64,000 bases of DNA from Rugalucina vietnamica (lineage: Eukaryota > Mollusca > Bivalvia > Lucinida > Lucinidae), in assembly GCA_964017185.1 (NCBI GenBank), contig OZ024870.1:58096312-58160311 (forward strand), given 5' to 3'. Positions 1-64,000 of this stretch are shown piece by piece; the first letter of the stretch is position 1, and every line of letters starts with the position of its first letter. Position numbers and translations under genes: made by a program. Under the pieces are notes generated by a model. It made no database searches and was not told the DNA's origin. It worked only from the letters and a program-made list of their open reading frames with translations.

Positions 1-1672
1 TGCTCATTCTACTATTTTGCTAACTTTACCATTTCATTCTGTGAGCAGAATGGGCAGAATGGGAAAATCGACAAAGACATTTTCATTCTGCTCATTCTGC
101 TATTTTGCTAACTTTACCTTTCATTCTGTCAGCAGAATGGGCAGAATGGAAAAATCGACAAAGACATTTTCATTCTGCTCATTCTGCCCATTCTGCTATT
201 TTGCTAACTTTACCGTTTCATTCTGCCAGCAGAATGGGCAGAATGGGCAGAATGAGAAAATCGACAAAGGCATTTTCATGTTGCTCATTCTGCTATTTTG
301 CTCACTTTACCGTTTCATTCTGCCAGCAGAATGGGCAGAATGGGCAGAATGGGAAAATCGACAAAGACATTTTCATTCTGCTCATTCTGCTCATTATGCT
401 ATTTTGCTAACTTTACCGTTTCATTCTGCCAGCAGAATGGGCAGAATGAGAAAATCGACGAAGACATTTTCATTCTGCTCATTCTGCCAGTTTGCTAACT
501 TTACCATTTCATTCTTCTCATTCTGCTATTTTGCTAACCGTTTCATTCTGCCAGCAGAATGGGCAGAATGAGAAAATCGACAAAGACATTTTCATGGTTG
601 CTCATTCTGCTATTTTGCTAACTTTACCATTTCATTCTGTGAGCAGAATGGGCAGAATGGGCAGAATGGGAAAATCGACAAAGACATTTTCATTCTGCTC
701 ATTCTGCTATTTTGCTAACTTTACCGTTTCATTCTGTCAGCAGAATGGGCAGAATGGGAAAATCGACAAAGATATTTTCATTCTGCTCATTCTGCTCACT
801 CTGCTATTTTCCTAACTTTACCGTTTCATTCTGCCAGCAGAATGGGCAGAATGGGCAGAATGAGAAAATCGACAAAGACATTTTCATGTTGCTTATTCTG
901 CTATTTTGCTAACTTTACCGTTTCATTCTGCCAGCAGAATGGGCAGAATGGGAAAATCGACAAAGACATTTTCATTCTGCTCATTCTGCTATTTTGCTAA
1001 CTTTACCGTTTCATTCTGCCAGCAGAATGGGCAGAATGAGAAAATCGACGAAGACATTTTCATTCTGCTCATTCTGCCAGTTTGCTAACTTTACCATTTC
1101 ATTCTGCTATTTTGCTAACTTTACCGTTACATTCTGCCAGCAGAATGGGCAGAATGAGAAAATCGACGAAGACATTTTCATTCTGCTCATTCTGCCAGTT
1201 TGCTAACTTTACCATTTCATTCTGCTATTTTGCTAACTTTACCGTTACATTCTGCCAGCAGAATGGGCAGAATGAGAAAATCGACAAAGACATTTTCATG
1301 TTGCTCATTCTGCTATTTTGCTAACTTTACCGTTTTATTCTGCCAGCAGAATGGGCAGAATGGGCAGAATGGGAAAATCGACAAAGACATTTTCATTCTG
1401 CTCATTCTGCTATTTTGCTAACTTTACCGTTTCATTCTGCCAGCAGAATGGGCAGAATGAGAAAATCGACGAAGACATTTTCATTCTGCTCATTCTGCCA
1501 GTTTGCTAACTTTACCATTTCATTCTGCTCATTCTGCCAGTTTGCTAACTTTACCATTTTATTCTGCTCATTCTGCCAGTTTGCTAACTTTACCATTTCG
1601 TCCTACTCATTCTGCCAGTTTGCTAACTTTACCATTTCGTTCTGCTCATTCTGCCAGTTTGCTAACCGACTT
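1..1672. repeat. Minisatellite array, about 90-100 bp unit with 9-10 bp subrepeats
   Basis: About 15 tandem copies of a unit built from CATTCTGCTCATTCTG, a TTTTGCTAACTTTACC segment, a (CAGAATGGG)n block and an AAAATCGACAAAGACATTTTC segment. Unit length varies because the CAGAATGGG and CATTCTGCT subrepeats change in number. The last part (about 1500-1668) changes to a shorter 39 bp unit repeated about four to five times. CATTCTGCC and GGGCAGAATG are mutual reverse complements, so each unit can fold. The long open frames here are by-products of the periodicity; they encode F/C/S-rich low-complexity peptides and I do not treat them as genes. The array is cut by the window start. Confidence 0.95.
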
Positions 1673-1679
1673 TTACAAA

Positions 1680-2259
1680 ACATACCCCTTCTGACGAAAT
1701 CCAGACAACATGAACTTCATTTAATATGAATAGTTGTCGTGAGGTTTGTCGACGTTGCTGCTAAAGTACTGGGGCCGAGGTTATAAAACATTTTTCATGC
1801 TCAGCTTAGCTGAAACTAGAGGCGGGGTGATTGGTTGCAAACATAATAGCGATACAGACAACTGCAGCAGAAGTGTTCCGTCGTAGACAAAATACAATTC
1901 ATCCGCCGAGAAAGCAGCGCGAACGTGTACATATTGTCCATACCCCATCTTTTAGGCACTTCCTTTTTGTTTTCAAAATCACCCAATTCTGAAACAGCTT
2001 TTATGCATTCAAAAAGTCTTAAAACGTGGCTGCATTTTCTTTTTCCTTTTTTCTTTTCTTTTCTTTTTTTTTTTTAATCTCTCTTATGTCCAAAAATTAT
2101 CGCGAATATGCATTTTGCATGTACAAGAACCCTTCAAATTGAAAATCTGTCAAATCTATGGAAAAAATCAGTAAGCTTTTGGGCCTTTGTGGAAAAGGCT
2201 GTTAATTCGGTTAACCGTATGTTATCTTTGTATCATTACCTTATTGTCAGTTTGATTAT
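1680..2259. other. No recognised feature
   Basis: Unique-looking AT-rich DNA after the minisatellite, with a T-rich tract near 2040-2076. I see no convincing coding sequence, RNA gene or repeat boundary. Confidence 0.5.
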
Positions 2260-3578
2260 CATCACGAAAACATGTCCAATTAATGTATACCCCCCTTGAA
2301 CCCCACTTTTATATGGTAAAATGGGACTTGCAGGTGTTTATACTGACTGACAAAAGAAACGCTACAACACGGGTATGTCGATAATGTACATCCCAACCAA
2401 GGAATGCTAAAAGCGCTTTTACGAAAACATGTTTTCGTGATTCAATTGGCACGATAACGACAAACTTGAAATTTTGCAACACCTATGCAAGCTACACATT
2501 ATCAGTGTTCAGAAAAACACTCTACATTTAAGTTTTTGAATAGCTGAAACGTCACGTCTCAACAACGTCAGCAGTTAGCGAGCCAATGGTGTACTTGGTG
2601 CTGCTCTTCCCCTAAGTTACGAAGTCATACGCTTCGGTATACACCAAACCATAACAAATCGACTTGCAATCATACTGGCAACGGCCTTAACCATCGACGA
2701 CCACCAAAGATCTCGGGGGCCATGAGTTACGTCACAGGTGCATGATCACTACATTTGATTACGTCATTTACGCATTAGCTTTGCAAATTGTGTAATGATT
2801 GCTGCACATCGTTCCTGTTGTCTTTGGATTAGTTCGAGAAAAGTTTTACGTTGACTTGCAGCAGTTGATTCACGTCCACGTAGGCCAAATCGTGCTCCTT
2901 GTCTAACGCACCGTAACTTACGTCAACGCATACAATACGGAGTTTCGCAGGCGAAACAACATTGACTTTACTCCTGGTGTAACCATAACAATCCCTGTCG
3001 CCAAATCTTCACAGTTAAAGCTCTTATGGCATCTTTGGATAGAAGGACCCGCAAACGTCAACAGCAGCCACAAGACACTGAATGACCCGCGAACTGCCTA
3101 AACGGAATATTCGTAGCGCATTCGCGTATTCCACATTCGTCAATTAACCGTCTAATACCCCTAAATGTATTTTCGGAGTGCTTTTGTGATGACTAAAATG
3201 GTGATTTACCAATATCTGGATTATTGTGAAATGCGTTTTACGGGTAGCTTGACGTCGGACGCTATTGTTCAAAAACTGAAGGCGATATCGACATCAAATT
3301 CATGTTGTTGAATGCAAGATTATCTCTTGTCAATTGAATCAAATTTGTTTTGAAATAAATAAGATAGTTTAAATTAATTTCTTAAAGTAACAGCTGTAGA
3401 GTTTCTTTTGTCCGTCAGTATATTTTTCTTATTTTTTTTTCTCCAAAACATAGATGAGGAGATTCTAATGTGTACCCATAATTTATGTTTTGAGCAAAAA
3501 TAAGAATACTGAAAAAATCACTTATTTTTGCAACATTGAAAATCGCTGTATATATTGGATGGGCGTGTTTTCGTAATG
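2260..3578. mobile_element. Family P palindrome-bearing TIR element, split by a mariner-type MITE
   Basis: The outer ends are CATCACGAAAACATGTCC (from 2260) and its diverged reverse complement GGGCGTGTTTTCGTAATG (to 3578). They match the ends of better preserved copies at 9492-9774, 18447-18714, 18773-19058 and 31354-31615. Internal family landmarks are also present: a GTATACCCCC...CCCCACTTTTATAT block near 2285-2320, and CAAAACATAGAT with AAAAATAAGAA near 3440-3520. The element is interrupted by a separate element at 2341-3420. Confidence 0.8.
2341..3420. mobile_element. Mariner/Tc1-type non-autonomous element (about 1.08 kb)
   Basis: Inverted ends TACTGACTGACAAAAGAAAC (left) and the reverse complement of TACTGACGGACAAAAGAAAC (right), flanked by TA on both sides (2339-2340 and 3421-3422), as expected for IS630/Tc1/mariner insertion. 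No transposase frame is visible, so it would be mobilised in trans. It sits inside a family P element and is therefore younger than it. Confidence 0.8.
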
Positions 3579-3774
3579 TTAATACCCACGTTGGGTTTTA
3601 GAGCTGGACTTTGGTTCTGATTGCATCAGTTCCTGATCATTGCTATTTTTTCACCATATTGTGAGTGCTGACTCTCACTACCGATAATCATCCCCATCGC
3701 ATCGGGAATGTGTCGGCGACTTCTCACAATTTGTGTCTTGTTAAATAATAGCCATCTCAGAAACGCAGAAATTG

Positions 3775-4415
3775 TGTTTGTTTGAATTAATGTTTGATTT
3801 AAGTTTTAACGTCCAAGTCAACAGCAATGGTCATGTCGGGAAGTTACCTCCATTTAATGGGACTTTTATCCAACATTAAGATGTCATGACACTCAAAATG
3901 TGCTTCATAAATATAACCACCCAAGCGAACCAATAAGTCTTACATGTATGGGTGGGTTGACTAAACCACTTTTCCTGGGCAGGCTCAGACTTGAGCGGTT
4001 AACCAGTAATCAGATGGTCGGTCAGTAGTTTAGAAGCTTTGCTTGGAGGCACAAGCAGCCTATCATGTGTTTGTTTGTTTGAATTAATGTTTGAATAAAT
4101 GCTTTACATCCAAGTCAACAGCAATGTTCATGTCGGATAGTTACCTCCATTTTATGGGACTTTCATCCAACATTGGGATGTCATTACCATGACTCAAAAT
4201 GTGCTTTATAAATATAATCACCCAAGCAACCCAATAAGTCTTATACATACATGTATGTTTGGATAGGTTGACTAAACCTCTTTTCTTGGGCAGGCTCAGA
4301 CTTAAGGTTAACCAGTAATCAGATGGTCGGTCAATAGTTTAGAAGATTGGCCTGTTTTTGTTTTGTTTTGTTTTTCTCCTAGGCACCATATTCCCACCCG
4401 ACCACCCTTGAAACA
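3775..4415 (-). repeat. Two adjacent copies of a SINE-like repeat with (CAAA)n tail
   Basis: Copies at about 3775-4070 and 4072-4415 both read, on the plus strand, from a TTTGTTTG tract through GTCCAAGTCAACAGCAATG, a TACCTCCATTTTATGGGAC-like block, then GGCAGGCTCAGACTT, TAACCAGTAATCAGATGG and the GGCACAAGCAGCC region. The (TTTG)n side is the tail in minus orientation. The same family recurs at 11825, 17471, 17820, 49715, 62490, 63045 and 63868. No protein is encoded. Assignment to SINEs is inference from length, tail and copy number. Confidence 0.75.
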
Positions 4416-5170
4416 CGTATTTTCGGTCTGCATTTGAATGTTTGTAAAGTGTCCAGAAAAACAGATCTACAGGTAATGTGAAGGAAAATGACAAATTCAG
4501 AAGAATTGCCCACCGGCAAAACTATGTAGCAGAACGGTACCAAACAGCAAAAGTATAGTAAATGGAAAAAGAGAAAAAAAAAAAGTAAAAAAAAAAAAAA
4601 ACAACACGTACTTGTTACACTGACTTCACTATAATGTGTAAAGAGGTACACACAGTACTGGTCCGACCGCTCCGACCCATTTCAGACAGAAAGGCAAAGA
4701 ACCTGTGCAGAATTTTATTCGACGAAAACCAGCTTTTCAATCCATTTCAAAGAATGTAAAAAGGTACACCCCTAAGCAACACATGTAGAAAAACTGTTTG
4801 CATAATTTTTGTATTACGTGTTTAAATGAATGGAAAATAACCCGGTAAGTTTCTGCAAATGCTTGTCAGAAAACGGTATACAAAATGTTATAATAAAATG
4901 TTTTAACGAACTTTAAATATTTATTGAAACAAAGAAACTTGGCGTCTCAGTTGGCCACTTCGCCGGCGCGACGATCCCAATACTGTTCTACTGTGAATCT
5001 TCACGATAAACCTTCAGATCTGATTATTCTGTATATCTCTCTGTTGTACTTTGTCGCCTGACATACGTGTTTGGGAAAGGGCCAGTCATCTAGCTCTTTA
5101 AACGTGTTATCGAAAAAAAACTGTTTTGTGATGTTTCGTGACTGGTGCCTATGTGCCCCTGTTATGCTAA
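4416..5170. other. No recognised gene
   Basis: AT-rich DNA with A-rich tracts at about 4566-4602. A minus-strand open frame over 4379-4651 arises from these homopolymers and a repeat and is not supported as a gene. Confidence 0.5.
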
Positions 5171-5260
5171 CCCAACAGGCACATGACGTCAGATCGACGT
5201 CGATGCGACGTCATGACGTCGCATCGACGTTGATATGACGTCATTCTGACGTCCGCTGGG
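5171..5260. mobile_element. Short fold-back element made of TGACGTCA units (copy 1)
   Basis: Imperfect palindrome with ends CCCAACAGGCACATGACG and a reverse-complementary CGTCCGCTGGG end. The interior is a succession of TGACGTCA and CGACGTCGA motifs. A second copy lies at 6845-6957, so the two bracket the sulfotransferase exons. TGACGTCA is the classic CREB/ATF site, but there is no evidence here that it works as one. Confidence 0.75.
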
Positions 5261-5703
5261 TACTTGGCATTTCGGTATATATTCCAACATACACGTAAAA
5301 CGTCTCCCTTACTTAGGATTGAGTCTATTGATATGGCACTAGTGTCATATCTTTTCTTGTTAAAATAATGCTAATCAGTGACCGTTTATAAAGCGGCGAC
5401 TAAAGTGATCAACACGTGATTAAAATTGATTTTTGTGTTCTGGTGTTCGGCATAACCAGTCGGCAAATTGACCATGGTTTTCTTAAAGAGCGTACTCAGT
5501 GTTCTAGGGTATGTGCACTTTACTCCGTGGAATTTCATTCAGTTTTTAGAAAACAATGACCGATTTGCTTACTGATTCTGTCCGAATAATAATAAATAAT
5601 AACTGATTTTAAGTCACGTGACTGTCCACCTAGGACATGTGTCCTGTAATTTCGAGAATTTATACAAGCGAGAACGTATATAAACTTCTAAGCATTTTTA
5701 TGT
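5261..5703. other. Downstream flank of the minus-strand sulfotransferase gene
   Basis: Presumed 3' untranslated and intergenic DNA of the gene ending at 5704. No canonical AATAAA on the minus strand is seen close to the stop codon. Confidence 0.4.
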
Positions 5704-6564
5704 TTACTGGTTAACGACATGAAACAAGTCAACTGGCATTGGATACCCAAACAATTTATAATCATTTTCATACAATTTAAAAAGGGCAACCAGTTGCTTT
5801 GCTTGTAAAGTGCTGTAATACGACTCGATTGTTTCTTCTGAGCGTTGGTAAGTATCCTCCCTCTCAGGGAATGATGGTATTTGGTCCTCAACCGCCATTT
5901 CCTTAAGTAAAAGTCTTGTGTCGGTCGCGATCGACTCAAATTTTCCGATGAAATCGTATTGAACGTGACAAGGATTGCAAAGTTCATACACAGGAGTCCA
6001 ATGTTGATCCCACGTTTCTGAACTCATGTTGAATTTGATCAGAAATTGTACAAATTCACTAAAGGTCACATCATTTTCGTAAACAAATGAAGACTGTGAC
6101 GAGTTCTGCCGAAACATCTGAGCTATATGTCGCCCAAACTTCTTTTGGAAATGGTGATTGTTGTTAATAAATTTACTCCTGAAAGCCGACAGTAATCGCA
6201 TTAGTGGCTCTCGTACGAAAACAACTTTTGTATAATTTTTCAGTCTATATTCCCTTTCCTTTGAAGAAAATGAACTTAGTAAAGTGTGTAAATGTGCTCC
6301 GTGTACTGACTCCTTGGTTAGATTTAACGGGTTTGAGACATTTATTCTTCCCGTCAAGAAAAGAAAAATCCGCTTTAAATTTGTGCAAGCAACTTTCGGA
6401 ACGAAGCAATAGATTGTCCTCTGTTTATCATTAACAATTAGATGGTCGAGTGTTAACTGTGAAAGATTCCTGAAGGAGTAACCTTTATCGCGCAATTTCT
6501 GACATTCTCTGCTGAGCTGTGTAGATCGCAGTATCATTTTTGACGCCAATTGGGATGAACTATT
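5704..6564 (-). CDS. Carbohydrate sulfotransferase (CHST11/CHST8-14-like), terminal catalytic exon
   Basis: Encodes the catalytic domain of a Golgi type II membrane sulfotransferase of the HNK-1/chondroitin 4-O family (Sulfotransfer_2), which moves sulfate from PAPS to GalNAc or related sugars. About 286 residues are read from a strong acceptor (TTTCTTATTTCAG, ending at 6565) to TAA at 5704-5706. Seen directly: the 5'-phosphosulfate loop VPKVACTNLKR, the 3'-phosphate site FVREPLMRLLSAFRSKF, the family block HWTPVYELCNPCHVQYDFIGKFE, and the C-terminal YSTLQAKQLVALFKLYENDYKLFGY. These align by eye best with chondroitin 4-O-sulfotransferases. N-glycosylation sequons are present. The reading frame stays open upstream of the acceptor, but that stretch lacks family character, so I place the exon start at the acceptor. 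The N-terminal anchor must lie in an upstream exon. The exact paralogue (CHST11, 12, 9 or 14) cannot be fixed by eye. Confidence 0.9.
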   Translation of the reverse strand, partial: NSSSQLASKMILRSTQLSRECQKLRDKGYSFRNLSQLTLDHLIVNDKQRTIYCFVPKVACTNLKRIFLFLTGRINVSNPLNLTKESVHGAHLHTLLSSFSSKEREYRLKNYTKVVFVREPLMRLLSAFRSKFINNNHHFQKKFGRHIAQMFRQNSSQSSFVYENDVTFSEFVQFLIKFNMSSETWDQHWTPVYELCNPCHVQYDFIGKFESIATDTRLLLKEMAVEDQIPSFPEREDTYQRSEETIESYYSTLQAKQLVALFKLYENDYKLFGYPMPVDLFHVVNQ

Positions 6565-6664
6565 CTGAAATAAGAAAGAAAATATCTTTGAATATGTCTT
6601 GAAAGATAACGTCGATAAGCGCATAATTTGCATGATTATCTTTAAAATGCATCGCATCATATAC

Positions 6665-6742
6665 TGTTTGTAATCGAAAATGTACATTTTCAAGATCAAG
6701 TGATTTAGATGAAACGCCACATCCAGTGTAGAAAACTGATTT
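6665..6742 (-). CDS. Possible upstream small exon of the same sulfotransferase gene
   Basis: A 78-base (26-codon) block on the minus strand lies between an acceptor-like TTTTGTTTTTTGCAG and a donor-like GTATATG. It starts and ends in phase 0 and joins in frame with the catalytic exon at 6564. It would encode KSVFYTGCGVSSKSLDLENV and a few more residues of stem region. The phase agreement is supportive, but the donor is not a strong consensus and the stem region of this family is too variable to recognise. Confidence 0.4.
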
Positions 6743-6844
6743 CTGCAAAAAACAAAATCCCACAATCCCCGATGAAACTGCAAAAACAGTCAATTTCCAC
6801 TTTTCCCACTATTAGTTTACGGAATCGTGAACTTGCCGTAGCAA

Positions 6845-6957
6845 CCCAGCGGGCACATGACGTCAAAATGACGTCATATCAACGTCTATGTGACTTCGTG
6901 ACGTCATATCACATCGACGTCGATACGACGTCATTCTGACGTCATGTGCCTGCTGGG
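6845..6957. mobile_element. Short fold-back element made of TGACGTCA units (copy 2)
   Basis: The ends CCCAGCGGGCACATGACGTC and the reverse complement of CCCAGCAGGCACATGACGTC form terminal inverted repeats of about 20 bp around repeated TGACGTCA and CGACGTCG motifs. It is the same family as 5171-5260. It lies about 100 bp upstream of the last visible exon candidate of the minus-strand gene. Confidence 0.8.
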
Positions 6958-7092
6958 AATAGCTTCATCACCGAGGGAAACCGGTTGTACCGATGTCTGA
7001 GGGTGTTCGCTATCGGAGGTTAACAAAGACTCGCATGCAGAAACAGGGTCTGAATTTATTCATTCTTATCTCATATATTTTACTTCTTGAGA

Positions 7093-7095
<3 letters not shown>

Positions 7096-7145
<50 letters not shown>

Positions 7146-7160
7146 GACAGACAGACAGAG
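7096..7160. repeat. (CA)n followed by (CAGA)n microsatellite
   Basis: About 22 CA dinucleotides (7096-7141) followed by CAGA tetranucleotides to about 7160. Frames through it give TH-rich peptides that are not genes. Confidence 0.95.
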
Positions 7161-7214
7161 AGAACAGGTCGTCTGGACAGAGACTGTTGAGGGCTCGTTG
7201 TGCGTTAAATGTTT

Positions 7215-7950
7215 TAGATCTGTGTCCGCTTTGGGTTTTGTGGTTTCAGATAAGATTTTTTTTTCATGTATTTCCTATAGCAGATAATGGCGCCCCCCGG
7301 GGCGTAGCCTGTATGGACCCTAGGGACATGGTTGACTGGATTTATAAAGCTCTGGGTCTTGTGGTATCGGAGAAGATTTTTATGTTGTTTTTTTTTTCCA
7401 TTGTAAGGCTATGGATTCCGAAGCAAATGAACCCCGTGGAGAGGCCATTTTTGACCCAAGGGACATGATTAGCAGGATATGTAAAGATTCACATAACAAT
7501 GGTGCATACTAAATGTAGAAGCTTTGGGTCTTGTGGTTTCAGAGAAGAAGATTTTTCATGTATTTCCCTTTATAAGCCTATGGCAGATAACGACGCCTCC
7601 GGGCATGGCCTGTATGGACCCCAGGGACATGGTTGGCAAGATTTATAAAGAGGACCACTACAAATTGCTACACACAAAATATGAAAGCTCTGGGCCTTGT
7701 GTTTTCGGAGAAGATTGTTTTAAAGATGTTCCCATTGTAAGTCTATGGGAACTATCTGCTGCCATGAGGACCACAATTTTGATACAATCTGCTTCAAAAC
7801 CTAATGCAGTCAATCCCCCTATCCAGTGATGGTTCACATAAAATTTGATCAAGATTGGCCCACTAGCTTCTGAGATATTCTTCTTTGAAATTGTAAACGG
7901 ACGGACGACGGACGCCTGCCTATCCTATAAGCTCAACTGCGACCTTACAT
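7215..7950 (-). mobile_element. Tandem-unit element, HINE-like, minus orientation
   Basis: Four or so degenerate tandem units carry GCTCTGGGTCTTGTGGTTTC, GAGAAGATTTTT, CCTATGGCAGATAA and GGGACATGGTTG. They are followed at 7895-7940 by ACGGACGACGGACGCCTG and CTATCCTATAAGCTCA, which is the reverse complement of the start signature (GAGCTTATAGGAT...GCGTCCGTC) of the larger HINE-like elements further along. Open frames in the units are short and inconsistent between copies. Confidence 0.6.
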
Positions 7951-8040
7951 CCACTCGGTCATCTCTCTTGAATCCCTCAAAAATAAGTTGTAATTTATGC
8001 TCGTCGATGGAATGCAGCCAAAGAGCAAGGTCTGCGAAAT

Positions 8041-8042
8041 CA

Positions 8043-8080
<38 letters not shown>

Positions 8081-8081
8081 G
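8041..8081. repeat. (ATT)n microsatellite
   Basis: About 13 ATT triplets. The isoleucine or leucine runs in overlapping frames are artefacts of it. Confidence 0.95.
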
Positions 8082-8287
8082 CAGGATTTGCTAATCCATT
8101 ATTTCTGCCATTATTGATTATTTTATAATTTGCATTAATAAACGAGAAAATATATTGGGGTTTTCTAGTATTGAGAGGAACGTCGAAAAAGCTCGATGCA
8201 CGACATTTCATCGAAAATGTGTATTGTATAAAATGTAACTTCAAAAAATTCACCGAAAAATTTTGAGATTTATTCCGTAGAAGACTA

Positions 8288-8448
8288 GCGTCAAAAGATC
8301 GACGAGTCTACTAAGTAGCACGTGATAGGATATTCGGATTGTAACAATATAAATATTTACCATGCGTGAAACCGAAGACTAACGAAAAACTTGAGGCACT
8401 GATTTGCCTTTCACGTGCTACTCCATAGACACATCGATCGCCGATGTT
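8288..8448. mobile_element. Small MITE with GCGTCAAAAGATCGACGAG ends (diverged)
   Basis: The left arm GCGTCAAAAGATCGACGAG...AGCACGTGATAGG is mirrored by CCTTTCACGTGCTACTCC... and a diverged GCGATCG end near 8440. A better preserved copy is at 43328-43500. Confidence 0.6.
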
Positions 8449-9491
8449 GCGTACCACTGCGTAACGCCAAAAAAAGACGTCAATTTACTTCCTTGTAATA
8501 TTTCGACCGGCTTTCAAATGGGTTCGTTTTCCCATTGCAAACAAAAATATTCGCCTTTTAGAATGCTTTAGGTATCTTTTCATCCTTTGTTTTTAACTTC
8601 GTAAAATGACTACATATGAACTAAATAAAAGGACTGTAAGAAGCCTACGATAAGGGTCATTTTATAATAATTTGCGTAGGTCGACCTGGGACGTCATTGA
8701 TGTCGTTTTTGCACGTGTGACATCGTGGCTAGACATTTATATTTTTTTGCTCTAAATCAGCTGCGCATCACAAAACAATAAACTATACATCAACAGACAG
8801 ATTTTGCAAAGGACTTTTACGGACTGGCATTGAAATACATCACCGGCAAAAGTTTAGTCAGTGAAAATACATGTTAAATCCCTTTCGGACAATTTAAATC
8901 GCTATAGCTTCAAAACTCCTCTATAGTTTAGGATTAAAAATACAAATCATAAAACTGTGAATAAAACCTAACATTTCTTACAAAAATGATTGAAATATCG
9001 CACGTGTTTTTGCCATAGTGCATATATCAATTTCCGTTCTTATTTCAAATGAAAGGGAGGTAATCTAAAAGCACTGAATATTTGACTTGTTATTTTGAAT
9101 TTTGAAACGAGCCTTGACGCCTTCATCACCAAATTACTAAAATGTGTTCAAATTTTAACGTTATGTCCGGGGGTCAAAGTACGTTAATTAAATTCTGATT
9201 GACCAGTAGGAAGATAATTTCATTTCTTATTATGTTTGCAATTACTTTTTGTTTTATAATGAAATGGAATAATTTCAGTACAATTACCTATCAAGCCAAA
9301 TTGCCGCTGGATCATTCTACAATAGCTATGTACAAGTTTTAAAACTTATCTTTATAATCAACATAAATTAAAAAGAGTGCATGATTCCTTTACACTTAAA
9401 TAAAGTATAGGACGACGACCAATCTTAACACCCCATCTACAATGCCCGACCAAGTACGAAATCAATGTACAGGCGGCTCGCATTATCACAA
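8449..9491. other. No recognised feature
   Basis: AT-rich DNA of about 1 kb. I find no gene, RNA or repeat family member I can support. Confidence 0.5.
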
Positions 9492-9774
9492 CATTACGAA
9501 AACTTGTCCATGCAATATACAGAGATTTTTTAGCTTAAAAAATTGAAAATTTTTACCTAAAAAAAATGATATTTTTCTTATTTTTGCTCAAAACATAGAT
9601 TGTGGGTACACGTTAGAACCGCCTCGGCGAGGCGGTTCTAACGAGTACCCACAATCTATGTTTTGGAGCAAAAATAAGAAAAATAGGTACATGTATACCT
9701 TTGCAAACCCCAGTTATTCTATATAAAAGTGGGGTTTAAGGGGGTAAACATTGCACGGACAAGTTTTCCTGATG
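9492..9774. mobile_element. Family P palindrome-bearing TIR element, best preserved copy
   Basis: The terminal inverted repeats are CATTACGAAAACTTGTCC and, from the right end, CATCAGGAAAACTTGTCC. At its centre is a nearly perfect palindrome of about 110 bp (9575-9690): TTTTTGCTCAAAACATAG... folds onto ...CTATGTTTTGGAGCAAAAA around the core GCCTCGGCGAGGC. The right side carries CCCC...TATATAAAAGTGGGG, another small inverted repeat. It has no coding capacity. Confidence 0.85.
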
Positions 9775-10492
9775 ACATTGCATAGCTCTAGACTACCGTT
9801 TACGTCGAAAACCGGTCCCAATCTTTTTCCCAATATGTTCTTTGTATTTCAACAGCGCATAACTCACGCTCCGCCCAAATCGACAAAACGGGTAAGTCGA
9901 GATTAGTTCCATTTCCCGGTTGTCAAAGTTTAGTTGATTTTACGATGCATAACTACAATGTACTCATGAAAAGTAGGTCGGCATGCATACATACATACAG
10001 TATTCGATAATTGGTGTTTGGGCGGTCTATCTATTGTTTCAACAAGTTGTTTGAGCTTAACATCTTTAAGCGATCTCAGTTTTCCATTCTTGCTTTCAAT
10101 GGTAAGCTATATCTTCTCATAATTAGCGTCAAAATAAAAAGGTATCCATTTACCAGTGTCGGTCACGATTCCTACATTATAGCTTCTGACGATATACAAT
10201 TTTGATAGCTATGGCACCACGAATTGGTTAACTCGTGATACTGATAACTCGAAGTGATGCTAGGTCCTTTTGATTACGAGTTAAAGACAGTGTGGACTGT
10301 AATTTAAAAAAAAAATGTCCTAAATTGTAAAGATTGAAAATGTTCAGTCGATAAAGTTTGCTATATTTCTCAGTTTTACTCAAAACATAAACTGTGGATA
10401 CACAAAACCCTTGTATCGTTGTGATCCGGTCAAACCCAGTCACTCATTCGCCAATTATATAGGAAAACTCACCCGTAGCGGTTTACAAAAAA

Positions 10493-11675
10493 AAAGGTAC
10501 AAGTAGGCAAAGATCAGGAAAAGGCGCAATCAGAAAAAGACTCCCACTCCAAAAACCAAGGTGGGAAAAAACCAAACTAACAATCAGGCACTTATACCAT
10601 GAAAACACTTCGTAAGCCGAATGAGCAGCTATTTTCCCAATAGGTGGCCACTCAGTTACCTTAACTTAACTAAAAATATGCAAACATACATAAGGCGCCA
10701 ACAGCACAAAAATATTTTAAACACCAAGACATAAAACAAAAAGAACCACCACAGAAGTATCGACTTGGAACGATCAGTAACACAAAGTTACTGGCGGGTT
10801 TAAATCGATTTTACACGGCCGTAACCTCACCCTCACCTTCTGCAGTGGTTCATAACATTTAGTTAGTTCTTCGGTCCTCGTGGTGAATCTCTAACTAGTA
10901 AATGAATCATCAAGAACAAACAAATAAATCATGATAAACATCCTGATGAATCAAAAACCAGGACTCACAGATTCAGTAAGCTGCCCGACGATGGAGATCC
11001 CTGGGCGCCAAATAACTTACTAACTCCGGAGCTAAAGAAAAACATCAGTTGGACCCCGGTGGGCCAAGCAACAGACAAGAAGCTCCGGCCCCAACCAACT
11101 AAAATGAATAGCTTTAAGTCGGGGCCATCATAGAGTCTGACGCCCGACCCACCGGCGTGCAATTAAAGAAGGCAGCATAGTTATCAACCGTGATTGGGTT
11201 AAAAACTAAGCATGCAGACTGTCGCATAACATTCAAGTTATAACCTATACGTCTGTAACGTGTTATGATTTTTCTAAACTGAAAAGAAAAATCATTACTT
11301 CCTATAAGTTTCTTAAATTTGTAAACCAAGTCACCATAAAATTCTGGTTCCGAAAGACCCTCACTTAAAAGCGTCTTTAACCCAACATTATATTTGGAAA
11401 TCAATTCATAGTGTCTACGATAAAATTTAGAAAAAGTTTTTCGAAGTTTATGATACCGATAGCCCTGTTGGAGAAGTTTGGCCGTTAAAGATTTATTTCG
11501 AGCGTTGAAGTCTGTAACATGATTGCAGACTCTAGCAAACCTAATAAGTTGCGAAATGTATACACCATAAGAAGCACGAAGAGGAACGTCACCATCCAAA
11601 AACGGAAAATTTACTATATCAAAATCAAAATCATCGCGCTTATCATAAATTTTACAAAACCACATTCGATCATCA
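10493..11675 (-). mobile_element. 5'-truncated retroelement: reverse-transcriptase C-terminus plus 3' tail
   Basis: The minus-strand frame 11665-11114 encodes about 183 residues beginning in SSKIYDKRDDF-type sequence (here CKIYDKRDDFDFDIVNFPF), with [45 protein letters not shown] and CTPVGRASDSMM. This is the C-terminal part of a reverse-transcriptase ORF common in marine invertebrates. I cannot place the clade (non-LTR or Penelope-like) with certainty. The ORF is followed by a conserved 3' tail ending at CTTTGCCTACTTGTACC (plus-strand reverse complement at 10493). The N-terminal RT palm is absent, so this is a dead, 5'-truncated copy. The same tail recurs at least seven more times in the window. 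Confidence 0.8.
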
Positions 11676-11679
11676 TTAG

Positions 11680-11785
11680 CGCTGGGTTTGTAGTTACGTT
11701 ATGCATAGCCTACCGTCAGTAGTCCTGCAACCTTCGAGATGAGCGGTCGTGTTTATTTATCTCACACCTTTCTGGGATTTAAATC
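11680..11785. repeat. Short repeat shared with 15545-15650
   Basis: GTTACGTTATGCATAGCCTAC...CAGTAGTCCTGCAACC...CGAG is found here and again at about 15553-15605 with few differences. Family not recognised. Confidence 0.6.
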
Positions 11786-11824
11786 ACAATTCTGTTGAAC
11801 ATGTGTTCGCCTATAGAGCACAAT

Positions 11825-11889
11825 GTTTGTTTGTTTATTTGTTTGTTTAGATTGATGCTTTGGTCATGCCAGGACGTTGCCTGCATTTT
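11825..11889 (-). repeat. SINE-like repeat, left fragment (split)
   Basis: A (TTTG)n tract, ATTGATGC, then GGACGTTGCCTGCATTTT. The repeat resumes at 14555 with a GGACTTTAGGATGTTATGA-like block and GCTTGAAATATAACCA. The HINE-like element 11890-14554 is inserted between the two parts. Confidence 0.75.
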
Positions 11890-14554
11890 AGCTCACCTGA
11901 GCCAAAGGTGAGCTTATAGGATAGCCATGCTGCGGCGTCCGTCCGTCCTTCCGACCGTCGTCCACAATTTCAAAGATCTCCTCTGAAACCGCTTGGCCAA
12001 TCAAAGCCAAACTTCCCGTGGAGCAATCTTAGGAAGGGATGAACGAAAGTTTATACAAATGGTTCAGGTCACATGACTAAGATGGCCGCCATGCCCATAT
12101 ATGGTGAAAAACATAAAAAAATCTTTTTCTCTGGAACCAGTGGACCGATTTCAACGAAACTTGGTGTGTATCATAGGGGACTCTGGTCTATGATAGTTTA
12201 ATTAAATCATGACCTTGGGTTGATCTTGACCTATTTTACGGCAAGGTCAATTTTTGTTATACCGGCTTTTCAATGAAAAAAAAAATGAAAACATTGAAAT
12301 TTTCAGAAAGTTTCGTAGCCTGTGACCCGAAAGTTGGTAGATACAGACAACATATTGAGCTAATGAAGTGTTGTGAGTATTAAAGGTCAAGGTCATTTTT
12401 TTACCTTGGCCAAAGGTCATTTACAAATTAAATGTAAAACTTAATTTTCTCAGTAACCGCTTGACCAATCAAAGCCAAATTTTATATGCAGTATTCTTGG
12501 GATAGAGGGATGAAAGTTTATATAAATAGTTAAGATCACATGACCAAGATGGCCGCCCTGAGTATAAATAACAAAAACCTTTTAAACTTTTCTTCTCCAG
12601 AACCAGAAGCCTTACGATTTTGAAACTTGACATGAAGGGGGATGAGCTCTACAAAGTTTTATATAAATCATGGTCCAGGGATGACCTTGACATATCTTAT
12701 GGCAAGGTCAACATAGGGCGCCCATGTATTTGAAAGGGGAAAATTGTCAAAATGTCATTTGAAGGGAAAAGCTTTATGGAAATGGGCAAATGGACTGAAT
12801 ATTTGTGATTCTGAAAACAAATGTATCCCAGGGACAGGTCTGTCCCCACCCCGGGGCAATATACATGTATATTACGATAATATTCAAAGAACCGCTTGGC
12901 CAATCAAAGCCAAACTTCGTGTGGAACATTCTTAGGAAGGGAGAATGAAAGTTTATATGAATAGTCAAGGTCACATGACCAAGATGGCCGCCATGGCCAT
13001 AAATAGCAAAAACCTTTAAAAATCTTCTTCTCCAGAACCAGAAGGCCTATGATTTTGAAATTTGGCATGAAGCATCAGGGAGAGGAGCTCTACAAAGTTT
13101 ATATAAAGTTTATATAAATCATGACCTTGGGATCAGATGACCATGGCCTATTTTATGGCAAGTCCAACATAGGTTGCCCATGCATTTGAATGGAGAAAAT
13201 TAGTAAAATGTAATTAAATGGGAGGAGACTTGCTGGGAGTATGCAAATGGACAGAAGATTTATGTTTATGAAAACAATGTTCTCAAGGGGTTGTCTGCCC
13301 CTGTCCCGGGGCAATATACATGAATATGACCATAATATTCAAACATCTTCTTCTCTGAATCCGCTTTGTCAGTCAAACTCAAACTTTATGTGGAGCATCG
13401 TTAGGAATGGGTAATTAAAGTTTATATAAATGGTTCAGGTCACGTGACCAAGATGGCCACCATGGCTATAAATGGCAAAAACCTTAAAAATGCGGAAATA
13501 CGTCGATCAATTTCGAGGCGATACTACATGAGAAAAATGGGTAATATGGTATTGCCTCGGGCAATATCACCTGCCTCTGGTGAACAAATCGTCATGTCAC
13601 CCTCACTCAAGGGCAACAATTGTATAATATTGGTTGGTTCGTGCTGAACTCATTTTTTTAAGTTTTAAGCCACTCACCCTGTAAAATATGGGTCATGGGT
13701 TCAGTCCAGGGCTTCTGCAGTCCTTCGGTCCGAGACTTTCACAGACAAATGTGTCACTAAGTGGTGGGCACGTGTTGGACTCGTTATAATTTATAAGCCA
13801 CTAGCCTTGTAAAACAAGAGTCGATGGATCAATCCCGGGATTCTCCAGTCACCCTTTTAGAGATTTTAAATCGAGATTCCGTCTCTAAATCACCTTAGTC
13901 TATGAGTGGGTCGTTGACCAACAAATCAAATGAGTATTTGCATTGCAACTTTAGAATTTATTTAATAAATACATGTGTGGTCGACGTAAAGTTAATTAAT
14001 TTATTTTATGTAAGAAGTTTAGAACTTATTTTCATGATTCTGCTGACATGTCAATGTTTATTTTAGTGCAGCTATAAACCAGAAAGTTATCAAAATATTT
14101 TATTTTATTTTTTATTATTATTTTAATCCTCGTAGTGTGTATTTGCTTCATCCGCCAAGTAAAACCAATGAATTTAATTATGCATAATTAGGGAAAAATA
14201 ATTTGTTTGCAGTAGGTGTCCACTGTTTTGCCATCACCGTGTATAAATGTTGGTTATAGACACGATTCAAAATGTGTACTGAGTATCAGATAACCATCTC
14301 TGATCATACATCTTGGTTTGCCAGCGCTTTCTTCTTTGCTCTGTCCCAGAGCATTTTTTACTTGTAAATCTTATTCTTCAGAACCGGAAGAGCTATGATT
14401 TTGAAACTTTGCCTGAAGCATCAGTGAATGGAGCTCTACAAAGTTTGTATACATCATGACTCCGGGATGACCTTGGCCTATTTTATGGCAAGGTCAGCTG
14501 AGGTCGCATATCCAACATCTCAGGTGAGCGTTTATAGGACCATTGGTCCTCTGG
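11890..14554 (+). mobile_element. HINE-like (Helitron2/Helentron-type non-autonomous) element
   Basis: Starts AGCTCACCTGAGCC with a hairpin (AGCTCACCT...AGGTGAGCT) and ends AGGACCATTGGTCCTCTGG, a hairpin followed by CTGG. Between the ends are tandem units of several hundred bases containing TTGGCCAATCAAAGCC, CCAAGATGGCCGCC, TCTTCTTCTCCAGAACC and GACCTTGACCTATTTTA-like segments. It is inserted in a SINE-like repeat so that CATTTT is followed directly by the element and then TATTGGAC, meaning no duplication of the target. It has no ORF of its own. Classification is inferred from terminal hairpins, tandem core and T-run insertion. Confidence 0.75.
13630..13930 (+). repeat. tRNA-Thr-like SINE segments, two in tandem
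   Basis: Two copies of a CCACT..CCTTGTAAAACAAGAGTC block followed by a box-B-like GGATCAATCCCGG / GGGTTCAGTCCAGGG, and a GAGTGGGTCGTTGACCAACAAATCAAA tail. They resemble the tRNA-Thr(TGT)-like part of the SINE at about 56085-56245. They lie inside the HINE-like element. Confidence 0.55.
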
Positions 14555-14625
14555 TATTGGACTTTAGGATGTTATGAGATGCTTGAAATATAACCATCAA
14601 TGTGATTTTAATGTGTATTTGTTTA
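14555..14625 (-). repeat. SINE-like repeat, right fragment (split)
   Basis: Continuation of the repeat that begins at 11825, separated by insertion of the HINE-like element. Confidence 0.7.
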
Positions 14626-14698
14626 TCTAAAATATCGAGGACGGCCATTTTCGTCCTCAAATTTTCGCCGTCTCAACTTCTGTTTTCCTCTAAACATG

Positions 14699-15488
14699 TA
14701 GCGTAAGGCGACCAGTGATCGATCAAGGACCAGTGATCGATCACTAAGTCGTTATCGCCTATTAATTTCCAAAGGATACCTCAATTGAATCTTGTGCTAG
14801 TCTCACCTTAAAGCGCATTATATTACCTTACAAATATTAATTTAAATTTATTTGGAAGCCGTTTCTACCTCGCATTTTCTGGCACTATACGAAGAGGGAG
14901 TCCAAGTTGCACTGCTTAAAAGCGATGATTGTTCACTAAATTCTCCAAGATGAAACGATCTGCATTCGTTCCGATTGCTTAAATGTTTTAACATCACTTC
15001 CTACTAAACAAATCTGATCCACATTCCAAATTGTATAGGATAATGCTGCGACTAATGGACAATTTCTGTGATTTTCGGGCCATTTTATCAACCGTTTTCC
15101 ATTGTTTCTATTGGCGTTTATGCATTTTTACCTCCTCATTTCGTTGCTCCATTTGTTTTAACTCACTGTAAAATTTCCACATTGCGTTTTGTGGCTAGAG
15201 ATAAACAATAATTACACTTTCTAAAAAGTTAGCCAGCGTTTTTAAAAGACAAAGAAGCTGATTGATCACTGGTCCACCTGACCCTAATTCACACTGTATG
15301 ATGGCGGATGTGTTAAAAATGACGTCACTGAGAACGTGACGTGATGACGTCACAAACTGACATATTGTAAAACATGGAGAAGGTTCAAGCTTCAATGTGG
15401 TATGCAATCATGCATTCTCCAATGCATGTCTAATCCCAAAATTTATCAAACATGGCTATCTTGATCGATCACTGGTCCTCTTACGCTA
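14699..15488. mobile_element. Non-autonomous TIR element (about 790 bp)
   Basis: Left end TAGCGTAAGGCGACCAGTGA followed by TCGATCAAG; the right end is the reverse complement of TAGCGTAAGAGGACCAGTGA and TCGATCAAG. GACCAGTGATCGATC and its inverse also recur subterminally (14730-14750, 15260-15280). No coding sequence is recognised inside. Confidence 0.75.
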
Positions 15489-15544
15489 GTATTCTGTATC
15501 TAGTAGTTTTCACCTTAGCCAATTATTTAGGAAAAAACATTTGT

Positions 15545-17085
15545 AGCGCTGTGTTTATAGTTACGTTATGCATAGCCTACCCTCAGTAGTCCTGCAACCA
15601 TCGAGGTGAACGTTCGTGTTCGTTTTTGCCCTTTCTTTCTGAGATTTATCTGTCGAGATTTTAATTGTCGCAACGACCAGTGCCATTACCTAGCTATAAC
15701 ATTGTGCACCACGAACGCGTATATGCAGCGAGTAAACCACGGATCCCGTTTTAAAAAGACCTTTAGTAGGACGCGAAGGAACATAAATATCTGAGGTTAG
15801 TTAAGCTGCTGCCATAACCTCAGGAATCAGCGACGTATCGCTCGCCTATGAACATTTCGATACACCGAGATCTGAGGTATTTTGTTCAAACGGCGTACGT
15901 GTGACGTACCTGCTACGTTCCTGTGGCGTAGGCCTATCTGTATTGGTATGAAATTTCACTTTCGTATGTACGGCGTATTAAAGCGCATGTGTTACGTACG
16001 TGTGACGAATGTGCACGGCACAAGAAACGTACCCGTGACGTACACGTATCCACGGCGTATGCAAGTATGTTCCATTCTTATCTGCAGCATATCTGCTCTG
16101 TAACAAATGCGTTTTAATACCTATCAGAACAGAACGGTTGCGTTCAGAGGTCGAAGATACCACTGAAGATTTCAAAATAATCTAGATTAATTCCAAAGAA
16201 AAACGGAGAAAGCATCTTCAATAGCTCCCCATCCTGGTTGCGAGACTCCATTAACAAATACTCAGGGTACTGTGAACGTAAACCTGAAAGAACCCGGCAC
16301 GGCATTCTGGACCATGAGAAACATCTGATCCATGACTTTTGAAAAAACGAAAACAAAACACATAATTTACATAGATACTCTTGGAACGCCAAAAATACTC
16401 CCAATACTCTTAATACGTCAAACATACACCAAGGCTGCGAAACGTACGGAGCACGTTTATAGCACATACACCGTTGATACGCGAGTTACGCCGCTAGTAC
16501 GTCGCGCATACGCCGTAGATACAAAAAGACAGTCCAGGATACGCCACACATACTTAACAGTTACGAAAGGTACGCTGGTATACCTGCTACGTTGCTTTCG
16601 TATATATGACGTACCTTTCTAATCTTTATACGACGTATACGCTGTAGATACGCGAGTCGTTTGGCAATAGTATGACAGCTGCGTTACTCACTTTACATTT
16701 AATACTAGTATACTTACTGTGGAAAACGTATCCAATATAGCATATAAAATACCAATGGAAAGTAGTGCCAGAGTGAGGACAGTCAAAAGTAAATTCCGTT
16801 TCGAACACATACTTTTATTAATAGAAATTGGTAATAGTCATAACTCAAAAAGTAAACACTTTGAATTTAACGGTCAAACTTTAAACAAAACCAACTTGCG
16901 TGTTCAATAAACGTCGAAATCTAATCGCAGAAAAAATCGAAGACGTTTATGTATTATTTGAAGCTTCTGGCTATACATAAATTGTATTACTATGTTTATA
17001 GTAGCTTAATAAACTATGACACATCCCAACAAACATTGAAGTAAGGTTAAATTGAACTTCTTATATAATCATTTGCAAGATCTGA
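15545..17085. repeat. CGTA/TACG-rich degenerate repeat region upstream of the CHST15-like gene
   Basis: Blocks at about 15880-16110 and 16430-16680 are dense in GTACGT, ACGCGAGT, CGGCGTA and TACGCC motifs at short, irregular spacing, unlike the CpG-poor surroundings. A minus-strand open frame at 16144-16467 is not recognisable as a protein family. The last 150 bp before the ATG at 17086 are AT-rich, with a TATATAA at about 17062. Confidence 0.5.
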
Positions 17086-17301
17086 ATGAATAAGTGTAGT
17101 TTTATGTGTGTGCGGAATATGACAGCATATGTGCAAGGTTTTAGACGCAGGTGGCTTAAGGGACCCGTATTGCTTAATGTATTGACATTGTGTGTTTTGA
17201 TATTTTTCTGCATTTTCTGGGCGAATAAATATATGATGGGAATCAACATTTACGTGAAAGGATGTGGAACTGGAACCAGAGACTGTCAGCCATACGTATC
17301 C
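17086..17301 (+). CDS. CHST15: CHST15-like exon 1: cytosolic tail and signal anchor
   Basis: Encodes 72 residues: a short basic cytosolic tail (FRRRWLKGP), a hydrophobic helix [18 protein letters not shown], and the start of the stem. The donor is CC|GTGAGT at 17302, phase 0. A stop codon immediately upstream in frame supports this ATG; a further untranslated exon upstream cannot be excluded. Confidence 0.85.
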
Positions 17302-19678
17302 GTGAGTCAGCATCATGTTTATAATTAAGCTTGAGTTACAGTTCTGACATTCGTTATAAACATATATTTCCTTTGTATAAACTAAAACAGTTGAAAAAGT
17401 TGATTTTTTTTCCTTTGTGATTTTATTCAAAACGTAGATTGTGTGTACACGTAAGAACGGCCGCGTCGATTTGTTTGTTTGTTTGTTTGTTTGGATCGGT
17501 GCTTAACGTCTTAGTCAACAGCTATGGTCATGTCGGGACATTGCCTCCATTTAATGGGAGTTTTACCCAAACTGAATGATTATGATGTCATGAAATCCAA
17601 AACGTGCTTCAGATGTGTAGCCGATAAGGCTTATACGTATGGATGGTTTGACTTGAAACCACTTTTCCTAAGCAGGCTCGGACCCGACCGATTAAGCAAT
17701 ATTCAGATGGTCAGTTGCGCATATGCTTTGCCTAGAGGTACAAGCAACCCATTGAGGGCCCATATTCCCACCCGACCACCATTAAGGCGGTTCTAACGAG
17801 TACCCACAATCATGTACATGTAAGTCGGGTGGGAATATGGGCCCCGCCCATTGGGTCTAAAGAAATAGATGGGCTGCTTGTGCCTCCAGGCAAAGCTTAT
17901 ACACTACTGACTGACCATCTGATTACTGGTTAACCGCTCTGGTCTGAGCCTGTCCGGGAAACGTGGTTCAAGTCAAACCACCCCAACGTATTTAACTCCC
18001 TGCTTTATGTGCGTTGTGTTTTAGTAATATACTAGTCTAAAGCGCTAAACTATAATGAGAACATCTAGTCCATACTTATATTTGTGCTTTTGTTGAAAAA
18101 AAAAATGCTTGACCTCATAGAGCTACATTTTCTTTTTCAAGGTCACAAAGGACACGCTAACGCTGAAACACATACAAACGGTCGGAACGACTGAAGATAA
18201 AACGCTGGTGAAATATAATACAAGGAAGCAACATTTAAATAAGCTTCCTTTGGAGAAACAACCACCTAGAGAAATTAAAGAGGAAACTAAAACTGATGTA
18301 GTATACGCAAAACAGAAAGTTAAGGAACCGAAACGTGGTCACATTGAGTCTCCTCAGGGAAAAGAAGCAACAGAAAACCTAGATCAGAGAGATCATCAGG
18401 ACATTAAATATCATGGTATTGACCTTATGATGTTGGTGAGTGAACTCATCAGGATAACATTTCCGTGTAATGTATACCCTCTTATACCCCACTTTTACAT
18501 AGGAAACTGGGGTATGCAGGGGTATACCTAATTTTCTTATTTTGATCCAAAACATACAGCGTGGGTACTCGTTAGAACCGTGTACCAACAATGTATGTGG
18601 GGTGGCGATTCATGGGCGGAGGAAACATATTAAAATTCAAACTTTTTCTGGTGAGATTTTCAATTTTAACAGCTGAAAAAAATCTGTATATTGCATGGGC
18701 AAGTTTTCGCAATGTGAGGTGATTGTGGTAGTGGTGGTATTTACGACTCCATGAACAGCTAAGGTCCTATTCCATCACGAAAGCACGCCCATGTAATAAA
18801 CAGATTTTTCTCAAGTTCTAAAAATTGAACATTTTCAGTTACTGTAGATTTTTGTTTAATATTTTTCTTATTTTTGCTCAAAACATAGATTGTTGGAACT
18901 GGTTAGAACCGTCTCGCCGAGGCGGTTCTAACGAGTACACACAATCTATGTTTTGGATCAAAAATAAGAAAAATAGGTATACCCCTGCATACCCCATTTT
19001 TTCTGTATAATAGTGGGGTTTAAGGGGGTATACATTTCACGAACATGTTTTCCTGATGCAGAAACTGAGGTTAGTAGTTCTCGAAGGCATCGTAAGTTCC
19101 CCTGCTTACGACATATACTGACGATGGTCTTAAGATGGCCATCTTAAAATTTACGCCCTTGCTATTCCAGTTTCTCTGAGCTATCGTAACTTTTAGAAAT
19201 GAAAGGTGCCACTTCGCCCAGTACAGAAAATTTTGGCATTCTTGATCATGTTCTTTCAGTAAGAAATTGATTTTTGTGCCTTCACCAGGTTGAGTTTAAT
19301 ATTTTGAGAAATAACAAAAGCAGCTTTGGGTCCCAGCCCATGTCATTTCAGCTCAGTGCATTTGGGACCTAAAAGATAGATGGGCTACTTGTGCCTCCAG
19401 GCAAAGCTTAGATATACACTACTGAATTATGGGTTAATGTAAACCCCAAGAAATGAACCGATACGGACGACTGTATAGGTCTACTCTTTTGCGTGATTTC
19501 TCTTTTTTTTTTTTTTCACTTTTGTCGTTAGTGCAATTTATTAAAGCTTTTGGAAATGATTTAAACATATTAAAAATTGTAAAACTGTTTAAAACTACAT
19601 TTCCGACTTTTGACCCCACAAGACCCAAACTGCCAGATAACGTCACAAATAGAAGAAACTACAACTTGAATGTAAAAA

Positions 19679-19728
<50 letters not shown>

Positions 19729-22700
19729 AACGTCCAAAAGAGCATATTTAATAGGCACGTTTTTGTTTATATTTACAGCCCAAATATACTTTCGATCCTG
19801 CATACAAAAACCCATGTTGGAACGAAAATGGAACCTTACGGTGTTTACCATACTTCTTTCTTCTTGGAGTGAAAAAATCAGGCACTACGGCATTGTGGAA
19901 ACAAATTTCTAGCCATCCAGACTTCGCATTCCAAACATTACGGAAGGAGCAGCAGTGGTTTGCCGTATTGCGTTTTAATAAATCAGCAAGTGAGTTAATC
20001 TATATACACTAGGCTGAAAATAAAAAATCTTGCACCACCCTGTTTTTTTATGTAATTTTTATTATTAAGTACAATTGTTTTATTACTAACATTTTCTTTT
20101 TGATAATTCCAATATCATACCTTTGACTTTGCAGCAAATTCAAAACTTTTGATGACAATGCAAAATCTTTGAGGCAAAAAGTGTAAAATTGCAATTTTTG
20201 GGAAAAATTGATAACCAACGAAATTTTTCAATGAGTTTTCATTGTACAGGGTGTCCCAAAAAACGTGTCCGCTATAATATATGTTTACTATTTATTTCAT
20301 TTTTACAGAAAACTCAATCAAACTTAGTAGCAGTATGCTTAAAAACAATGTCATTAAATATATATTAATTAAAATAATTATGTACTACGCCTAATATCGG
20401 AAATGACCACCATTAGTTTAAATGACCCCTTTTGGAGCAATGAAAATTTTATATGACACGTTTTATGGTCGTTCACTCCCCATTTTGGAATAAAATTTCT
20501 ATTTTTCACCACATTTTGTCCATGTTTAACAAACTCATTTGTTTTTCTGATAATAATTGTTACTTCCTCCTCTTTATAACATTATTAAGGAAGAATAAAG
20601 GCTTGAAAATGCTTGGATATTGTATTTTGTTACTTTTTTCAATTTCGAGCAATGCAAATTGCAGCAGATAGCAGGAAATGACATCATCGATTTGATATGA
20701 CGCCACTTGCTAACGAAGCACCACCTAGCAAAATGGAAGTCAGATTCAGAATCAATTAAAATAGCACTACCACTGTGTAAAATATATTGCTTATATCTGT
20801 ATTATTTAAAAAGCTATGTACTTTTTTGTAGCGGCTACGTTTTTTTTGGGACACCCTGTATATGCGATCTGCATCATGACAGAAGCAGAAAAACAACAAA
20901 ACATTTCGAATTTTCGGGAATTTTTTTTTCTTTTTTTTTTTTTTTTTTTTTACATTTAGCATTTTCGGAAAATTAACCGGCGGTTTTGAAAATTTCTTTT
21001 AAACAGCAAGAAAAGAAACAAAACTACATTCTTAGGCTATGACAGGTAAGCACATGCCCCTCATATCAAGTTTTAAAAACGGAAGTCGTATCCGTTTGCT
21101 GTACTTCCGGTTGTATACTACAAGGTATACATAAATTATGACACTGTGTTGACCTTGGCCTAATTAACGACAAGGTCAATATAGGTCGCCCATGACTGTA
21201 ATAGTTAAACAAGTTTATTGGTATATCCTACATCTCTGTTGAGCGTTTACAGGACCAGTTGTTCTCCAGTTTTATTTGAGCCTGTGCATGAGAAAACCAA
21301 CAATTTGCATAGGCGAAAACAAAGCCGCAGATCAACCGCGAAGCTGATCAGCGCCTTTGTTTTCGCTACACGGATAATACAATCCCTCTCCTACTTAAAT
21401 ACAAAATTTCAAGCCTCTAACCATCTTCTGTGACTGTACAGGCCGGTTTGTGTCAGACCTGGTCGGGAACCCAAATTGTTGGTTTTCTCACGCACAGGCT
21501 CATTTACTTTCACATGTGAAAATATAAGAGTAATGGATAACTCCTGCATTTTCCATTTCCTTACATCCCTAGTCAGAATTTCAAACGTCTGCTACTTTAA
21601 ATTTCTTATTTGAGAACGCAAACATAAAAATGGCTTTCATTTTCCTAGTAAGAACATAATGAACATGTTGGTACCAATATTAATCAGAATTGCTATGTGT
21701 TTTCCTAATATGCACTTCCTCACTTCAGTGGGTTCTTTCCAGTTAGTTATCTATGTGGTACGTGGCGCTATCAAACATTAGACTTTGAGCCTGTGCATGA
21801 GAAAACCAACAATTTGGGTTACCGACCAGGCCCGACACAAATCAGCCTGTACAAGCACAGAAGACGACTGGAAACTTGAAATTTCGGATTTAAGAAGAAG
21901 AGCAATTGTACTATCCGTGTATCGAAAACAAAGGCGCTGATCAGCTTCGCGGTTACCGCGAAGCTGGTCTGCGCCATTGGTTTTGTATATGCAAATTGTT
22001 AGTTTTCTCATGCACAGGCTTAAGTAACTTGACTTGCATGGTTGTCACCAGTATTTTGAATAAATACAACCATTGACTTTTTTCCAAACGCACATACATA
22101 TTATGTAACGAAATAACAATGTAATGATAGCTAGACTGACTGACGACAAAATCCATAAAAGTAATGAAAATAAATAAATAAATAAAAATAAATAAATAAA
22201 TAAATAAAAACAAACTATATCGGATTTCTAGGTTCAAAAAGCAATATTTATATTGCCAGACTAGAAGAACCTGGCGGCATTGACTTATAGCAATCGATGC
22301 AGAGACAAATTCCTCAATTTTCTCCTTTTTATGCCGGAAATTATTTTTCAGATTGGCTTGGCAATTACTGGGATGATTCCTTACCCCGCGATAATTTTGA
22401 TGCCTATATAGATCTCTTTCAACGGGCAGCCACCCTAATAGATAGTAAAGAAAATCGGACCAATAATAAATGCCCACGGTGTCACATGATAACGGGTAAG
22501 TGTACTTATGTGAGCCGCGACGAGAGAAAACCGGTCTTCGAGGTTTCCGACCAGGTCTGACACAAACCGACCTCTACAGTCACAGAAGCAGGCTAGAAGC
22601 TTGAAATATCGGATTTAAGAAGAAGAGAAATTGTTATATCCGTGTTGCGAAAACAAAGGCACTGATCAGCTTCGCAGTATTGGTCGATTCGGACCTCAAG

Positions 22701-25700
22701 TTAAAACATTCTTAACATTCTTCTTGTCTGTTGCTTGGCCCACCGGGGTCCAACTGGTGTTTTTCTTTTGCTCCGGAGTTAGTAGGTTATTCGGCGCCCA
22801 GGGATCTCCATCGTCGGGCAGCTTACTCAGTCTGTGAGTCCTGGTTTTTGATTCATCAGGATGTTTATCATGATTTATTTGTTTGTTCTTGATGATTCAT
22901 TGACTAGTTAGAGATTCACCACGAGGACCGAATAACTAACTAAATGTTATGAACCACTGCAGAAGCTGAGGGTGAGGTTATGGCCATGTAAAACCGGTTT
23001 AAGCCCGCCAGTAACTTTGTGTTACTGATCGTTCCAAGTCGATACTTCTGGGGTGGTTCTTTTTGTTTTATGTCTTGGTGTTTAAAAACTTTTTTTGTGC
23101 TGTTGGCGCCTTATGTGTGTTTTCATAATTTTAGTTAAGGTAACTGAGTGGCCACCTATTGGGAAAATAGCTGCTCATTCGGCTTACGATGTGTTTCATG
23201 GTAAAAGTACCTGATTGTTGGTTTGGTTTTTTCCCACCTCGGTTTTTGGAGTGGGAATCTTTTTCTGATTGCGCCTTTTCCTGATCTTTGCCTACTTGTA
23301 CCTTTTTAAACTAGTTCGGTCCTTTTCTATTAGTCAGTTCGTAGCGAATCGTACATATTTTGTTATATGTGCCATTTCAGGGGATGGGAGTACCACTTAT
23401 TTGCACCTCAATTCTCATTGGAGGTATTTGCCTGGCAACGAAAACTGCGACGAGCCAAAATATGTCATTTTGGATTATATTCATCACTTCCTACCACGAG
23501 CAAAAATTATAATAATATTCAGAGATCCTGTCGAAAGGTATGTCATCATTACACATTTTGAAACACATGAAACAAATTTCTCTACCATATGCAGCACCGG
23601 ATCCAAGTTGGATGCTCAAATGATATGCGGTAAGTGTATGACATTTTATCATCTACAGTGCAAAAAATATATATGTGCCTGAGCGCGCTTTCGCCTTCTT
23701 CAGAGGCGTACTATAGACCACATATTAAGAGAGTGATATCTACATCTGTTTATCATAGGCAGTAAAATACTGAAGAGAAAAAGAGCAATCTAAAACTCAT
23801 AATGTGATAAATTCTTATATGATAACTAAAGACGGAATATTTCCATCGGTGTAACGTTAGACCTCTGTCACGGAAGTGAAGCGAGGTCACGAAGTGTTGG
23901 GGTATCACGAAGTGTATCGGAGTGCCGGTTAGCCAGCTGATCTAATATAACTACAGACAAACTAAACACATTCATTCTGCTACAAAATAGAAACATGTAG
24001 ATCTAACTACTGTGAAAATAGCTTAAAAGGTAGAAGTTGACAACGATCAGGAAAAGGCGCAATCAGAAAAAGATTTCCACTCCAAAAACCGAGGTTGGAA
24101 AAAGAATAACAATCAGGTACTTATACCATGAAAACATATCGTAAGTCGAATGAGCAGCTATTTTCCCCAATAGGTGACTACTCAGTTACATAAACTTAAC
24201 TAAAACTATGTAAACATACATAAGGCGCCAACAGCACAAAAAATAACGCCAAGACATAAAACAATAAGAACCACCACAGAAGTATCGCCTTGGAACGATC
24301 AGTAATATAAAATTACTGGCGGGCTTAAATTGATTTTACAGGTACCTAACCTCACCCTCAGCTTATGCAGTGGTTCACAACATTAAGTTAGTTGTTCGGT
24401 CCTCGTGGTGAATCTCTAGCTAGTCAATGAATCATCATGGACAAACAAATAAATCATGATAAACGCCATCATGAATCAAAAACGAGGACTCACCGATTGA
24501 GTAAGCTGCCCGACGATAGAGATCCCTGGGCACCAAATAACTTACTACCTCCGGAACAAAAGAAAAACACCAGCTAAACCCCGGTGGGCCAAGCAACAGA
24601 CAAGAAGGTCCGGCCCCAACCAACTAAAATGAATAGCTTTATGTCAGGGCCATCATAGAGTCTCACGCCCGACCCACCGGCGTGCACTAAAGTAGGCAGC
24701 ATAGTGGGTTAAAACTCAGCATGCAGAATGTCACATAACATTTAAGTTATATCATATACGTCTGTAACGTGTAATGATTTTTCTGAACTGAAAGGAAAAA
24801 TCATTCCTTCCTATAGGTTTCTTAAATTTGTAAACCAAGTCACCATAAAATTCTGGTTCCGAAAGGCCCTCGCGTAAAAGGGTCTTTAGCCCAACATTAA
24901 ATTTGGAAATCAATTCAGTGTCTGCGATAAAATTTAGAAAATGTTAAGAATTTTTGAAAATTTAAAAGAAAAATGGAAAATTTAACAAAAATATGATGTT
25001 TCAAGGCTTATACCTCTAGGAGAGGTTGTACAAAATCTTCGATTCGTAAAAGTTGAGAAATCGAAGAATTTATTGACGTAGAAATAATGTTGTCATTGTG
25101 AGATTTAGCGAATTTCGTGAATTTGGTTATCGGACTTCTATCTCTAAGTATATCACTGAACCACTGCAGAAGCTGAGGGTGAGGTAAGGTGCCTGTAAAA
25201 CCGGTTTAAGCCCGCCAGTAACTTTGTGTTACTGATCGTTCCAATGCGATACTTCTGTGGTGGTTCTTTTTGTTTTATGTCTTGGTGTTTAATTTTTTTT
25301 GTGCTGTTGGCGCCTTATGTATGTTTTCATATTTTTAATAAAGTTAAGGTAACTGAGTGGCCGCCTATTGGGAAAATAGCTGCTCATTCGGCTTACGATA
25401 TGTTTCATGGTATAAGAGCCTGATTGTTAGTTTGGTTTTTTCCCACCTCGGATTTTGGAGTGGGAATCTCTTTCTGATTGTGCCTTTTCCTGATCTTTGC
25501 CTACTTGTACCTGTTTCTAAAGCGTCACTTGTAATCACAACGCTACAAATTCTTGTTATTATTTTATTATTTTTACATTTCCAAATTTCAAATAAACACC
25601 GTAAGCTGTGTGAGCAGCTTTGCCTACTTGTACCTTTTCATGGTTCTAAAATTGTATGAATGGTCCAGGTCACAGCACCAAGATCGCCGAAAATGTCCAT

Positions 25701-28700
25701 ATAAACCTATAAGAAGGTAAAAGTAGGCAATGATCGAGAAATGGCGCAGTCAGAGATAAATTCCCACTACAATAAGAGCTGTCGCAGGACAGCGTAGCTC
25801 GCCTGACTTGTGCTTTGCCACTAAACTTATCAAAATCTATGACCAATGACCTTGACCTCAAGGTCGCTCAGGTGGGTTGTGATGGTACAGCATAAAATTT
25901 TAGACCAATATCCGCAAACATGCAAAGTTTCAACTTGATCCATCAACATAGAGATATATAGACTTCAAAAATCTTTAACCCAAAACTTAAATCAAAAATT
26001 TCTAAGGCCATGACCTTGACCTCAAGTTCTTCCAGGGTGGTCATAATGGTACAGCATAAAACTTCAGACCAATATCTGCCAACATGCAAAGTATCAACTT
26101 GATCAATGTACATGTTCAAGAGATATAGACTTCTGATCGTTCCAAGTCGATACTTCTGTGGTGGTACTTTTTGTTTTATGTCTTGGTGTTTAAAATTTTT
26201 TTTTGTGCTGTTGGCGCCTTATGTATGTTTTCATATTTTTAGTTAAGTTAAGGTAACTGAGTAGCCACCTATTGTGAAAATAGCTGCCCATTCGGCTTAC
26301 GATTGTTTCATGGTATAAGTGCCTGATTGTTAGTTTGGTTTTTTCCCACCTCGGTTTTTGGAGTGGGAATCTTTTTCTGATTGCGCCTTTACCTGATCTT
26401 TGCCTACTTGTATCTTTCTAAAAACTTTAACCGAAAACTTTAACAAATAAAAATCCAAGTCTGTGACCTTGATCTCAAGGTCACCAAGGGTGGGTCATGA
26501 TGGTACTGCATAAAACTTCAGATCAATATCTACCAACATGCAAAGTATCAACTTGATCCATCAACATGTTCAAGAGATATAGACTTATAACAACTTTAAT
26601 GAAAAAATCACTAGAGCACGAAATATAGGTCAAGGTCACAAGATCAATGTGGGTGCAAAGTCGGGACATCGAGGAGAAGCCATATGCAAAGTTTGATGGT
26701 TGTAGGCTTTATAGTTGATGAGATATTAAGGGTTGGCTTAAAAATGACGAAGTCACTGGAGCATGAAATATAGGTCAAGGTCAGTAGGTCAATGTGGGTG
26801 CCGAGTTTGGACATCCAGGAAAAGCCATATGCAAGATTTGATGGTTGTAGGCTTTATAGTTGATGACATATTAAGGGTTGGCTTCAAAAATGACAAAGTC
26901 ACTAGAGCACGAAATATATGTCAAGGTCACAAGGTGAATGTGGGTGCCGAGTCGGGACATCGAAGAGGTCATATGCAAGGTTTGATGGTTGTAGGCTTTA
27001 TAGTTGATGAGATATTAAGAGTTGGCTTCAAAAATGACAAAGTCACTAGAGCACGAAATATAGGTCAAGGTCACTAGATCAATGTGGGTGCAAATTCGGG
27101 ACATCGAGGTCAGTGGCTATCAAGATATAACAATTTTAAAAACTTTAACCGAAAGTGTGACGCGAACATACACTTAAACGGGTACGACCGAGGTGACAAC
27201 AATAGCTCTGTGCACTTCGTGCAGGCGAGCCAAAAACGATGTGGGGAATATTAAATTAACAATAAACATCGTAAGCTGAGTGAACAGCTTTTTCCAAATA
27301 GGCGACCACTCAGTTACAAAAACTTAACTAAGACATGAATCGAAAACGCATAAAAAAGGCACAAGCAGCACAAACATTCAACATCAAAACATAAAACAAT
27401 AAGAACCACCACAGAAGTATTACCTTGGAACGATATGTATTTTAATGCTACCTATTTGTAGATAATGAGATTTGAATCGAGTATGACTGAAATAGCCAAT
27501 GCAAGGCCTGAATTGACAGAGTATCATAAAAGCTTTATTCGTGGACTTAATACTGGTAAGGCCAAAAACATATGTGTGTTTAAAAAAAAAATAAAACAGG
27601 GAAATTACTGGCTGGCTTATACTAGTTTTATTTGGCCATGAGCTCACCCTCAGCTACTGCAGTAGTTCACAACACTTACATGTAGTTAGTTGTTCGGTCC
27701 TCGTGGCGAATCTGTAAATAGTCAATGAATCATGAAGGACAAACAAATAAATCATGCTAACCACCATGATGAATCAAAAACGAATAATTTATTTTAGATA
27801 TGCATGCATCTTATTTTATTTGCACATTGCCATATGAAATGAATCGCAAAATAGACTGAGGTGTAATTATCTGGAATGGCGTTTAAAGTATGTCGACTGT
27901 CTTGTGTATGGTAGCTATACAGGTGTTTTAATTTGTGTTAGAGTGACAGGGCTGGGGTATAAAAGGCCACCCAGGTATACCTGTGTCATTCTTTCTCTGA
28001 CTGTTGAAGTTTTAACATCAATTCTGTGATTCTGATTGGTTGTCATTTGAGTGCTACCGTGACATCACAAAATGATTGACTGGTCTTACCTGTTTGCAAC
28101 TGGCCTTGTTATCTCTTATGCTGTTACAGTAGGCAAACAAAAATAAATAAATAAATAAATAAATAAATAGTCCATGTACATATAATGAATGCATAAGGCA
28201 TAATTTAAAACAGCCAGTGTCTACAATGAATGAATAAATGAACAGATGAACAAATTATTAAACAAATAAATGGGACACTTGTGGTTTTATTTACAAGTGG
28301 ATAAAAGTGCATTGCTTGAAAGACAATTTTCTATCTATTATTATACATGTTATTGATAAATAAATACAAAAATAGGTATTCTGTTTAACATGCACACAAC
28401 TAGATTTTACTAAATAAGGATATGAAGGTTATGAGAAGCAAAAAAGGAACTTATTTTCTTGATATGCATAGACATTGAAAATGATCATAATTTTACATTT
28501 TATTGATAAAAAAATATTATTTGTGATGCAGGGAAGACATATTCAAATGAATCTGTCTTTATGGCGGTTTCTGGCGATCCCCACATCATAAAAAGTGTCA
28601 AATATTGATTTTGGGAATGTGTTAACACATGTTTGTTATTATAAATGTTGTGTGTTTTGAATGCATGTGTTGTGATGTTGTCTTATGTCTTTTTGTAATT

Positions 28701-31700
28701 TTAGAATACATGGTCACTGTTGTAACCCATCGTCATCAGTATTGTATTTGTATGTTTTTTCCATTAATTGATCAAGTACAAACCATTGGTTGTGCTTCGG
28801 ATGACAAAACATCATAAATACACTTATGTGATATTTTTTTTAACTTTCACAAAACTGGATTTCACTATACTAATGTGTATAAATTAGTGATTCAAGAAAG
28901 AAAAAAGTTTTAGATCATTAAAATGCAGCAAGCTAAATAATGTTCCATATAAGTTTTAATCCCACTGCTTCCTTGCTTCAAACTTTATCTCAGAAAGTTA
29001 AGGTGTTCGGTTAGTAAATGCTTTCGCATGATTAATTCTTTATCATGATTTCAGGTTATATTCTGAGTACTACCATGAGTTTGGAAGACTACGGCGAAAT
29101 TTCAACTCGTCACCAGAACATTTCCATGAAGTTGTGGTTTCTGGTTTGAATATGTATAAAGATTGTCTCAAAACCCGAACTCTGCGCAGCTGTGTTTACG
29201 ATGAGAGAATTTATGACAAAACAGTGGTAAGTATTTAACGCATGTAAGACTGGCGTCCCCTTTATGGGACATAGGCAAACAGAACAGCCCCAGATGTGAC
29301 GCCGCAGAATGCTGCGTCCCATCTGGGGCTATTCTGTTTGCATGGGCTACCCATGGCAGAGAAACTGACAAAGTTGTTTCACTGTATGTGGAGGAAGGAG
29401 GCTATCCCACAAGAATTTAAGGATGCATAATCCACCTATACAAGCGGTCAGGAAATCCACAAGTCTGTGACCACCACAGCGGCATTTCCCTCATCAATTG
29501 CTGGGAAGATACTAGCAAAATTCTGTTGAACCGTCTGAATGTTCATCTTGATCAGAAGGGACTTATCCCAGAAAGTCAATGTGGATTTAGATAGGACAGG
29601 GGGCAATAGACATGATCTTCCCAGCGTGACAGCTTCAGGAGAAATGCCCAGAGCAGAATGTACATCTATACATGACGTTTGTCGACCTCACCAATGCGTT
29701 TGACACAGTTAGTCGTGATGGACTCTGGGAAATCATGGCCAAGTTTGGCTGTCCACCCAGATTCATAGCAATGGTGCGGCAATTTCATGATGGCATGCAG
29801 GCACGTGTGCAAAATGATGGAGAGTTCTTTGAACCCTTTGAGGTCAAACAGGGCTGTGTTATGGCACTAACACTGTTCAGCATGACGTTTTCTGCCATTC
29901 TCATGGATGCCTTTTATGACAGTGACACTGGTTTTCCAATCAGGTACCGTTTTGGTGGCAATATATTCAACCTTAGAAGGTTGCAAGCCAAAACTAAGGT
30001 GCTGACTGATGTGCTAGAAGAGCTCCTCTATGCAAATGATATGGATAAGAATGCCAGCTCAGAGGCAAAAATGCAAAGAGCCATGGATCAAGTCTCACAG
30101 TCATGTGATAACTATGATCTCACAATCAGCACATAAAAAAGACAGAGGTTGTACACCAACAAGCACCTGGAAAACCGTACAAAGAACCAACCATCACTGT
30201 GAATGGAGAAAAACTGAAAGCTGTTGATAAATTCACCTACCTGGGAAGCACTCTTTCCAGAGCAGTGCACATTGATGATGAGGTCTTAGCAAGAATTGCA
30301 AAAGCCAGTGTGGCAATCGGAAGACTCCGTGCAAATGTCTGAGAACGAAATGGAATCAAGCTTGACAACAAGCTGAAAGTCTACAAGGCTGTGGTACTTC
30401 CAACCCTCTTGTATGCATGTGAGACCTGGACAGTACACCAGCGCCATGCCCTGTTATAAGAATGCCTGATGAGCGACTTTCAAAGAAAGTCTTCTATGGA
30501 TAACTACAAGAGGGAAAGCGCTCTCAAGGTGGCCAGAAGAAACGCAACAAAGACACCCTGAAAGCCTCTCTGAAGGATTTCGACATACAAATTGGGTCTT
30601 GGGATCAGACTGCACAGGATCGATCAAAGTGGCGAGGTCTCATCAACAAACGAGCAGCTCTCTATGAAAAAAGAGAATCTGTGAAGCTGATAGAAAGCAT
30701 AGAGAACGTAAAGCCAATACCAATGGGCCACCAACTGATTTAATGACATTGACTTGCTCTGATTAGAGCTAGAATTGGCCTTGTCAGCCATCAAGGAACT
30801 CACCAACACACCGCTCAGCACGGTCATCCCTTGGGTTGGAAACTTCCATCTAGAACAGAACACCATATTAGATTCTTTTTCTTGCACAACAACCCCCAAA
30901 ATCTGGTTTATTTCAAGGTTTTGCGTATTTTTTTAGCCTGGGTGAGAACACCTGGGTGAGATGCAATTTTATCACCCAGGCAAAAAGTGTGGCAATTTCT
31001 GTCTGGTGTGCAAGAAAATAAAATATAAAATTTATAGTGAGACTTAAAAGACTCTATAGTGCTGAGCGCCAAGCATCGTAGCCACTGGTATTGTAACAAT
31101 GAATTTCTTTTCTTTCTTTTCTGATACTTAGATCAGCATCCAGCTAGGGATATACTGTGTCTACTGGCAAGAATTGTTTAGAATATTTCCAAGAAAACAA
31201 ATTTTGGCACTGCAGCATACAGAACTACTACACACAGCACGGGTGCAGAATAAAATCTTCGAATTTCTAGATATGGGTACGTACTTACAACATAACACTC
31301 GTTTATGCAATTCCGAAAGGCAGCCACTCAGCCACATTAGACAATCCATGTATCATTACGTAAACATACCCATACAATATACAGAGATTTTTAAAGTTGT
31401 TAAAAATGGAGAAAAAATCAGCAGATTTTTTTTTTCAAAACATAGATCGTGGGTACATAATTAGAACCGCTTCGGCGAGGCGGTTCTAACGAGTACCCAC
31501 AATCTATGTTTTGGAGCAAAAATAAGAAAAATAGGTATACCCCTAAAAACATCAGTTTCACTATATAAAAGTGGGTTATGAGGGGGTAACATTTCACGGA
31601 CGTGTTTTCCTGATATTTTAATGAATTGAAACGGAACGTCACGCCCTGAAACAACATAGTTCGGTGTGGTAACCTTAAGTGCCGGTCCCACAGAATCGTA

Positions 31701-34700
31701 AGCAATTATACAATTGCCTAATTATAAGTTAATTGATAAGACTGCGTATACGCATAATTTGTAAACTGTTTTCCAACGTGTTTCTGCTTTCTTCATTTGC
31801 ATAATGGCCCCCTCGAAGAAATTACCCCCTCCCCACCCCCCCCCCCCCCCAAAAAAAAAATAAAATAAAATAAAATTAAAATAAATAATAATAATATTAA
31901 GACAACCGCAGGCTGTCAACCAATTTCTATATTCCTATTAAACTCCTATATTTTGGGTCCAAATCCTATATTTTTGAGCACCTCCTATATTTCTATAAAT
32001 TCTCCTATATTTTGAAAATATTTCCTATATTTTTAGGAAAATTTGTTGACAATGAATAATCAAATATAGTAAATAGTAGTGCTCTGAAACTGCCTTTTGC
32101 CTCTTTTATCCTCTTTATTCTTTAATTTTTAAATAAAATCATTTTCATACTGTATATTATATAGTGCATAAATGGTCATTATGTCACTACTTAGTCAGGG
32201 TTACTTTTAAGTCAAAAGCATGTCCCATTTTCACAACAAGTAATAAATTATATATCCTAGTCTCTATGAAAATTGTCATGTTTTTTGTATTGTATCTTTT
32301 TAATGTATTTTAGCTCACCTAAGCCGAAGGCTTACACGGTGAGCTTATAGGATGGCCATGATCCGGCGTCCGTCGTCCGTCGTCCGTCCGTCGACCACAA
32401 TTTCAAAGATCTTCTTCTCTGAAACCGCTTGGCCAATCAAACTGAAATTTTATGTGGAGCATCCATGGGTAGGGGGAACTGAAGTTTGATCGCGAGATCC
32501 GGATCACATGACCAAGATGGCCGCCACGCCCATATATGGTAAAAACATTTCAAAAATCTTCTTCTCCAGAACCGGTGGGCCGATTTCCACGAAACTTGGC
32601 ATGTAGCATCGGGGACTACAACCAATCATAGTTTGATAAAATGATGACCCTTGGATGACCTTGATATATTTTACGGCAAGGTCAAAATTGGAAACATAGG
32701 CTTTTACATGGGGGAAAAAGTGAAAACTATGGATGTTTTGAAAACTATTGCAGCCTGAGGCCTGAAAAGTGGTAGATGAAAACAACTAATGAAGTAGATG
32801 AAGGTATGTGATTAATTTAGGTCAAGGTTGACCTTGGCCAGTCTGTCGTCTGTCGTCCTTTAACACTTTTCAAAGATCTTCTTCTCTGAAACTGCTTGGC
32901 CAATCAAAGTGAAATTTTATGTGGATCGTCCATGGGTAGAGGGAACGAAAGTTTGATCGCGAAATCCAGGTCACATTACCAAGATGGCCGCCACGCCCAT
33001 ATATGGTAAAACCACTCAAAAATCTTCTTCTCATGAACCGGAAGGCCGATTTTCACGAAACTGGGTATGTAGCATTTGGGACTACAGGCTTTTACATGGG
33101 GAAAAAGTTAAAATTATGGATTTTTTGAACACTATTGCAGCCTGAGGCCTGAAAAGTGATAGATGCAAAACAACTAATGAAAGTATGTGATTAATTTAGG
33201 TCAAGGTCATTTCTTGACCTTGACCAGTCTGTCGTCCATACACACTTTTCAAAGATCTTCTTCTCTGAAACTGCATGACCAATCAAACTGAAATTTTATG
33301 TGGAGCATCCATGGATAGAGATTATGAAAGTTTGCTCGCGAAATCAAGGTCACATGACCAAGATGGCCGCCAATCCCATATATGGTAAAAACCACTCAAA
33401 AATCTTCTTCTCCAGAACCGGCAGGCCGATTTTCATGAAATTTGGGACTCCAGACCATCATAGTTTGTTAAAATGATGACCCTAAAATGACCTTGACATA
33501 TTTTATGGCAAGGTCAATTTTGGAAACATGGGCTTTTACGTGGGGAAAAAGTGAAAATTATGGATTTTTTGAAAACTATTGCAGCCTGAGGCCTGAAAAA
33601 TGGTAGATGGAAACAACTAATGGAGTAGATGAAGGGATATGATTAATTTAGGTCAAGGTCATCTCTTGACCTAGGAGGGTCTGTCGTCCATACACACTTT
33701 TCAAAGATCTTCTTCTCTGAAACCGCTTGGCCAGTCAAAGTGAAATTTTATGTGGAGCATCCATGGATAGAGGGAACGAAAGTTTGATTGCGAAATCCGG
33801 GGCAAATGACCAAGATGGCCGCCACGCCCATATATGGTAAAAACCATTAAAAATCTTCTTCTCTAGAACCGGTAAGCCGATTTCCACGAAACTTGGTATG
33901 TAGCATTGGAGACTCTAGCCCATCATATTTTGATAAAATGATGACCCTTGGATGATCTTGACCTATTTTATGGCAAGGTCAATTTTGTAAACATAGGCTT
34001 TAACATTGGAAAAGGCGTAAACAATGGATTTTATGGAAAGTTGCTACATACAGACAACTAATAGTCAGTGAAGGTATATAATTAATTAAGGTCAAGGTCA
34101 TTTTTTACCTTGACCATAGTCTGTCTTCATCCATTATTCCAAAGATCTTTTTCTCTGAAACAGTTTGGCCTATGAAAGTGAAATTGTATGTGGAGCCTCC
34201 ATGGACAGGGGGAAGGGAAGTTTAATCGCGAAATCCAGGTCACATGCTCAACATGGCTACCATGTTTAAACATGTGCAAAATGCTCAAAAATGTTATTCT
34301 CAAGAACCGGTGGGCTGATTTTTACGAAACTTGGTATGTATCATTTGGAGCTCCAGTCCATTTTAGTTTGAACAAATGATCACCCTAGGATGACCTTGTC
34401 CTATTTTATTGCAAGTTCAACTTTGGAAACTTAAGCTTTTGCATGGGAAAATGTGTGAAAATCAGAGTTTTTGAAATCTATTGCAGCCTGAAACCTGAAA
34501 AGTGGCAGATGCAGAGAACTAGTGTAGTGAATAAAGGTATGTGATTAATGAAGGTCAAGGTGAAATCCAGGTCGCATGCTCAACATGGCATTCATAGCAA
34601 TTATTCGTTCTCTTTTCACGAAACTTGGTTTGTAGCATTTGGAACTACAGCCTATCATAAGTTGAACAAATTATGACCCTAGGATGACCTTGTCCAATTT

Positions 34701-37700
34701 TATGGAACGGTCAGATATGGATATTTATGCTTTAACATGGGTAAAAATAAAACAATGAATTTTTTTGAAGTCTATTATGAAACTTATGCTTTACAACTAG
34801 ATCTCAAGTGAGCGTTAACAGGACCAATGGTTTGAAGCCTGAGACCGGAAAAGTTGTAGAAGCAGACAACTAATGCACTTAATTTAGGTGATTAAGGTCA
34901 TTGTGTTTTACCTTCAAAGATGATCTTCACTAATACCGATTTAATGATGAACGCCAATTTTATGCAGAACATCTATACTCTATAGGTAGACAAAACAAAA
35001 AAGTTTGTTCACTAAATCATTTCAAAAATATTCAGAACCGATTGTCCTATTTTTAGCTCACCTGAGCCGAAGGCTCACAAGGTGAGCTTATAGGATGGCC
35101 ATGATCCGGCGTCCGTCCGTCCGTCCACAACAAAGATCTTCTCTGAAACCGCTTTGCCCATCAAGTTGAAATTTTATGTGGAGCCTCCTTGAATAGTGGC
35201 ATTGTAATTTTATTCGCGATATCTTGGTCACATGACCAAGATGGCCGCCACGCCAATATATGGTAAAAACACTTCAAAAATCTTCTTCTCCAGAACCGGA
35301 AGGCCGATTTTCACGAAACTTGGTATGTAGCATTTGGGACTACAGCCCATCATAGTTTGATAAAATGATGATCCTTGGATGACCTTGACCTATTTAACGG
35401 CACGGTTAAATTAAGAAACATAGGCTTTTACATGGGAAAAAGTGAAAACTATAGATTTTTTGAAAACTATTGCAGCCTGAGGCCTGAAAAGTGGTAGATG
35501 CAAACAACTAATGGAGTAGATGAAGGTATATGATTAATTAAGGTCAAGGTCATCTTTTGACCTTGGCAGTCTGTCGTCCATACACACTTTTCAAAGATCT
35601 TCTTCTCTGAAACTGCTTGGCCAATCAAAGTGAAATTTTATGTGGAGCATCCATGGGTAGGGGAGACGACGAAAGATTGATCTCGAAATCAAGGTCACAT
35701 GACCAAGATGGCCGCCACGCCCATATATAGTAAAAACCACTCAAAAATCTTCTTCTCCAGAACCGGCAGGCAGATTTTTTCATGAAACTTAGTATATAGC
35801 ATTTGGGACTCCAGCCCATCATAGTTTGATCAAATGAAGACCATAGGATGACCTTGGCCTATTTTACGTCAATGTCAATTTTGGAAACATATGCTTTTAC
35901 ATGGGAAAAAGTGAAAACTATGGATTTTTTGAAAACTATTGCAGCCTGAGACCTGAAAAGTGGTAGATGCAAACAACTAATGGAGTAGATGAAGGTATGT
36001 GATTAATTTAGGTCAAAGTCATCTCTTGACCTTGGCCTGTCTGTCATCCATACATATTTTTCAAAGATCTTCTCTGAAACTGCTTGGCCAATCAAAGTGA
36101 AATTTTATGTGAAGCATCCATGGGTAGGGGAGACGAAAGTTTGATTGCGAAATCTAGGTCACATGACCAAGATGGCCGCCAAACCCTTATATGGTAAAAA
36201 ACACTCAAAAATCTTCTACTCCAGAACCGGCAGGCCGATTTTCATGAAACTTGGTATGTAGCATTTGGGACTCCAGCCCATTATAGTTTGATCACATGAT
36301 GACCCTTGGATGACCTTGACTTATTTTACAGCAATTTTAATTTTGGAAACATGGATTTTTGTAAAACTGTTGCAGCCTGAGACCTGAAAAGTGGTAGATG
36401 CAAACAACTAATGGAGTAGATGAAGGTATGTGATTAATTTAGCTCAAGGTCATCTCTTGACATTGGCCTGTCTGTCGTCCATACACACTTTTCAAAGATC
36501 TTCTTCTCTGAAACTGCTTGGCCAATCAAAGTGAAATTGTATGTGAAGCATCCATGGGTAGGGGAGACGAAAGTTTGATTGCGAAATCCAGGTCATATGA
36601 CCAAGATGGCCGCCACACCCATATATGATAAAAACCACTCAAAAATCTTCTTCTCCAGAACCGGCAGGCCGATTTTCACGAAACTTGGTATGTAGCATTT
36701 GGGACTCCAGCCCATCATAAGATCAAATGATTAGCCTAGGATGACCTTGACTTATTTTACAGCAATTTCAATTTTGGAAACATAGGCTTTTACATGGGAA
36801 AAGTGAAAACTGGATTTTTTTAAAACTGTTGCAGCCTGAGACCTGAAAGTTGCTAGATGCAGACAACTAATGGAGTCAATGAAGGTAAGTTATTAATGAA
36901 GGCCAAGGTCAAGGTAATTTAAATATCAAAATTAAAATTATGGTCATCTCAGAAATCACTGGCTTTGGGTCATACACACTTTTCAAAGATCTTCTTCTCT
37001 GAAATTGCTTGGCCAATCAAAGTGAAATTTTATGTGGAGCGTCCATGGATAGGGGGAACGAAATTTTGATAGCGAATTTCGGGTCACATGACCAAGATGG
37101 CCGCCATGCCCAACTATGGTAAAAACCACTCAAAAATCTTCTTCTCCAGAACCGGCTGGCCGATTTACGCGAAGCTTGGTATGTAGCATTTGGGACTCCA
37201 GCCCATCGTAGTTTGATCAAATGATGACCCTAGGATGACCTTGACCTATTTAACAGCAATTTCAAATTTGGAAACATAGGCTTTTACATGGGAAAAGGCG
37301 AAAACAATGGATATTTTGGAAACTGTTGCAGCCTGAGACCTGAAAGTTGCTAAATGCAGACAACTAATGGAGTCAATGAAGGTAAGTAATTAATGAAGGC
37401 CAAGGTCATTTCTTGACCTTGACCCAAGGTCATTTAAATATCAAAATTAAAATTATGGTCTTCTCAGAAATCACTGGGTTTGGAAAATATTGCAGCCTGA
37501 GACCTGAAACTTTGCAGATGCAGACATCTTATGATGTCAATAAAGGTGTGTGAGTATTCAAGGTCAAGGTCATTTCATGATGACTTAATACTCCAAGATT
37601 AGGCTTCAGGTGAGCGTTCTCAGGACCAATGGTCCTCTGTTTTTTTTTCTTCCTATGCCTTAATTTTGTTGTAAATTGATGCAACTGTCAGTGTACAACT

Positions 37701-40278
37701 GATCCCAGGAAAGGCTGATATCACAGGAGACAAAAGGTGTGTACCCTAGAGACCCCCGCCTAATGTCAAGAGATTGATTATTAAGTACAGTACATGTATT
37801 AATAAACATTCTGTTCTATATTATAGACTTTGGAATTTCAGCTAAGATTGGGAGTTGTGGATTCATTTAACCTTTGAGAAAGAATATGCTAACTCACTCT
37901 TTTACTATGATTTTTCTTATATTTTCTACTTTTATAAACGATCAATGTGAAAAATAAAAGTAGGTCTAAGTGTAGATTAGAGAAAAGGTTTACCTTAATT
38001 TTCTCTTTATTCTTTGTATATATGTTACAGCCAATCTGTGAAATCAGCCTTTTCATGAAATGGCTAAACATTTTAGCCTTTTCGTGAAATGACTAATTCA
38101 CTCAGCCATTTCGTGAAAAGGCTAAATATTTCAGCCTTTTCATGAAATGACTAAAATCTCCATGTCATTGTTACACAGATTGACTGGTTAAGTTTCAGTC
38201 AATCTATGTAATAATGCCTTGAGTTTTATTTATGCCTTTGATATAACAGGAATAATTCATTTGAATGAACCACAAAAATGAATATGATAGTACATAAACT
38301 TCAATTTTCACTTTTAAAGGAATATTGTTGTAGGCATCGGTAATAATACATGTAGTAGTAATAAAGTTAAAGGTAAGTATAATCGTTATGCTTATGAAAA
38401 GCCTTGTCATGAAAGGACTAAACTCTACATGTCATTGTTACACAGATTGACTGGTTAGGTTTCAGTCAATCTATGTAATAATGCCTTGAGTTTTATTTAT
38501 GCCCTGATATAACAGGAATGATTCAGTAAAATCGGTTTAAGCCCGCCAGTAACTTTGTGTTACTGATCGTTCCAAGGCGATACTTCTGTGGTGGTTCTTT
38601 TTGTTTTATGTCTTGGTGTTGAAATTTTTTGTGCTGTTGGCGCCTTATGTATGTTTTCATATTTTTAATTAAGTTAAGGTAACTGAGTGGCCACCTATTG
38701 GGAAAATAGCTGCTCATTCGGCTTACGATATGTTTCATGGTATAAGTGCCTGATTGTTAGTTTGGTTTTTTCCCACCTCGGTTTTTGGAGTGGGAATCTC
38801 TTTCTGATTGCGCCTTTTCCTGATCTTTGCCTACTTGTACCTTTTCATTTGAATGAACCACAAAAATGAATATGATAGTTCATAAACTTCCATTTTCACT
38901 TTTAACAATATATTGTTGTAGGCATCTATAATAATATATGTAGTAGTAATAAAGTTAAAGGTAAGCATAATTGTTATGCTTATGATTATAAGAAAAAAAA
39001 ACACAATAAAAAACAAAGAAGTTTAAACCATTGCTTTGATCATAGTCACGTTAAAGCTAATTAAAGCAAATTTGCAAGCTAATTAAATGCCTGACAATCC
39101 CACTCGACTACCCTTTGATTTGAAGTGGGGGACAATGTTGCTATGGGTTACAGAGGAAGAGGTGACCCACAAAACATTCTTGGTGTTATTCTGGATTGTG
39201 ATGAAAAATAATGTACACTTTTGCTGTCAAGTCTTGAATAATAAGTTCCAAATGTGCAAGGAATCAATTTTATCTGTGTCCAAAAGGTCCTGACTAATTG
39301 TGATGTTAACATGGTATGTACAGTGATACTTCGCAAAGCTGTGAAAGCAACAACTTCAGGAGGTCAAGGTGTATTTTTTATACTTTGCCAAGCTGTGAAA
39401 GCAACAATTTTATGTCAAGATTTTTTTCGATGTGATTGTTAAGGCTGGTAAAATGTATAATAGCAGATGTCATAACACTCTCACATGTAGGAGTAAGTAG
39501 ACAATGTACGTGAGTTAAACTGAACATTATGTGTGGTATTGAAAACATCCACTATTGATACATGTATTGATACATATGTCTTATATTGTGCTATTTTATA
39601 AGTGAATGCTAAGTACATGTATCTCATATTGTGCTTTATTATGTTAGCTGTTTTAACCAATATTCAGAGCTTTAACAGAAATAAACTTCAGTCTTTAGTC
39701 TTGTTTTAAAGGTTAGCTCCTTAGTTTAGCCATTTCATGAAATGACTACAGCAAATTTTTAGTCATTTCATGAAAAGGCTGAAATATTTAGCCATTTTAT
39801 GAAATGGCTGAGTGAATTAGTCATTTCACGAAAAGGCTGAGCTTGAAAAAAGCTTTATAACCTCGGCACCAGGACTTTACCAGCAGCGTGCGATAGTACG
39901 AAAATAGCCCGTCGTTAAGACGGCAGCCTACCTCAAAATAAACTGAAATTCTGAGGAGTATCCAAAATCTATCTTTCAACAAAATCATATTTTGAATAAA
40001 ACAGTAGACCACTTTGTATACTATAGATAAATAAGAATGCAATTCAAAGAGTTTAGTTATTTTCATGAGGTTTTTTGCTGTTTGTATTTACAGATAATTT
40101 ACCACCATCCCTTCGGGCTAAGGATCAAGTTATATATCAGAGACGGCCTGAAGATGCGTCCAAAGGACCAATGATGAATGAAACAAGGGCGCTTTTATAC
40201 AATTTTTATCGACCTTTCAATGAGGAAATGTCTCGTTTATATGGTGACCCAGTGTTTTTATACAAACAAACCATATAG
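17086..40278 (+). CDS. CHST15: CHST15-like gene: GalNAc 4-sulfate 6-O-sulfotransferase, eight recognised coding exons
   Basis: Golgi type II membrane enzyme that, in vertebrates, transfers sulfate from PAPS to C6 of GalNAc 4-sulfate in chondroitin or dermatan sulfate, making the E-type disulfated unit. Exons: 17086-17301, 18142-18435, 19779-19989, 22291-22495 (start uncertain), 23381-23537, 29055-29226, 31132-31276, 40094-40278, totalling about 527 codons (human protein 561). All have GT donors and AG acceptors, and phases agree at every junction except exons 3/4. Seen: signal anchor at residues 27-46, PAPS loop [13 protein letters not shown] near 200-212, 3'-phosphate site FRDPVERLYSEYY, and C-terminal [12 protein letters not shown] with [13 protein letters not shown], all matching CHST15 in order and spacing. 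The start is the first ATG after an in-frame TGA (17083-17085). Introns total over 21 kb and are almost wholly mobile elements. Confidence 0.92.
17416..17815. mobile_element. Family P element remnant, palindrome split by a SINE-like repeat
   Basis: The left palindrome arm (TTCAAAACGTAGATTGTG...AAGAACGGCCGCGTCGA) ends near 17468 and the right arm (AAGGCGGTTCTAACGAGTAC) resumes at about 17785. The SINE-like repeat lies between, that is, at the palindrome centre. Outer ends are not found. Confidence 0.65.
17471..17784 (-). repeat. SINE-like repeat inserted at a palindrome centre
   Basis: Full-length copy reading from (TTTG)n through GGTCATGTCGGGACATTGCC, the GGCAGGCTCGGACC region and CCCATATTCCCACCCGACCA. 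Confidence 0.75.
17820..17995 (+). repeat. SINE-like repeat fragment, opposite orientation
   Basis: GTCGGGTGGGAATATGGGCC to CAAACCACCCCAACG, about half of the family, facing the copy just upstream. Confidence 0.7.
18142..18435 (+). CDS. CHST15: CHST15-like exon 2: stem region
   Basis: 98 codons, phase 0 at both ends, between TTTCTTTTTCAAG and GTGAGTG. It encodes a lysine- and glutamate-rich, low-complexity stem ([20 protein letters not shown]). Poor conservation is normal for the stem; support comes from perfect splice sites and phase. Confidence 0.75.
18447..18714. mobile_element. Family P element, reverse copy, 12 bp past the exon 2 donor
   Basis: Ends CATCAGGATAACATTTCC and the reverse complement of CATTGCGAAAACTTGCCC. 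It contains the CCCCACTTTTACATAGG inverted repeat and a partial, diverged central palindrome (GTACTCGTTAGAACC). Its left end lies only 11 bp after the last exon base. Confidence 0.8.
18773..19058. mobile_element. Family P element, forward copy with intact palindrome
   Basis: Ends CATCACGAAAGCACGCCC and the reverse complement of CATCAGGAAAACATGTTC. The central palindrome TTGCTCAAAACATAGATTG / CAATCTATGTTTTGGATCAA folds around GTCTCGCCGAGGC. Confidence 0.8.
19350..19440 (+). repeat. SINE-like repeat fragment
   Basis: GGGACCTAAAAGATAGATGG, GGCTACTTGTGCCTCCAGGC and ACACTACTGA, the 5' part of the family only. Confidence 0.6.
19676..19732. repeat. (AAAT)n microsatellite
   Basis: Poly-A then about 12 AAAT tetranucleotides. 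Similar tracts occur at 22165-22208 and 28140-28172. Confidence 0.9.
19779..19989 (+). CDS. CHST15: CHST15-like exon 3: PAPS-binding loop
   Basis: 70 codons plus 1 nt (ends in phase 1). Acceptor TTTATATTTACAG, donor GCAA|GTGAGT. It encodes [20 protein letters not shown] followed by [19 protein letters not shown], the start of the sulfotransferase domain and the 5'-phosphosulfate loop, then [16 protein letters not shown], the counterpart of the human KEPHWW segment. Confidence 0.92.
20247..20858. mobile_element. Mariner-type MITE, CAGGGTGTCCC ends (612 bp)
   Basis: CAGGGTGTCCCAAAAAACGT at the left and the reverse complement of CAGGGTGTCCCAAAAAAAAC at the right, with TA on both outer sides (20245-20246, 20859-20860). 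No transposase. Confidence 0.85.
20921..20953. repeat. Poly-T tract
   Basis: Near-continuous T run (with one C) of about 32 bases. The F/K-rich frames over it are artefacts. Confidence 0.9.
21011..21045 (+). CDS. Candidate 35-nt microexon of the CHST15-like gene
   Basis: A block ending GGCTATGACAG before a perfect GTAAGC donor. Entered from exon 3 (phase 1) at the AG at 21009-21010, it stays open and leaves in phase 2, encoding roughly [11 protein letters not shown]. It would fix the phase mismatch between exons 3 and 4 if exon 4 starts at 22305 (after CAGAG). The polypyrimidine tract is weak, so this is a hypothesis only. Confidence 0.28.
21085..21270 (+). mobile_element. HINE-like element, 3' end fragment
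   Basis: Contains GACCTTGGCCTAATTAACG and ends with a slightly diverged terminal hairpin GAGCGTTTACAGGACCAGTT...CTCCAG. The 5' part is missing. Confidence 0.65.
21278..21501. mobile_element. MITE with GAGCCTGTGCATGAGAAAAC ends, copy 1
   Basis: 224 bp. Terminal inverted repeats of about 30 bp: GAGCCTGTGCATGAGAAAAC, then CAACAATTTG; the right end is its reverse complement with one or two changes. No coding sequence. Confidence 0.85.
21787..22020. mobile_element. MITE with GAGCCTGTGCATGAGAAAAC ends, copy 2
   Basis: 234 bp, same family as 21278-21501 but in the opposite internal orientation, with both terminal inverted repeats recognisable. Confidence 0.85.
22291..22495 (+). CDS. CHST15: CHST15-like exon 4: acceptor-sugar region
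   Basis: Encodes about 68 residues with [20 protein letters not shown] and [17 protein letters not shown], matching the human DYLDLFDLAAHQIH segment. The donor ACGG|GTAAGT gives phase 1, which fits exon 5. The start is uncertain: in-frame AGs at 22289-22290 and 22301-22302 give phase 0, whereas exon 3 ends in phase 1. The AG at 22303-22304 would fit a phase 2 microexon. Confidence 0.8.
22512..22695. mobile_element. MITE fragment, same family as 21278-21501
   Basis: A diverged left end (GAGCCGCGACGAGAGAAAAC) and the interior TTGAAATATCGGATTTAAG; the right end is missing where retroelement tail sequence starts. It begins 17 bp after the exon 4 donor. Confidence 0.7.
22700..23313 (+). mobile_element. 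Retroelement 3' tail, forward copy
   Basis: Non-coding tail of the family whose RT part is at 11114-11665: CTTGTCTGTTGCTTGGCCCA, CCGGGGTCCAACTGGTG, ATTCACCACGAGGACCGA, TGCTGTTGGCGCCTTATG, ending TTTGCCTACTTGTACC. It ends only about 67 bp before the exon 5 acceptor. Confidence 0.8.
23381..23537 (+). CDS. CHST15: CHST15-like exon 5: core and 3'-phosphate site
   Basis: Enters in phase 1 (GCCATTTCAG acceptor) and leaves in phase 2 (AAAG|GTATGT). It encodes [34 protein letters not shown] and [18 protein letters not shown] is the 3'-phosphate-binding motif, and the arginine codon is completed in exon 6. Confidence 0.93.
24035..24960 (-). mobile_element. Retroelement 3' tail with a remnant of the RT C-terminus, reverse copy
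   Basis: Runs from the CGATCAGGAAAAGGCGCAAT end through the CCGGTGGGCCAAGCAACAGA and GCCCGACCCACCGGCGTGCA blocks into a decayed version of the RT C-terminal region (AATTCTGGTTCCGAAAGGCC at 24849). Coding potential is lost. Confidence 0.75.
25150..25513 (+). mobile_element. Retroelement 3' tail, forward copy
   Basis: GAACCACTGCAGAAGCTGAG-like start to TTTGCCTACTTGTACC. A further scrap of the same end lies at 25598-25637. Confidence 0.75.
25715..25774 (-). mobile_element. Retroelement tail, left part (split by a rolling-circle-like element)
   Basis: GGTAAAAGTAGGCAATGATC to AATTCCCACTACAATA. The family consensus continues at 27232 with AAAAACGATGTGGGG and the CGTAAGCTGAGTGAACAGC region. Confidence 0.7.
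25775..27231. mobile_element. Tandem-core element with terminal hairpins (second HINE-like family)
   Basis: Starts AGAGCTGTCGCAGGACAGCG (hairpin GCTGTC..GACAGC) and ends TGCACTTCGTGCAGGCGAGCC (hairpin TGCAC..GTGCA). The interior has units of about 120-150 bp: CTTGACCTCAAGGTC with CAACATGCAAAGTATCAAC, then three to four units of GAGCACGAAATATAGGTCAA with GTTGATGAGATATTAAG. It is split by a retroelement tail at 26131-26414. Its flanks are the two halves of another copy of that tail family. Confidence 0.7.
26131..26414 (+). mobile_element. Retroelement 3' tail inserted in the 25775-27231 element
   Basis: CTGATCGTTCCAAGTCGATA to TTTGCCTACTTGTATC. The host element's AGAGATATAGACT continues as TAAAAACTTTAACC after it. 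Confidence 0.75.
27232..27790 (-). mobile_element. Retroelement tail, right part, diverged
   Basis: Continues the copy begun at 25715: AACAGC..., CCACTCAGTTAC, AAGAACCACCACAGAAGTAT, CTCACCCTCAGC, GGTCCTCGTGG, ATCATGAAGGACAAACAAAT. It has one unrelated stretch near 27430-27590. Confidence 0.6.
27950..28010 (+). promoter_or_regulatory. TATA-box-like core promoter sequence in a CHST15-like intron
   Basis: GGGGTATAAAAGGCC at 27953-27967 is a textbook TATA context, followed about 25-30 bp later by TCATTC (Inr-like) and a pyrimidine run. No downstream coding exon is recognised. It could be part of an unrecognised mobile element or chance. Confidence 0.3.
28140..29054. other. Intronic AT-rich DNA, no gene
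   Basis: An (AAAT)n tract at 28142-28170 and otherwise no recognised repeat up to the exon 6 acceptor. Confidence 0.5.
29055..29226 (+). CDS. CHST15: CHST15-like exon 6
   Basis: Phase 2 in (ATGATTTCAG acceptor), phase 0 out (CAGTG|GTAAGT). Encodes [36 protein letters not shown] and [14 protein letters not shown], aligning with human LYSDYLYFASSNKSADDFHE and RACVYNN. Confidence 0.93.
29272..29342. repeat. Hairpin: 27-bp imperfect inverted repeat
   Basis: GCAAACAGAACAGCCCCAGA and AGACGC-type flank pair with TCTGGGGCTATTCTGTTTGC around CGCAGAATGCTGCG, itself palindromic. It begins about 45 bp after the exon 6 donor. It may be the end of a fold-back element; family not recognised. Confidence 0.7.
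29380..30895 (+). mobile_element. Degraded LINE reverse transcriptase (RTE-like, tentative) with C-terminal zinc-finger remnant
   Basis: Fragments of one ORF in order: [90 protein letters not shown] at the catalytic box, where YADD is expected, so the second acidic position is altered; [52 protein letters not shown]; then after an internal deletion [26 protein letters not shown], and a MTLTCS...[16 protein letters not shown] finger-like end. It contains many stops and frameshifts and is clearly dead. It lies wholly in the intron between exons 6 and 7, in the gene's sense orientation. Confidence 0.85.
30936..30987. repeat. Small inverted repeat GCCTGGGTGA / TCACCCAGGC
   Basis: 10-bp arms with an additional internal CCTGGGTGAG, shortly downstream of the LINE. 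Confidence 0.55.
31132..31276 (+). CDS. CHST15: CHST15-like exon 7
   Basis: Phase 0 in (TTTTCTGATACTTAG acceptor), phase 1 out (TATGG|GTACGT). Encodes [39 protein letters not shown] and [10 protein letters not shown], matching human QVGLYAVYLLDWLSVF and HKVFQFLNLG. Confidence 0.92.
31354..31615. mobile_element. Family P element with intact palindrome
   Basis: Ends CATTACGTAAACATACCC and the reverse complement of ATCAGGAAAACACGTCCG. The palindrome AAAACATAGATCGTGGGTAC / GTACCCACAATCTATGTTTT folds around GCTTCGGCGAGGC. It starts 77 bp after exon 7. Confidence 0.8.
31836..32045. repeat. C/A homopolymer tract and degenerate TCCTATATTTT repeats
   Basis: A C-run then A-rich tract at 31838-31880, followed at 31922-32040 by about eight loosely spaced TCCTATATTT motifs. 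Confidence 0.7.
32312..34830 (+). mobile_element. HINE-like element with about 450 bp tandem units
   Basis: Starts AGCTCACCTAAGCCGAAGG and has a terminal-like AGTGAGCGTTAACAGGACCA ATGG at about 34807-34830, after which more unit-like sequence runs to 35054. Five or more tandem units each carry AAAGATCTTCTTCTCTGAAA, TTGGCCAATCAAA, GACCAAGATGGCCGCC, TCTCCAGAACCGG, ATGACCTTGAC and ATTGCAGCCTGAG. No consistent ORF. Sits in the intron between exons 7 and 8. Confidence 0.75.
35055..37640 (+). mobile_element. HINE-like element with about 450 bp tandem units, second copy
   Basis: Starts AGCTCACCTGAGCCGAAGG preceded by TTTTT and ends CAGGACCAATGGTCCTCTG followed by a T-run, consistent with T-run insertion. 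Contains about five units of the same type as 32312-34830. Confidence 0.8.
38150..38990. repeat. Tandem duplication of about 255 bp, second copy carrying an insertion
   Basis: Copy 1 (38150-38405) and copy 2 (38406-38990) both contain CATGTCATTGTTACACAGAT, TTCAGTCAATCTATGTAATA, GATATAACAGGAAT, AATGAACCACAAAAATGAAT and TAAAGTTAAAGGTAAG. Copy 2 is interrupted by the retroelement tail 38525-38843. Confidence 0.85.
38525..38843 (+). mobile_element. Retroelement 3' tail with empty site next door
   Basis: GTAAAATCGGTTTAAGCC to TTTGCCTACTTGTACCTT, flanked by TTCA on both sides. The neighbouring duplicate copy has a single TTCA at the corresponding place (38257-38260), so the insertion and its 4-bp duplication can be read directly. 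Confidence 0.88.
40094..40278 (+). CDS. CHST15: CHST15-like exon 8 (terminal)
   Basis: Phase 1 in (TTGTATTTACAG acceptor). Encodes [40 protein letters not shown] and [20 protein letters not shown], then TAG. It matches the human C-terminus (ARRPEDRNLGPM, DFYRPFNARLAQVL). A HINE-like element starts 17 bp after the stop, so the 3' untranslated region must be largely mobile-element sequence; an ATTAAA occurs near 40711. Confidence 0.94.
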
Positions 40279-40294
40279 TAATCCATGCATTTTT

Positions 40295-41986
40295 AGCTCA
40301 CCTGAGCCGAAGGCTCATAGGTGAGCTTATAGTATACCCATGCTCCGGCGTCCGTCCGTCCGTCCGTCAGTCCGTCGTCGTTCACAATTTCAAAGATCTT
40401 CTTCTCTGAAACTGCTGGGCTGATTGTTCTCATATTACACATACACCATCTACAGGTAGGGGGAAAGAATAATTGTGTTTTTTGTTTTGATCGGATAAGG
40501 ACTCTGGTTGCTATGGCAACTTATGCTTCCCATAGACTTATAATGGAAAAAAGTGAAAATTGCCAGTTTTTGCTGTCTTGTTGGAGATATTTGAATTTTG
40601 TTTTTGCAGAAATGTTTATTGAGTAGTCCTCTACGTTTCTTGTGACTTTTGTCCTAATCCTTCATTTTGATTGGTTGCAGGGGCCCCATATAGGGCAAAA
40701 TTTCGAAAAACATTAAAAAATATTCTTCTCAGAAACTGTCAAGGGGATGAAGCCTATACTTTGTATACATGTTCCTGACAGTGGCCTCTACATAATTTGT
40801 GTTTTTTTATTCCAAGCGGATAAGAACTCAGGTTGCTATGGCAACTCAAAGTTTCCATAGACTTATAATGGGAAAAGTGGAAATCGGCTATTTTTCCGCT
40901 AAAATTGCAGACATTTGAATTTTGTTTTTGCAGAAATGTTTATTGAGTAGTGTTTGACGTTTCTTGCGAGTTTTGTCCTAATCCTTTATTTTGATTGGTT
41001 GCTGGGGCCCCTTAAAGGGCAAAATTTGAAAAAAAAAAAAAAAAAAAAAAAAAAAACATTCAAAAATCTTCTCCTCAGAAACTGTCAAGTGGATGAATCC
41101 TGTACTTTGTATACATGTTCCTGACAGTAGCCTCTACATATTTTGTGTTTTTTATTCCAGTGGGATAAGAACTCTGGTTGCTATGGTAACTTAAAGTTTC
41201 CATAGACTTATAATGTGAAAAGTGGAAATAAGCTATTTTATGAAAACTATTGCAGCCTGAGATCTGAAAAGTGGTAGATGCAAACAACTAATGGATTAGA
41301 TGAAGGTATATGATTAATTTAGGTCAAGGTCATCTTTTGACCTTGGCAGGTCTGTCGTCCATACACACTTTTCAAAGATTTTTTTCTCTGAAACCACTTG
41401 GCCAATCAAAGCCCAATTTTATATGAAGCATCTATAGGAAGTGGGAACCAGTGTATATGTAAATAATCCAGGTCACATGACCAAGATGGCTGCCATGCCC
41501 ATATATGGTAAAAACCCTTAAAATATCTTCTTCTCCAGAACTGGTGAACCAATTTCAACGAAACTTTGCATGAAGTATGGATGACTCAAGTACTACAATG
41601 TACATATAAAACATGACCCTGTGGTGACCTTGACCTATTTTATGGCAAGGTCAACATAGGTCGTCAATGCATTTGAATGGGGAAAACTTTTAAAATGTCA
41701 TTTTAAGTGAAAGTCTTGCAGGAAATGGGCAGTAGGACTGAAATTTAGTGATTCTGAAAATAATGGACCCCAGGGGCATATCTGCTTTTAAAATGTTATT
41801 TGAAGGGGAAAATCAGCAGGAAATTGGCAAATGCACAGAATATTGATTATTCTGAAAAAAGAAAATGGCCCAAGGGCTTCATCTGCCCCTGCACTGGGGT
41901 TAAATACCATAATATTCAAATATATTTATTGGTATATGAAGCAGGCAGATCTCAGGTGAGCGTTTACAGGACCATTGGTCCTCTGG
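40295..41986 (+). mobile_element. HINE-like element forming the presumed 3' UTR/downstream flank of the CHST15-like gene
   Basis: Starts AGCTCACCTGAGCCGAAGGC and ends GGACCATTGGTCCTCTGG. The first half has a different internal unit of about 320 bp (GGTTGCTATGGCAACT, CCATAGACTTATAATG, TTTTGTTTTTGCAGAAATG; three copies); the second half has the common GACCAAGATGGC unit. Poly-A at 41030-41055. Confidence 0.8.
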
Positions 41987-42155
41987 TTGATATACCGATT
42001 ATGAAAATAGAAGACAGTTACGTGGAAAATGCAGCTTTTCTTTTGTGTTCTCAAACGAATCTCCTTTTTATTTTCAGCCTTCGGCCTTGTGTTTAAGCAC
42101 CTTCTTCGTGATCCATCGAATGTTTGAACACTGAAAACCATGGTTGATCCCTATA

Positions 42156-43062
42156 CGAGGGTGGGTCAGAAAGTTCTGTCATAGGTGTTATAACTTTGTT
42201 AATAGAAAAGATAGATTGTTGTATTATACCTTGATTGAAAGGGCTATATTTCTCCTTTATAATAATGCCAAAAAATGAACGAAAGAAATAAATACTTCGA
42301 AATAGACGCCCTGAAAGACACCTGGGGTAAAACCAATGGCACTTTTTCTTGAATTTGTGAATATTATTTAAAGAAAATCGACTTCGAAAAAAAATTCCAT
42401 GCGATATATTTTTCAAACATAGATGAATATATCCTGCAAAAATCAAAATTATTCAATTGAATTTAATTGAGTTATTGCAAAATGAAATATTGAAATTGGC
42501 TAGTTGTACATATATTAAATTACAGTTTAAATTCAAATGGCATTTATCGACATCTACACGTATACCAGAGACCTAAAATGCATTTAACGATTTTATTGTT
42601 TCATCCTAGTGTTCCCTGTAGTAAACTAATAAGAATGCAAGCAGATATAATGGTTCAGCGGTGCCAGAAATGCTATATGGGTACTTATTTTAATGACGTC
42701 ATGTATATCGCTTTATTATAGAGTCAGCATAGCACCGATAACGGTAATTTTTGTTACATTGCTTTTCTAAATATGCTATAATTTATCACTGTAAAATTGG
42801 AGAAAATTTGATCGGTAGTTATGAAGATATGACACATGAAACGCACACCATGATATTCACAAATTCTAGAAAACGTTTCATTGGTTTTATCCCAGGTGTC
42901 TTTTAAGGCGTCTATTTCGAAGTATTTCGTTTTTTCGGGCATTATTTTGGCATCATTATAAAGATGAAATGTAGCCTTTTCAATCAAGGTATAATACAGC
43001 AATCTATCATGTCTATTGACAAAGTTATAACACCTTTGACAGAATTTTCTGACCCACCCTCG
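42156..43062. mobile_element. Mariner-type element with unusually long (about 210 bp) inverted repeats
   Basis: Ends CGAGGGTGGGTCAGAAAGTT and the reverse complement of CGAGGGTGGGTCAGAAAATT, with TA on both sides (42154-42155, 43063-43064). The arms stay alignable for about 210 bp (TTATAACTTTGT, TTATACCTTGATTGAAA, ACTTCGAAATAGACGCC, GACACCTGGG..AAAACCAATG). The open frame at 42754-43002 lies mostly in one arm and is not a recognisable transposase. Confidence 0.85.
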
Positions 43063-43073
43063 TATTCATTGAA

Positions 43074-43155
43074 ATTCGCTAGGTCCCGTTAGGAATGTTG
43101 AAAACAGAGGGGTTATCCCGAGGTTTTTCAACATTCCCCGAGGGACCTAGCGAAT
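43074..43155. mobile_element. 82-bp fold-back sequence
   Basis: ATTCGCTAGGTCCCG...GGAATGTTGAAAA pairs with TTTTTCAACATTCC...GGGACCTAGCGAAT, about 30-bp arms with few mismatches. It directly follows the mariner-type element. Confidence 0.75.
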
Positions 43156-43327
43156 GATAATGAATGATGAAATTATTTTTATCGCTATTATTGCATAGAA
43201 TGGTGCACTAAAGCGATGTATTAACAGCACGCGCGCCAGCGAATTGCTTCACTAGTTAATACACGGCGGTTTTCTTTGTAAATATACGCCTGCTTATATC
43301 GCGTGACGCGGCCCGGGATAACTTCAG

Positions 43328-43500
43328 ATGCGTCAAAAGATCTGGGAGTCTACTTAGTAACACGTGAAAGGATATTCGGGTTGTATCAGTACAAATACTT
43401 ACTGTGTGGGCAACCGAAATGTAACGGAAAACTTGATCCATTTCGTACTGATTTACCGTTCACGTGCAACCTTATGGACTCGTCGATCTTTTGACGCACC
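43328..43500. mobile_element. 173-bp MITE with GTGCGTCAAAAGATC ends
   Basis: The left ATGCGTCAAAAGATCTGGGA and the right reverse complement of GTGCGTCAAAAGATCGACGA give about 40-bp arms reaching the inner CACGTGAA. Same family as 8288-8448. Confidence 0.8.
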
Positions 43501-43674
43501 TGAGATCAAAATCGAGCTAAATTTATGCAATAATATAAATTTTATCAAAGGTCTGGTACAAATATGGTTTGGTTAATCAAAAACACAGTGTATTAAAAGT
43601 ACTAAATTGAAATCTTGAGATTTTAAGCTTCTAGGTTGTCTTCTTACGATACATGTATGTTTCACACTTTATAC

Positions 43675-43731
43675 GAAGGTAAAAGAAGGCAATAATCTGA
43701 TAATGGAGCAATCAGAAAGAAATTCCCACAA
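43675..43731 (-). mobile_element. Retroelement tail, left part (split by a HINE-like element)
   Basis: GAAGGTAAAAGAAGGCAATA to AAATTCCCACAA. The family continues at 47194. Confidence 0.7.
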
Positions 43732-43771
43732 CCAGAGGACCAATGGTCCTGTAAACACTCACCCGAGATTT

Positions 43772-44044
43772 GGGTCCAGTTGTTCAAAACTTTGTTAGCT
43801 TAACGCTGCCGTTGAGCCCTCAATTTGTTAACTATATATCAACTTCAAAAGCAAATACGCAGTTATTTTTTTGTTGAAAAAATATGAGAATCCTTTGCAT
43901 TTTTTGTTGAAAAAATGTGAGAATCCATTGCAAACGATTCTCACATTTTTTCAACAAAAATTGACAGTGTATTTGATATATTCATGTTTAAAATTTTAAC
44001 GAATCGTTAACTAACGATGTCGTTAATTTTGAACAATTGACCCC
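43772..44044. mobile_element. MITE with GGGTC..TTGTTCAAAA ends and an internal perfect hairpin
   Basis: Left GGGTCCAGTTGTTCAAAACT and right reverse complement of GGGGTCAATTGTTCAAAATT. Inside, 43902-43926 and 43937-43961 form a perfect 25-bp stem (GTTGAAAAAATGTGAGAATC with its inverse) and a 10-base loop. Confidence 0.75.
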
Positions 44045-45112
44045 TGGGGTATATACAAATAAACTTGTTTGACTATTATGGTCATATACATGTACATACA
44101 TGTAGTCCCCAGGCAGGGACAGGTGAACCCATGGGATCAATTTTATTTTCATAATTATATATATTCTGTCCACTTGCCAATTTCCAAGTTTTTCCTTCAA
44201 TGACATTTTGACAGTTTACTGCATACGCGACCTAAGCAGACCTTACCGAAAAATAGGTCAAGGTCATCACAGGGTCATAATTTATGTGCACATTGTAAAG
44301 GGTGTTAAGAAAGTTCATTCCGCGCAAAGATTGCTTTCATGATAACTTGATTTTAATGTTTCAAAACTAAAAAAATGACAAAGCCATACTTTAATTTGGA
44401 TGGATATGAAAATATAAAATGAAATATATTTAAATCAAATATCCGACATTGAACAAAATTGACATCAAACGTTTCCATTTTCTAACTCTAAAACTTTTTC
44501 ACAAAAATGGAGGTATACTAGAAAATATCTTTGCCATGTCCAGTAAAAACCTTTTATTATTTAATGAATAAAGCCTAAATGGTCTACGTAAGGTCATAAT
44601 TTATGTATACATTGTAGTCCTCTAGTCCACAATGATACATGCCAAGTTATGTTGAAATTTCCCATCAAATGACATTTTGACGATTTTCCCCATTCAAATG
44701 CATATGCATGGGCGACCTATGTTGACCTTGCCATAAAATAGACCAGGGTCATCGTAGGATCATAATTTATGTACACATTGTAGTCCTCTAGTCCACAATG
44801 ATACATGCCAAGTTATGTTGAAATTGTTCCACCGGTTCCAGAGAAGCAGAATTTTGAAGGGTTTTTTACCATACATGGGCATGGCGGACATCTTGGTCAT
44901 GTGACCTGGATTTTTAATGTACAGTGACATTGGTTTCGCTTCCTATAGATGTTTCTTTTTAAATTTGGCTTTGATTGGCCAAGCGATTTAAAAGAAGAAA
45001 ATCTTTGAATATTATGGTACATGTATGGATGGGGGGCAGACCTGTCCCTGCGGTCAATATATTTTCAAAATCATAAATCGTCAGTCCATTTGCCCATTTA
45101 CTTCATATTTTT

Positions 45113-46501
45113 AGCTCACCTGAGCCGAAGGCTCACAGGTGAGCTTATAGGATGACCATGGTCCGTCGTTGTCGTCGTCGTCGTTTTCCACAATGTTCAC
45201 TCGTCTTCTTCTCTGAAACCACTGGGCCAGTCAAAGCCAAATTTCATATGAGGCATCCTTAGGAAGGGGGAACGAAAGTTTGTATAAATGATCTAGGTCA
45301 CATGACATGCCTCAGGCAGTGGAGCTCTGCAAAGTTTATATAAATCATGACCATAGGATGACCTTGACTTTTTTATGCCAAGGTCAACTTAGGTCGCCCA
45401 TGCATTTGAATGGGAAAAATAGGAAAATGCCATTAAATGGCGAAATCTTGCTAGGAATAAGAAATGGACAGATTTATGTTTATGGGCCAAGGGGGTTGCC
45501 TGCCCCTGCCCCGGGACTATATATTTGTATACGACCATAATATTCAAACATCTTCTCTGAAACCGCTTGGCCAATCAAGGCCAAACTTTATGTGGAGCAA
45601 CCTTAGGAAGAGGAAATGAAAGTTTGTATAAATGGTCAAGGTCACATGACCAAGATGGCCGCCATGGCTATAAATAGCAAAAACCTTTAAAAATCTTCTT
45701 CTGCAGAACCAGTCAGCCTATTATTTTGAAACTTGGCGTGAAGCATCAGGCAATGGAGTCCTACAAGTTTTACATAAATCATGACCCTTGGATGACCTTG
45801 ACTTATTTTACGGCAAGGTCAACTTAGATCACCCATGCATTTGAATGGGGAAAAAGGAAAAACGTAATATATGTCAGAAAAGCTTGCTTGGAATGAGCAA
45901 ATGGATAGACGATTTATGCTCATGAAAATATTTTGACTCCAGGAGATTGTCTGCCCTTGCCCCAGGGCTATGTATATGACCAAAATATTCAAACATCTTC
46001 TTTCCGGAAACCGCTTGTCCGATCAAAGCCAAACTTAATGCGAGGCAAAATTAGGAAGTGGAAATGAAAGTATGTATAAATGGTCAAGGTCACTTGACAA
46101 AGATGGCCACTATGGCTATAAATAACAAAAACCTTTAATAAAAATCTTCTTCTACAGAACCAGAAGGCCTTTGATTTTGAAACTTGGCATAAAGCATCTG
46201 GGAATAGAGCTCTACAAAATTTGCATAAATTATGACCCTTGGGTGACCTTGACCTTTTTTACGGCTATGTCAACTTAGGTCGCCCATGTATTTGAATGGG
46301 GATTTTTTTATGAATATCATTTGAAGGGCAAAACAGATAATTGGCAAATGGACTGAATTTTAATGATTTTAAAAAGAGATTGACTCAATGGGTTATTCTG
46401 CTCTGCATCGGGTTATATACATGCATATTACCATTCTAGACAACAAGTCGGTATATAGCTCAGGTCTCAGGTGAGCGTTTACAGGACCATTGGTCCTCCG
46501 G
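45113..46501 (+). mobile_element. HINE-like element nested in another HINE-like element
   Basis: AGCTCACCTGAGCCGAAGGC to GGACCATTGGTCCTCCGG. Left flank ...TTCATATTTTT, right flank TTTTCCTTCAAATG. The reverse host element's consensus reads straight across this point (compare CCAAGTTTTTCCTTCAATGA at about 44184). Confidence 0.82.
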
Positions 46502-47193
46502 TTTTCCTTCAAATGAAATTTTGACAATTGCCCCTTTCAAATGCATGGGCGATATATTTTGACATTGCAGTAAAATAGTAACGGATTTTGCATGGTGGCC
46601 GTCCGGACCATTTATATAAACTTTCGCCTCCACCCCCCTTTCTAAAGATGCTCCACATGAAGTTTGACTTTGATTGGCTAAGCGGCTTCAGAGAAGATCT
46701 TTGAAGGTTATTGTAATATACGTGTATTTTGCCCCGGGGTGGGGACAAACCAGCCTTTGGGTCCATTTTTTTAGATTCATAAATCTGCTGTCCATTTGCC
46801 TATTCCAAGCAAGTTTTTTTCCGATTAAATGGCATTGTACCAATTTTCCCCCATTTAAATGCATCGGCGACTTAAGTTGACCTTGCCGTAAAATAGGTCA
46901 AGGTCATCCCAGGGTCATGATTTATATACACTTTGTAAGGCTCTATTCCCCAATGCGTCATGTCAAGTTTCAAAATCATAGGCCTTCTGGTTCTTGAGAA
47001 GAAAATTTTGCTATTTATAGCCATGGCGGCCATCTTGGTTATGTGACCTAGACCATTGACATAAACTTTCGTTCCCCTTCCCAAGGACGATCCACGTTAA
47101 GTTTGACTTTGATTAGCCACGCGGTTTCAGAGGAGAAGATCTTTAAAATTGTGAACGAAGGACGACGGTCGGACGCCGGAGCTCAGGTGAGCT

Positions 47194-47345
47194 AATAAAA
47201 CCCGAGGAGAAAAAATTTAATTTGATAATCGTGTATTTATGCAAAGAGAACATATCGTAGGCCGAATGAGCAGCTATTTTCAACAGGAAGCCACACAGCT
47301 ACCCAAAACTTAACTAAATATATGATTTAAGCGTACATAATAGGC
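47194..47345 (-). mobile_element. Retroelement tail, right part
   Basis: AAAACCCGAGG, CATATCGTAGGCCGAATGAG, CAGCTATTTTCAACAGGAAG, AAACTTAACTAAATATATG, CATAATAGGC. Continues the copy begun at 43675. Confidence 0.7.
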
Positions 47346-49045
47346 TGCTGGCCAGTAGGGCAAACCCTCTCCTCCCCCCCCCCCCCCGACGGAATTTTCT
47401 GCACCATGATTTTCTGATAGTATATTGAAAAAGCTATCCAATTCTGTTTTCTGCCCTCTGAAAGTGGAAGCGTTTGCGTTTTACGCTGTGTTTTATTATA
47501 AGACCTGATATTATCTTTTGTATAGAAATAATGGGGGTAGACATAGAAAATCAATCATACCTCAGCTGTTACTGCTCCTAGAGCATTAAACTTGGTCTTT
47601 TTATAAAGCTTAGACATAACCCTTTTATTCTATGATAAGTAATGCAATATATCTACTTTGCATATTCATGAAAATTAATGAAAACATGAAAATGGTTGAA
47701 AATCATTTAAAACCCATAAATTGACTCATTTAAGGCCTAAACTTTTGTTGTGACGTATTTTTGTTGCACCAATTAGACAAATGTTATAAATAAGTTGTTG
47801 TCACGAGCCTATGTGAATTTTGTCTCATTTGCATATTCATGCATATCAATTAAAAAGTAAAAATATCTTGGAAAAATAGGGTGTATACATATAGTATCAT
47901 TTGTACCTGGGCTGTTGATAAACATGGAACACTAATGTTTTATCAAATGAATACTATGGTAATGTTCTGTCACCCTAATACATATAATACATGTATAAGG
48001 ATATAAGGCTCATCTGTTTTTCATGAATATTAATGAAAACTAGAAATTGCAGAGAGAAAAATGAAGAAATGTACTGGTAAAACTGCAGAATGGCTTGTAT
48101 CTGATTATTTCTGTTATTTAGATATTTTTGTATATAGAATATAATCCTAGAAATCATTTGATACCGATTTCAGTTCACTAGAGCTTTTGGTTGCTGAGAT
48201 ATTGTCAATTCTATTGATATAGTCCCTTCATTTGTCTATTTCTTTCTCTTATATCTTAAGTTTTCTTACATTTTCGCGACAAGATAGACAGCTTTTTCCT
48301 ATACCTTATTACATGGTTATAAATTATTCTCATATCAATTACTTGACACCAATTTCAGCTCCCTAGGACTTTTTGTTGCTGAGATATAAACGTTTCCGTT
48401 GGTATACCCCTTTTATTTTTCTGTGATTTTTATATAATATTTAAAGTTCTTGTCAATATTCGAACGACAAGAGAGTCACATTCTTCATAAATCGTATCAT
48501 ATGATTATAGGGCACAATCATAGCAATCATTTGATACCTATTTCAGCATAGTGAGGGTCGAGATGTATTCCCGTGCGATTTTCGTGCTAAAATTGATTTC
48601 TTTGCTTTAAATGATTGTATGTGTGTTATGATTATGAAAAATGATGGGGTTCAATTTTTTCGACTCCTAGAGCCAATTCTGTGGGCTCTATTTCTAGGCC
48701 ACGCCCATTTTTGCGCATAAACTACACTGTTGACAATTGTTATGTTGTTTCTGCTACTAAAACTAACTTTTTGTCTTGTGTTTTGCATCCGAAACCCTCT
48801 TTAGTAGGTTATGTAACAAAATTAACACATTTTTGGTAGGTCTTGGCGATATAAGCATAACATATCTCTAAAACATAGTGGGTGGGGTAATTTAATGGGG
48901 GAAATAAGTATGAACATTATCCATACTCTATGGCCAGCGTATATGACACTGAAAGAAAACAAAAACACATCAAGCAGATGAGTATTATGTAATCAACAGT
49001 TGTAAACATGGTATTATCTTTGCGGTGCCCATAATTAACTATATA
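47346..49045. repeat. AT-rich region with degenerate about 185 bp tandem units
   Basis: Units near 48160-48350, 48351-48535 and 48536 onward begin TTTGATACC(G/T)ATTTCAG and carry CTAG(A/G)(G/A)CTTTT.GTTGCTGAGATAT. A C-run lies at about 47374-47388. No gene recognised. Confidence 0.5.
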
Positions 49046-49245
49046 CGAGGGTCATTCAATAAGTAATGCGAATTGGTGTGCAATTTTTCAGTCTACGTTA
49101 GAATTATATGCCTTAAACTCTGTCTCAGAAAATAATAAGCTAGGTTTGTAAGGCTAAAGCTATTGCATGTTTGATGGTGTCTACGCAGTGTCTATACATA
49201 TGATACACGAGGGTCGTTCAAAAAGTAATATAAATACAGATGTAA
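49046..49245. mobile_element. Two mariner-type end fragments
   Basis: TACGAGGGTCATTCAATAAG (49046) and CACGAGGGTCGTTCAAAAAG (49206) are typical mariner terminal sequences in the same orientation. Matching opposite ends are not seen, so these are fragments. Confidence 0.55.
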
Positions 49246-49714
49246 TTTCGCGCATTACACTGTACATGTATTGCATAAAATGCACACATAACATTATTAC
49301 AAAACAACTGTGCTAGAATCGATCTTAATGGCTAATATTATGTAAGATTACACATTTCTGTTGAATTAAATAGTGCCATGTAAACGCGATATTGCTGTAA
49401 TTTTAATCATTGTATGATAGTTTCAAATAATGGATAAACCTAAAGCTTATAAGTTTTATTGAATAAAGTATCGTTAATAACATCAAACTATGATTTTTAC
49501 GTCATACAAGTTAACAAAAATGGGTAATGACTACGCATTAGAGTCATTTTGTTGGCTGAAAGCAGCAAAGACGCCTATAATTAATATCTCTAGGTGATAA
49601 ATAGCAATGTACCGTAGGGTATAGCCTGTTACATCAACATCATTCATAACTAAATGCAAACGCCTTAACACTTTCCATAATATGCATCTGAAAGGACAAA
49701 TATCTATTCCAAGG
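49246..49714. other. No recognised feature
   Basis: AT-rich DNA between mariner fragments and the SINE-like copy. Confidence 0.45.
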
Positions 49715-50036
49715 GTGGTCGGTGGGAATATGGGCACCAGCCTATTTGGGCCTAAAGAAATAGATGGGCTGCTTTTGCCTCCAGGCAAAGCTTCTACGGT
49801 AATGTCTGACCATCTGCTTGCTGGTTAACCGCTCAGGTTTAAGCTGCCTAGGAAAAGTGGTTGAAGTAGAATAATCCATACATAAGCCTTTGTGGCTTAC
49901 TTTGGTGATAATATTTGAATCACGTTTCGGTTGTCATGACATCCTCGTTTTGTGTAAAAGTCCCATAAAATGAAGGCAACGTCCACACATGGCTTTAGCT
50001 GTTGGCTAGGACGTTAAACACCAACTCAAACAAACA
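49715..50036 (+). repeat. SINE-like repeat, full-length copy in tail-forward orientation
   Basis: GGTGGTCGGTGGGAATATGG to GACGTTAAACACCAACTCAA and ACAAACAAAAC. It shows the (CAAA)-type tail of the family most clearly. Confidence 0.78.
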
Positions 50037-50578
50037 AAACAATAATATATACTCCCAAAGCACATAAATAATGTCGTTTTGATGCAAAGAGGAGCGCCCT
50101 GTATGTGTTTCTTTGGTAACACAAATTCATTTCAATACAATTTGAATTGTACTATTGCATTAAAGTGATATGTCTAGATTACTAGCAGAAATAAGTCGAG
50201 GCCTGGGTAGCGTATATGATAACAAACGTAATTGTCACCACTGCGATCCGGGTCAATGCATGTGACAGGCGTCGGTGGTCTTTGTCGCAGTTTTCACGGA
50301 ACTTCCTTTCGACATTTTAGCAAAATGGCGCACCAATTTGCTTCAGTACCAATCAGTATAACATAATCAATTTTATTGGACAGATGCATATAGACCCTCT
50401 AAGCGGTTAACAATTGCTCGCTCATGTGGTCAGGTATTTAGCAGCTCTGTGCGGGAGACATATTGTGGCCCATTAACTTTTAAAGCCCTGATGCTGGAAG
50501 GCAACCCAAGTATACCATGTAAATCAAACAAAGCAAACTACATTATTGCTCTCTCCCACTAATTCTAACTCATTATCT

Positions 50579-50581
50579 CTG

Positions 50582-50625
<44 letters not shown>
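50579..50625. repeat. (TC)n microsatellite
   Basis: About 21 CT dinucleotides at 50583-50624. Confidence 0.95.
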
Positions 50626-50632
<7 letters not shown>

Positions 50633-51395
50633 GCGTATGTTTGTGTCTGCGAAAGGAACAATAAATAAGCTGCCCGACGTGATCTCAGCTGCTGACAGCA
50701 CAGCGCAACAATTCAAAGAAATGAAGACAAATTGTATTTATCAACTTATTTCTTTGGAATTAAGGAGATTAAGAAGCATAGTCGTGATCAAGTGTTCCTC
50801 TTTGTTATCATACAACACCCTAACTTGGACGCTGATAGTGACCATTCGGAATTATACACCAGAATATCTTACTGGTACTGGAGAGTTGTTCTCCGAAGTT
50901 GACCGAAACGTAGTCTGCTGTGATTACGATCGTCCAATATTGGGTGGGAGTTTTTTACTCTGTTATATTATTTCGGAGGTTTCATTGTTCAAGATAAATA
51001 GAGATCACCAAGGTTTCTGCTAAGCAAGGAGAGAATATTGATAGAAATGGTTTAGGAGTGGTGGCAGCAGCCCAGCTTACATAAGTATCTGCGCTAGGCA
51101 ACTATACCACCATTGTACGGAACTCAATTTTACGGTTCTTGATTTAGGTATGACCATCTATTCTCGGGCTGAAAATGTTCGGGTCATATTCGAGATCATC
51201 TTGTCTTTCCAAAAGAAAAGAAAATTACCCCCAGGACACATGTAGATGTACGAAATGTCCATTCCGGAAGTCAATTCAGGTAATTTAGACCCATGCCTGC
51301 TAATATGTGCTTCACAAAGACCTTACATTGTGATTTATTCGTTTAACATTGGCCGTGATGATGACTCATAAGAACCAAACAAGTAACTTAATACT
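50626..51395. other. Open frame of unknown significance (50631-51023, plus)
   Basis: A 130-codon plus-strand frame has no family resemblance, signal peptide or supporting neighbours that I can see, and starts at the edge of a microsatellite. I do not call it a gene. Nothing else is recognised to 51395. Confidence 0.3.
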
Positions 51396-53117
51396 GTAAC
51401 GGAACAGGGCTATTGCTGCTTCTTTGTATCGGGTATTAGGACTGTCGAAATTATGTAAACATTGTGTGCCAACTTTCTTCGCTAATTTTACTCGCTTACT
51501 CGCTGAATTGACGGGAATCCGTGAATGATCAGTTAGATTTACCTCTATATTTTACATTTTTACCAAATTTGCGTGTTGTTATGTCTTTGTACGGCCGTAT
51601 TTTTGGATTTTTCGATCGAATCGTCGGGTCTTCTGAAACTGCACCATCATCGTATATTTTCGGTACTTTCCGTTGGTTGTAATTGCAGAATGGTCCGCAT
51701 CGACCGAAACTGCACCAACGTTACGGAAATTCCCGAATGCAACCATCCGCCTTTCGTGGGCTTCCGTAGTAGCGTCCCCTGGGGTCATGTGACCCATGGG
51801 TATAAAAGCAGAGCGGAGTAGCTCTGGCGGCATTATTTGACTTTAGTTCAAATAATCCACTTGAGCTTTCTTAAGCACTTTAAATTCTTATATTCTCATT
51901 CATATAAAGTCTACTGCACCATCATGCCTATACAGCACCAGAAGGGTCCTGTTGATGTAATCTCATAATCATTTTATCTGTTTTCGTGTTCTTTAAGACT
52001 TGTTGGTGCAGTGTGTTTTGTTGACAATGAAACTTTAAGGCTGGTTGGCACATGAATTTTATATAATATCACAAATGTATGTTTTCTAAAATAGTAAAAG
52101 ATACAGGAGAATATTTGAGTTTGTTTGATACATTATTGGTGCATACCATCTTGAGGGTGCAACTTGTAAACTCTCACCATTGGTGTTGGTGCACACCATC
52201 GTTGGTGCGCATTTGTAATTGATTATAAAACTTGAATCTCTCGTGTTGGTGCACACCATCGTTGATGCACTTTGGATTATCACTCAAGCATACATCTTTG
52301 TTGGTGCACACCATCATTGGTGCACACCATCGTTGGTGCACTTTAGAATATCACTCAATCATACATCTTTGTTGGTGCACACCATCGTTGGTGCATCTTA
52401 GTCTTTAGCAATCAAACTTCACTCTTAGGTTGGTGCACACCATCGTGGGTGCACTTATTTTTACAACCATCAAATACTATCATCCATCCTTGTTGGTGCA
52501 CACCATCGTTGATGCACTCAGTTATACAACCATCTAATACTATCATCCATCCTTGTTGGTGCACACCATCGTTGGTGCACTTAGTTATACAACCATCAAC
52601 TACTATCATCCATCCTTGTTGGTGCACACCATCGTTGGTGCACCTTAGCGAATAACAATCGCACCATCCCTCACACCATCGTTTGTGCACACCATCGTTG
52701 GTGCATTTTAGTAAATCATAAATTAAAATATCCTTCGTACTTGTGCACACCATTGTTGGTGCACTTTGTACACATTATAGGGTTTCATATCTAACATACT
52801 AGGTTTGCACCATCTTATGTTGCATTGATGATATGGTACTTTAGAAGTATTAGTGTAATAATTTTGAGATTGAGACTCCCCCGAATATTATAAATCATCG
52901 GTTTAAGCCAGCACATTTGTATAAATGTTGAAATATGTATAGATATTGCTCACATTTAATAGAGTATGTTCAGTTAAATTAATTGAAATTTAACCCCTCC
53001 AGACTTGACTCTATATCACTACCCTTAGCTAAGCTACCAGGCCAGGCGAACCTATGCAAATTATGCGACCATCCTAGTTTATGCTGACAAGGTTATCTCG
53101 GCGCTAGGCTCCCGTTG
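51396..53117 (+). mobile_element. Candidate 5' LTR/leader of the Ty3/Gypsy element
   Basis: Lies directly before a primer-binding-site-like TGGTGTCAGAGGAGTGG (53120-53136), which resembles the complement of a tRNA-Leu 3' end. Contains a good TATA box (GGGTATAAAAGCAGAGCGG, 51789-51807) and, further on, the minisatellite at 52130-52780. I could not find a matching repeat downstream of the element, so the LTR boundaries are not established. Confidence 0.4.
52130..52780. repeat. Minisatellite with GTTGGTGCACACCATCGTTG motif, 55-65 bp period
   Basis: About 11 occurrences of GGTGCACACCATCGTTGGTG followed by CAC, separated by 30-40 bp of partly conserved sequence (ACAACCATC..CTATCATCCATCC). GGTGCAC is nearly palindromic, so each unit can pair with itself. 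The spacers are related to each other, unlike CRISPR spacers. Confidence 0.9.
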
Positions 53118-53418
53118 CATTTGGTGTCAGAGGAGTGGAATACTAGCTATTGAAACAGAAAATTGTATGTGGAACCAAAAATAAGCAACACATATTTTGA
53201 TAATTTTATTTCACAGTTTATTCAAAACAAAGATATTTCAGGATGTCAATATAATTCCAACTTGTTTTGTGACGTCACTAAACTTGTTGAGTTCCAGTTG
53301 GATTTCCCTTGTTGTTGGAAATTTGACAACCTGAAAATATAAAAGATAAATTTTGTTATAAATCCACATTGTAAATCCTGGTTTTGGTCACAGCTAGTGT
53401 GTAGTGATACTAAACAAA

Positions 53419-54930
53419 ATGGCAGAGAATAATTCTCAGCAAGATGCAAATGAGCATATTGAGCCATTACGAGATCATATAGATGACCAGGCCTTAGACA
53501 CACAATCTGACACTAGTTCAGCCAGTGAACTTCAATTGTCAATGTTAGAAAACAGATTGGAAAATGAAATGGCTAAAATGGCAACTATGGTGAAAAACAC
53601 CGTAGCTTCCTTGCAAAATTCTGTCTCAAATCTTACAGAGCAATTTGAGAGAAAATTTTCGCAAATTGAACAGAAACTAAACAATATCACTTCTAACACA
53701 GAATTAGAAAATCAGAATGCAAATAGAAGTACATCATTGTTTAATCAAACACACCAAAGCAATTCACATACTGAGTCAGGTAGTGACCCTTTTACTTTGG
53801 GAAGGATTTCTCAAAACAGGGGAGACAACATGCCACAGTTTTCTGCACCATCCAACCAGAGTTGTTTTTCTTCTAACTCACAAAATACAAGACAGGTCCG
53901 ATTCTCAGACCAGTCTAAGGGAGATAACAACCACTGCAAAATGAAACCTCAAACATTCAATGGGACTGATTTTGATGACTTTATTTCACAATATGAAATA
54001 ATAACTTGTGAGATCAATGGGTGGCAATATAAAGAAAAATCTCTTTATTTGGCAAATTGTTTAACTGGAGAAGCAAGGTCTTTGCTAAATGAGCTTGATC
54101 ATGAGGGTAAAAGAGATTACAATACACTGGTAGAGAAATTGAGAAATAGATTTGGCTCGGTGAATAAATCAGAAATTTACCGCACACAGTTGAAATCTAG
54201 GATAAGAAATAAAGGGGAGACAATTCCTGAACTTGCACAAGCAATAAAGAAACTTGTAAGACAAGCTTATCCAGGGGTAAATAAAGAAGTAGTAGAGACA
54301 TTATCTCTTGATTATTTCATTGATGCCATTACTGATTCAGACTAACGTCTTCGCTTGCGTGAAGCTGGACCGAAATCTCTTGAAGACGCAGAACAAACCG
54401 CCGTGCGTATTGAAGCGTATAAGATTGCTGACAAGCAGAGATCTCGTTTGGTCGGTCGCGTCGATTTCGATGATGAACAGAAGAAAGACGAGCGAGATAA
54501 ATCACCTGGGCAAATCGAGACGCTTTCAGAGGCAATTTCAACTCTTACAAATGAGGTGAAAAACATTAGTAAGCAAAGACCCAAGAGTACAAATTACAAT
54601 CAAGCCACAAACCAAACTCAGGGGAACCGTTATCAGAAAAATAATGGTAGAAATACTAGATTTCAGAGGTTCAATCGCACCAATCAAAACTGGCGAAATG
54701 ACCAAAGATCTGGTAATCACAACAATCAATATAGGGGTAATAACTCATACCAAGCAAAACAGAGCAATTCTGGAGGTCACAACTCTCGCAATGATCAGAA
54801 CTTCTCGAGAAGAAATGACGATGGTTTTACACATGGCAATGGTGTAAGCGTTGCTACCTCTTTTGAGAATGATAACAATCGCCAGGGAAACTTGAATCCG
54901 TCGAATTGGGGGGCCACAACTCGACACCAA
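53419..54930 (+). mobile_element. Ty3/Gypsy gag region (fossil)
   Basis: A gag-like stretch: a glutamine/asparagine-rich N-terminal part with coiled-coil character, a capsid-like segment around FNGTDFDDFISQYEIITCEI and LTGEARSLLNELDHEG, and an asparagine/arginine-rich nucleocapsid-like end. Assigned by position before pol and by the capsid-like retrotransposon gag pattern. Confidence 0.75.
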
Positions 54931-55001
54931 TAAGCCGGCCTGAAAAGATAGCACTTAGAAATATGGAAGAAGGATACTTTGTACCAGCTCGTATTAGAAA
55001 A

Positions 55002-57145
55002 ACGGTGAATCAACGGGGGTTAATCGGAAAAATGTGAAGCATCGGGCGATGTGTCGGTGAGACATCGGGATTTGCACTAGATAAAAGGTATGTTGTTTGT
55101 TTACTTCTATTTTGAAGCGAAAGATAAAAATACTGCAGAAAATAAAAACAAATCGAACACTTGCAGGAGCTGTAAGGGTCTTTGATGCAGCCCCGGAAAC
55201 CCGAAAATTGTTGAAAATGTATTTTGTTTAATCGCCACAGTGCGCCCCATTTTACTACTCAAACATTTCAGTTGACTTTCGGTTGTATTTTTTGTTTATT
55301 TTTATGCTTACATCGAAATACGAATGTAAACAACCTCAATTCAGATTGGTGAATATAGAAAAGTAAGCACCTGATTATCAACCTTCAGAAAATTTGTAAA
55401 AAAGACTGGGAAAATCGAGATTCAGCCGGGTGATTGATTATTTGGTGAGTCTCCGGGCAAGTTGTGTGTGTCGCCGGGGAGCAACCAAATTTTGATGGAA
55501 AAAAAAAACTTTATTTTCTTAATTCTAGCCAGTACATGAGTGTTGTATTTTAACTTTTAGTTTGAGTGGGATCATATCTATCCCAATTACGGATGCTATA
55601 AACACACGTTAATCACCGGCAGTGATGAGAACTCGGACGTTCCTCGTCCGCAGCGTCCGTCATCGCACTGTTCCATATATATAGTTTTTTTTTCGCTGGT
55701 TAAATGAAGCTGAAGCAAATAAAAACGTGTAAGACATAATTGGAAAAGATACTGTCTCCAATTCTTAAATTTCTTCGGTTGCCGATTTGAAGACTGGGAA
55801 AATAATCACAGTAAACGCAGGTCCAATCTTTGGAAATAACATGGAACAGTATCTATTGGAATAGCTTCTTTCCCAAAATTATCAGGGTCTGAAATGACCC
55901 CTCTGATGTCTACCGCTGAGGTGCCAGATGATTGCGTGTCGAAGCTTAACGTTTCTTGTGAGATCTAGGGACAAAGATACCACAGTCACAGTCCCCGCTA
56001 GTAGAGCGTGGTAGCTGAAGCGGTAGAGCGTCAGACTGTCACTCTGGAGCGAGAGGTCTAGGGTTCGAGCCCCGCACGGGTCACATGTTGGCTACTGGCC
56101 TTGTAAATCAGGGGTCGTGTGTTCGATCCCGGGCTTCTCAAGTCTATCGGATGAGACTTTAAAACGAGGCCCCTTCTCCATATGACCTGACAGCTGTTGA
56201 GTGGGAAGTAAAACACCAATCAAACAAAGAAACAAATATTTCCGAAAATATTTCCAGATGTCGTTGGCAGTTAACGGACGGCTCATCGGAACTAAAATTG
56301 CAATTTGGTGATGACGCTATGTTTTTGCTCAAAATATTACTGGACTTTACAAAATTACTACAGTTGGGGTTGAGTTTAAAATGAATATATATACATGTAC
56401 ATATTTTAAACAACAAACGGTAATCCGTTTGGGAACGATTTTCACACAAGTGCGCCTGGCACTGGCAATGATTCAGGTGAACGCTAGCATTTTGCACTTG
56501 TCGGTCTAGCACTTTAATTTCCCAACAAGAAAGGGTCGAAGATGATGCGGAATATGAAATTACCGGGTCGAAGATGACACGGAATATGAAATTACCTTGA
56601 TCAAAAATAGCTCTAGAGTGTTTATAATCGGAAATTAATGCAATAAGTTTTGAATGCCCGATGACTCACAAAATTCGCCCCGTTGTCTCACACAACTTGC
56701 CCGATGCTTCACATTGTGTAAATGCACCTAGCATTAAATCCCTTTGCAATGTTTGGCGAGATTTTATTTTTTGTGGGAGTTTTCCAGTATACTATTATTC
56801 ATTTGCAAATACCAACGTGACCTTCTTGGTCCATTTCTTTTACTAGAAAATCAAACGAAAATGTGTTTTCGTGGCATGAAATGCATGCCCTCTAAAATGG
56901 GGCGCACAATCACGCGTTTCTTGGAATATTTATTTACAAACTGTTAATATAATAAAGAACAATAATGATTTCTACAGCTCCTGCAGCAAACAGAATTTTG
57001 ACATGCAACGTCACCCAGCAATGTCGGAAAAAAACAAAAAGAAGATGAAAACTACGTACCGTGTCGCCATTGTAAATCCCGATGTCTCACCGACACATCG
57101 CCCGATGCTTCACATTTTTCCGATTAACCCCCGTTGATCCACCGT
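55002..57145. mobile_element. 2.1 kb TIR/fold-back element inserted in the Gypsy element
   Basis: Inverted repeats of about 73 bp with a single mismatch: ACGGTGAATCAACGGGGGTT..., TGAAGCATCGGGCGATGTGT..., ending ACATCGGGATTT; the mirror is at 57073-57145. The next 11 bp outside (GTATT.GAAAA) also mirror each other. No transposase is recognised, so it is non-autonomous. The high arm identity suggests a fairly recent insertion. A SINE sits at 56003-56245. The rest has no recognised content. Confidence 0.85.
56003..56245 (+). repeat. tRNA-derived SINE with two tRNA-like parts
   Basis: The first part (about 56005-56082) has box A TAGCTGAAGCGG, an anticodon-arm-like CAGACTGTCACTCTG (GTC, as in tRNA-Asp) and box B GGTTCGAGCCC. 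The second (about 56088-56150) has CTGGCCTTGTAAATCAGGGG (TGT, tRNA-Thr-like) and box B TGTTCGATCCCGG. Then a GAGTGGGAAGTAAAACACCA tail with CAAACAAAGAAACAAA. The acceptor and T stems do not pair well, so neither part is a working tRNA gene. Confidence 0.75.
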
Positions 57146-57499
57146 TTTTCGAATACACCGTTTCCATAGGTTGAGTATATGAGCCGGTGGAAACAGAAAC
57201 TTTTGAGAGAGTAAATTCCCTTGGTACAGAGAGCATTGCAAATGATGATACCCAAAATAATGATACCTCACACATTGAAGATTTGATTGCTCGTAGCTCT
57301 GAAAACCTTTCTGTGTCGCAAGCAGAAAAGATGGCTGCTCTATTGCGTGCATTTAAAGATATATTTTCACGATCTTCGCACGACCTCGGTTCTTCTGGGT
57401 TAGCAGAACACACCATTAGAACAGAACCAAACTGTAAACCTTGTGTACCAAAGACCATATTGAATTCCATTACCAAAGCAAGAATTTGCCAGAAAAGAA

Positions 57500-58660
57500 A
57501 TTGAGCTTATGGCCGAGAAAAATCTTATCGAGCCTTCTTGTTCGCCCTGGAGTTCGCCAGTCGTCTTGGTACCAAAACGAGATGGCAGCACCAGGTTTTG
57601 CATTGATTACAGGAAATTGAATGAGGTGACAATTCCAGACAAGCACCCATTACCTAACCCAGAAGACACCTTGGGAGCGCTCGGAGGATCGAAATGGTTC
57701 TCGACTGTCGACTTGAAATCGGGCTTTCACCAAATCTTGATAAAAGAAACTGATAGGTCGCTAACTGCTTTCTCGATTCCTGGCAGTGGTTTATGGCAGT
57801 TCCGCGTACTTCCTTTTGGTTTAATAAACTCGGGAAGTGTGTTCGAGCGTCTGATGGAAAGGGTATTTGACAGATTGGCATTCAAGTTTCTGCTCATCTA
57901 TTTAGATGACATCATCATATACTCAAAAACATTTGAGGCTCACTTGGGAAATTTGCGTGAGGTGTTTCAGAGGCTTTGTCAAGCAAACTTGAAACTCAAT
58001 CCGAAAAAATGTAGCCTTTTTGCGGAGCGTGTTTCCTTCTTGGGCCATCAGGTTTCCGAGGCTGGTATAGAAACCGACCCTGAGAAAGTTGCAGCCATCA
58101 AGGATTGGCCGCAGCCCAAAACTGTCAAAGAAGTGCGACAATTTGTTGGATTGGCATCCTATTCCATGAAATTCACTCCTTCATTTGCTACGGTGTGCAA
58201 ACCTCTGCACAAACTTACTGAAAAAGACCAAAAGACCAAAAATTTCTCTGGAATGATGAGACTCAGTCCGCCTTTGACACCATCAAAAGACTTCTAACCA
58301 CAGCACCTGTTCTCAGCTACGTAGACCCTGAGGGAACTGGCTTTGTGTTAGACTGTGACGCGTCAAATGTTGGTATAGGCTCTGTACTTCATCAGCTGCA
58401 AAATGGTGAAGAAAGAGTTATTGATTATTTCAGTAGATGTTTGACAAGAGCAGAGAGAAAATATTGCACAACACGGAAGGAACTTCTGGCAGTTGTCGCA
58501 TCAGTAAAACACTTCCATACTTTCTTGTACGGCCAAGAATTTGTTATTAGAAGTGATCACGGAAGTTTACGATGGATTATGAACTTCAGAAATACTGGTG
58601 AAGGGCAGTTAGCTCGCTTTCTTGAAACGCTCGGCTGTCGCCCTATTCATTTAAACTGAA
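57500..58660 (+). mobile_element. Ty3/Gypsy reverse transcriptase and RNase H regions (fossil)
   Basis: The RT part shows SPVVLVPKRDGSTRFCIDYR, the FLLIYLDDIIIYSKTFE active-site block and SLFAERVSFLGHQVSEAGI. The RNase H part shows LDCDASNVGIGSVLHQ and VIRSDHGSLRWIMNF. Their order and sequences are typical of metazoan Gypsy elements. Confidence 0.9.
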
Positions 58661-59929
58661 ATTTCATGCAGGCAGAATGAATTCCAATGCTGACGCCGTC
58701 AGTAGACGACCTTGTTATGCAGACAATTGTCCGTATTGTGAACGATACGAAGCCAAATACTGCCCAGACTTGAGTGAAAATCGTAGCTCTAAAACAAGTG
58801 CAAAAATTGAGACTGATGAATGTGTACGGAAATTGAGTTACGCAGAGCAAAACTGCTCAGAAAATGGTGCTCCATGTAGATATCAGTGTCACGACTATGT
58901 ATGTACACAAACCCAAGTCATGGCAACTGACACTGCTGATATAAAATGTCTGACATGTAGACGGTATGGTACTACTGATGATATTGTCTCTAATGAGATG
59001 CAAAATGATGATGCCAGATTATATTGTAGCAAGGACAGTGATCCTTATGCTTGTATTGGGCCCATATTTAATGACGACACATTGACTGGTGGAGAAGCAT
59101 GCACCACCAGTTCTTTAGGCCAAAGAGTTACATCGGGGGTCTCGGACGAGACAGCACCTAGGGAGTTTACTTATCGTGCTCCCTCACCTGTCAGGAACGC
59201 ATGTAATGACACGGTGGATGAAAGAACTCACAAAATTCATCATGTTTCTTGTGTTCGTCCTGATATACGGTGCAGCCAGGTGGCGCACCATGATGACTGG
59301 CTTGACAGATTTGAAGAGGAGCCTTTGTTTGGGTACTTATTTGAATCAGAACAGCAAGAGGTTGCTTAGGTCTCCTCTCAACTTGATAGCACTGATGACA
59401 GTTTCACGCTGTCACATGACAGGGCTGTTGAGAGAAAACCAGGCACCTTATTTGAAAGAGTATCAGATTGCCAGAATGTTGGTCATGCAGGCATGTTACC
59501 AACAAGGGAAGTAACTCATGAGGATACTGTGCACCATCCTGGTGAGGATTACCTACCCTGTGAGAGTAAACTTTCAATTAGACACCCCTCAGATCTTCTT
59601 TAAACTGGTCTTTCTTGTAGTACCAAAACAGTGACAGCAACTGTAAAGATACAGTAAATGAGTGTACAAATCAGAGCACAAAGATGAGCTCAAGAGCAGT
59701 TGACGGTGCAAGTGTAAACAGAGCAGAAATCAGTCAGGAAAGCATTCGTTTTGAGCAAGCGAATGATCCTATATTACAACAATTACTTCAGTGGAAGAGA
59801 GCCGGAAATAAGCCTGACTGGGCTATGATAGCACATTGTTGAAGAGAGCTCAAAATCTATTGGTACCAATGGGATACCATAGAAATCAAAGATGAAATAC
59901 TTTGTAAGAAGCAGTTTACAGTAACTGGC

Positions 59930-61058
59930 ACAGATTACTTGTACATTATTCCTACCTCATTGAGGAAGGAAGTTTTCAGACACTTACATGAATATATAAC
60001 AGGGGGACATCTTGGTAGAAGCAAAACTTACGATAAGCTCAAACGACGCTTCTATTGGTGCAATATGCACCGAGATGTTGCATATTGGTGCAGAATTTGC
60101 CCAACTTGTGGTCCAAGGAAATTACCACCAAGACGCGCCAAAGCCCCTATGAGACAATATAATGTTGGCTTTCCAATGGAAAGAATAGCTATTGATTTGA
60201 GTGGTCCATACCCAGTATCGAAAAAGGGTAACAAATATTTGATGGTAATCTCAGATTATTTTACCAAATGGACTGAAGCCATTTCGTTACGATCGCAAGA
60301 AGCCACTCATATTGCTGAGAATCTTGTAGAGAAATTCATTTCTATATTTGGGGTTCCATTGCAGCTCCACACGGACAGAGCCACAAACTTTGAATCCAAA
60401 GTTTTTCAAGAAGTTTACAAACTTCTCGGTATTGATAAGACACGAACCACACCGAGAAGACCACAAAGTGACGGTATGGTGGAGCGTGCAAATAGAACCA
60501 TCCAAAATATGATTGCTTCGTACGTATCAGACAAACAGGATGACTGGGACGAGCACATACCATTACTTATGTTAGCCTATAGGTCATCTGTTCATAAAAA
60601 TTGGGTGTCTCGCCCGCCATGATGACGTTTGGTCGTGATCTCACTCTTCCTATTGACTTGGCTTTAGGTCGTCCTGTAAAAGATGAGAGAATTTGTGCGA
60701 CTGATCATGCATATCAGTTAGAACAAAAATTGATTGAAATACATGAATTTGCGAGAAAACATATGAGCATCGCGAGCGACAGCATGAAGCGCAAATATGA
60801 CTTGAAAACAAATTACAATGAGTATAAAGTTGGTGATCCTGTTTGGTGTTTTAAACCGCGAAGACGAGAAGGGTTTAATCCTAAACTCCAGGCGCACTGG
60901 AAGGGACCAATGGTTGTTGTTGAATGTTTAAATGAGGTACTTTACAGAGTAAAATCTGGTCCAAAAGCTAAACCTGAGATTGCGCACCATGATCATATGT
61001 ATTCGTACTTATGTGATGATAAACCAACTTGGTTTAAAACAGATGAATCAATGGTCTA
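59930..61058 (+). mobile_element. Ty3/Gypsy integrase region and C-terminal tail (fossil)
   Basis: A zinc-binding H/C segment (HLHEYITGGHLGRSKTYDKL, CRICPTCGPRK), the catalytic core (RIAIDLSGPYPVSKKGNKYL, PLQLHTDRATNF, RRPQSDGMVERANRTIQ) and a basic C-terminal domain (GDPVWCFKPRRREGFNPKL). No chromodomain seen. Confidence 0.88.
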
Positions 61059-61059
61059 A

Positions 61060-62489
61060 GGGAGACAACTAGCAAATAAATTTGCAGAAATAAATGATAA
61101 ACCAAATGGTTGATTTAAAAATTTGATTAGTGTGCCAACCAGCCACACATATATTCTGTTGAAATGTTGTTGTTATTTCTGTTCTCGTTACTTGTTTTTA
61201 TAGAACGAGGAAGGTATGTATGGTTTGAAGAATTATATGATTCCATGCTGTTGTTTCTATTGCAAATGAGATTTGAAAAGAATCTCTTTGTTATATGTTG
61301 TTATTTACAGAAAATTGGTATTGCAAACTGACAACAATGTTTGCAATAAATTACTTACACCAAGTTGTTCTGATGTCTGTACTCTAGCTGTGGTGTCTGT
61401 GTAAATTATCGGGTTATTGAGCTGAAAAATATATGCATAGTCGATACACAAACCAATGGGACAGCAAACATAATTATTGAGTACTAGCACTTGAGTTTGT
61501 GTGACGATTATTTGCAAGCAAATCACTTTGTAAATTGAATATACTTTGAAAATCAAAGTTCATTGAAACACGACGAAATGTTGTGACATACTTGAAGAAT
61601 TGTCATTGCATGAATGAACCATCTACATGTATTGAAACATTGTAACATTGTATTTAAACGAATTATTTGAACATTTGAAGTTTGCACCTTCTTTTCACAG
61701 TAGAGCACAACCGTTAAATCGAAATACAATATCTAAAACGAGATATGCCTAATAACCATATATTTCGAACGAAATATACCCTATTATAATATATCTAAAT
61801 TGACATATAATATGTCAATCTAAATATCATTATATTTTTCGATCGAGATATATCATTTCCTTCATCTGAACACGTGATCATTTTGCGTAATGCGCAGTCT
61901 GTCATCGAGTTTCGCATAGCGCGAAGGTTTGAATTTTGTGCAGAAACAAATTTCCAACAAAAAATCCAGCGTCACCGAAAAGTTCACCAGGGAAGTTATG
62001 TACAGTTTGGATTTGAATATGCTCGTCGTCCGATTTACATGAGTAAACACTATTTTACTTGCTGAACATAACGACATAAAGCGCTAGGGAAACTCCAAGA
62101 AGTGTTAATTATATCTAAAATGTTTGGACTGGTTAGATTTTATGACTTAACGTCCATATCAGCAATTTTTCAGTCATATTGGGAAGGAGCCAACGCTTTC
62201 TGTATGTAAACCAGGAGTCAAGGGAGCTTAAAATTTTGCCCAATGGCTCTTCATGACAAGCCTTGATAACGTACGATCTCGCCGGCGACCTCTCTGTACG
62301 TAAATAAATCATTCTTCTTCTTCTTCTTCTTTCTTTCTTTCCTTTCTTCTCACTTCTTTCAAAGAGTGACTCTACCACAATGCCACGCAACAAGCATTTA
62401 CCTCGGTGGCTGCAAATGAAACCAGCGATCTCTCAAAGCTAACTTAACTGAACGAATAAGGATGGCAAACCGATGCGACTTTGCCCATT
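61060..62489. other. No recognised gene; AT-rich palindromes and (TTC)n
   Basis: 61715-61860 has repeated ATATCTA, GATATA and CGAAATATA motifs in both orientations. 62310-62345 is a TTC/TTTC tract. A TGTGCCAACCAGCC at about 61130 could be an LTR start, but no partner was found. Confidence 0.45.
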
Positions 62490-62752
62490 GGGGCCGCTGG
62501 AAATAGATGGGCTGCCAGACAGAGCTTATAATTGAGTGATCGACCACACGATAACTGGTTAACCATTTAGGTCTGAAACTGCCTAGGAAAAGTTATAAGC
62601 TTTAGTTGTGTGGTTATTTTGTCTTCAGCACGTACTTTTCAGCATGTCACGACATCTCAATGTTGGGTAGAAGTCCCATTGAAAGGAGGCATCATCCCAA
62701 TATGACCATAGATTAGATGTTGACTTGAACGTAAAGCAACACATTCAAACAA
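62490..62752 (+). repeat. SINE-like repeat, tail-forward copy
   Basis: GGAAATAGATGGGCTGC, CACGATAACTGGTTAACC, GGTCTGAAACTGCCTAGGAA, CATGTCACGACATCTCAATG, AACGTAAAGCAACACATTCA then AAACAATAAACC. Confidence 0.7.
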
Positions 62753-63035
62753 TAAACCTATATGATCGAATCCCGGGATCGAACAACATATTCACACTCG
62801 TCTCACAAATGCTCGCCGCGGGGCTCGAATCAACACTGAGCGGTACCATGATGCAACTCGGCAAGGGGCAGTAAAATTCGGTTGCAGTTACGCTACATGG
62901 CGATGGGTATATCCTCCGGGGAGTTAATATGCCTTGCTCAATGACAACACGGTGCTGCCAGTGCCACGGTGATCGATCCCATGACCTCTCGATTCGGATT
63001 CCCATGCTTTACCACTACGTCATCACGCTCACTAT
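62753..63035 (-). repeat. tRNA-like SINE, minus strand
   Basis: Read on the minus strand from 63033: GTGAGCGTGATGACGTAGTG, GTAAAGCATGGGAATCCGAA, and box-B-like GGGATCGATCACC, followed by a second region ending with GTTCGATCCCGGG near 62770. Box A/B spacing is tRNA-like but the stems are not convincing, so it is a SINE and not a gene. Confidence 0.5.
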
Positions 63036-63044
63036 TTATTCTTA

Positions 63045-63366
63045 TATATGTTTGTTGGTCTGTTTGTTTGTTTATTTGATTTGATGTTTAACGTCCCAGT
63101 CAAAAGCTAATGGTCATGTCGGGACGCTGCCTCGATTTTTATGGGACTTTTACCAAAAATTAGGACGTCATGACATCCAATAAGAGCTTCGAATAAAACC
63201 ACCAAACTATACCAACAGGGCTTGTATGTGTAGATAGACTGACATGAACCACTTTTCCTGGGCAGGCTCAGACCTGAGCGGTTAACCAGTAATCAGATGG
63301 TCAGTCAGTAGCGAAGAAGCTTTGCTTGGAGGCACAAGCAGCCCATCTATTTCTTTTAGGTCCCAA
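63045..63366 (-). repeat. SINE-like repeat, full copy
   Basis: (TTTG)n, ATTTGATGTTTAACGTCCCA, GGTCATGTCGGGACGCTGCC, GGGCAGGCTCAGACCTGAGC, AACCAGTAATCAGATGGTCA, GGAGGCACAAGCAGCCCATC. Confidence 0.78.
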
Positions 63367-63479
63367 TGGAAGGACAGTAAACGAGGTCTCAACACACAGG
63401 AAAATAGCTGCAACATATAAGCCAAACGCGCGCCGGGTGTGTTGAGAATAATGTAGAATTCAACATTCGTCAGGAGCAC

Positions 63480-63860
63480 ATCGGAGACACGTTAGAAACG
63501 CGTTACATGCGCAGTTTGTACGCTTAGTGTACGCCTCGGTGTACGTTGCTGTAGGTCGGTGCGCACTCCACGCGCGTATGGACTCAAAAGACTTTTTAAG
63601 CATGCTTAAAAATTTTTTCGAATCTCGGCGTGATACGGTCGTGTGTCTAAGCTGGAAACCACTGTCACTCGGTTAGTACCATCTACAACAGGTTAGCCAG
63701 TTAAATATGTTTCGAATAAGTTCCACGCGCGTTACAGACGCATTGAATACGCTTTGAACGCGTTTGGCACATTTTTTAGACACGCCATATTTGTTCAGTA
63801 ACATGCCCCAAGCGTGTATGAGACGCGCGTTTAACGTTTGCTGCGCGCTTATAGAGCCTG
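63480..63860. repeat. CpG-rich degenerate repeat (ACGCGTT/TACGC motifs)
   Basis: Dense, irregular ACGCG, GTACGC, GCGCGT and AACGCGTT motifs, like the blocks at 15880-16680. No coding sequence. Confidence 0.5.
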
Positions 63861-63867
63861 CTTAGTA

Positions 63868-64000
63868 TTTGTTTGTTTGAATTGATGCTAAACGTCCCAG
63901 TCAACAGCTAAAGTCATGTCGGGACGTTGCCTCCATTTTATGGGACTTTTAACCAAAATGAGGATGTCATGACATTCAACAAGTGCTTAAAATATAACCA
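63868..64000 (-). repeat. SINE-like repeat, cut by the window end
   Basis: TTTGTTTGAATTGATGCTAA, CGTCCCAGTCAACAGCTAA, GTCATGTCGGGACGTTGCCT, CATGACATTCAACAAGTGCT. Confidence 0.75.

Follow-up and report, generated by a model that had tools for sequence, protein, structure and literature searches.

The locus at C2:58096312-58160311, a stretch of 64,000 nucleotides called the window below, in a genome of 1.09 Gb in 47 contigs, raises the question whether two neighbouring, divergently oriented sulfotransferase genes of different families are partners in one pathway, and whether this pathway leads to chondroitin sulfate E, as a preliminary description of this DNA had proposed. The genes of animal glycan sulfation pathways usually are scattered.

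Both enzymes of that proposal are present. The minus strand encodes a PF03567 enzyme (5704-16810, E 3.5e-53), whose model of two coding exons and 317 aa covers the profile in full and contains both PAPS loops, and the plus strand encodes a CHST15-like enzyme (17086-40278; PF13469, E 3.6e-11; PF00685, E 9.5e-08), whose eight exons are joined by GT-AG introns of fitting phase into a protein of 507 aa that matches Sulfotransfer_3 and Sulfotransfer_1 and, in the PDB, NDST-1 and 3-OST. Both gene models are predicted, their splice sites having been placed by the GT-AG rule, phase and paralogue conservation. A PDB sequence search with the minus-strand ORF gave only weak matches, to the upstream non-coding part of the ORF. 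The distance of about 10 kb given earlier between the two genes turned out to be the intron of the minus-strand gene: because the first coding exon of this gene, 93 bp long, lies at the far side of this intron (Table 1), the two start codons stand head to head with only 275 bp between them. This exon was the single candidate in the upstream scan in which a start codon and a strongly hydrophobic stretch come together with a phase-0 GTAAGT donor. A search of the 260 kb around the window with the two protein sequences found the same arrangement three times at C2:58.01-58.14 Mb, the window holding one copy; all three units of this array are divergent, and in none does the gap between the start codons reach 1 kb (305 bp in unit 1 and 266 bp in unit 2).

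Table 1. Features of the gene pair in the window (window positions) and HtrL_YibB genes near the pair loci (genome coordinates)
Feature	Position	Strand	Basis
PF03567 gene, coding exon 2 (catalytic domain, incl. stop codon)	5704..6564	-	PF03567 match over whole profile; acceptor 6565; conserved in units 1 and 2
PF03567 gene, intron with repeat-like sequence inside	6565..16717	-	gene model; repeat matches
PF03567 gene, coding exon 1 (start codon, membrane/signal anchor)	16718..16810	-	scan; conserved in units 1 and 2, C11, C2:20.29
Intergenic region between start codons, probable bidirectional promoter (predicted)	16811..17085	.	275 bp; alignments
CHST15-like gene, exon 1 (start codon, membrane anchor)	17086..17301	+	homologues at C2:20.36, C11:48.517
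CHST15-like gene, exon 2 (stem)	18142..18435	+	gene model
CHST15-like gene, exon 3 (5'-PAPS loop KKSGTT, KEQQWFAV motif)	19779..19989	+	gene model, motif alignment
CHST15-like gene, exon 4	22352..22495	+	gene model
CHST15-like gene, exon 5 (3'-PAPS region FRDPVER)	23381..23537	+	gene model, motif
CHST15-like gene, exon 6	29055..29226	+	gene model
CHST15-like gene, exon 7	31132..31276	+	gene model
CHST15-like gene, exon 8 (gate loop RRPED, incl. stop codon)	40094..40278	+	gene model, motif
HtrL_YibB gene at array	C2:57964640-57965626	-	
HtrL_YibB gene at array	C2:57980632-57981687	+	
HtrL_YibB gene at array	C2:58171863-58172954	+	
HtrL_YibB gene at other pair locus	C2:20258470		
HtrL_YibB gene at other pair locus	C2:20337589		
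HtrL_YibB gene at other pair locus	C11:48691914		

An ORF of 194 aa at 11.1-11.7 kb, considered as a second host gene inside the minus-strand intron, was rejected; it has no Pfam match above the cut-off and resembles a repeat at 24.7 kb. An intron of the plus-strand gene contains a reverse-transcriptase fragment (29630-30136, plus strand; PF00078, E 2.4e-11), and a retroelement whose gag-like, reverse transcriptase and integrase-like ORFs are distributed over several frames occupies 53398-61059 (plus strand), including a predicted tRNA-Asp(gtc) at 56004-56082 (plus strand), which may be false or derived from the element. Long imperfect tandem arrays, with units of the GCAGAATGG and TTGGTGCACACCATC type, lie at 1-1700 and 52246-52766 of the window.

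The linkage of the two families is older than the array. Outside the array, the closest PF03567 relatives among the best eight loci compared at sequence level are L002 (C2:20.298 Mb, 75%) and L007 (C11:48.524 Mb, 76%), followed by L001 with 48%; the completeness of this clade rests on the Pfam match list together with the sequences of those eight loci. The CHST15-like genes closest to the array, among the matches listed, are found at C2:20.360-20.388 and C11:48.480-48.518 (exon 3, 81 and 79%; the next 64%), and in a tree of 19 exon-3 rows they form a clade with the window copy (support 97/99). As the nearest relatives found for both genes lie at the same two loci, the linkage of the pair is non-random and old. 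At C11 the pair again stands head to head, with start codons 4,054 bp apart; 1,430 bp of this gap match at least two places in the 260 kb around the window, which suggests later insertions. The first CHST15-like exon at C11 was missed by the full-length query and was recovered in the locus sequence and with a shorter query. At C2:20.3 Mb both genes lie on the plus strand with start codons 69.5 kb apart, so close divergent order has not been kept everywhere; a rearrangement may have broken it there. A divergent spacing below 1 kb was found at neither of these two loci. Two unrelated sulfotransferase families are thus linked, divergent and co-duplicated, a stronger result than the one put forward initially, and the accompanying remark that duplication plays no part is right for the origin of the pair, which duplication did not create, and wrong for its later history, in which block duplication copied the whole pair.

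A third family accompanies the pair. ORFs flanking the array match HtrL_YibB (PF09612; one at E 3.8e-11), and six of the 16 genome matches listed for this domain are found no more than 200 kb from one of the three pair loci (Table 1). All three pair loci have such a gene within that distance, an outcome reached in none of 200,000 random placements by a test chosen after the fact; the distance never exceeds 170 kb, the gene at C11 being 167 kb away. Identity amounts to 83-86% within the array, 78-82% to a C2:20 copy and 69-70% to the C11 copy, against 44-45% to a copy on C12, and since the copies at the three loci, like those of the other two genes, are far closer to one another than to the outgroup, the ancestral block probably held three families. 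A thresholded scan revealed no anchor exon for two of the HtrL copies at C2:58; for the third, the sole first-exon candidate on its strand is an orphan PF03567 anchor exon (C2:58168168), and we would guess that the two are spliced together. This exon is part of an orphan copy in inverted orientation, which comprises the PF03567 promoter together with the anchor exon (C2:58167973-58168260) and has the HtrL exon 3.7 kb downstream; neither a matching catalytic exon nor a CHST15-like gene was found within the 22 kb examined beyond it. An intronless Sulfotransfer_1 gene, 3-OST-like by eye, lies about 70 kb from the array (C2:57942122-57943327, minus strand).

On the scale of the genome, five of the 26 CHST15-like clusters scored have a PF03567 cluster no more than 100 kb away, where random placement gives a mean of 0.33 and none of 10,000 placements reaches five. 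When the window's own clade, with its three loci, is set aside, two of 23 remain against 0.29 expected (327 of 10,000 placements reach two), so one co-duplicated block accounts for most of the signal; the two cases outside it are C16:17.2 Mb and C14:51.1 Mb. These counts derive from at least 87 CHST15-like matches (85 of 182 candidates scored), grouped by hand into 35 positions and 26 clusters, and from 102 PF03567 matches grouped by hand into 60 clusters, both match lists being lower bounds, and the placements used estimated lengths for C8, C13 and C17. It could be argued that the linkage is without functional meaning, a chance neighbourhood copied by segmental and tandem duplication, with the genes regulated and acting independently. 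The weak excess outside the window's clade and the loss of divergent order at C2:20.3 Mb fit such a view, as does the size of the two families, which by itself favours neighbours. However, C11 retains divergent order despite a divergence of 24% in amino acids between the PF03567 genes, and three enzyme families have remained linked at all three loci; we regard a meaningless linkage as unlikely.

With regard to the product, a study of Erpetoichthys CHST15 names K126, T130, R148 and H151 as catalytic, with H151 as the proposed general base and H151A inactive, and R155, R162 and R329 as anchors of CS-A, R155 being the largest binding term; R148K retains more than half of the activity (PMC11784081). 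The locus C11:17.15 fits this numbering, with KSGTT followed by KEPHWIAR at +18 to +25. All three array copies have K126 and T130 (KKSGTT) as well as R396, R397, E399 and D400 of the gate loop (RRPED), and the place of R148 is basic, being the Lys of KEQQW. The window protein and both sister copies read KEQQWFAV, in which Lys and Glu are kept, Gln occupies the place of His151 and Val that of Arg155. At the places of Arg162 and Arg329, mapped via a provisional human sequence, the window protein appears to have Ala and Ser. His151 is kept in four of the 18 exon-3 rows that reach this place, all four also keeping Arg155 and all falling outside the window's subfamily, of whose ten exon-3 rows none has the His and three have Arg at 155. 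Of the 26 CHST15-like places examined, six are without a motif row (L054, L056, L059, L060, L065, L072); L073 was omitted from the exon-3 alignment and L066 (C14) from the tree, and the rows C14 and C16_17.248 stop short of the His place. An exact DNA pattern for KEPHWW had no match in the genome, while KEPHWI exists. It should also be noted that NDST-1, an active sulfotransferase, has Gln at the place aligned to His151, so a loss of activity does not follow from this residue. In NDST and 3-OST the neighbouring Glu is the base, and this Glu is retained in the window protein; judged by its motifs, the enzyme likely has a changed base and acceptor.

The PF03567 partner is 36% identical to CHST11, 39% to CHST12, 36% to CHST14 and 31% to CHST10, provisional human sequences serving as comparators. 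In a PF03567 tree of 12 rows, four of them these human sequences, the window genes group with L001 (80/80), while no clear branching relative to CHST10, 11, 12 and 14 emerges; given the nearly equal distances to CHST11, CHST12 and CHST14, the designation as a chondroitin 4-O-sulfotransferase is unproven. A true chondroitin sulfate E pair, in which a chondroitin 4-O-sulfotransferase would be followed by GalNAc4S-6ST (CHST15), draws on the family membership of both enzymes, on the conservation of K126, T130 and the RRPED gate loop, on the Arg at 155 in part of the subfamily and on the Gln of NDST-1. Against it stand the replacements of His151 and Arg155 in all three array copies, the first at a residue whose exchange for Ala abolished activity in the Erpetoichthys enzyme, and the PF03567 partner, which with those provisional comparators is not placed inside C4ST; moreover, the four rows with both His and Arg155 are better CHST15 candidates, for example at C16:17.27 Mb. 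The two replacements weaken the chondroitin sulfate E reading and leave the original assignment unsupported, and the motif comparison makes such a pair quite improbable at this locus. At C16:17242358-17274681, two PF03567 genes each have a same-strand CHST15-like exon 3 about 5 kb downstream. One of these exons reads KEPHWIAR and retains both His and Arg, the other ends before that place; by its motif, this locus is a more promising place for a chondroitin sulfate E pair.

The frames of all three units are open, with dS of 0.045-0.063 and dN/dS of 0.35-0.63, which shows only mild constraint among these recent copies. Differences at 4.6-9.8% of the aligned sites between the start codons mean that this stretch is no more conserved than synonymous sites. 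In unit 1 the canonical acceptor of exon 2 is lost, with an in-frame acceptor 9 nt downstream, and an extra, damaged anchor exon is present; unit 2 has a spare exon 3 at C2:58081819-58082029, which reads GTM for GTT (Met replaces the second Thr in the PAPS loop) and whose stretch of last codons is shifted. Intergenic indels also differ between the units. That two haplotypes were assembled one after the other, making the tandem units partly an artefact of assembly, is very improbable: a dS of about 0.05 is low, but the copies number three rather than two and carry the unit-specific indels, spare and second exons and lost acceptor just described, and such an artefact would leave the loci at C11 and C2:20 untouched.

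The DNA adjoining the PF03567 anchor exon is common to six places, namely the three units, C11, C2:20.29 and the inverted orphan copy at C2:58.168, while matches to the intergenic half adjoining the CHST15-like exon were limited to the three units. The simplest reading of these alignments would be that the PF03567 promoter is old and that the CHST15-like gene lies very close to it in the array, and the intergenic stretch of the window probably acts as a bidirectional promoter; the true start sites could lie elsewhere, via upstream non-coding exons. A scan for bacterial-type promoters returned nothing useful.

Taken together, we favour, with somewhat better than even confidence, the reading of a divergent, co-duplicated and co-regulated pair of Golgi-type enzymes that sulfate one glycan with diverged specificity, the product probably not being classical chondroitin sulfate E. 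The partners would be type II membrane PAPS sulfotransferases, the first from the HNK-1ST/C4ST/D4ST family (PF03567), the second from a subfamily related to CHST15. Their gene clades, together with an HtrL_YibB gene, would have come to occupy three chromosomal loci by block duplication before the pair was tandemly triplicated at C2:58. Shared transcription from the 275 bp would place both enzymes in the same cells, where they may act one after the other on the same glycan, first the PF03567 enzyme, probably at O-4 of a GalNAc-type sugar, and then the CHST15-like enzyme, whose changed active site and acceptor pocket would probably yield something other than classical chondroitin sulfate E. Beside the observed anatomy, copies, linkage and residue changes, shared regulation and a common substrate of the pair are plausible from the sequence. 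A wider proposal is possible but doubtful as a whole: an animal glycan cluster in which a PF03567 enzyme, a His-less CHST15-related enzyme and HtrL_YibB would travel together by block duplication, share a bidirectional promoter (one copy perhaps with the same promoter and anchor exon) and jointly build an undescribed sulfated glycan. A head-to-head pair from two unrelated sulfotransferase families that is copied together with a third, glycan-linked family would allow the partners in a sulfation pathway to be read from the genome, and it offers a concrete enzyme set for acidic glycans. General caution is due in any case with the label "CHST15-like", which does not equal chondroitin sulfate E synthesis, the catalytic His being absent from 14 of the 18 exon-3 rows compared. 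In the open-access literature searched, we found no paper on a head-to-head CHST-type pair, no linkage of CHST11 and CHST15 and no HtrL_YibB gene beside sulfotransferases.

Compared with known systems, the minus-strand enzyme shares with the C4ST/D4ST/HNK-1ST family (CHST8-14) the whole PF03567 domain, the PKVACTNLKR and VREPLMRLLSAFR loops and the type II anchor, yet is only 31-39% identical to four human members used as provisional comparators. The plus-strand enzyme shares with CHST15/GalNAc4S-6ST of Erpetoichthys the Sulfotransfer_1/3 fold family, K126, T130, a basic residue (Lys) at R148, RRPED and its nature as a type II membrane protein, but has Gln for His151 and Val for Arg155 and belongs to a subfamily of ten exon-3 rows without the His (PMC11784081). 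Expanded CHST11- and D4ST1-type genes are also described for the pearl oyster Pinctada, where the authors link the expanded sulfotransferases to acidic glycosaminoglycans in nacre; the excerpt available names no CHST15 linkage, pair or cluster (PMC5597905). Bacterial HtrL_YibB members, uncharacterised and tied to LPS/LOS loci according to PMC4172580, likewise lie near other genes of glycan building, whereas here the family is found on a eukaryotic chromosome beside sulfotransferases. A passage in a C. elegans paper, according to which the domain occurs outside nematodes only in bacterial HtrL (PMC8989417), is spoken against by the 16 matches in the present genome. Finally, known head-to-head pairs with a bidirectional promoter also have start codons that diverge across less than 1 kb and act in related pathways, whereas the candidate pair described here is tandemly triplicated and unites partners from two unrelated sulfotransferase families.
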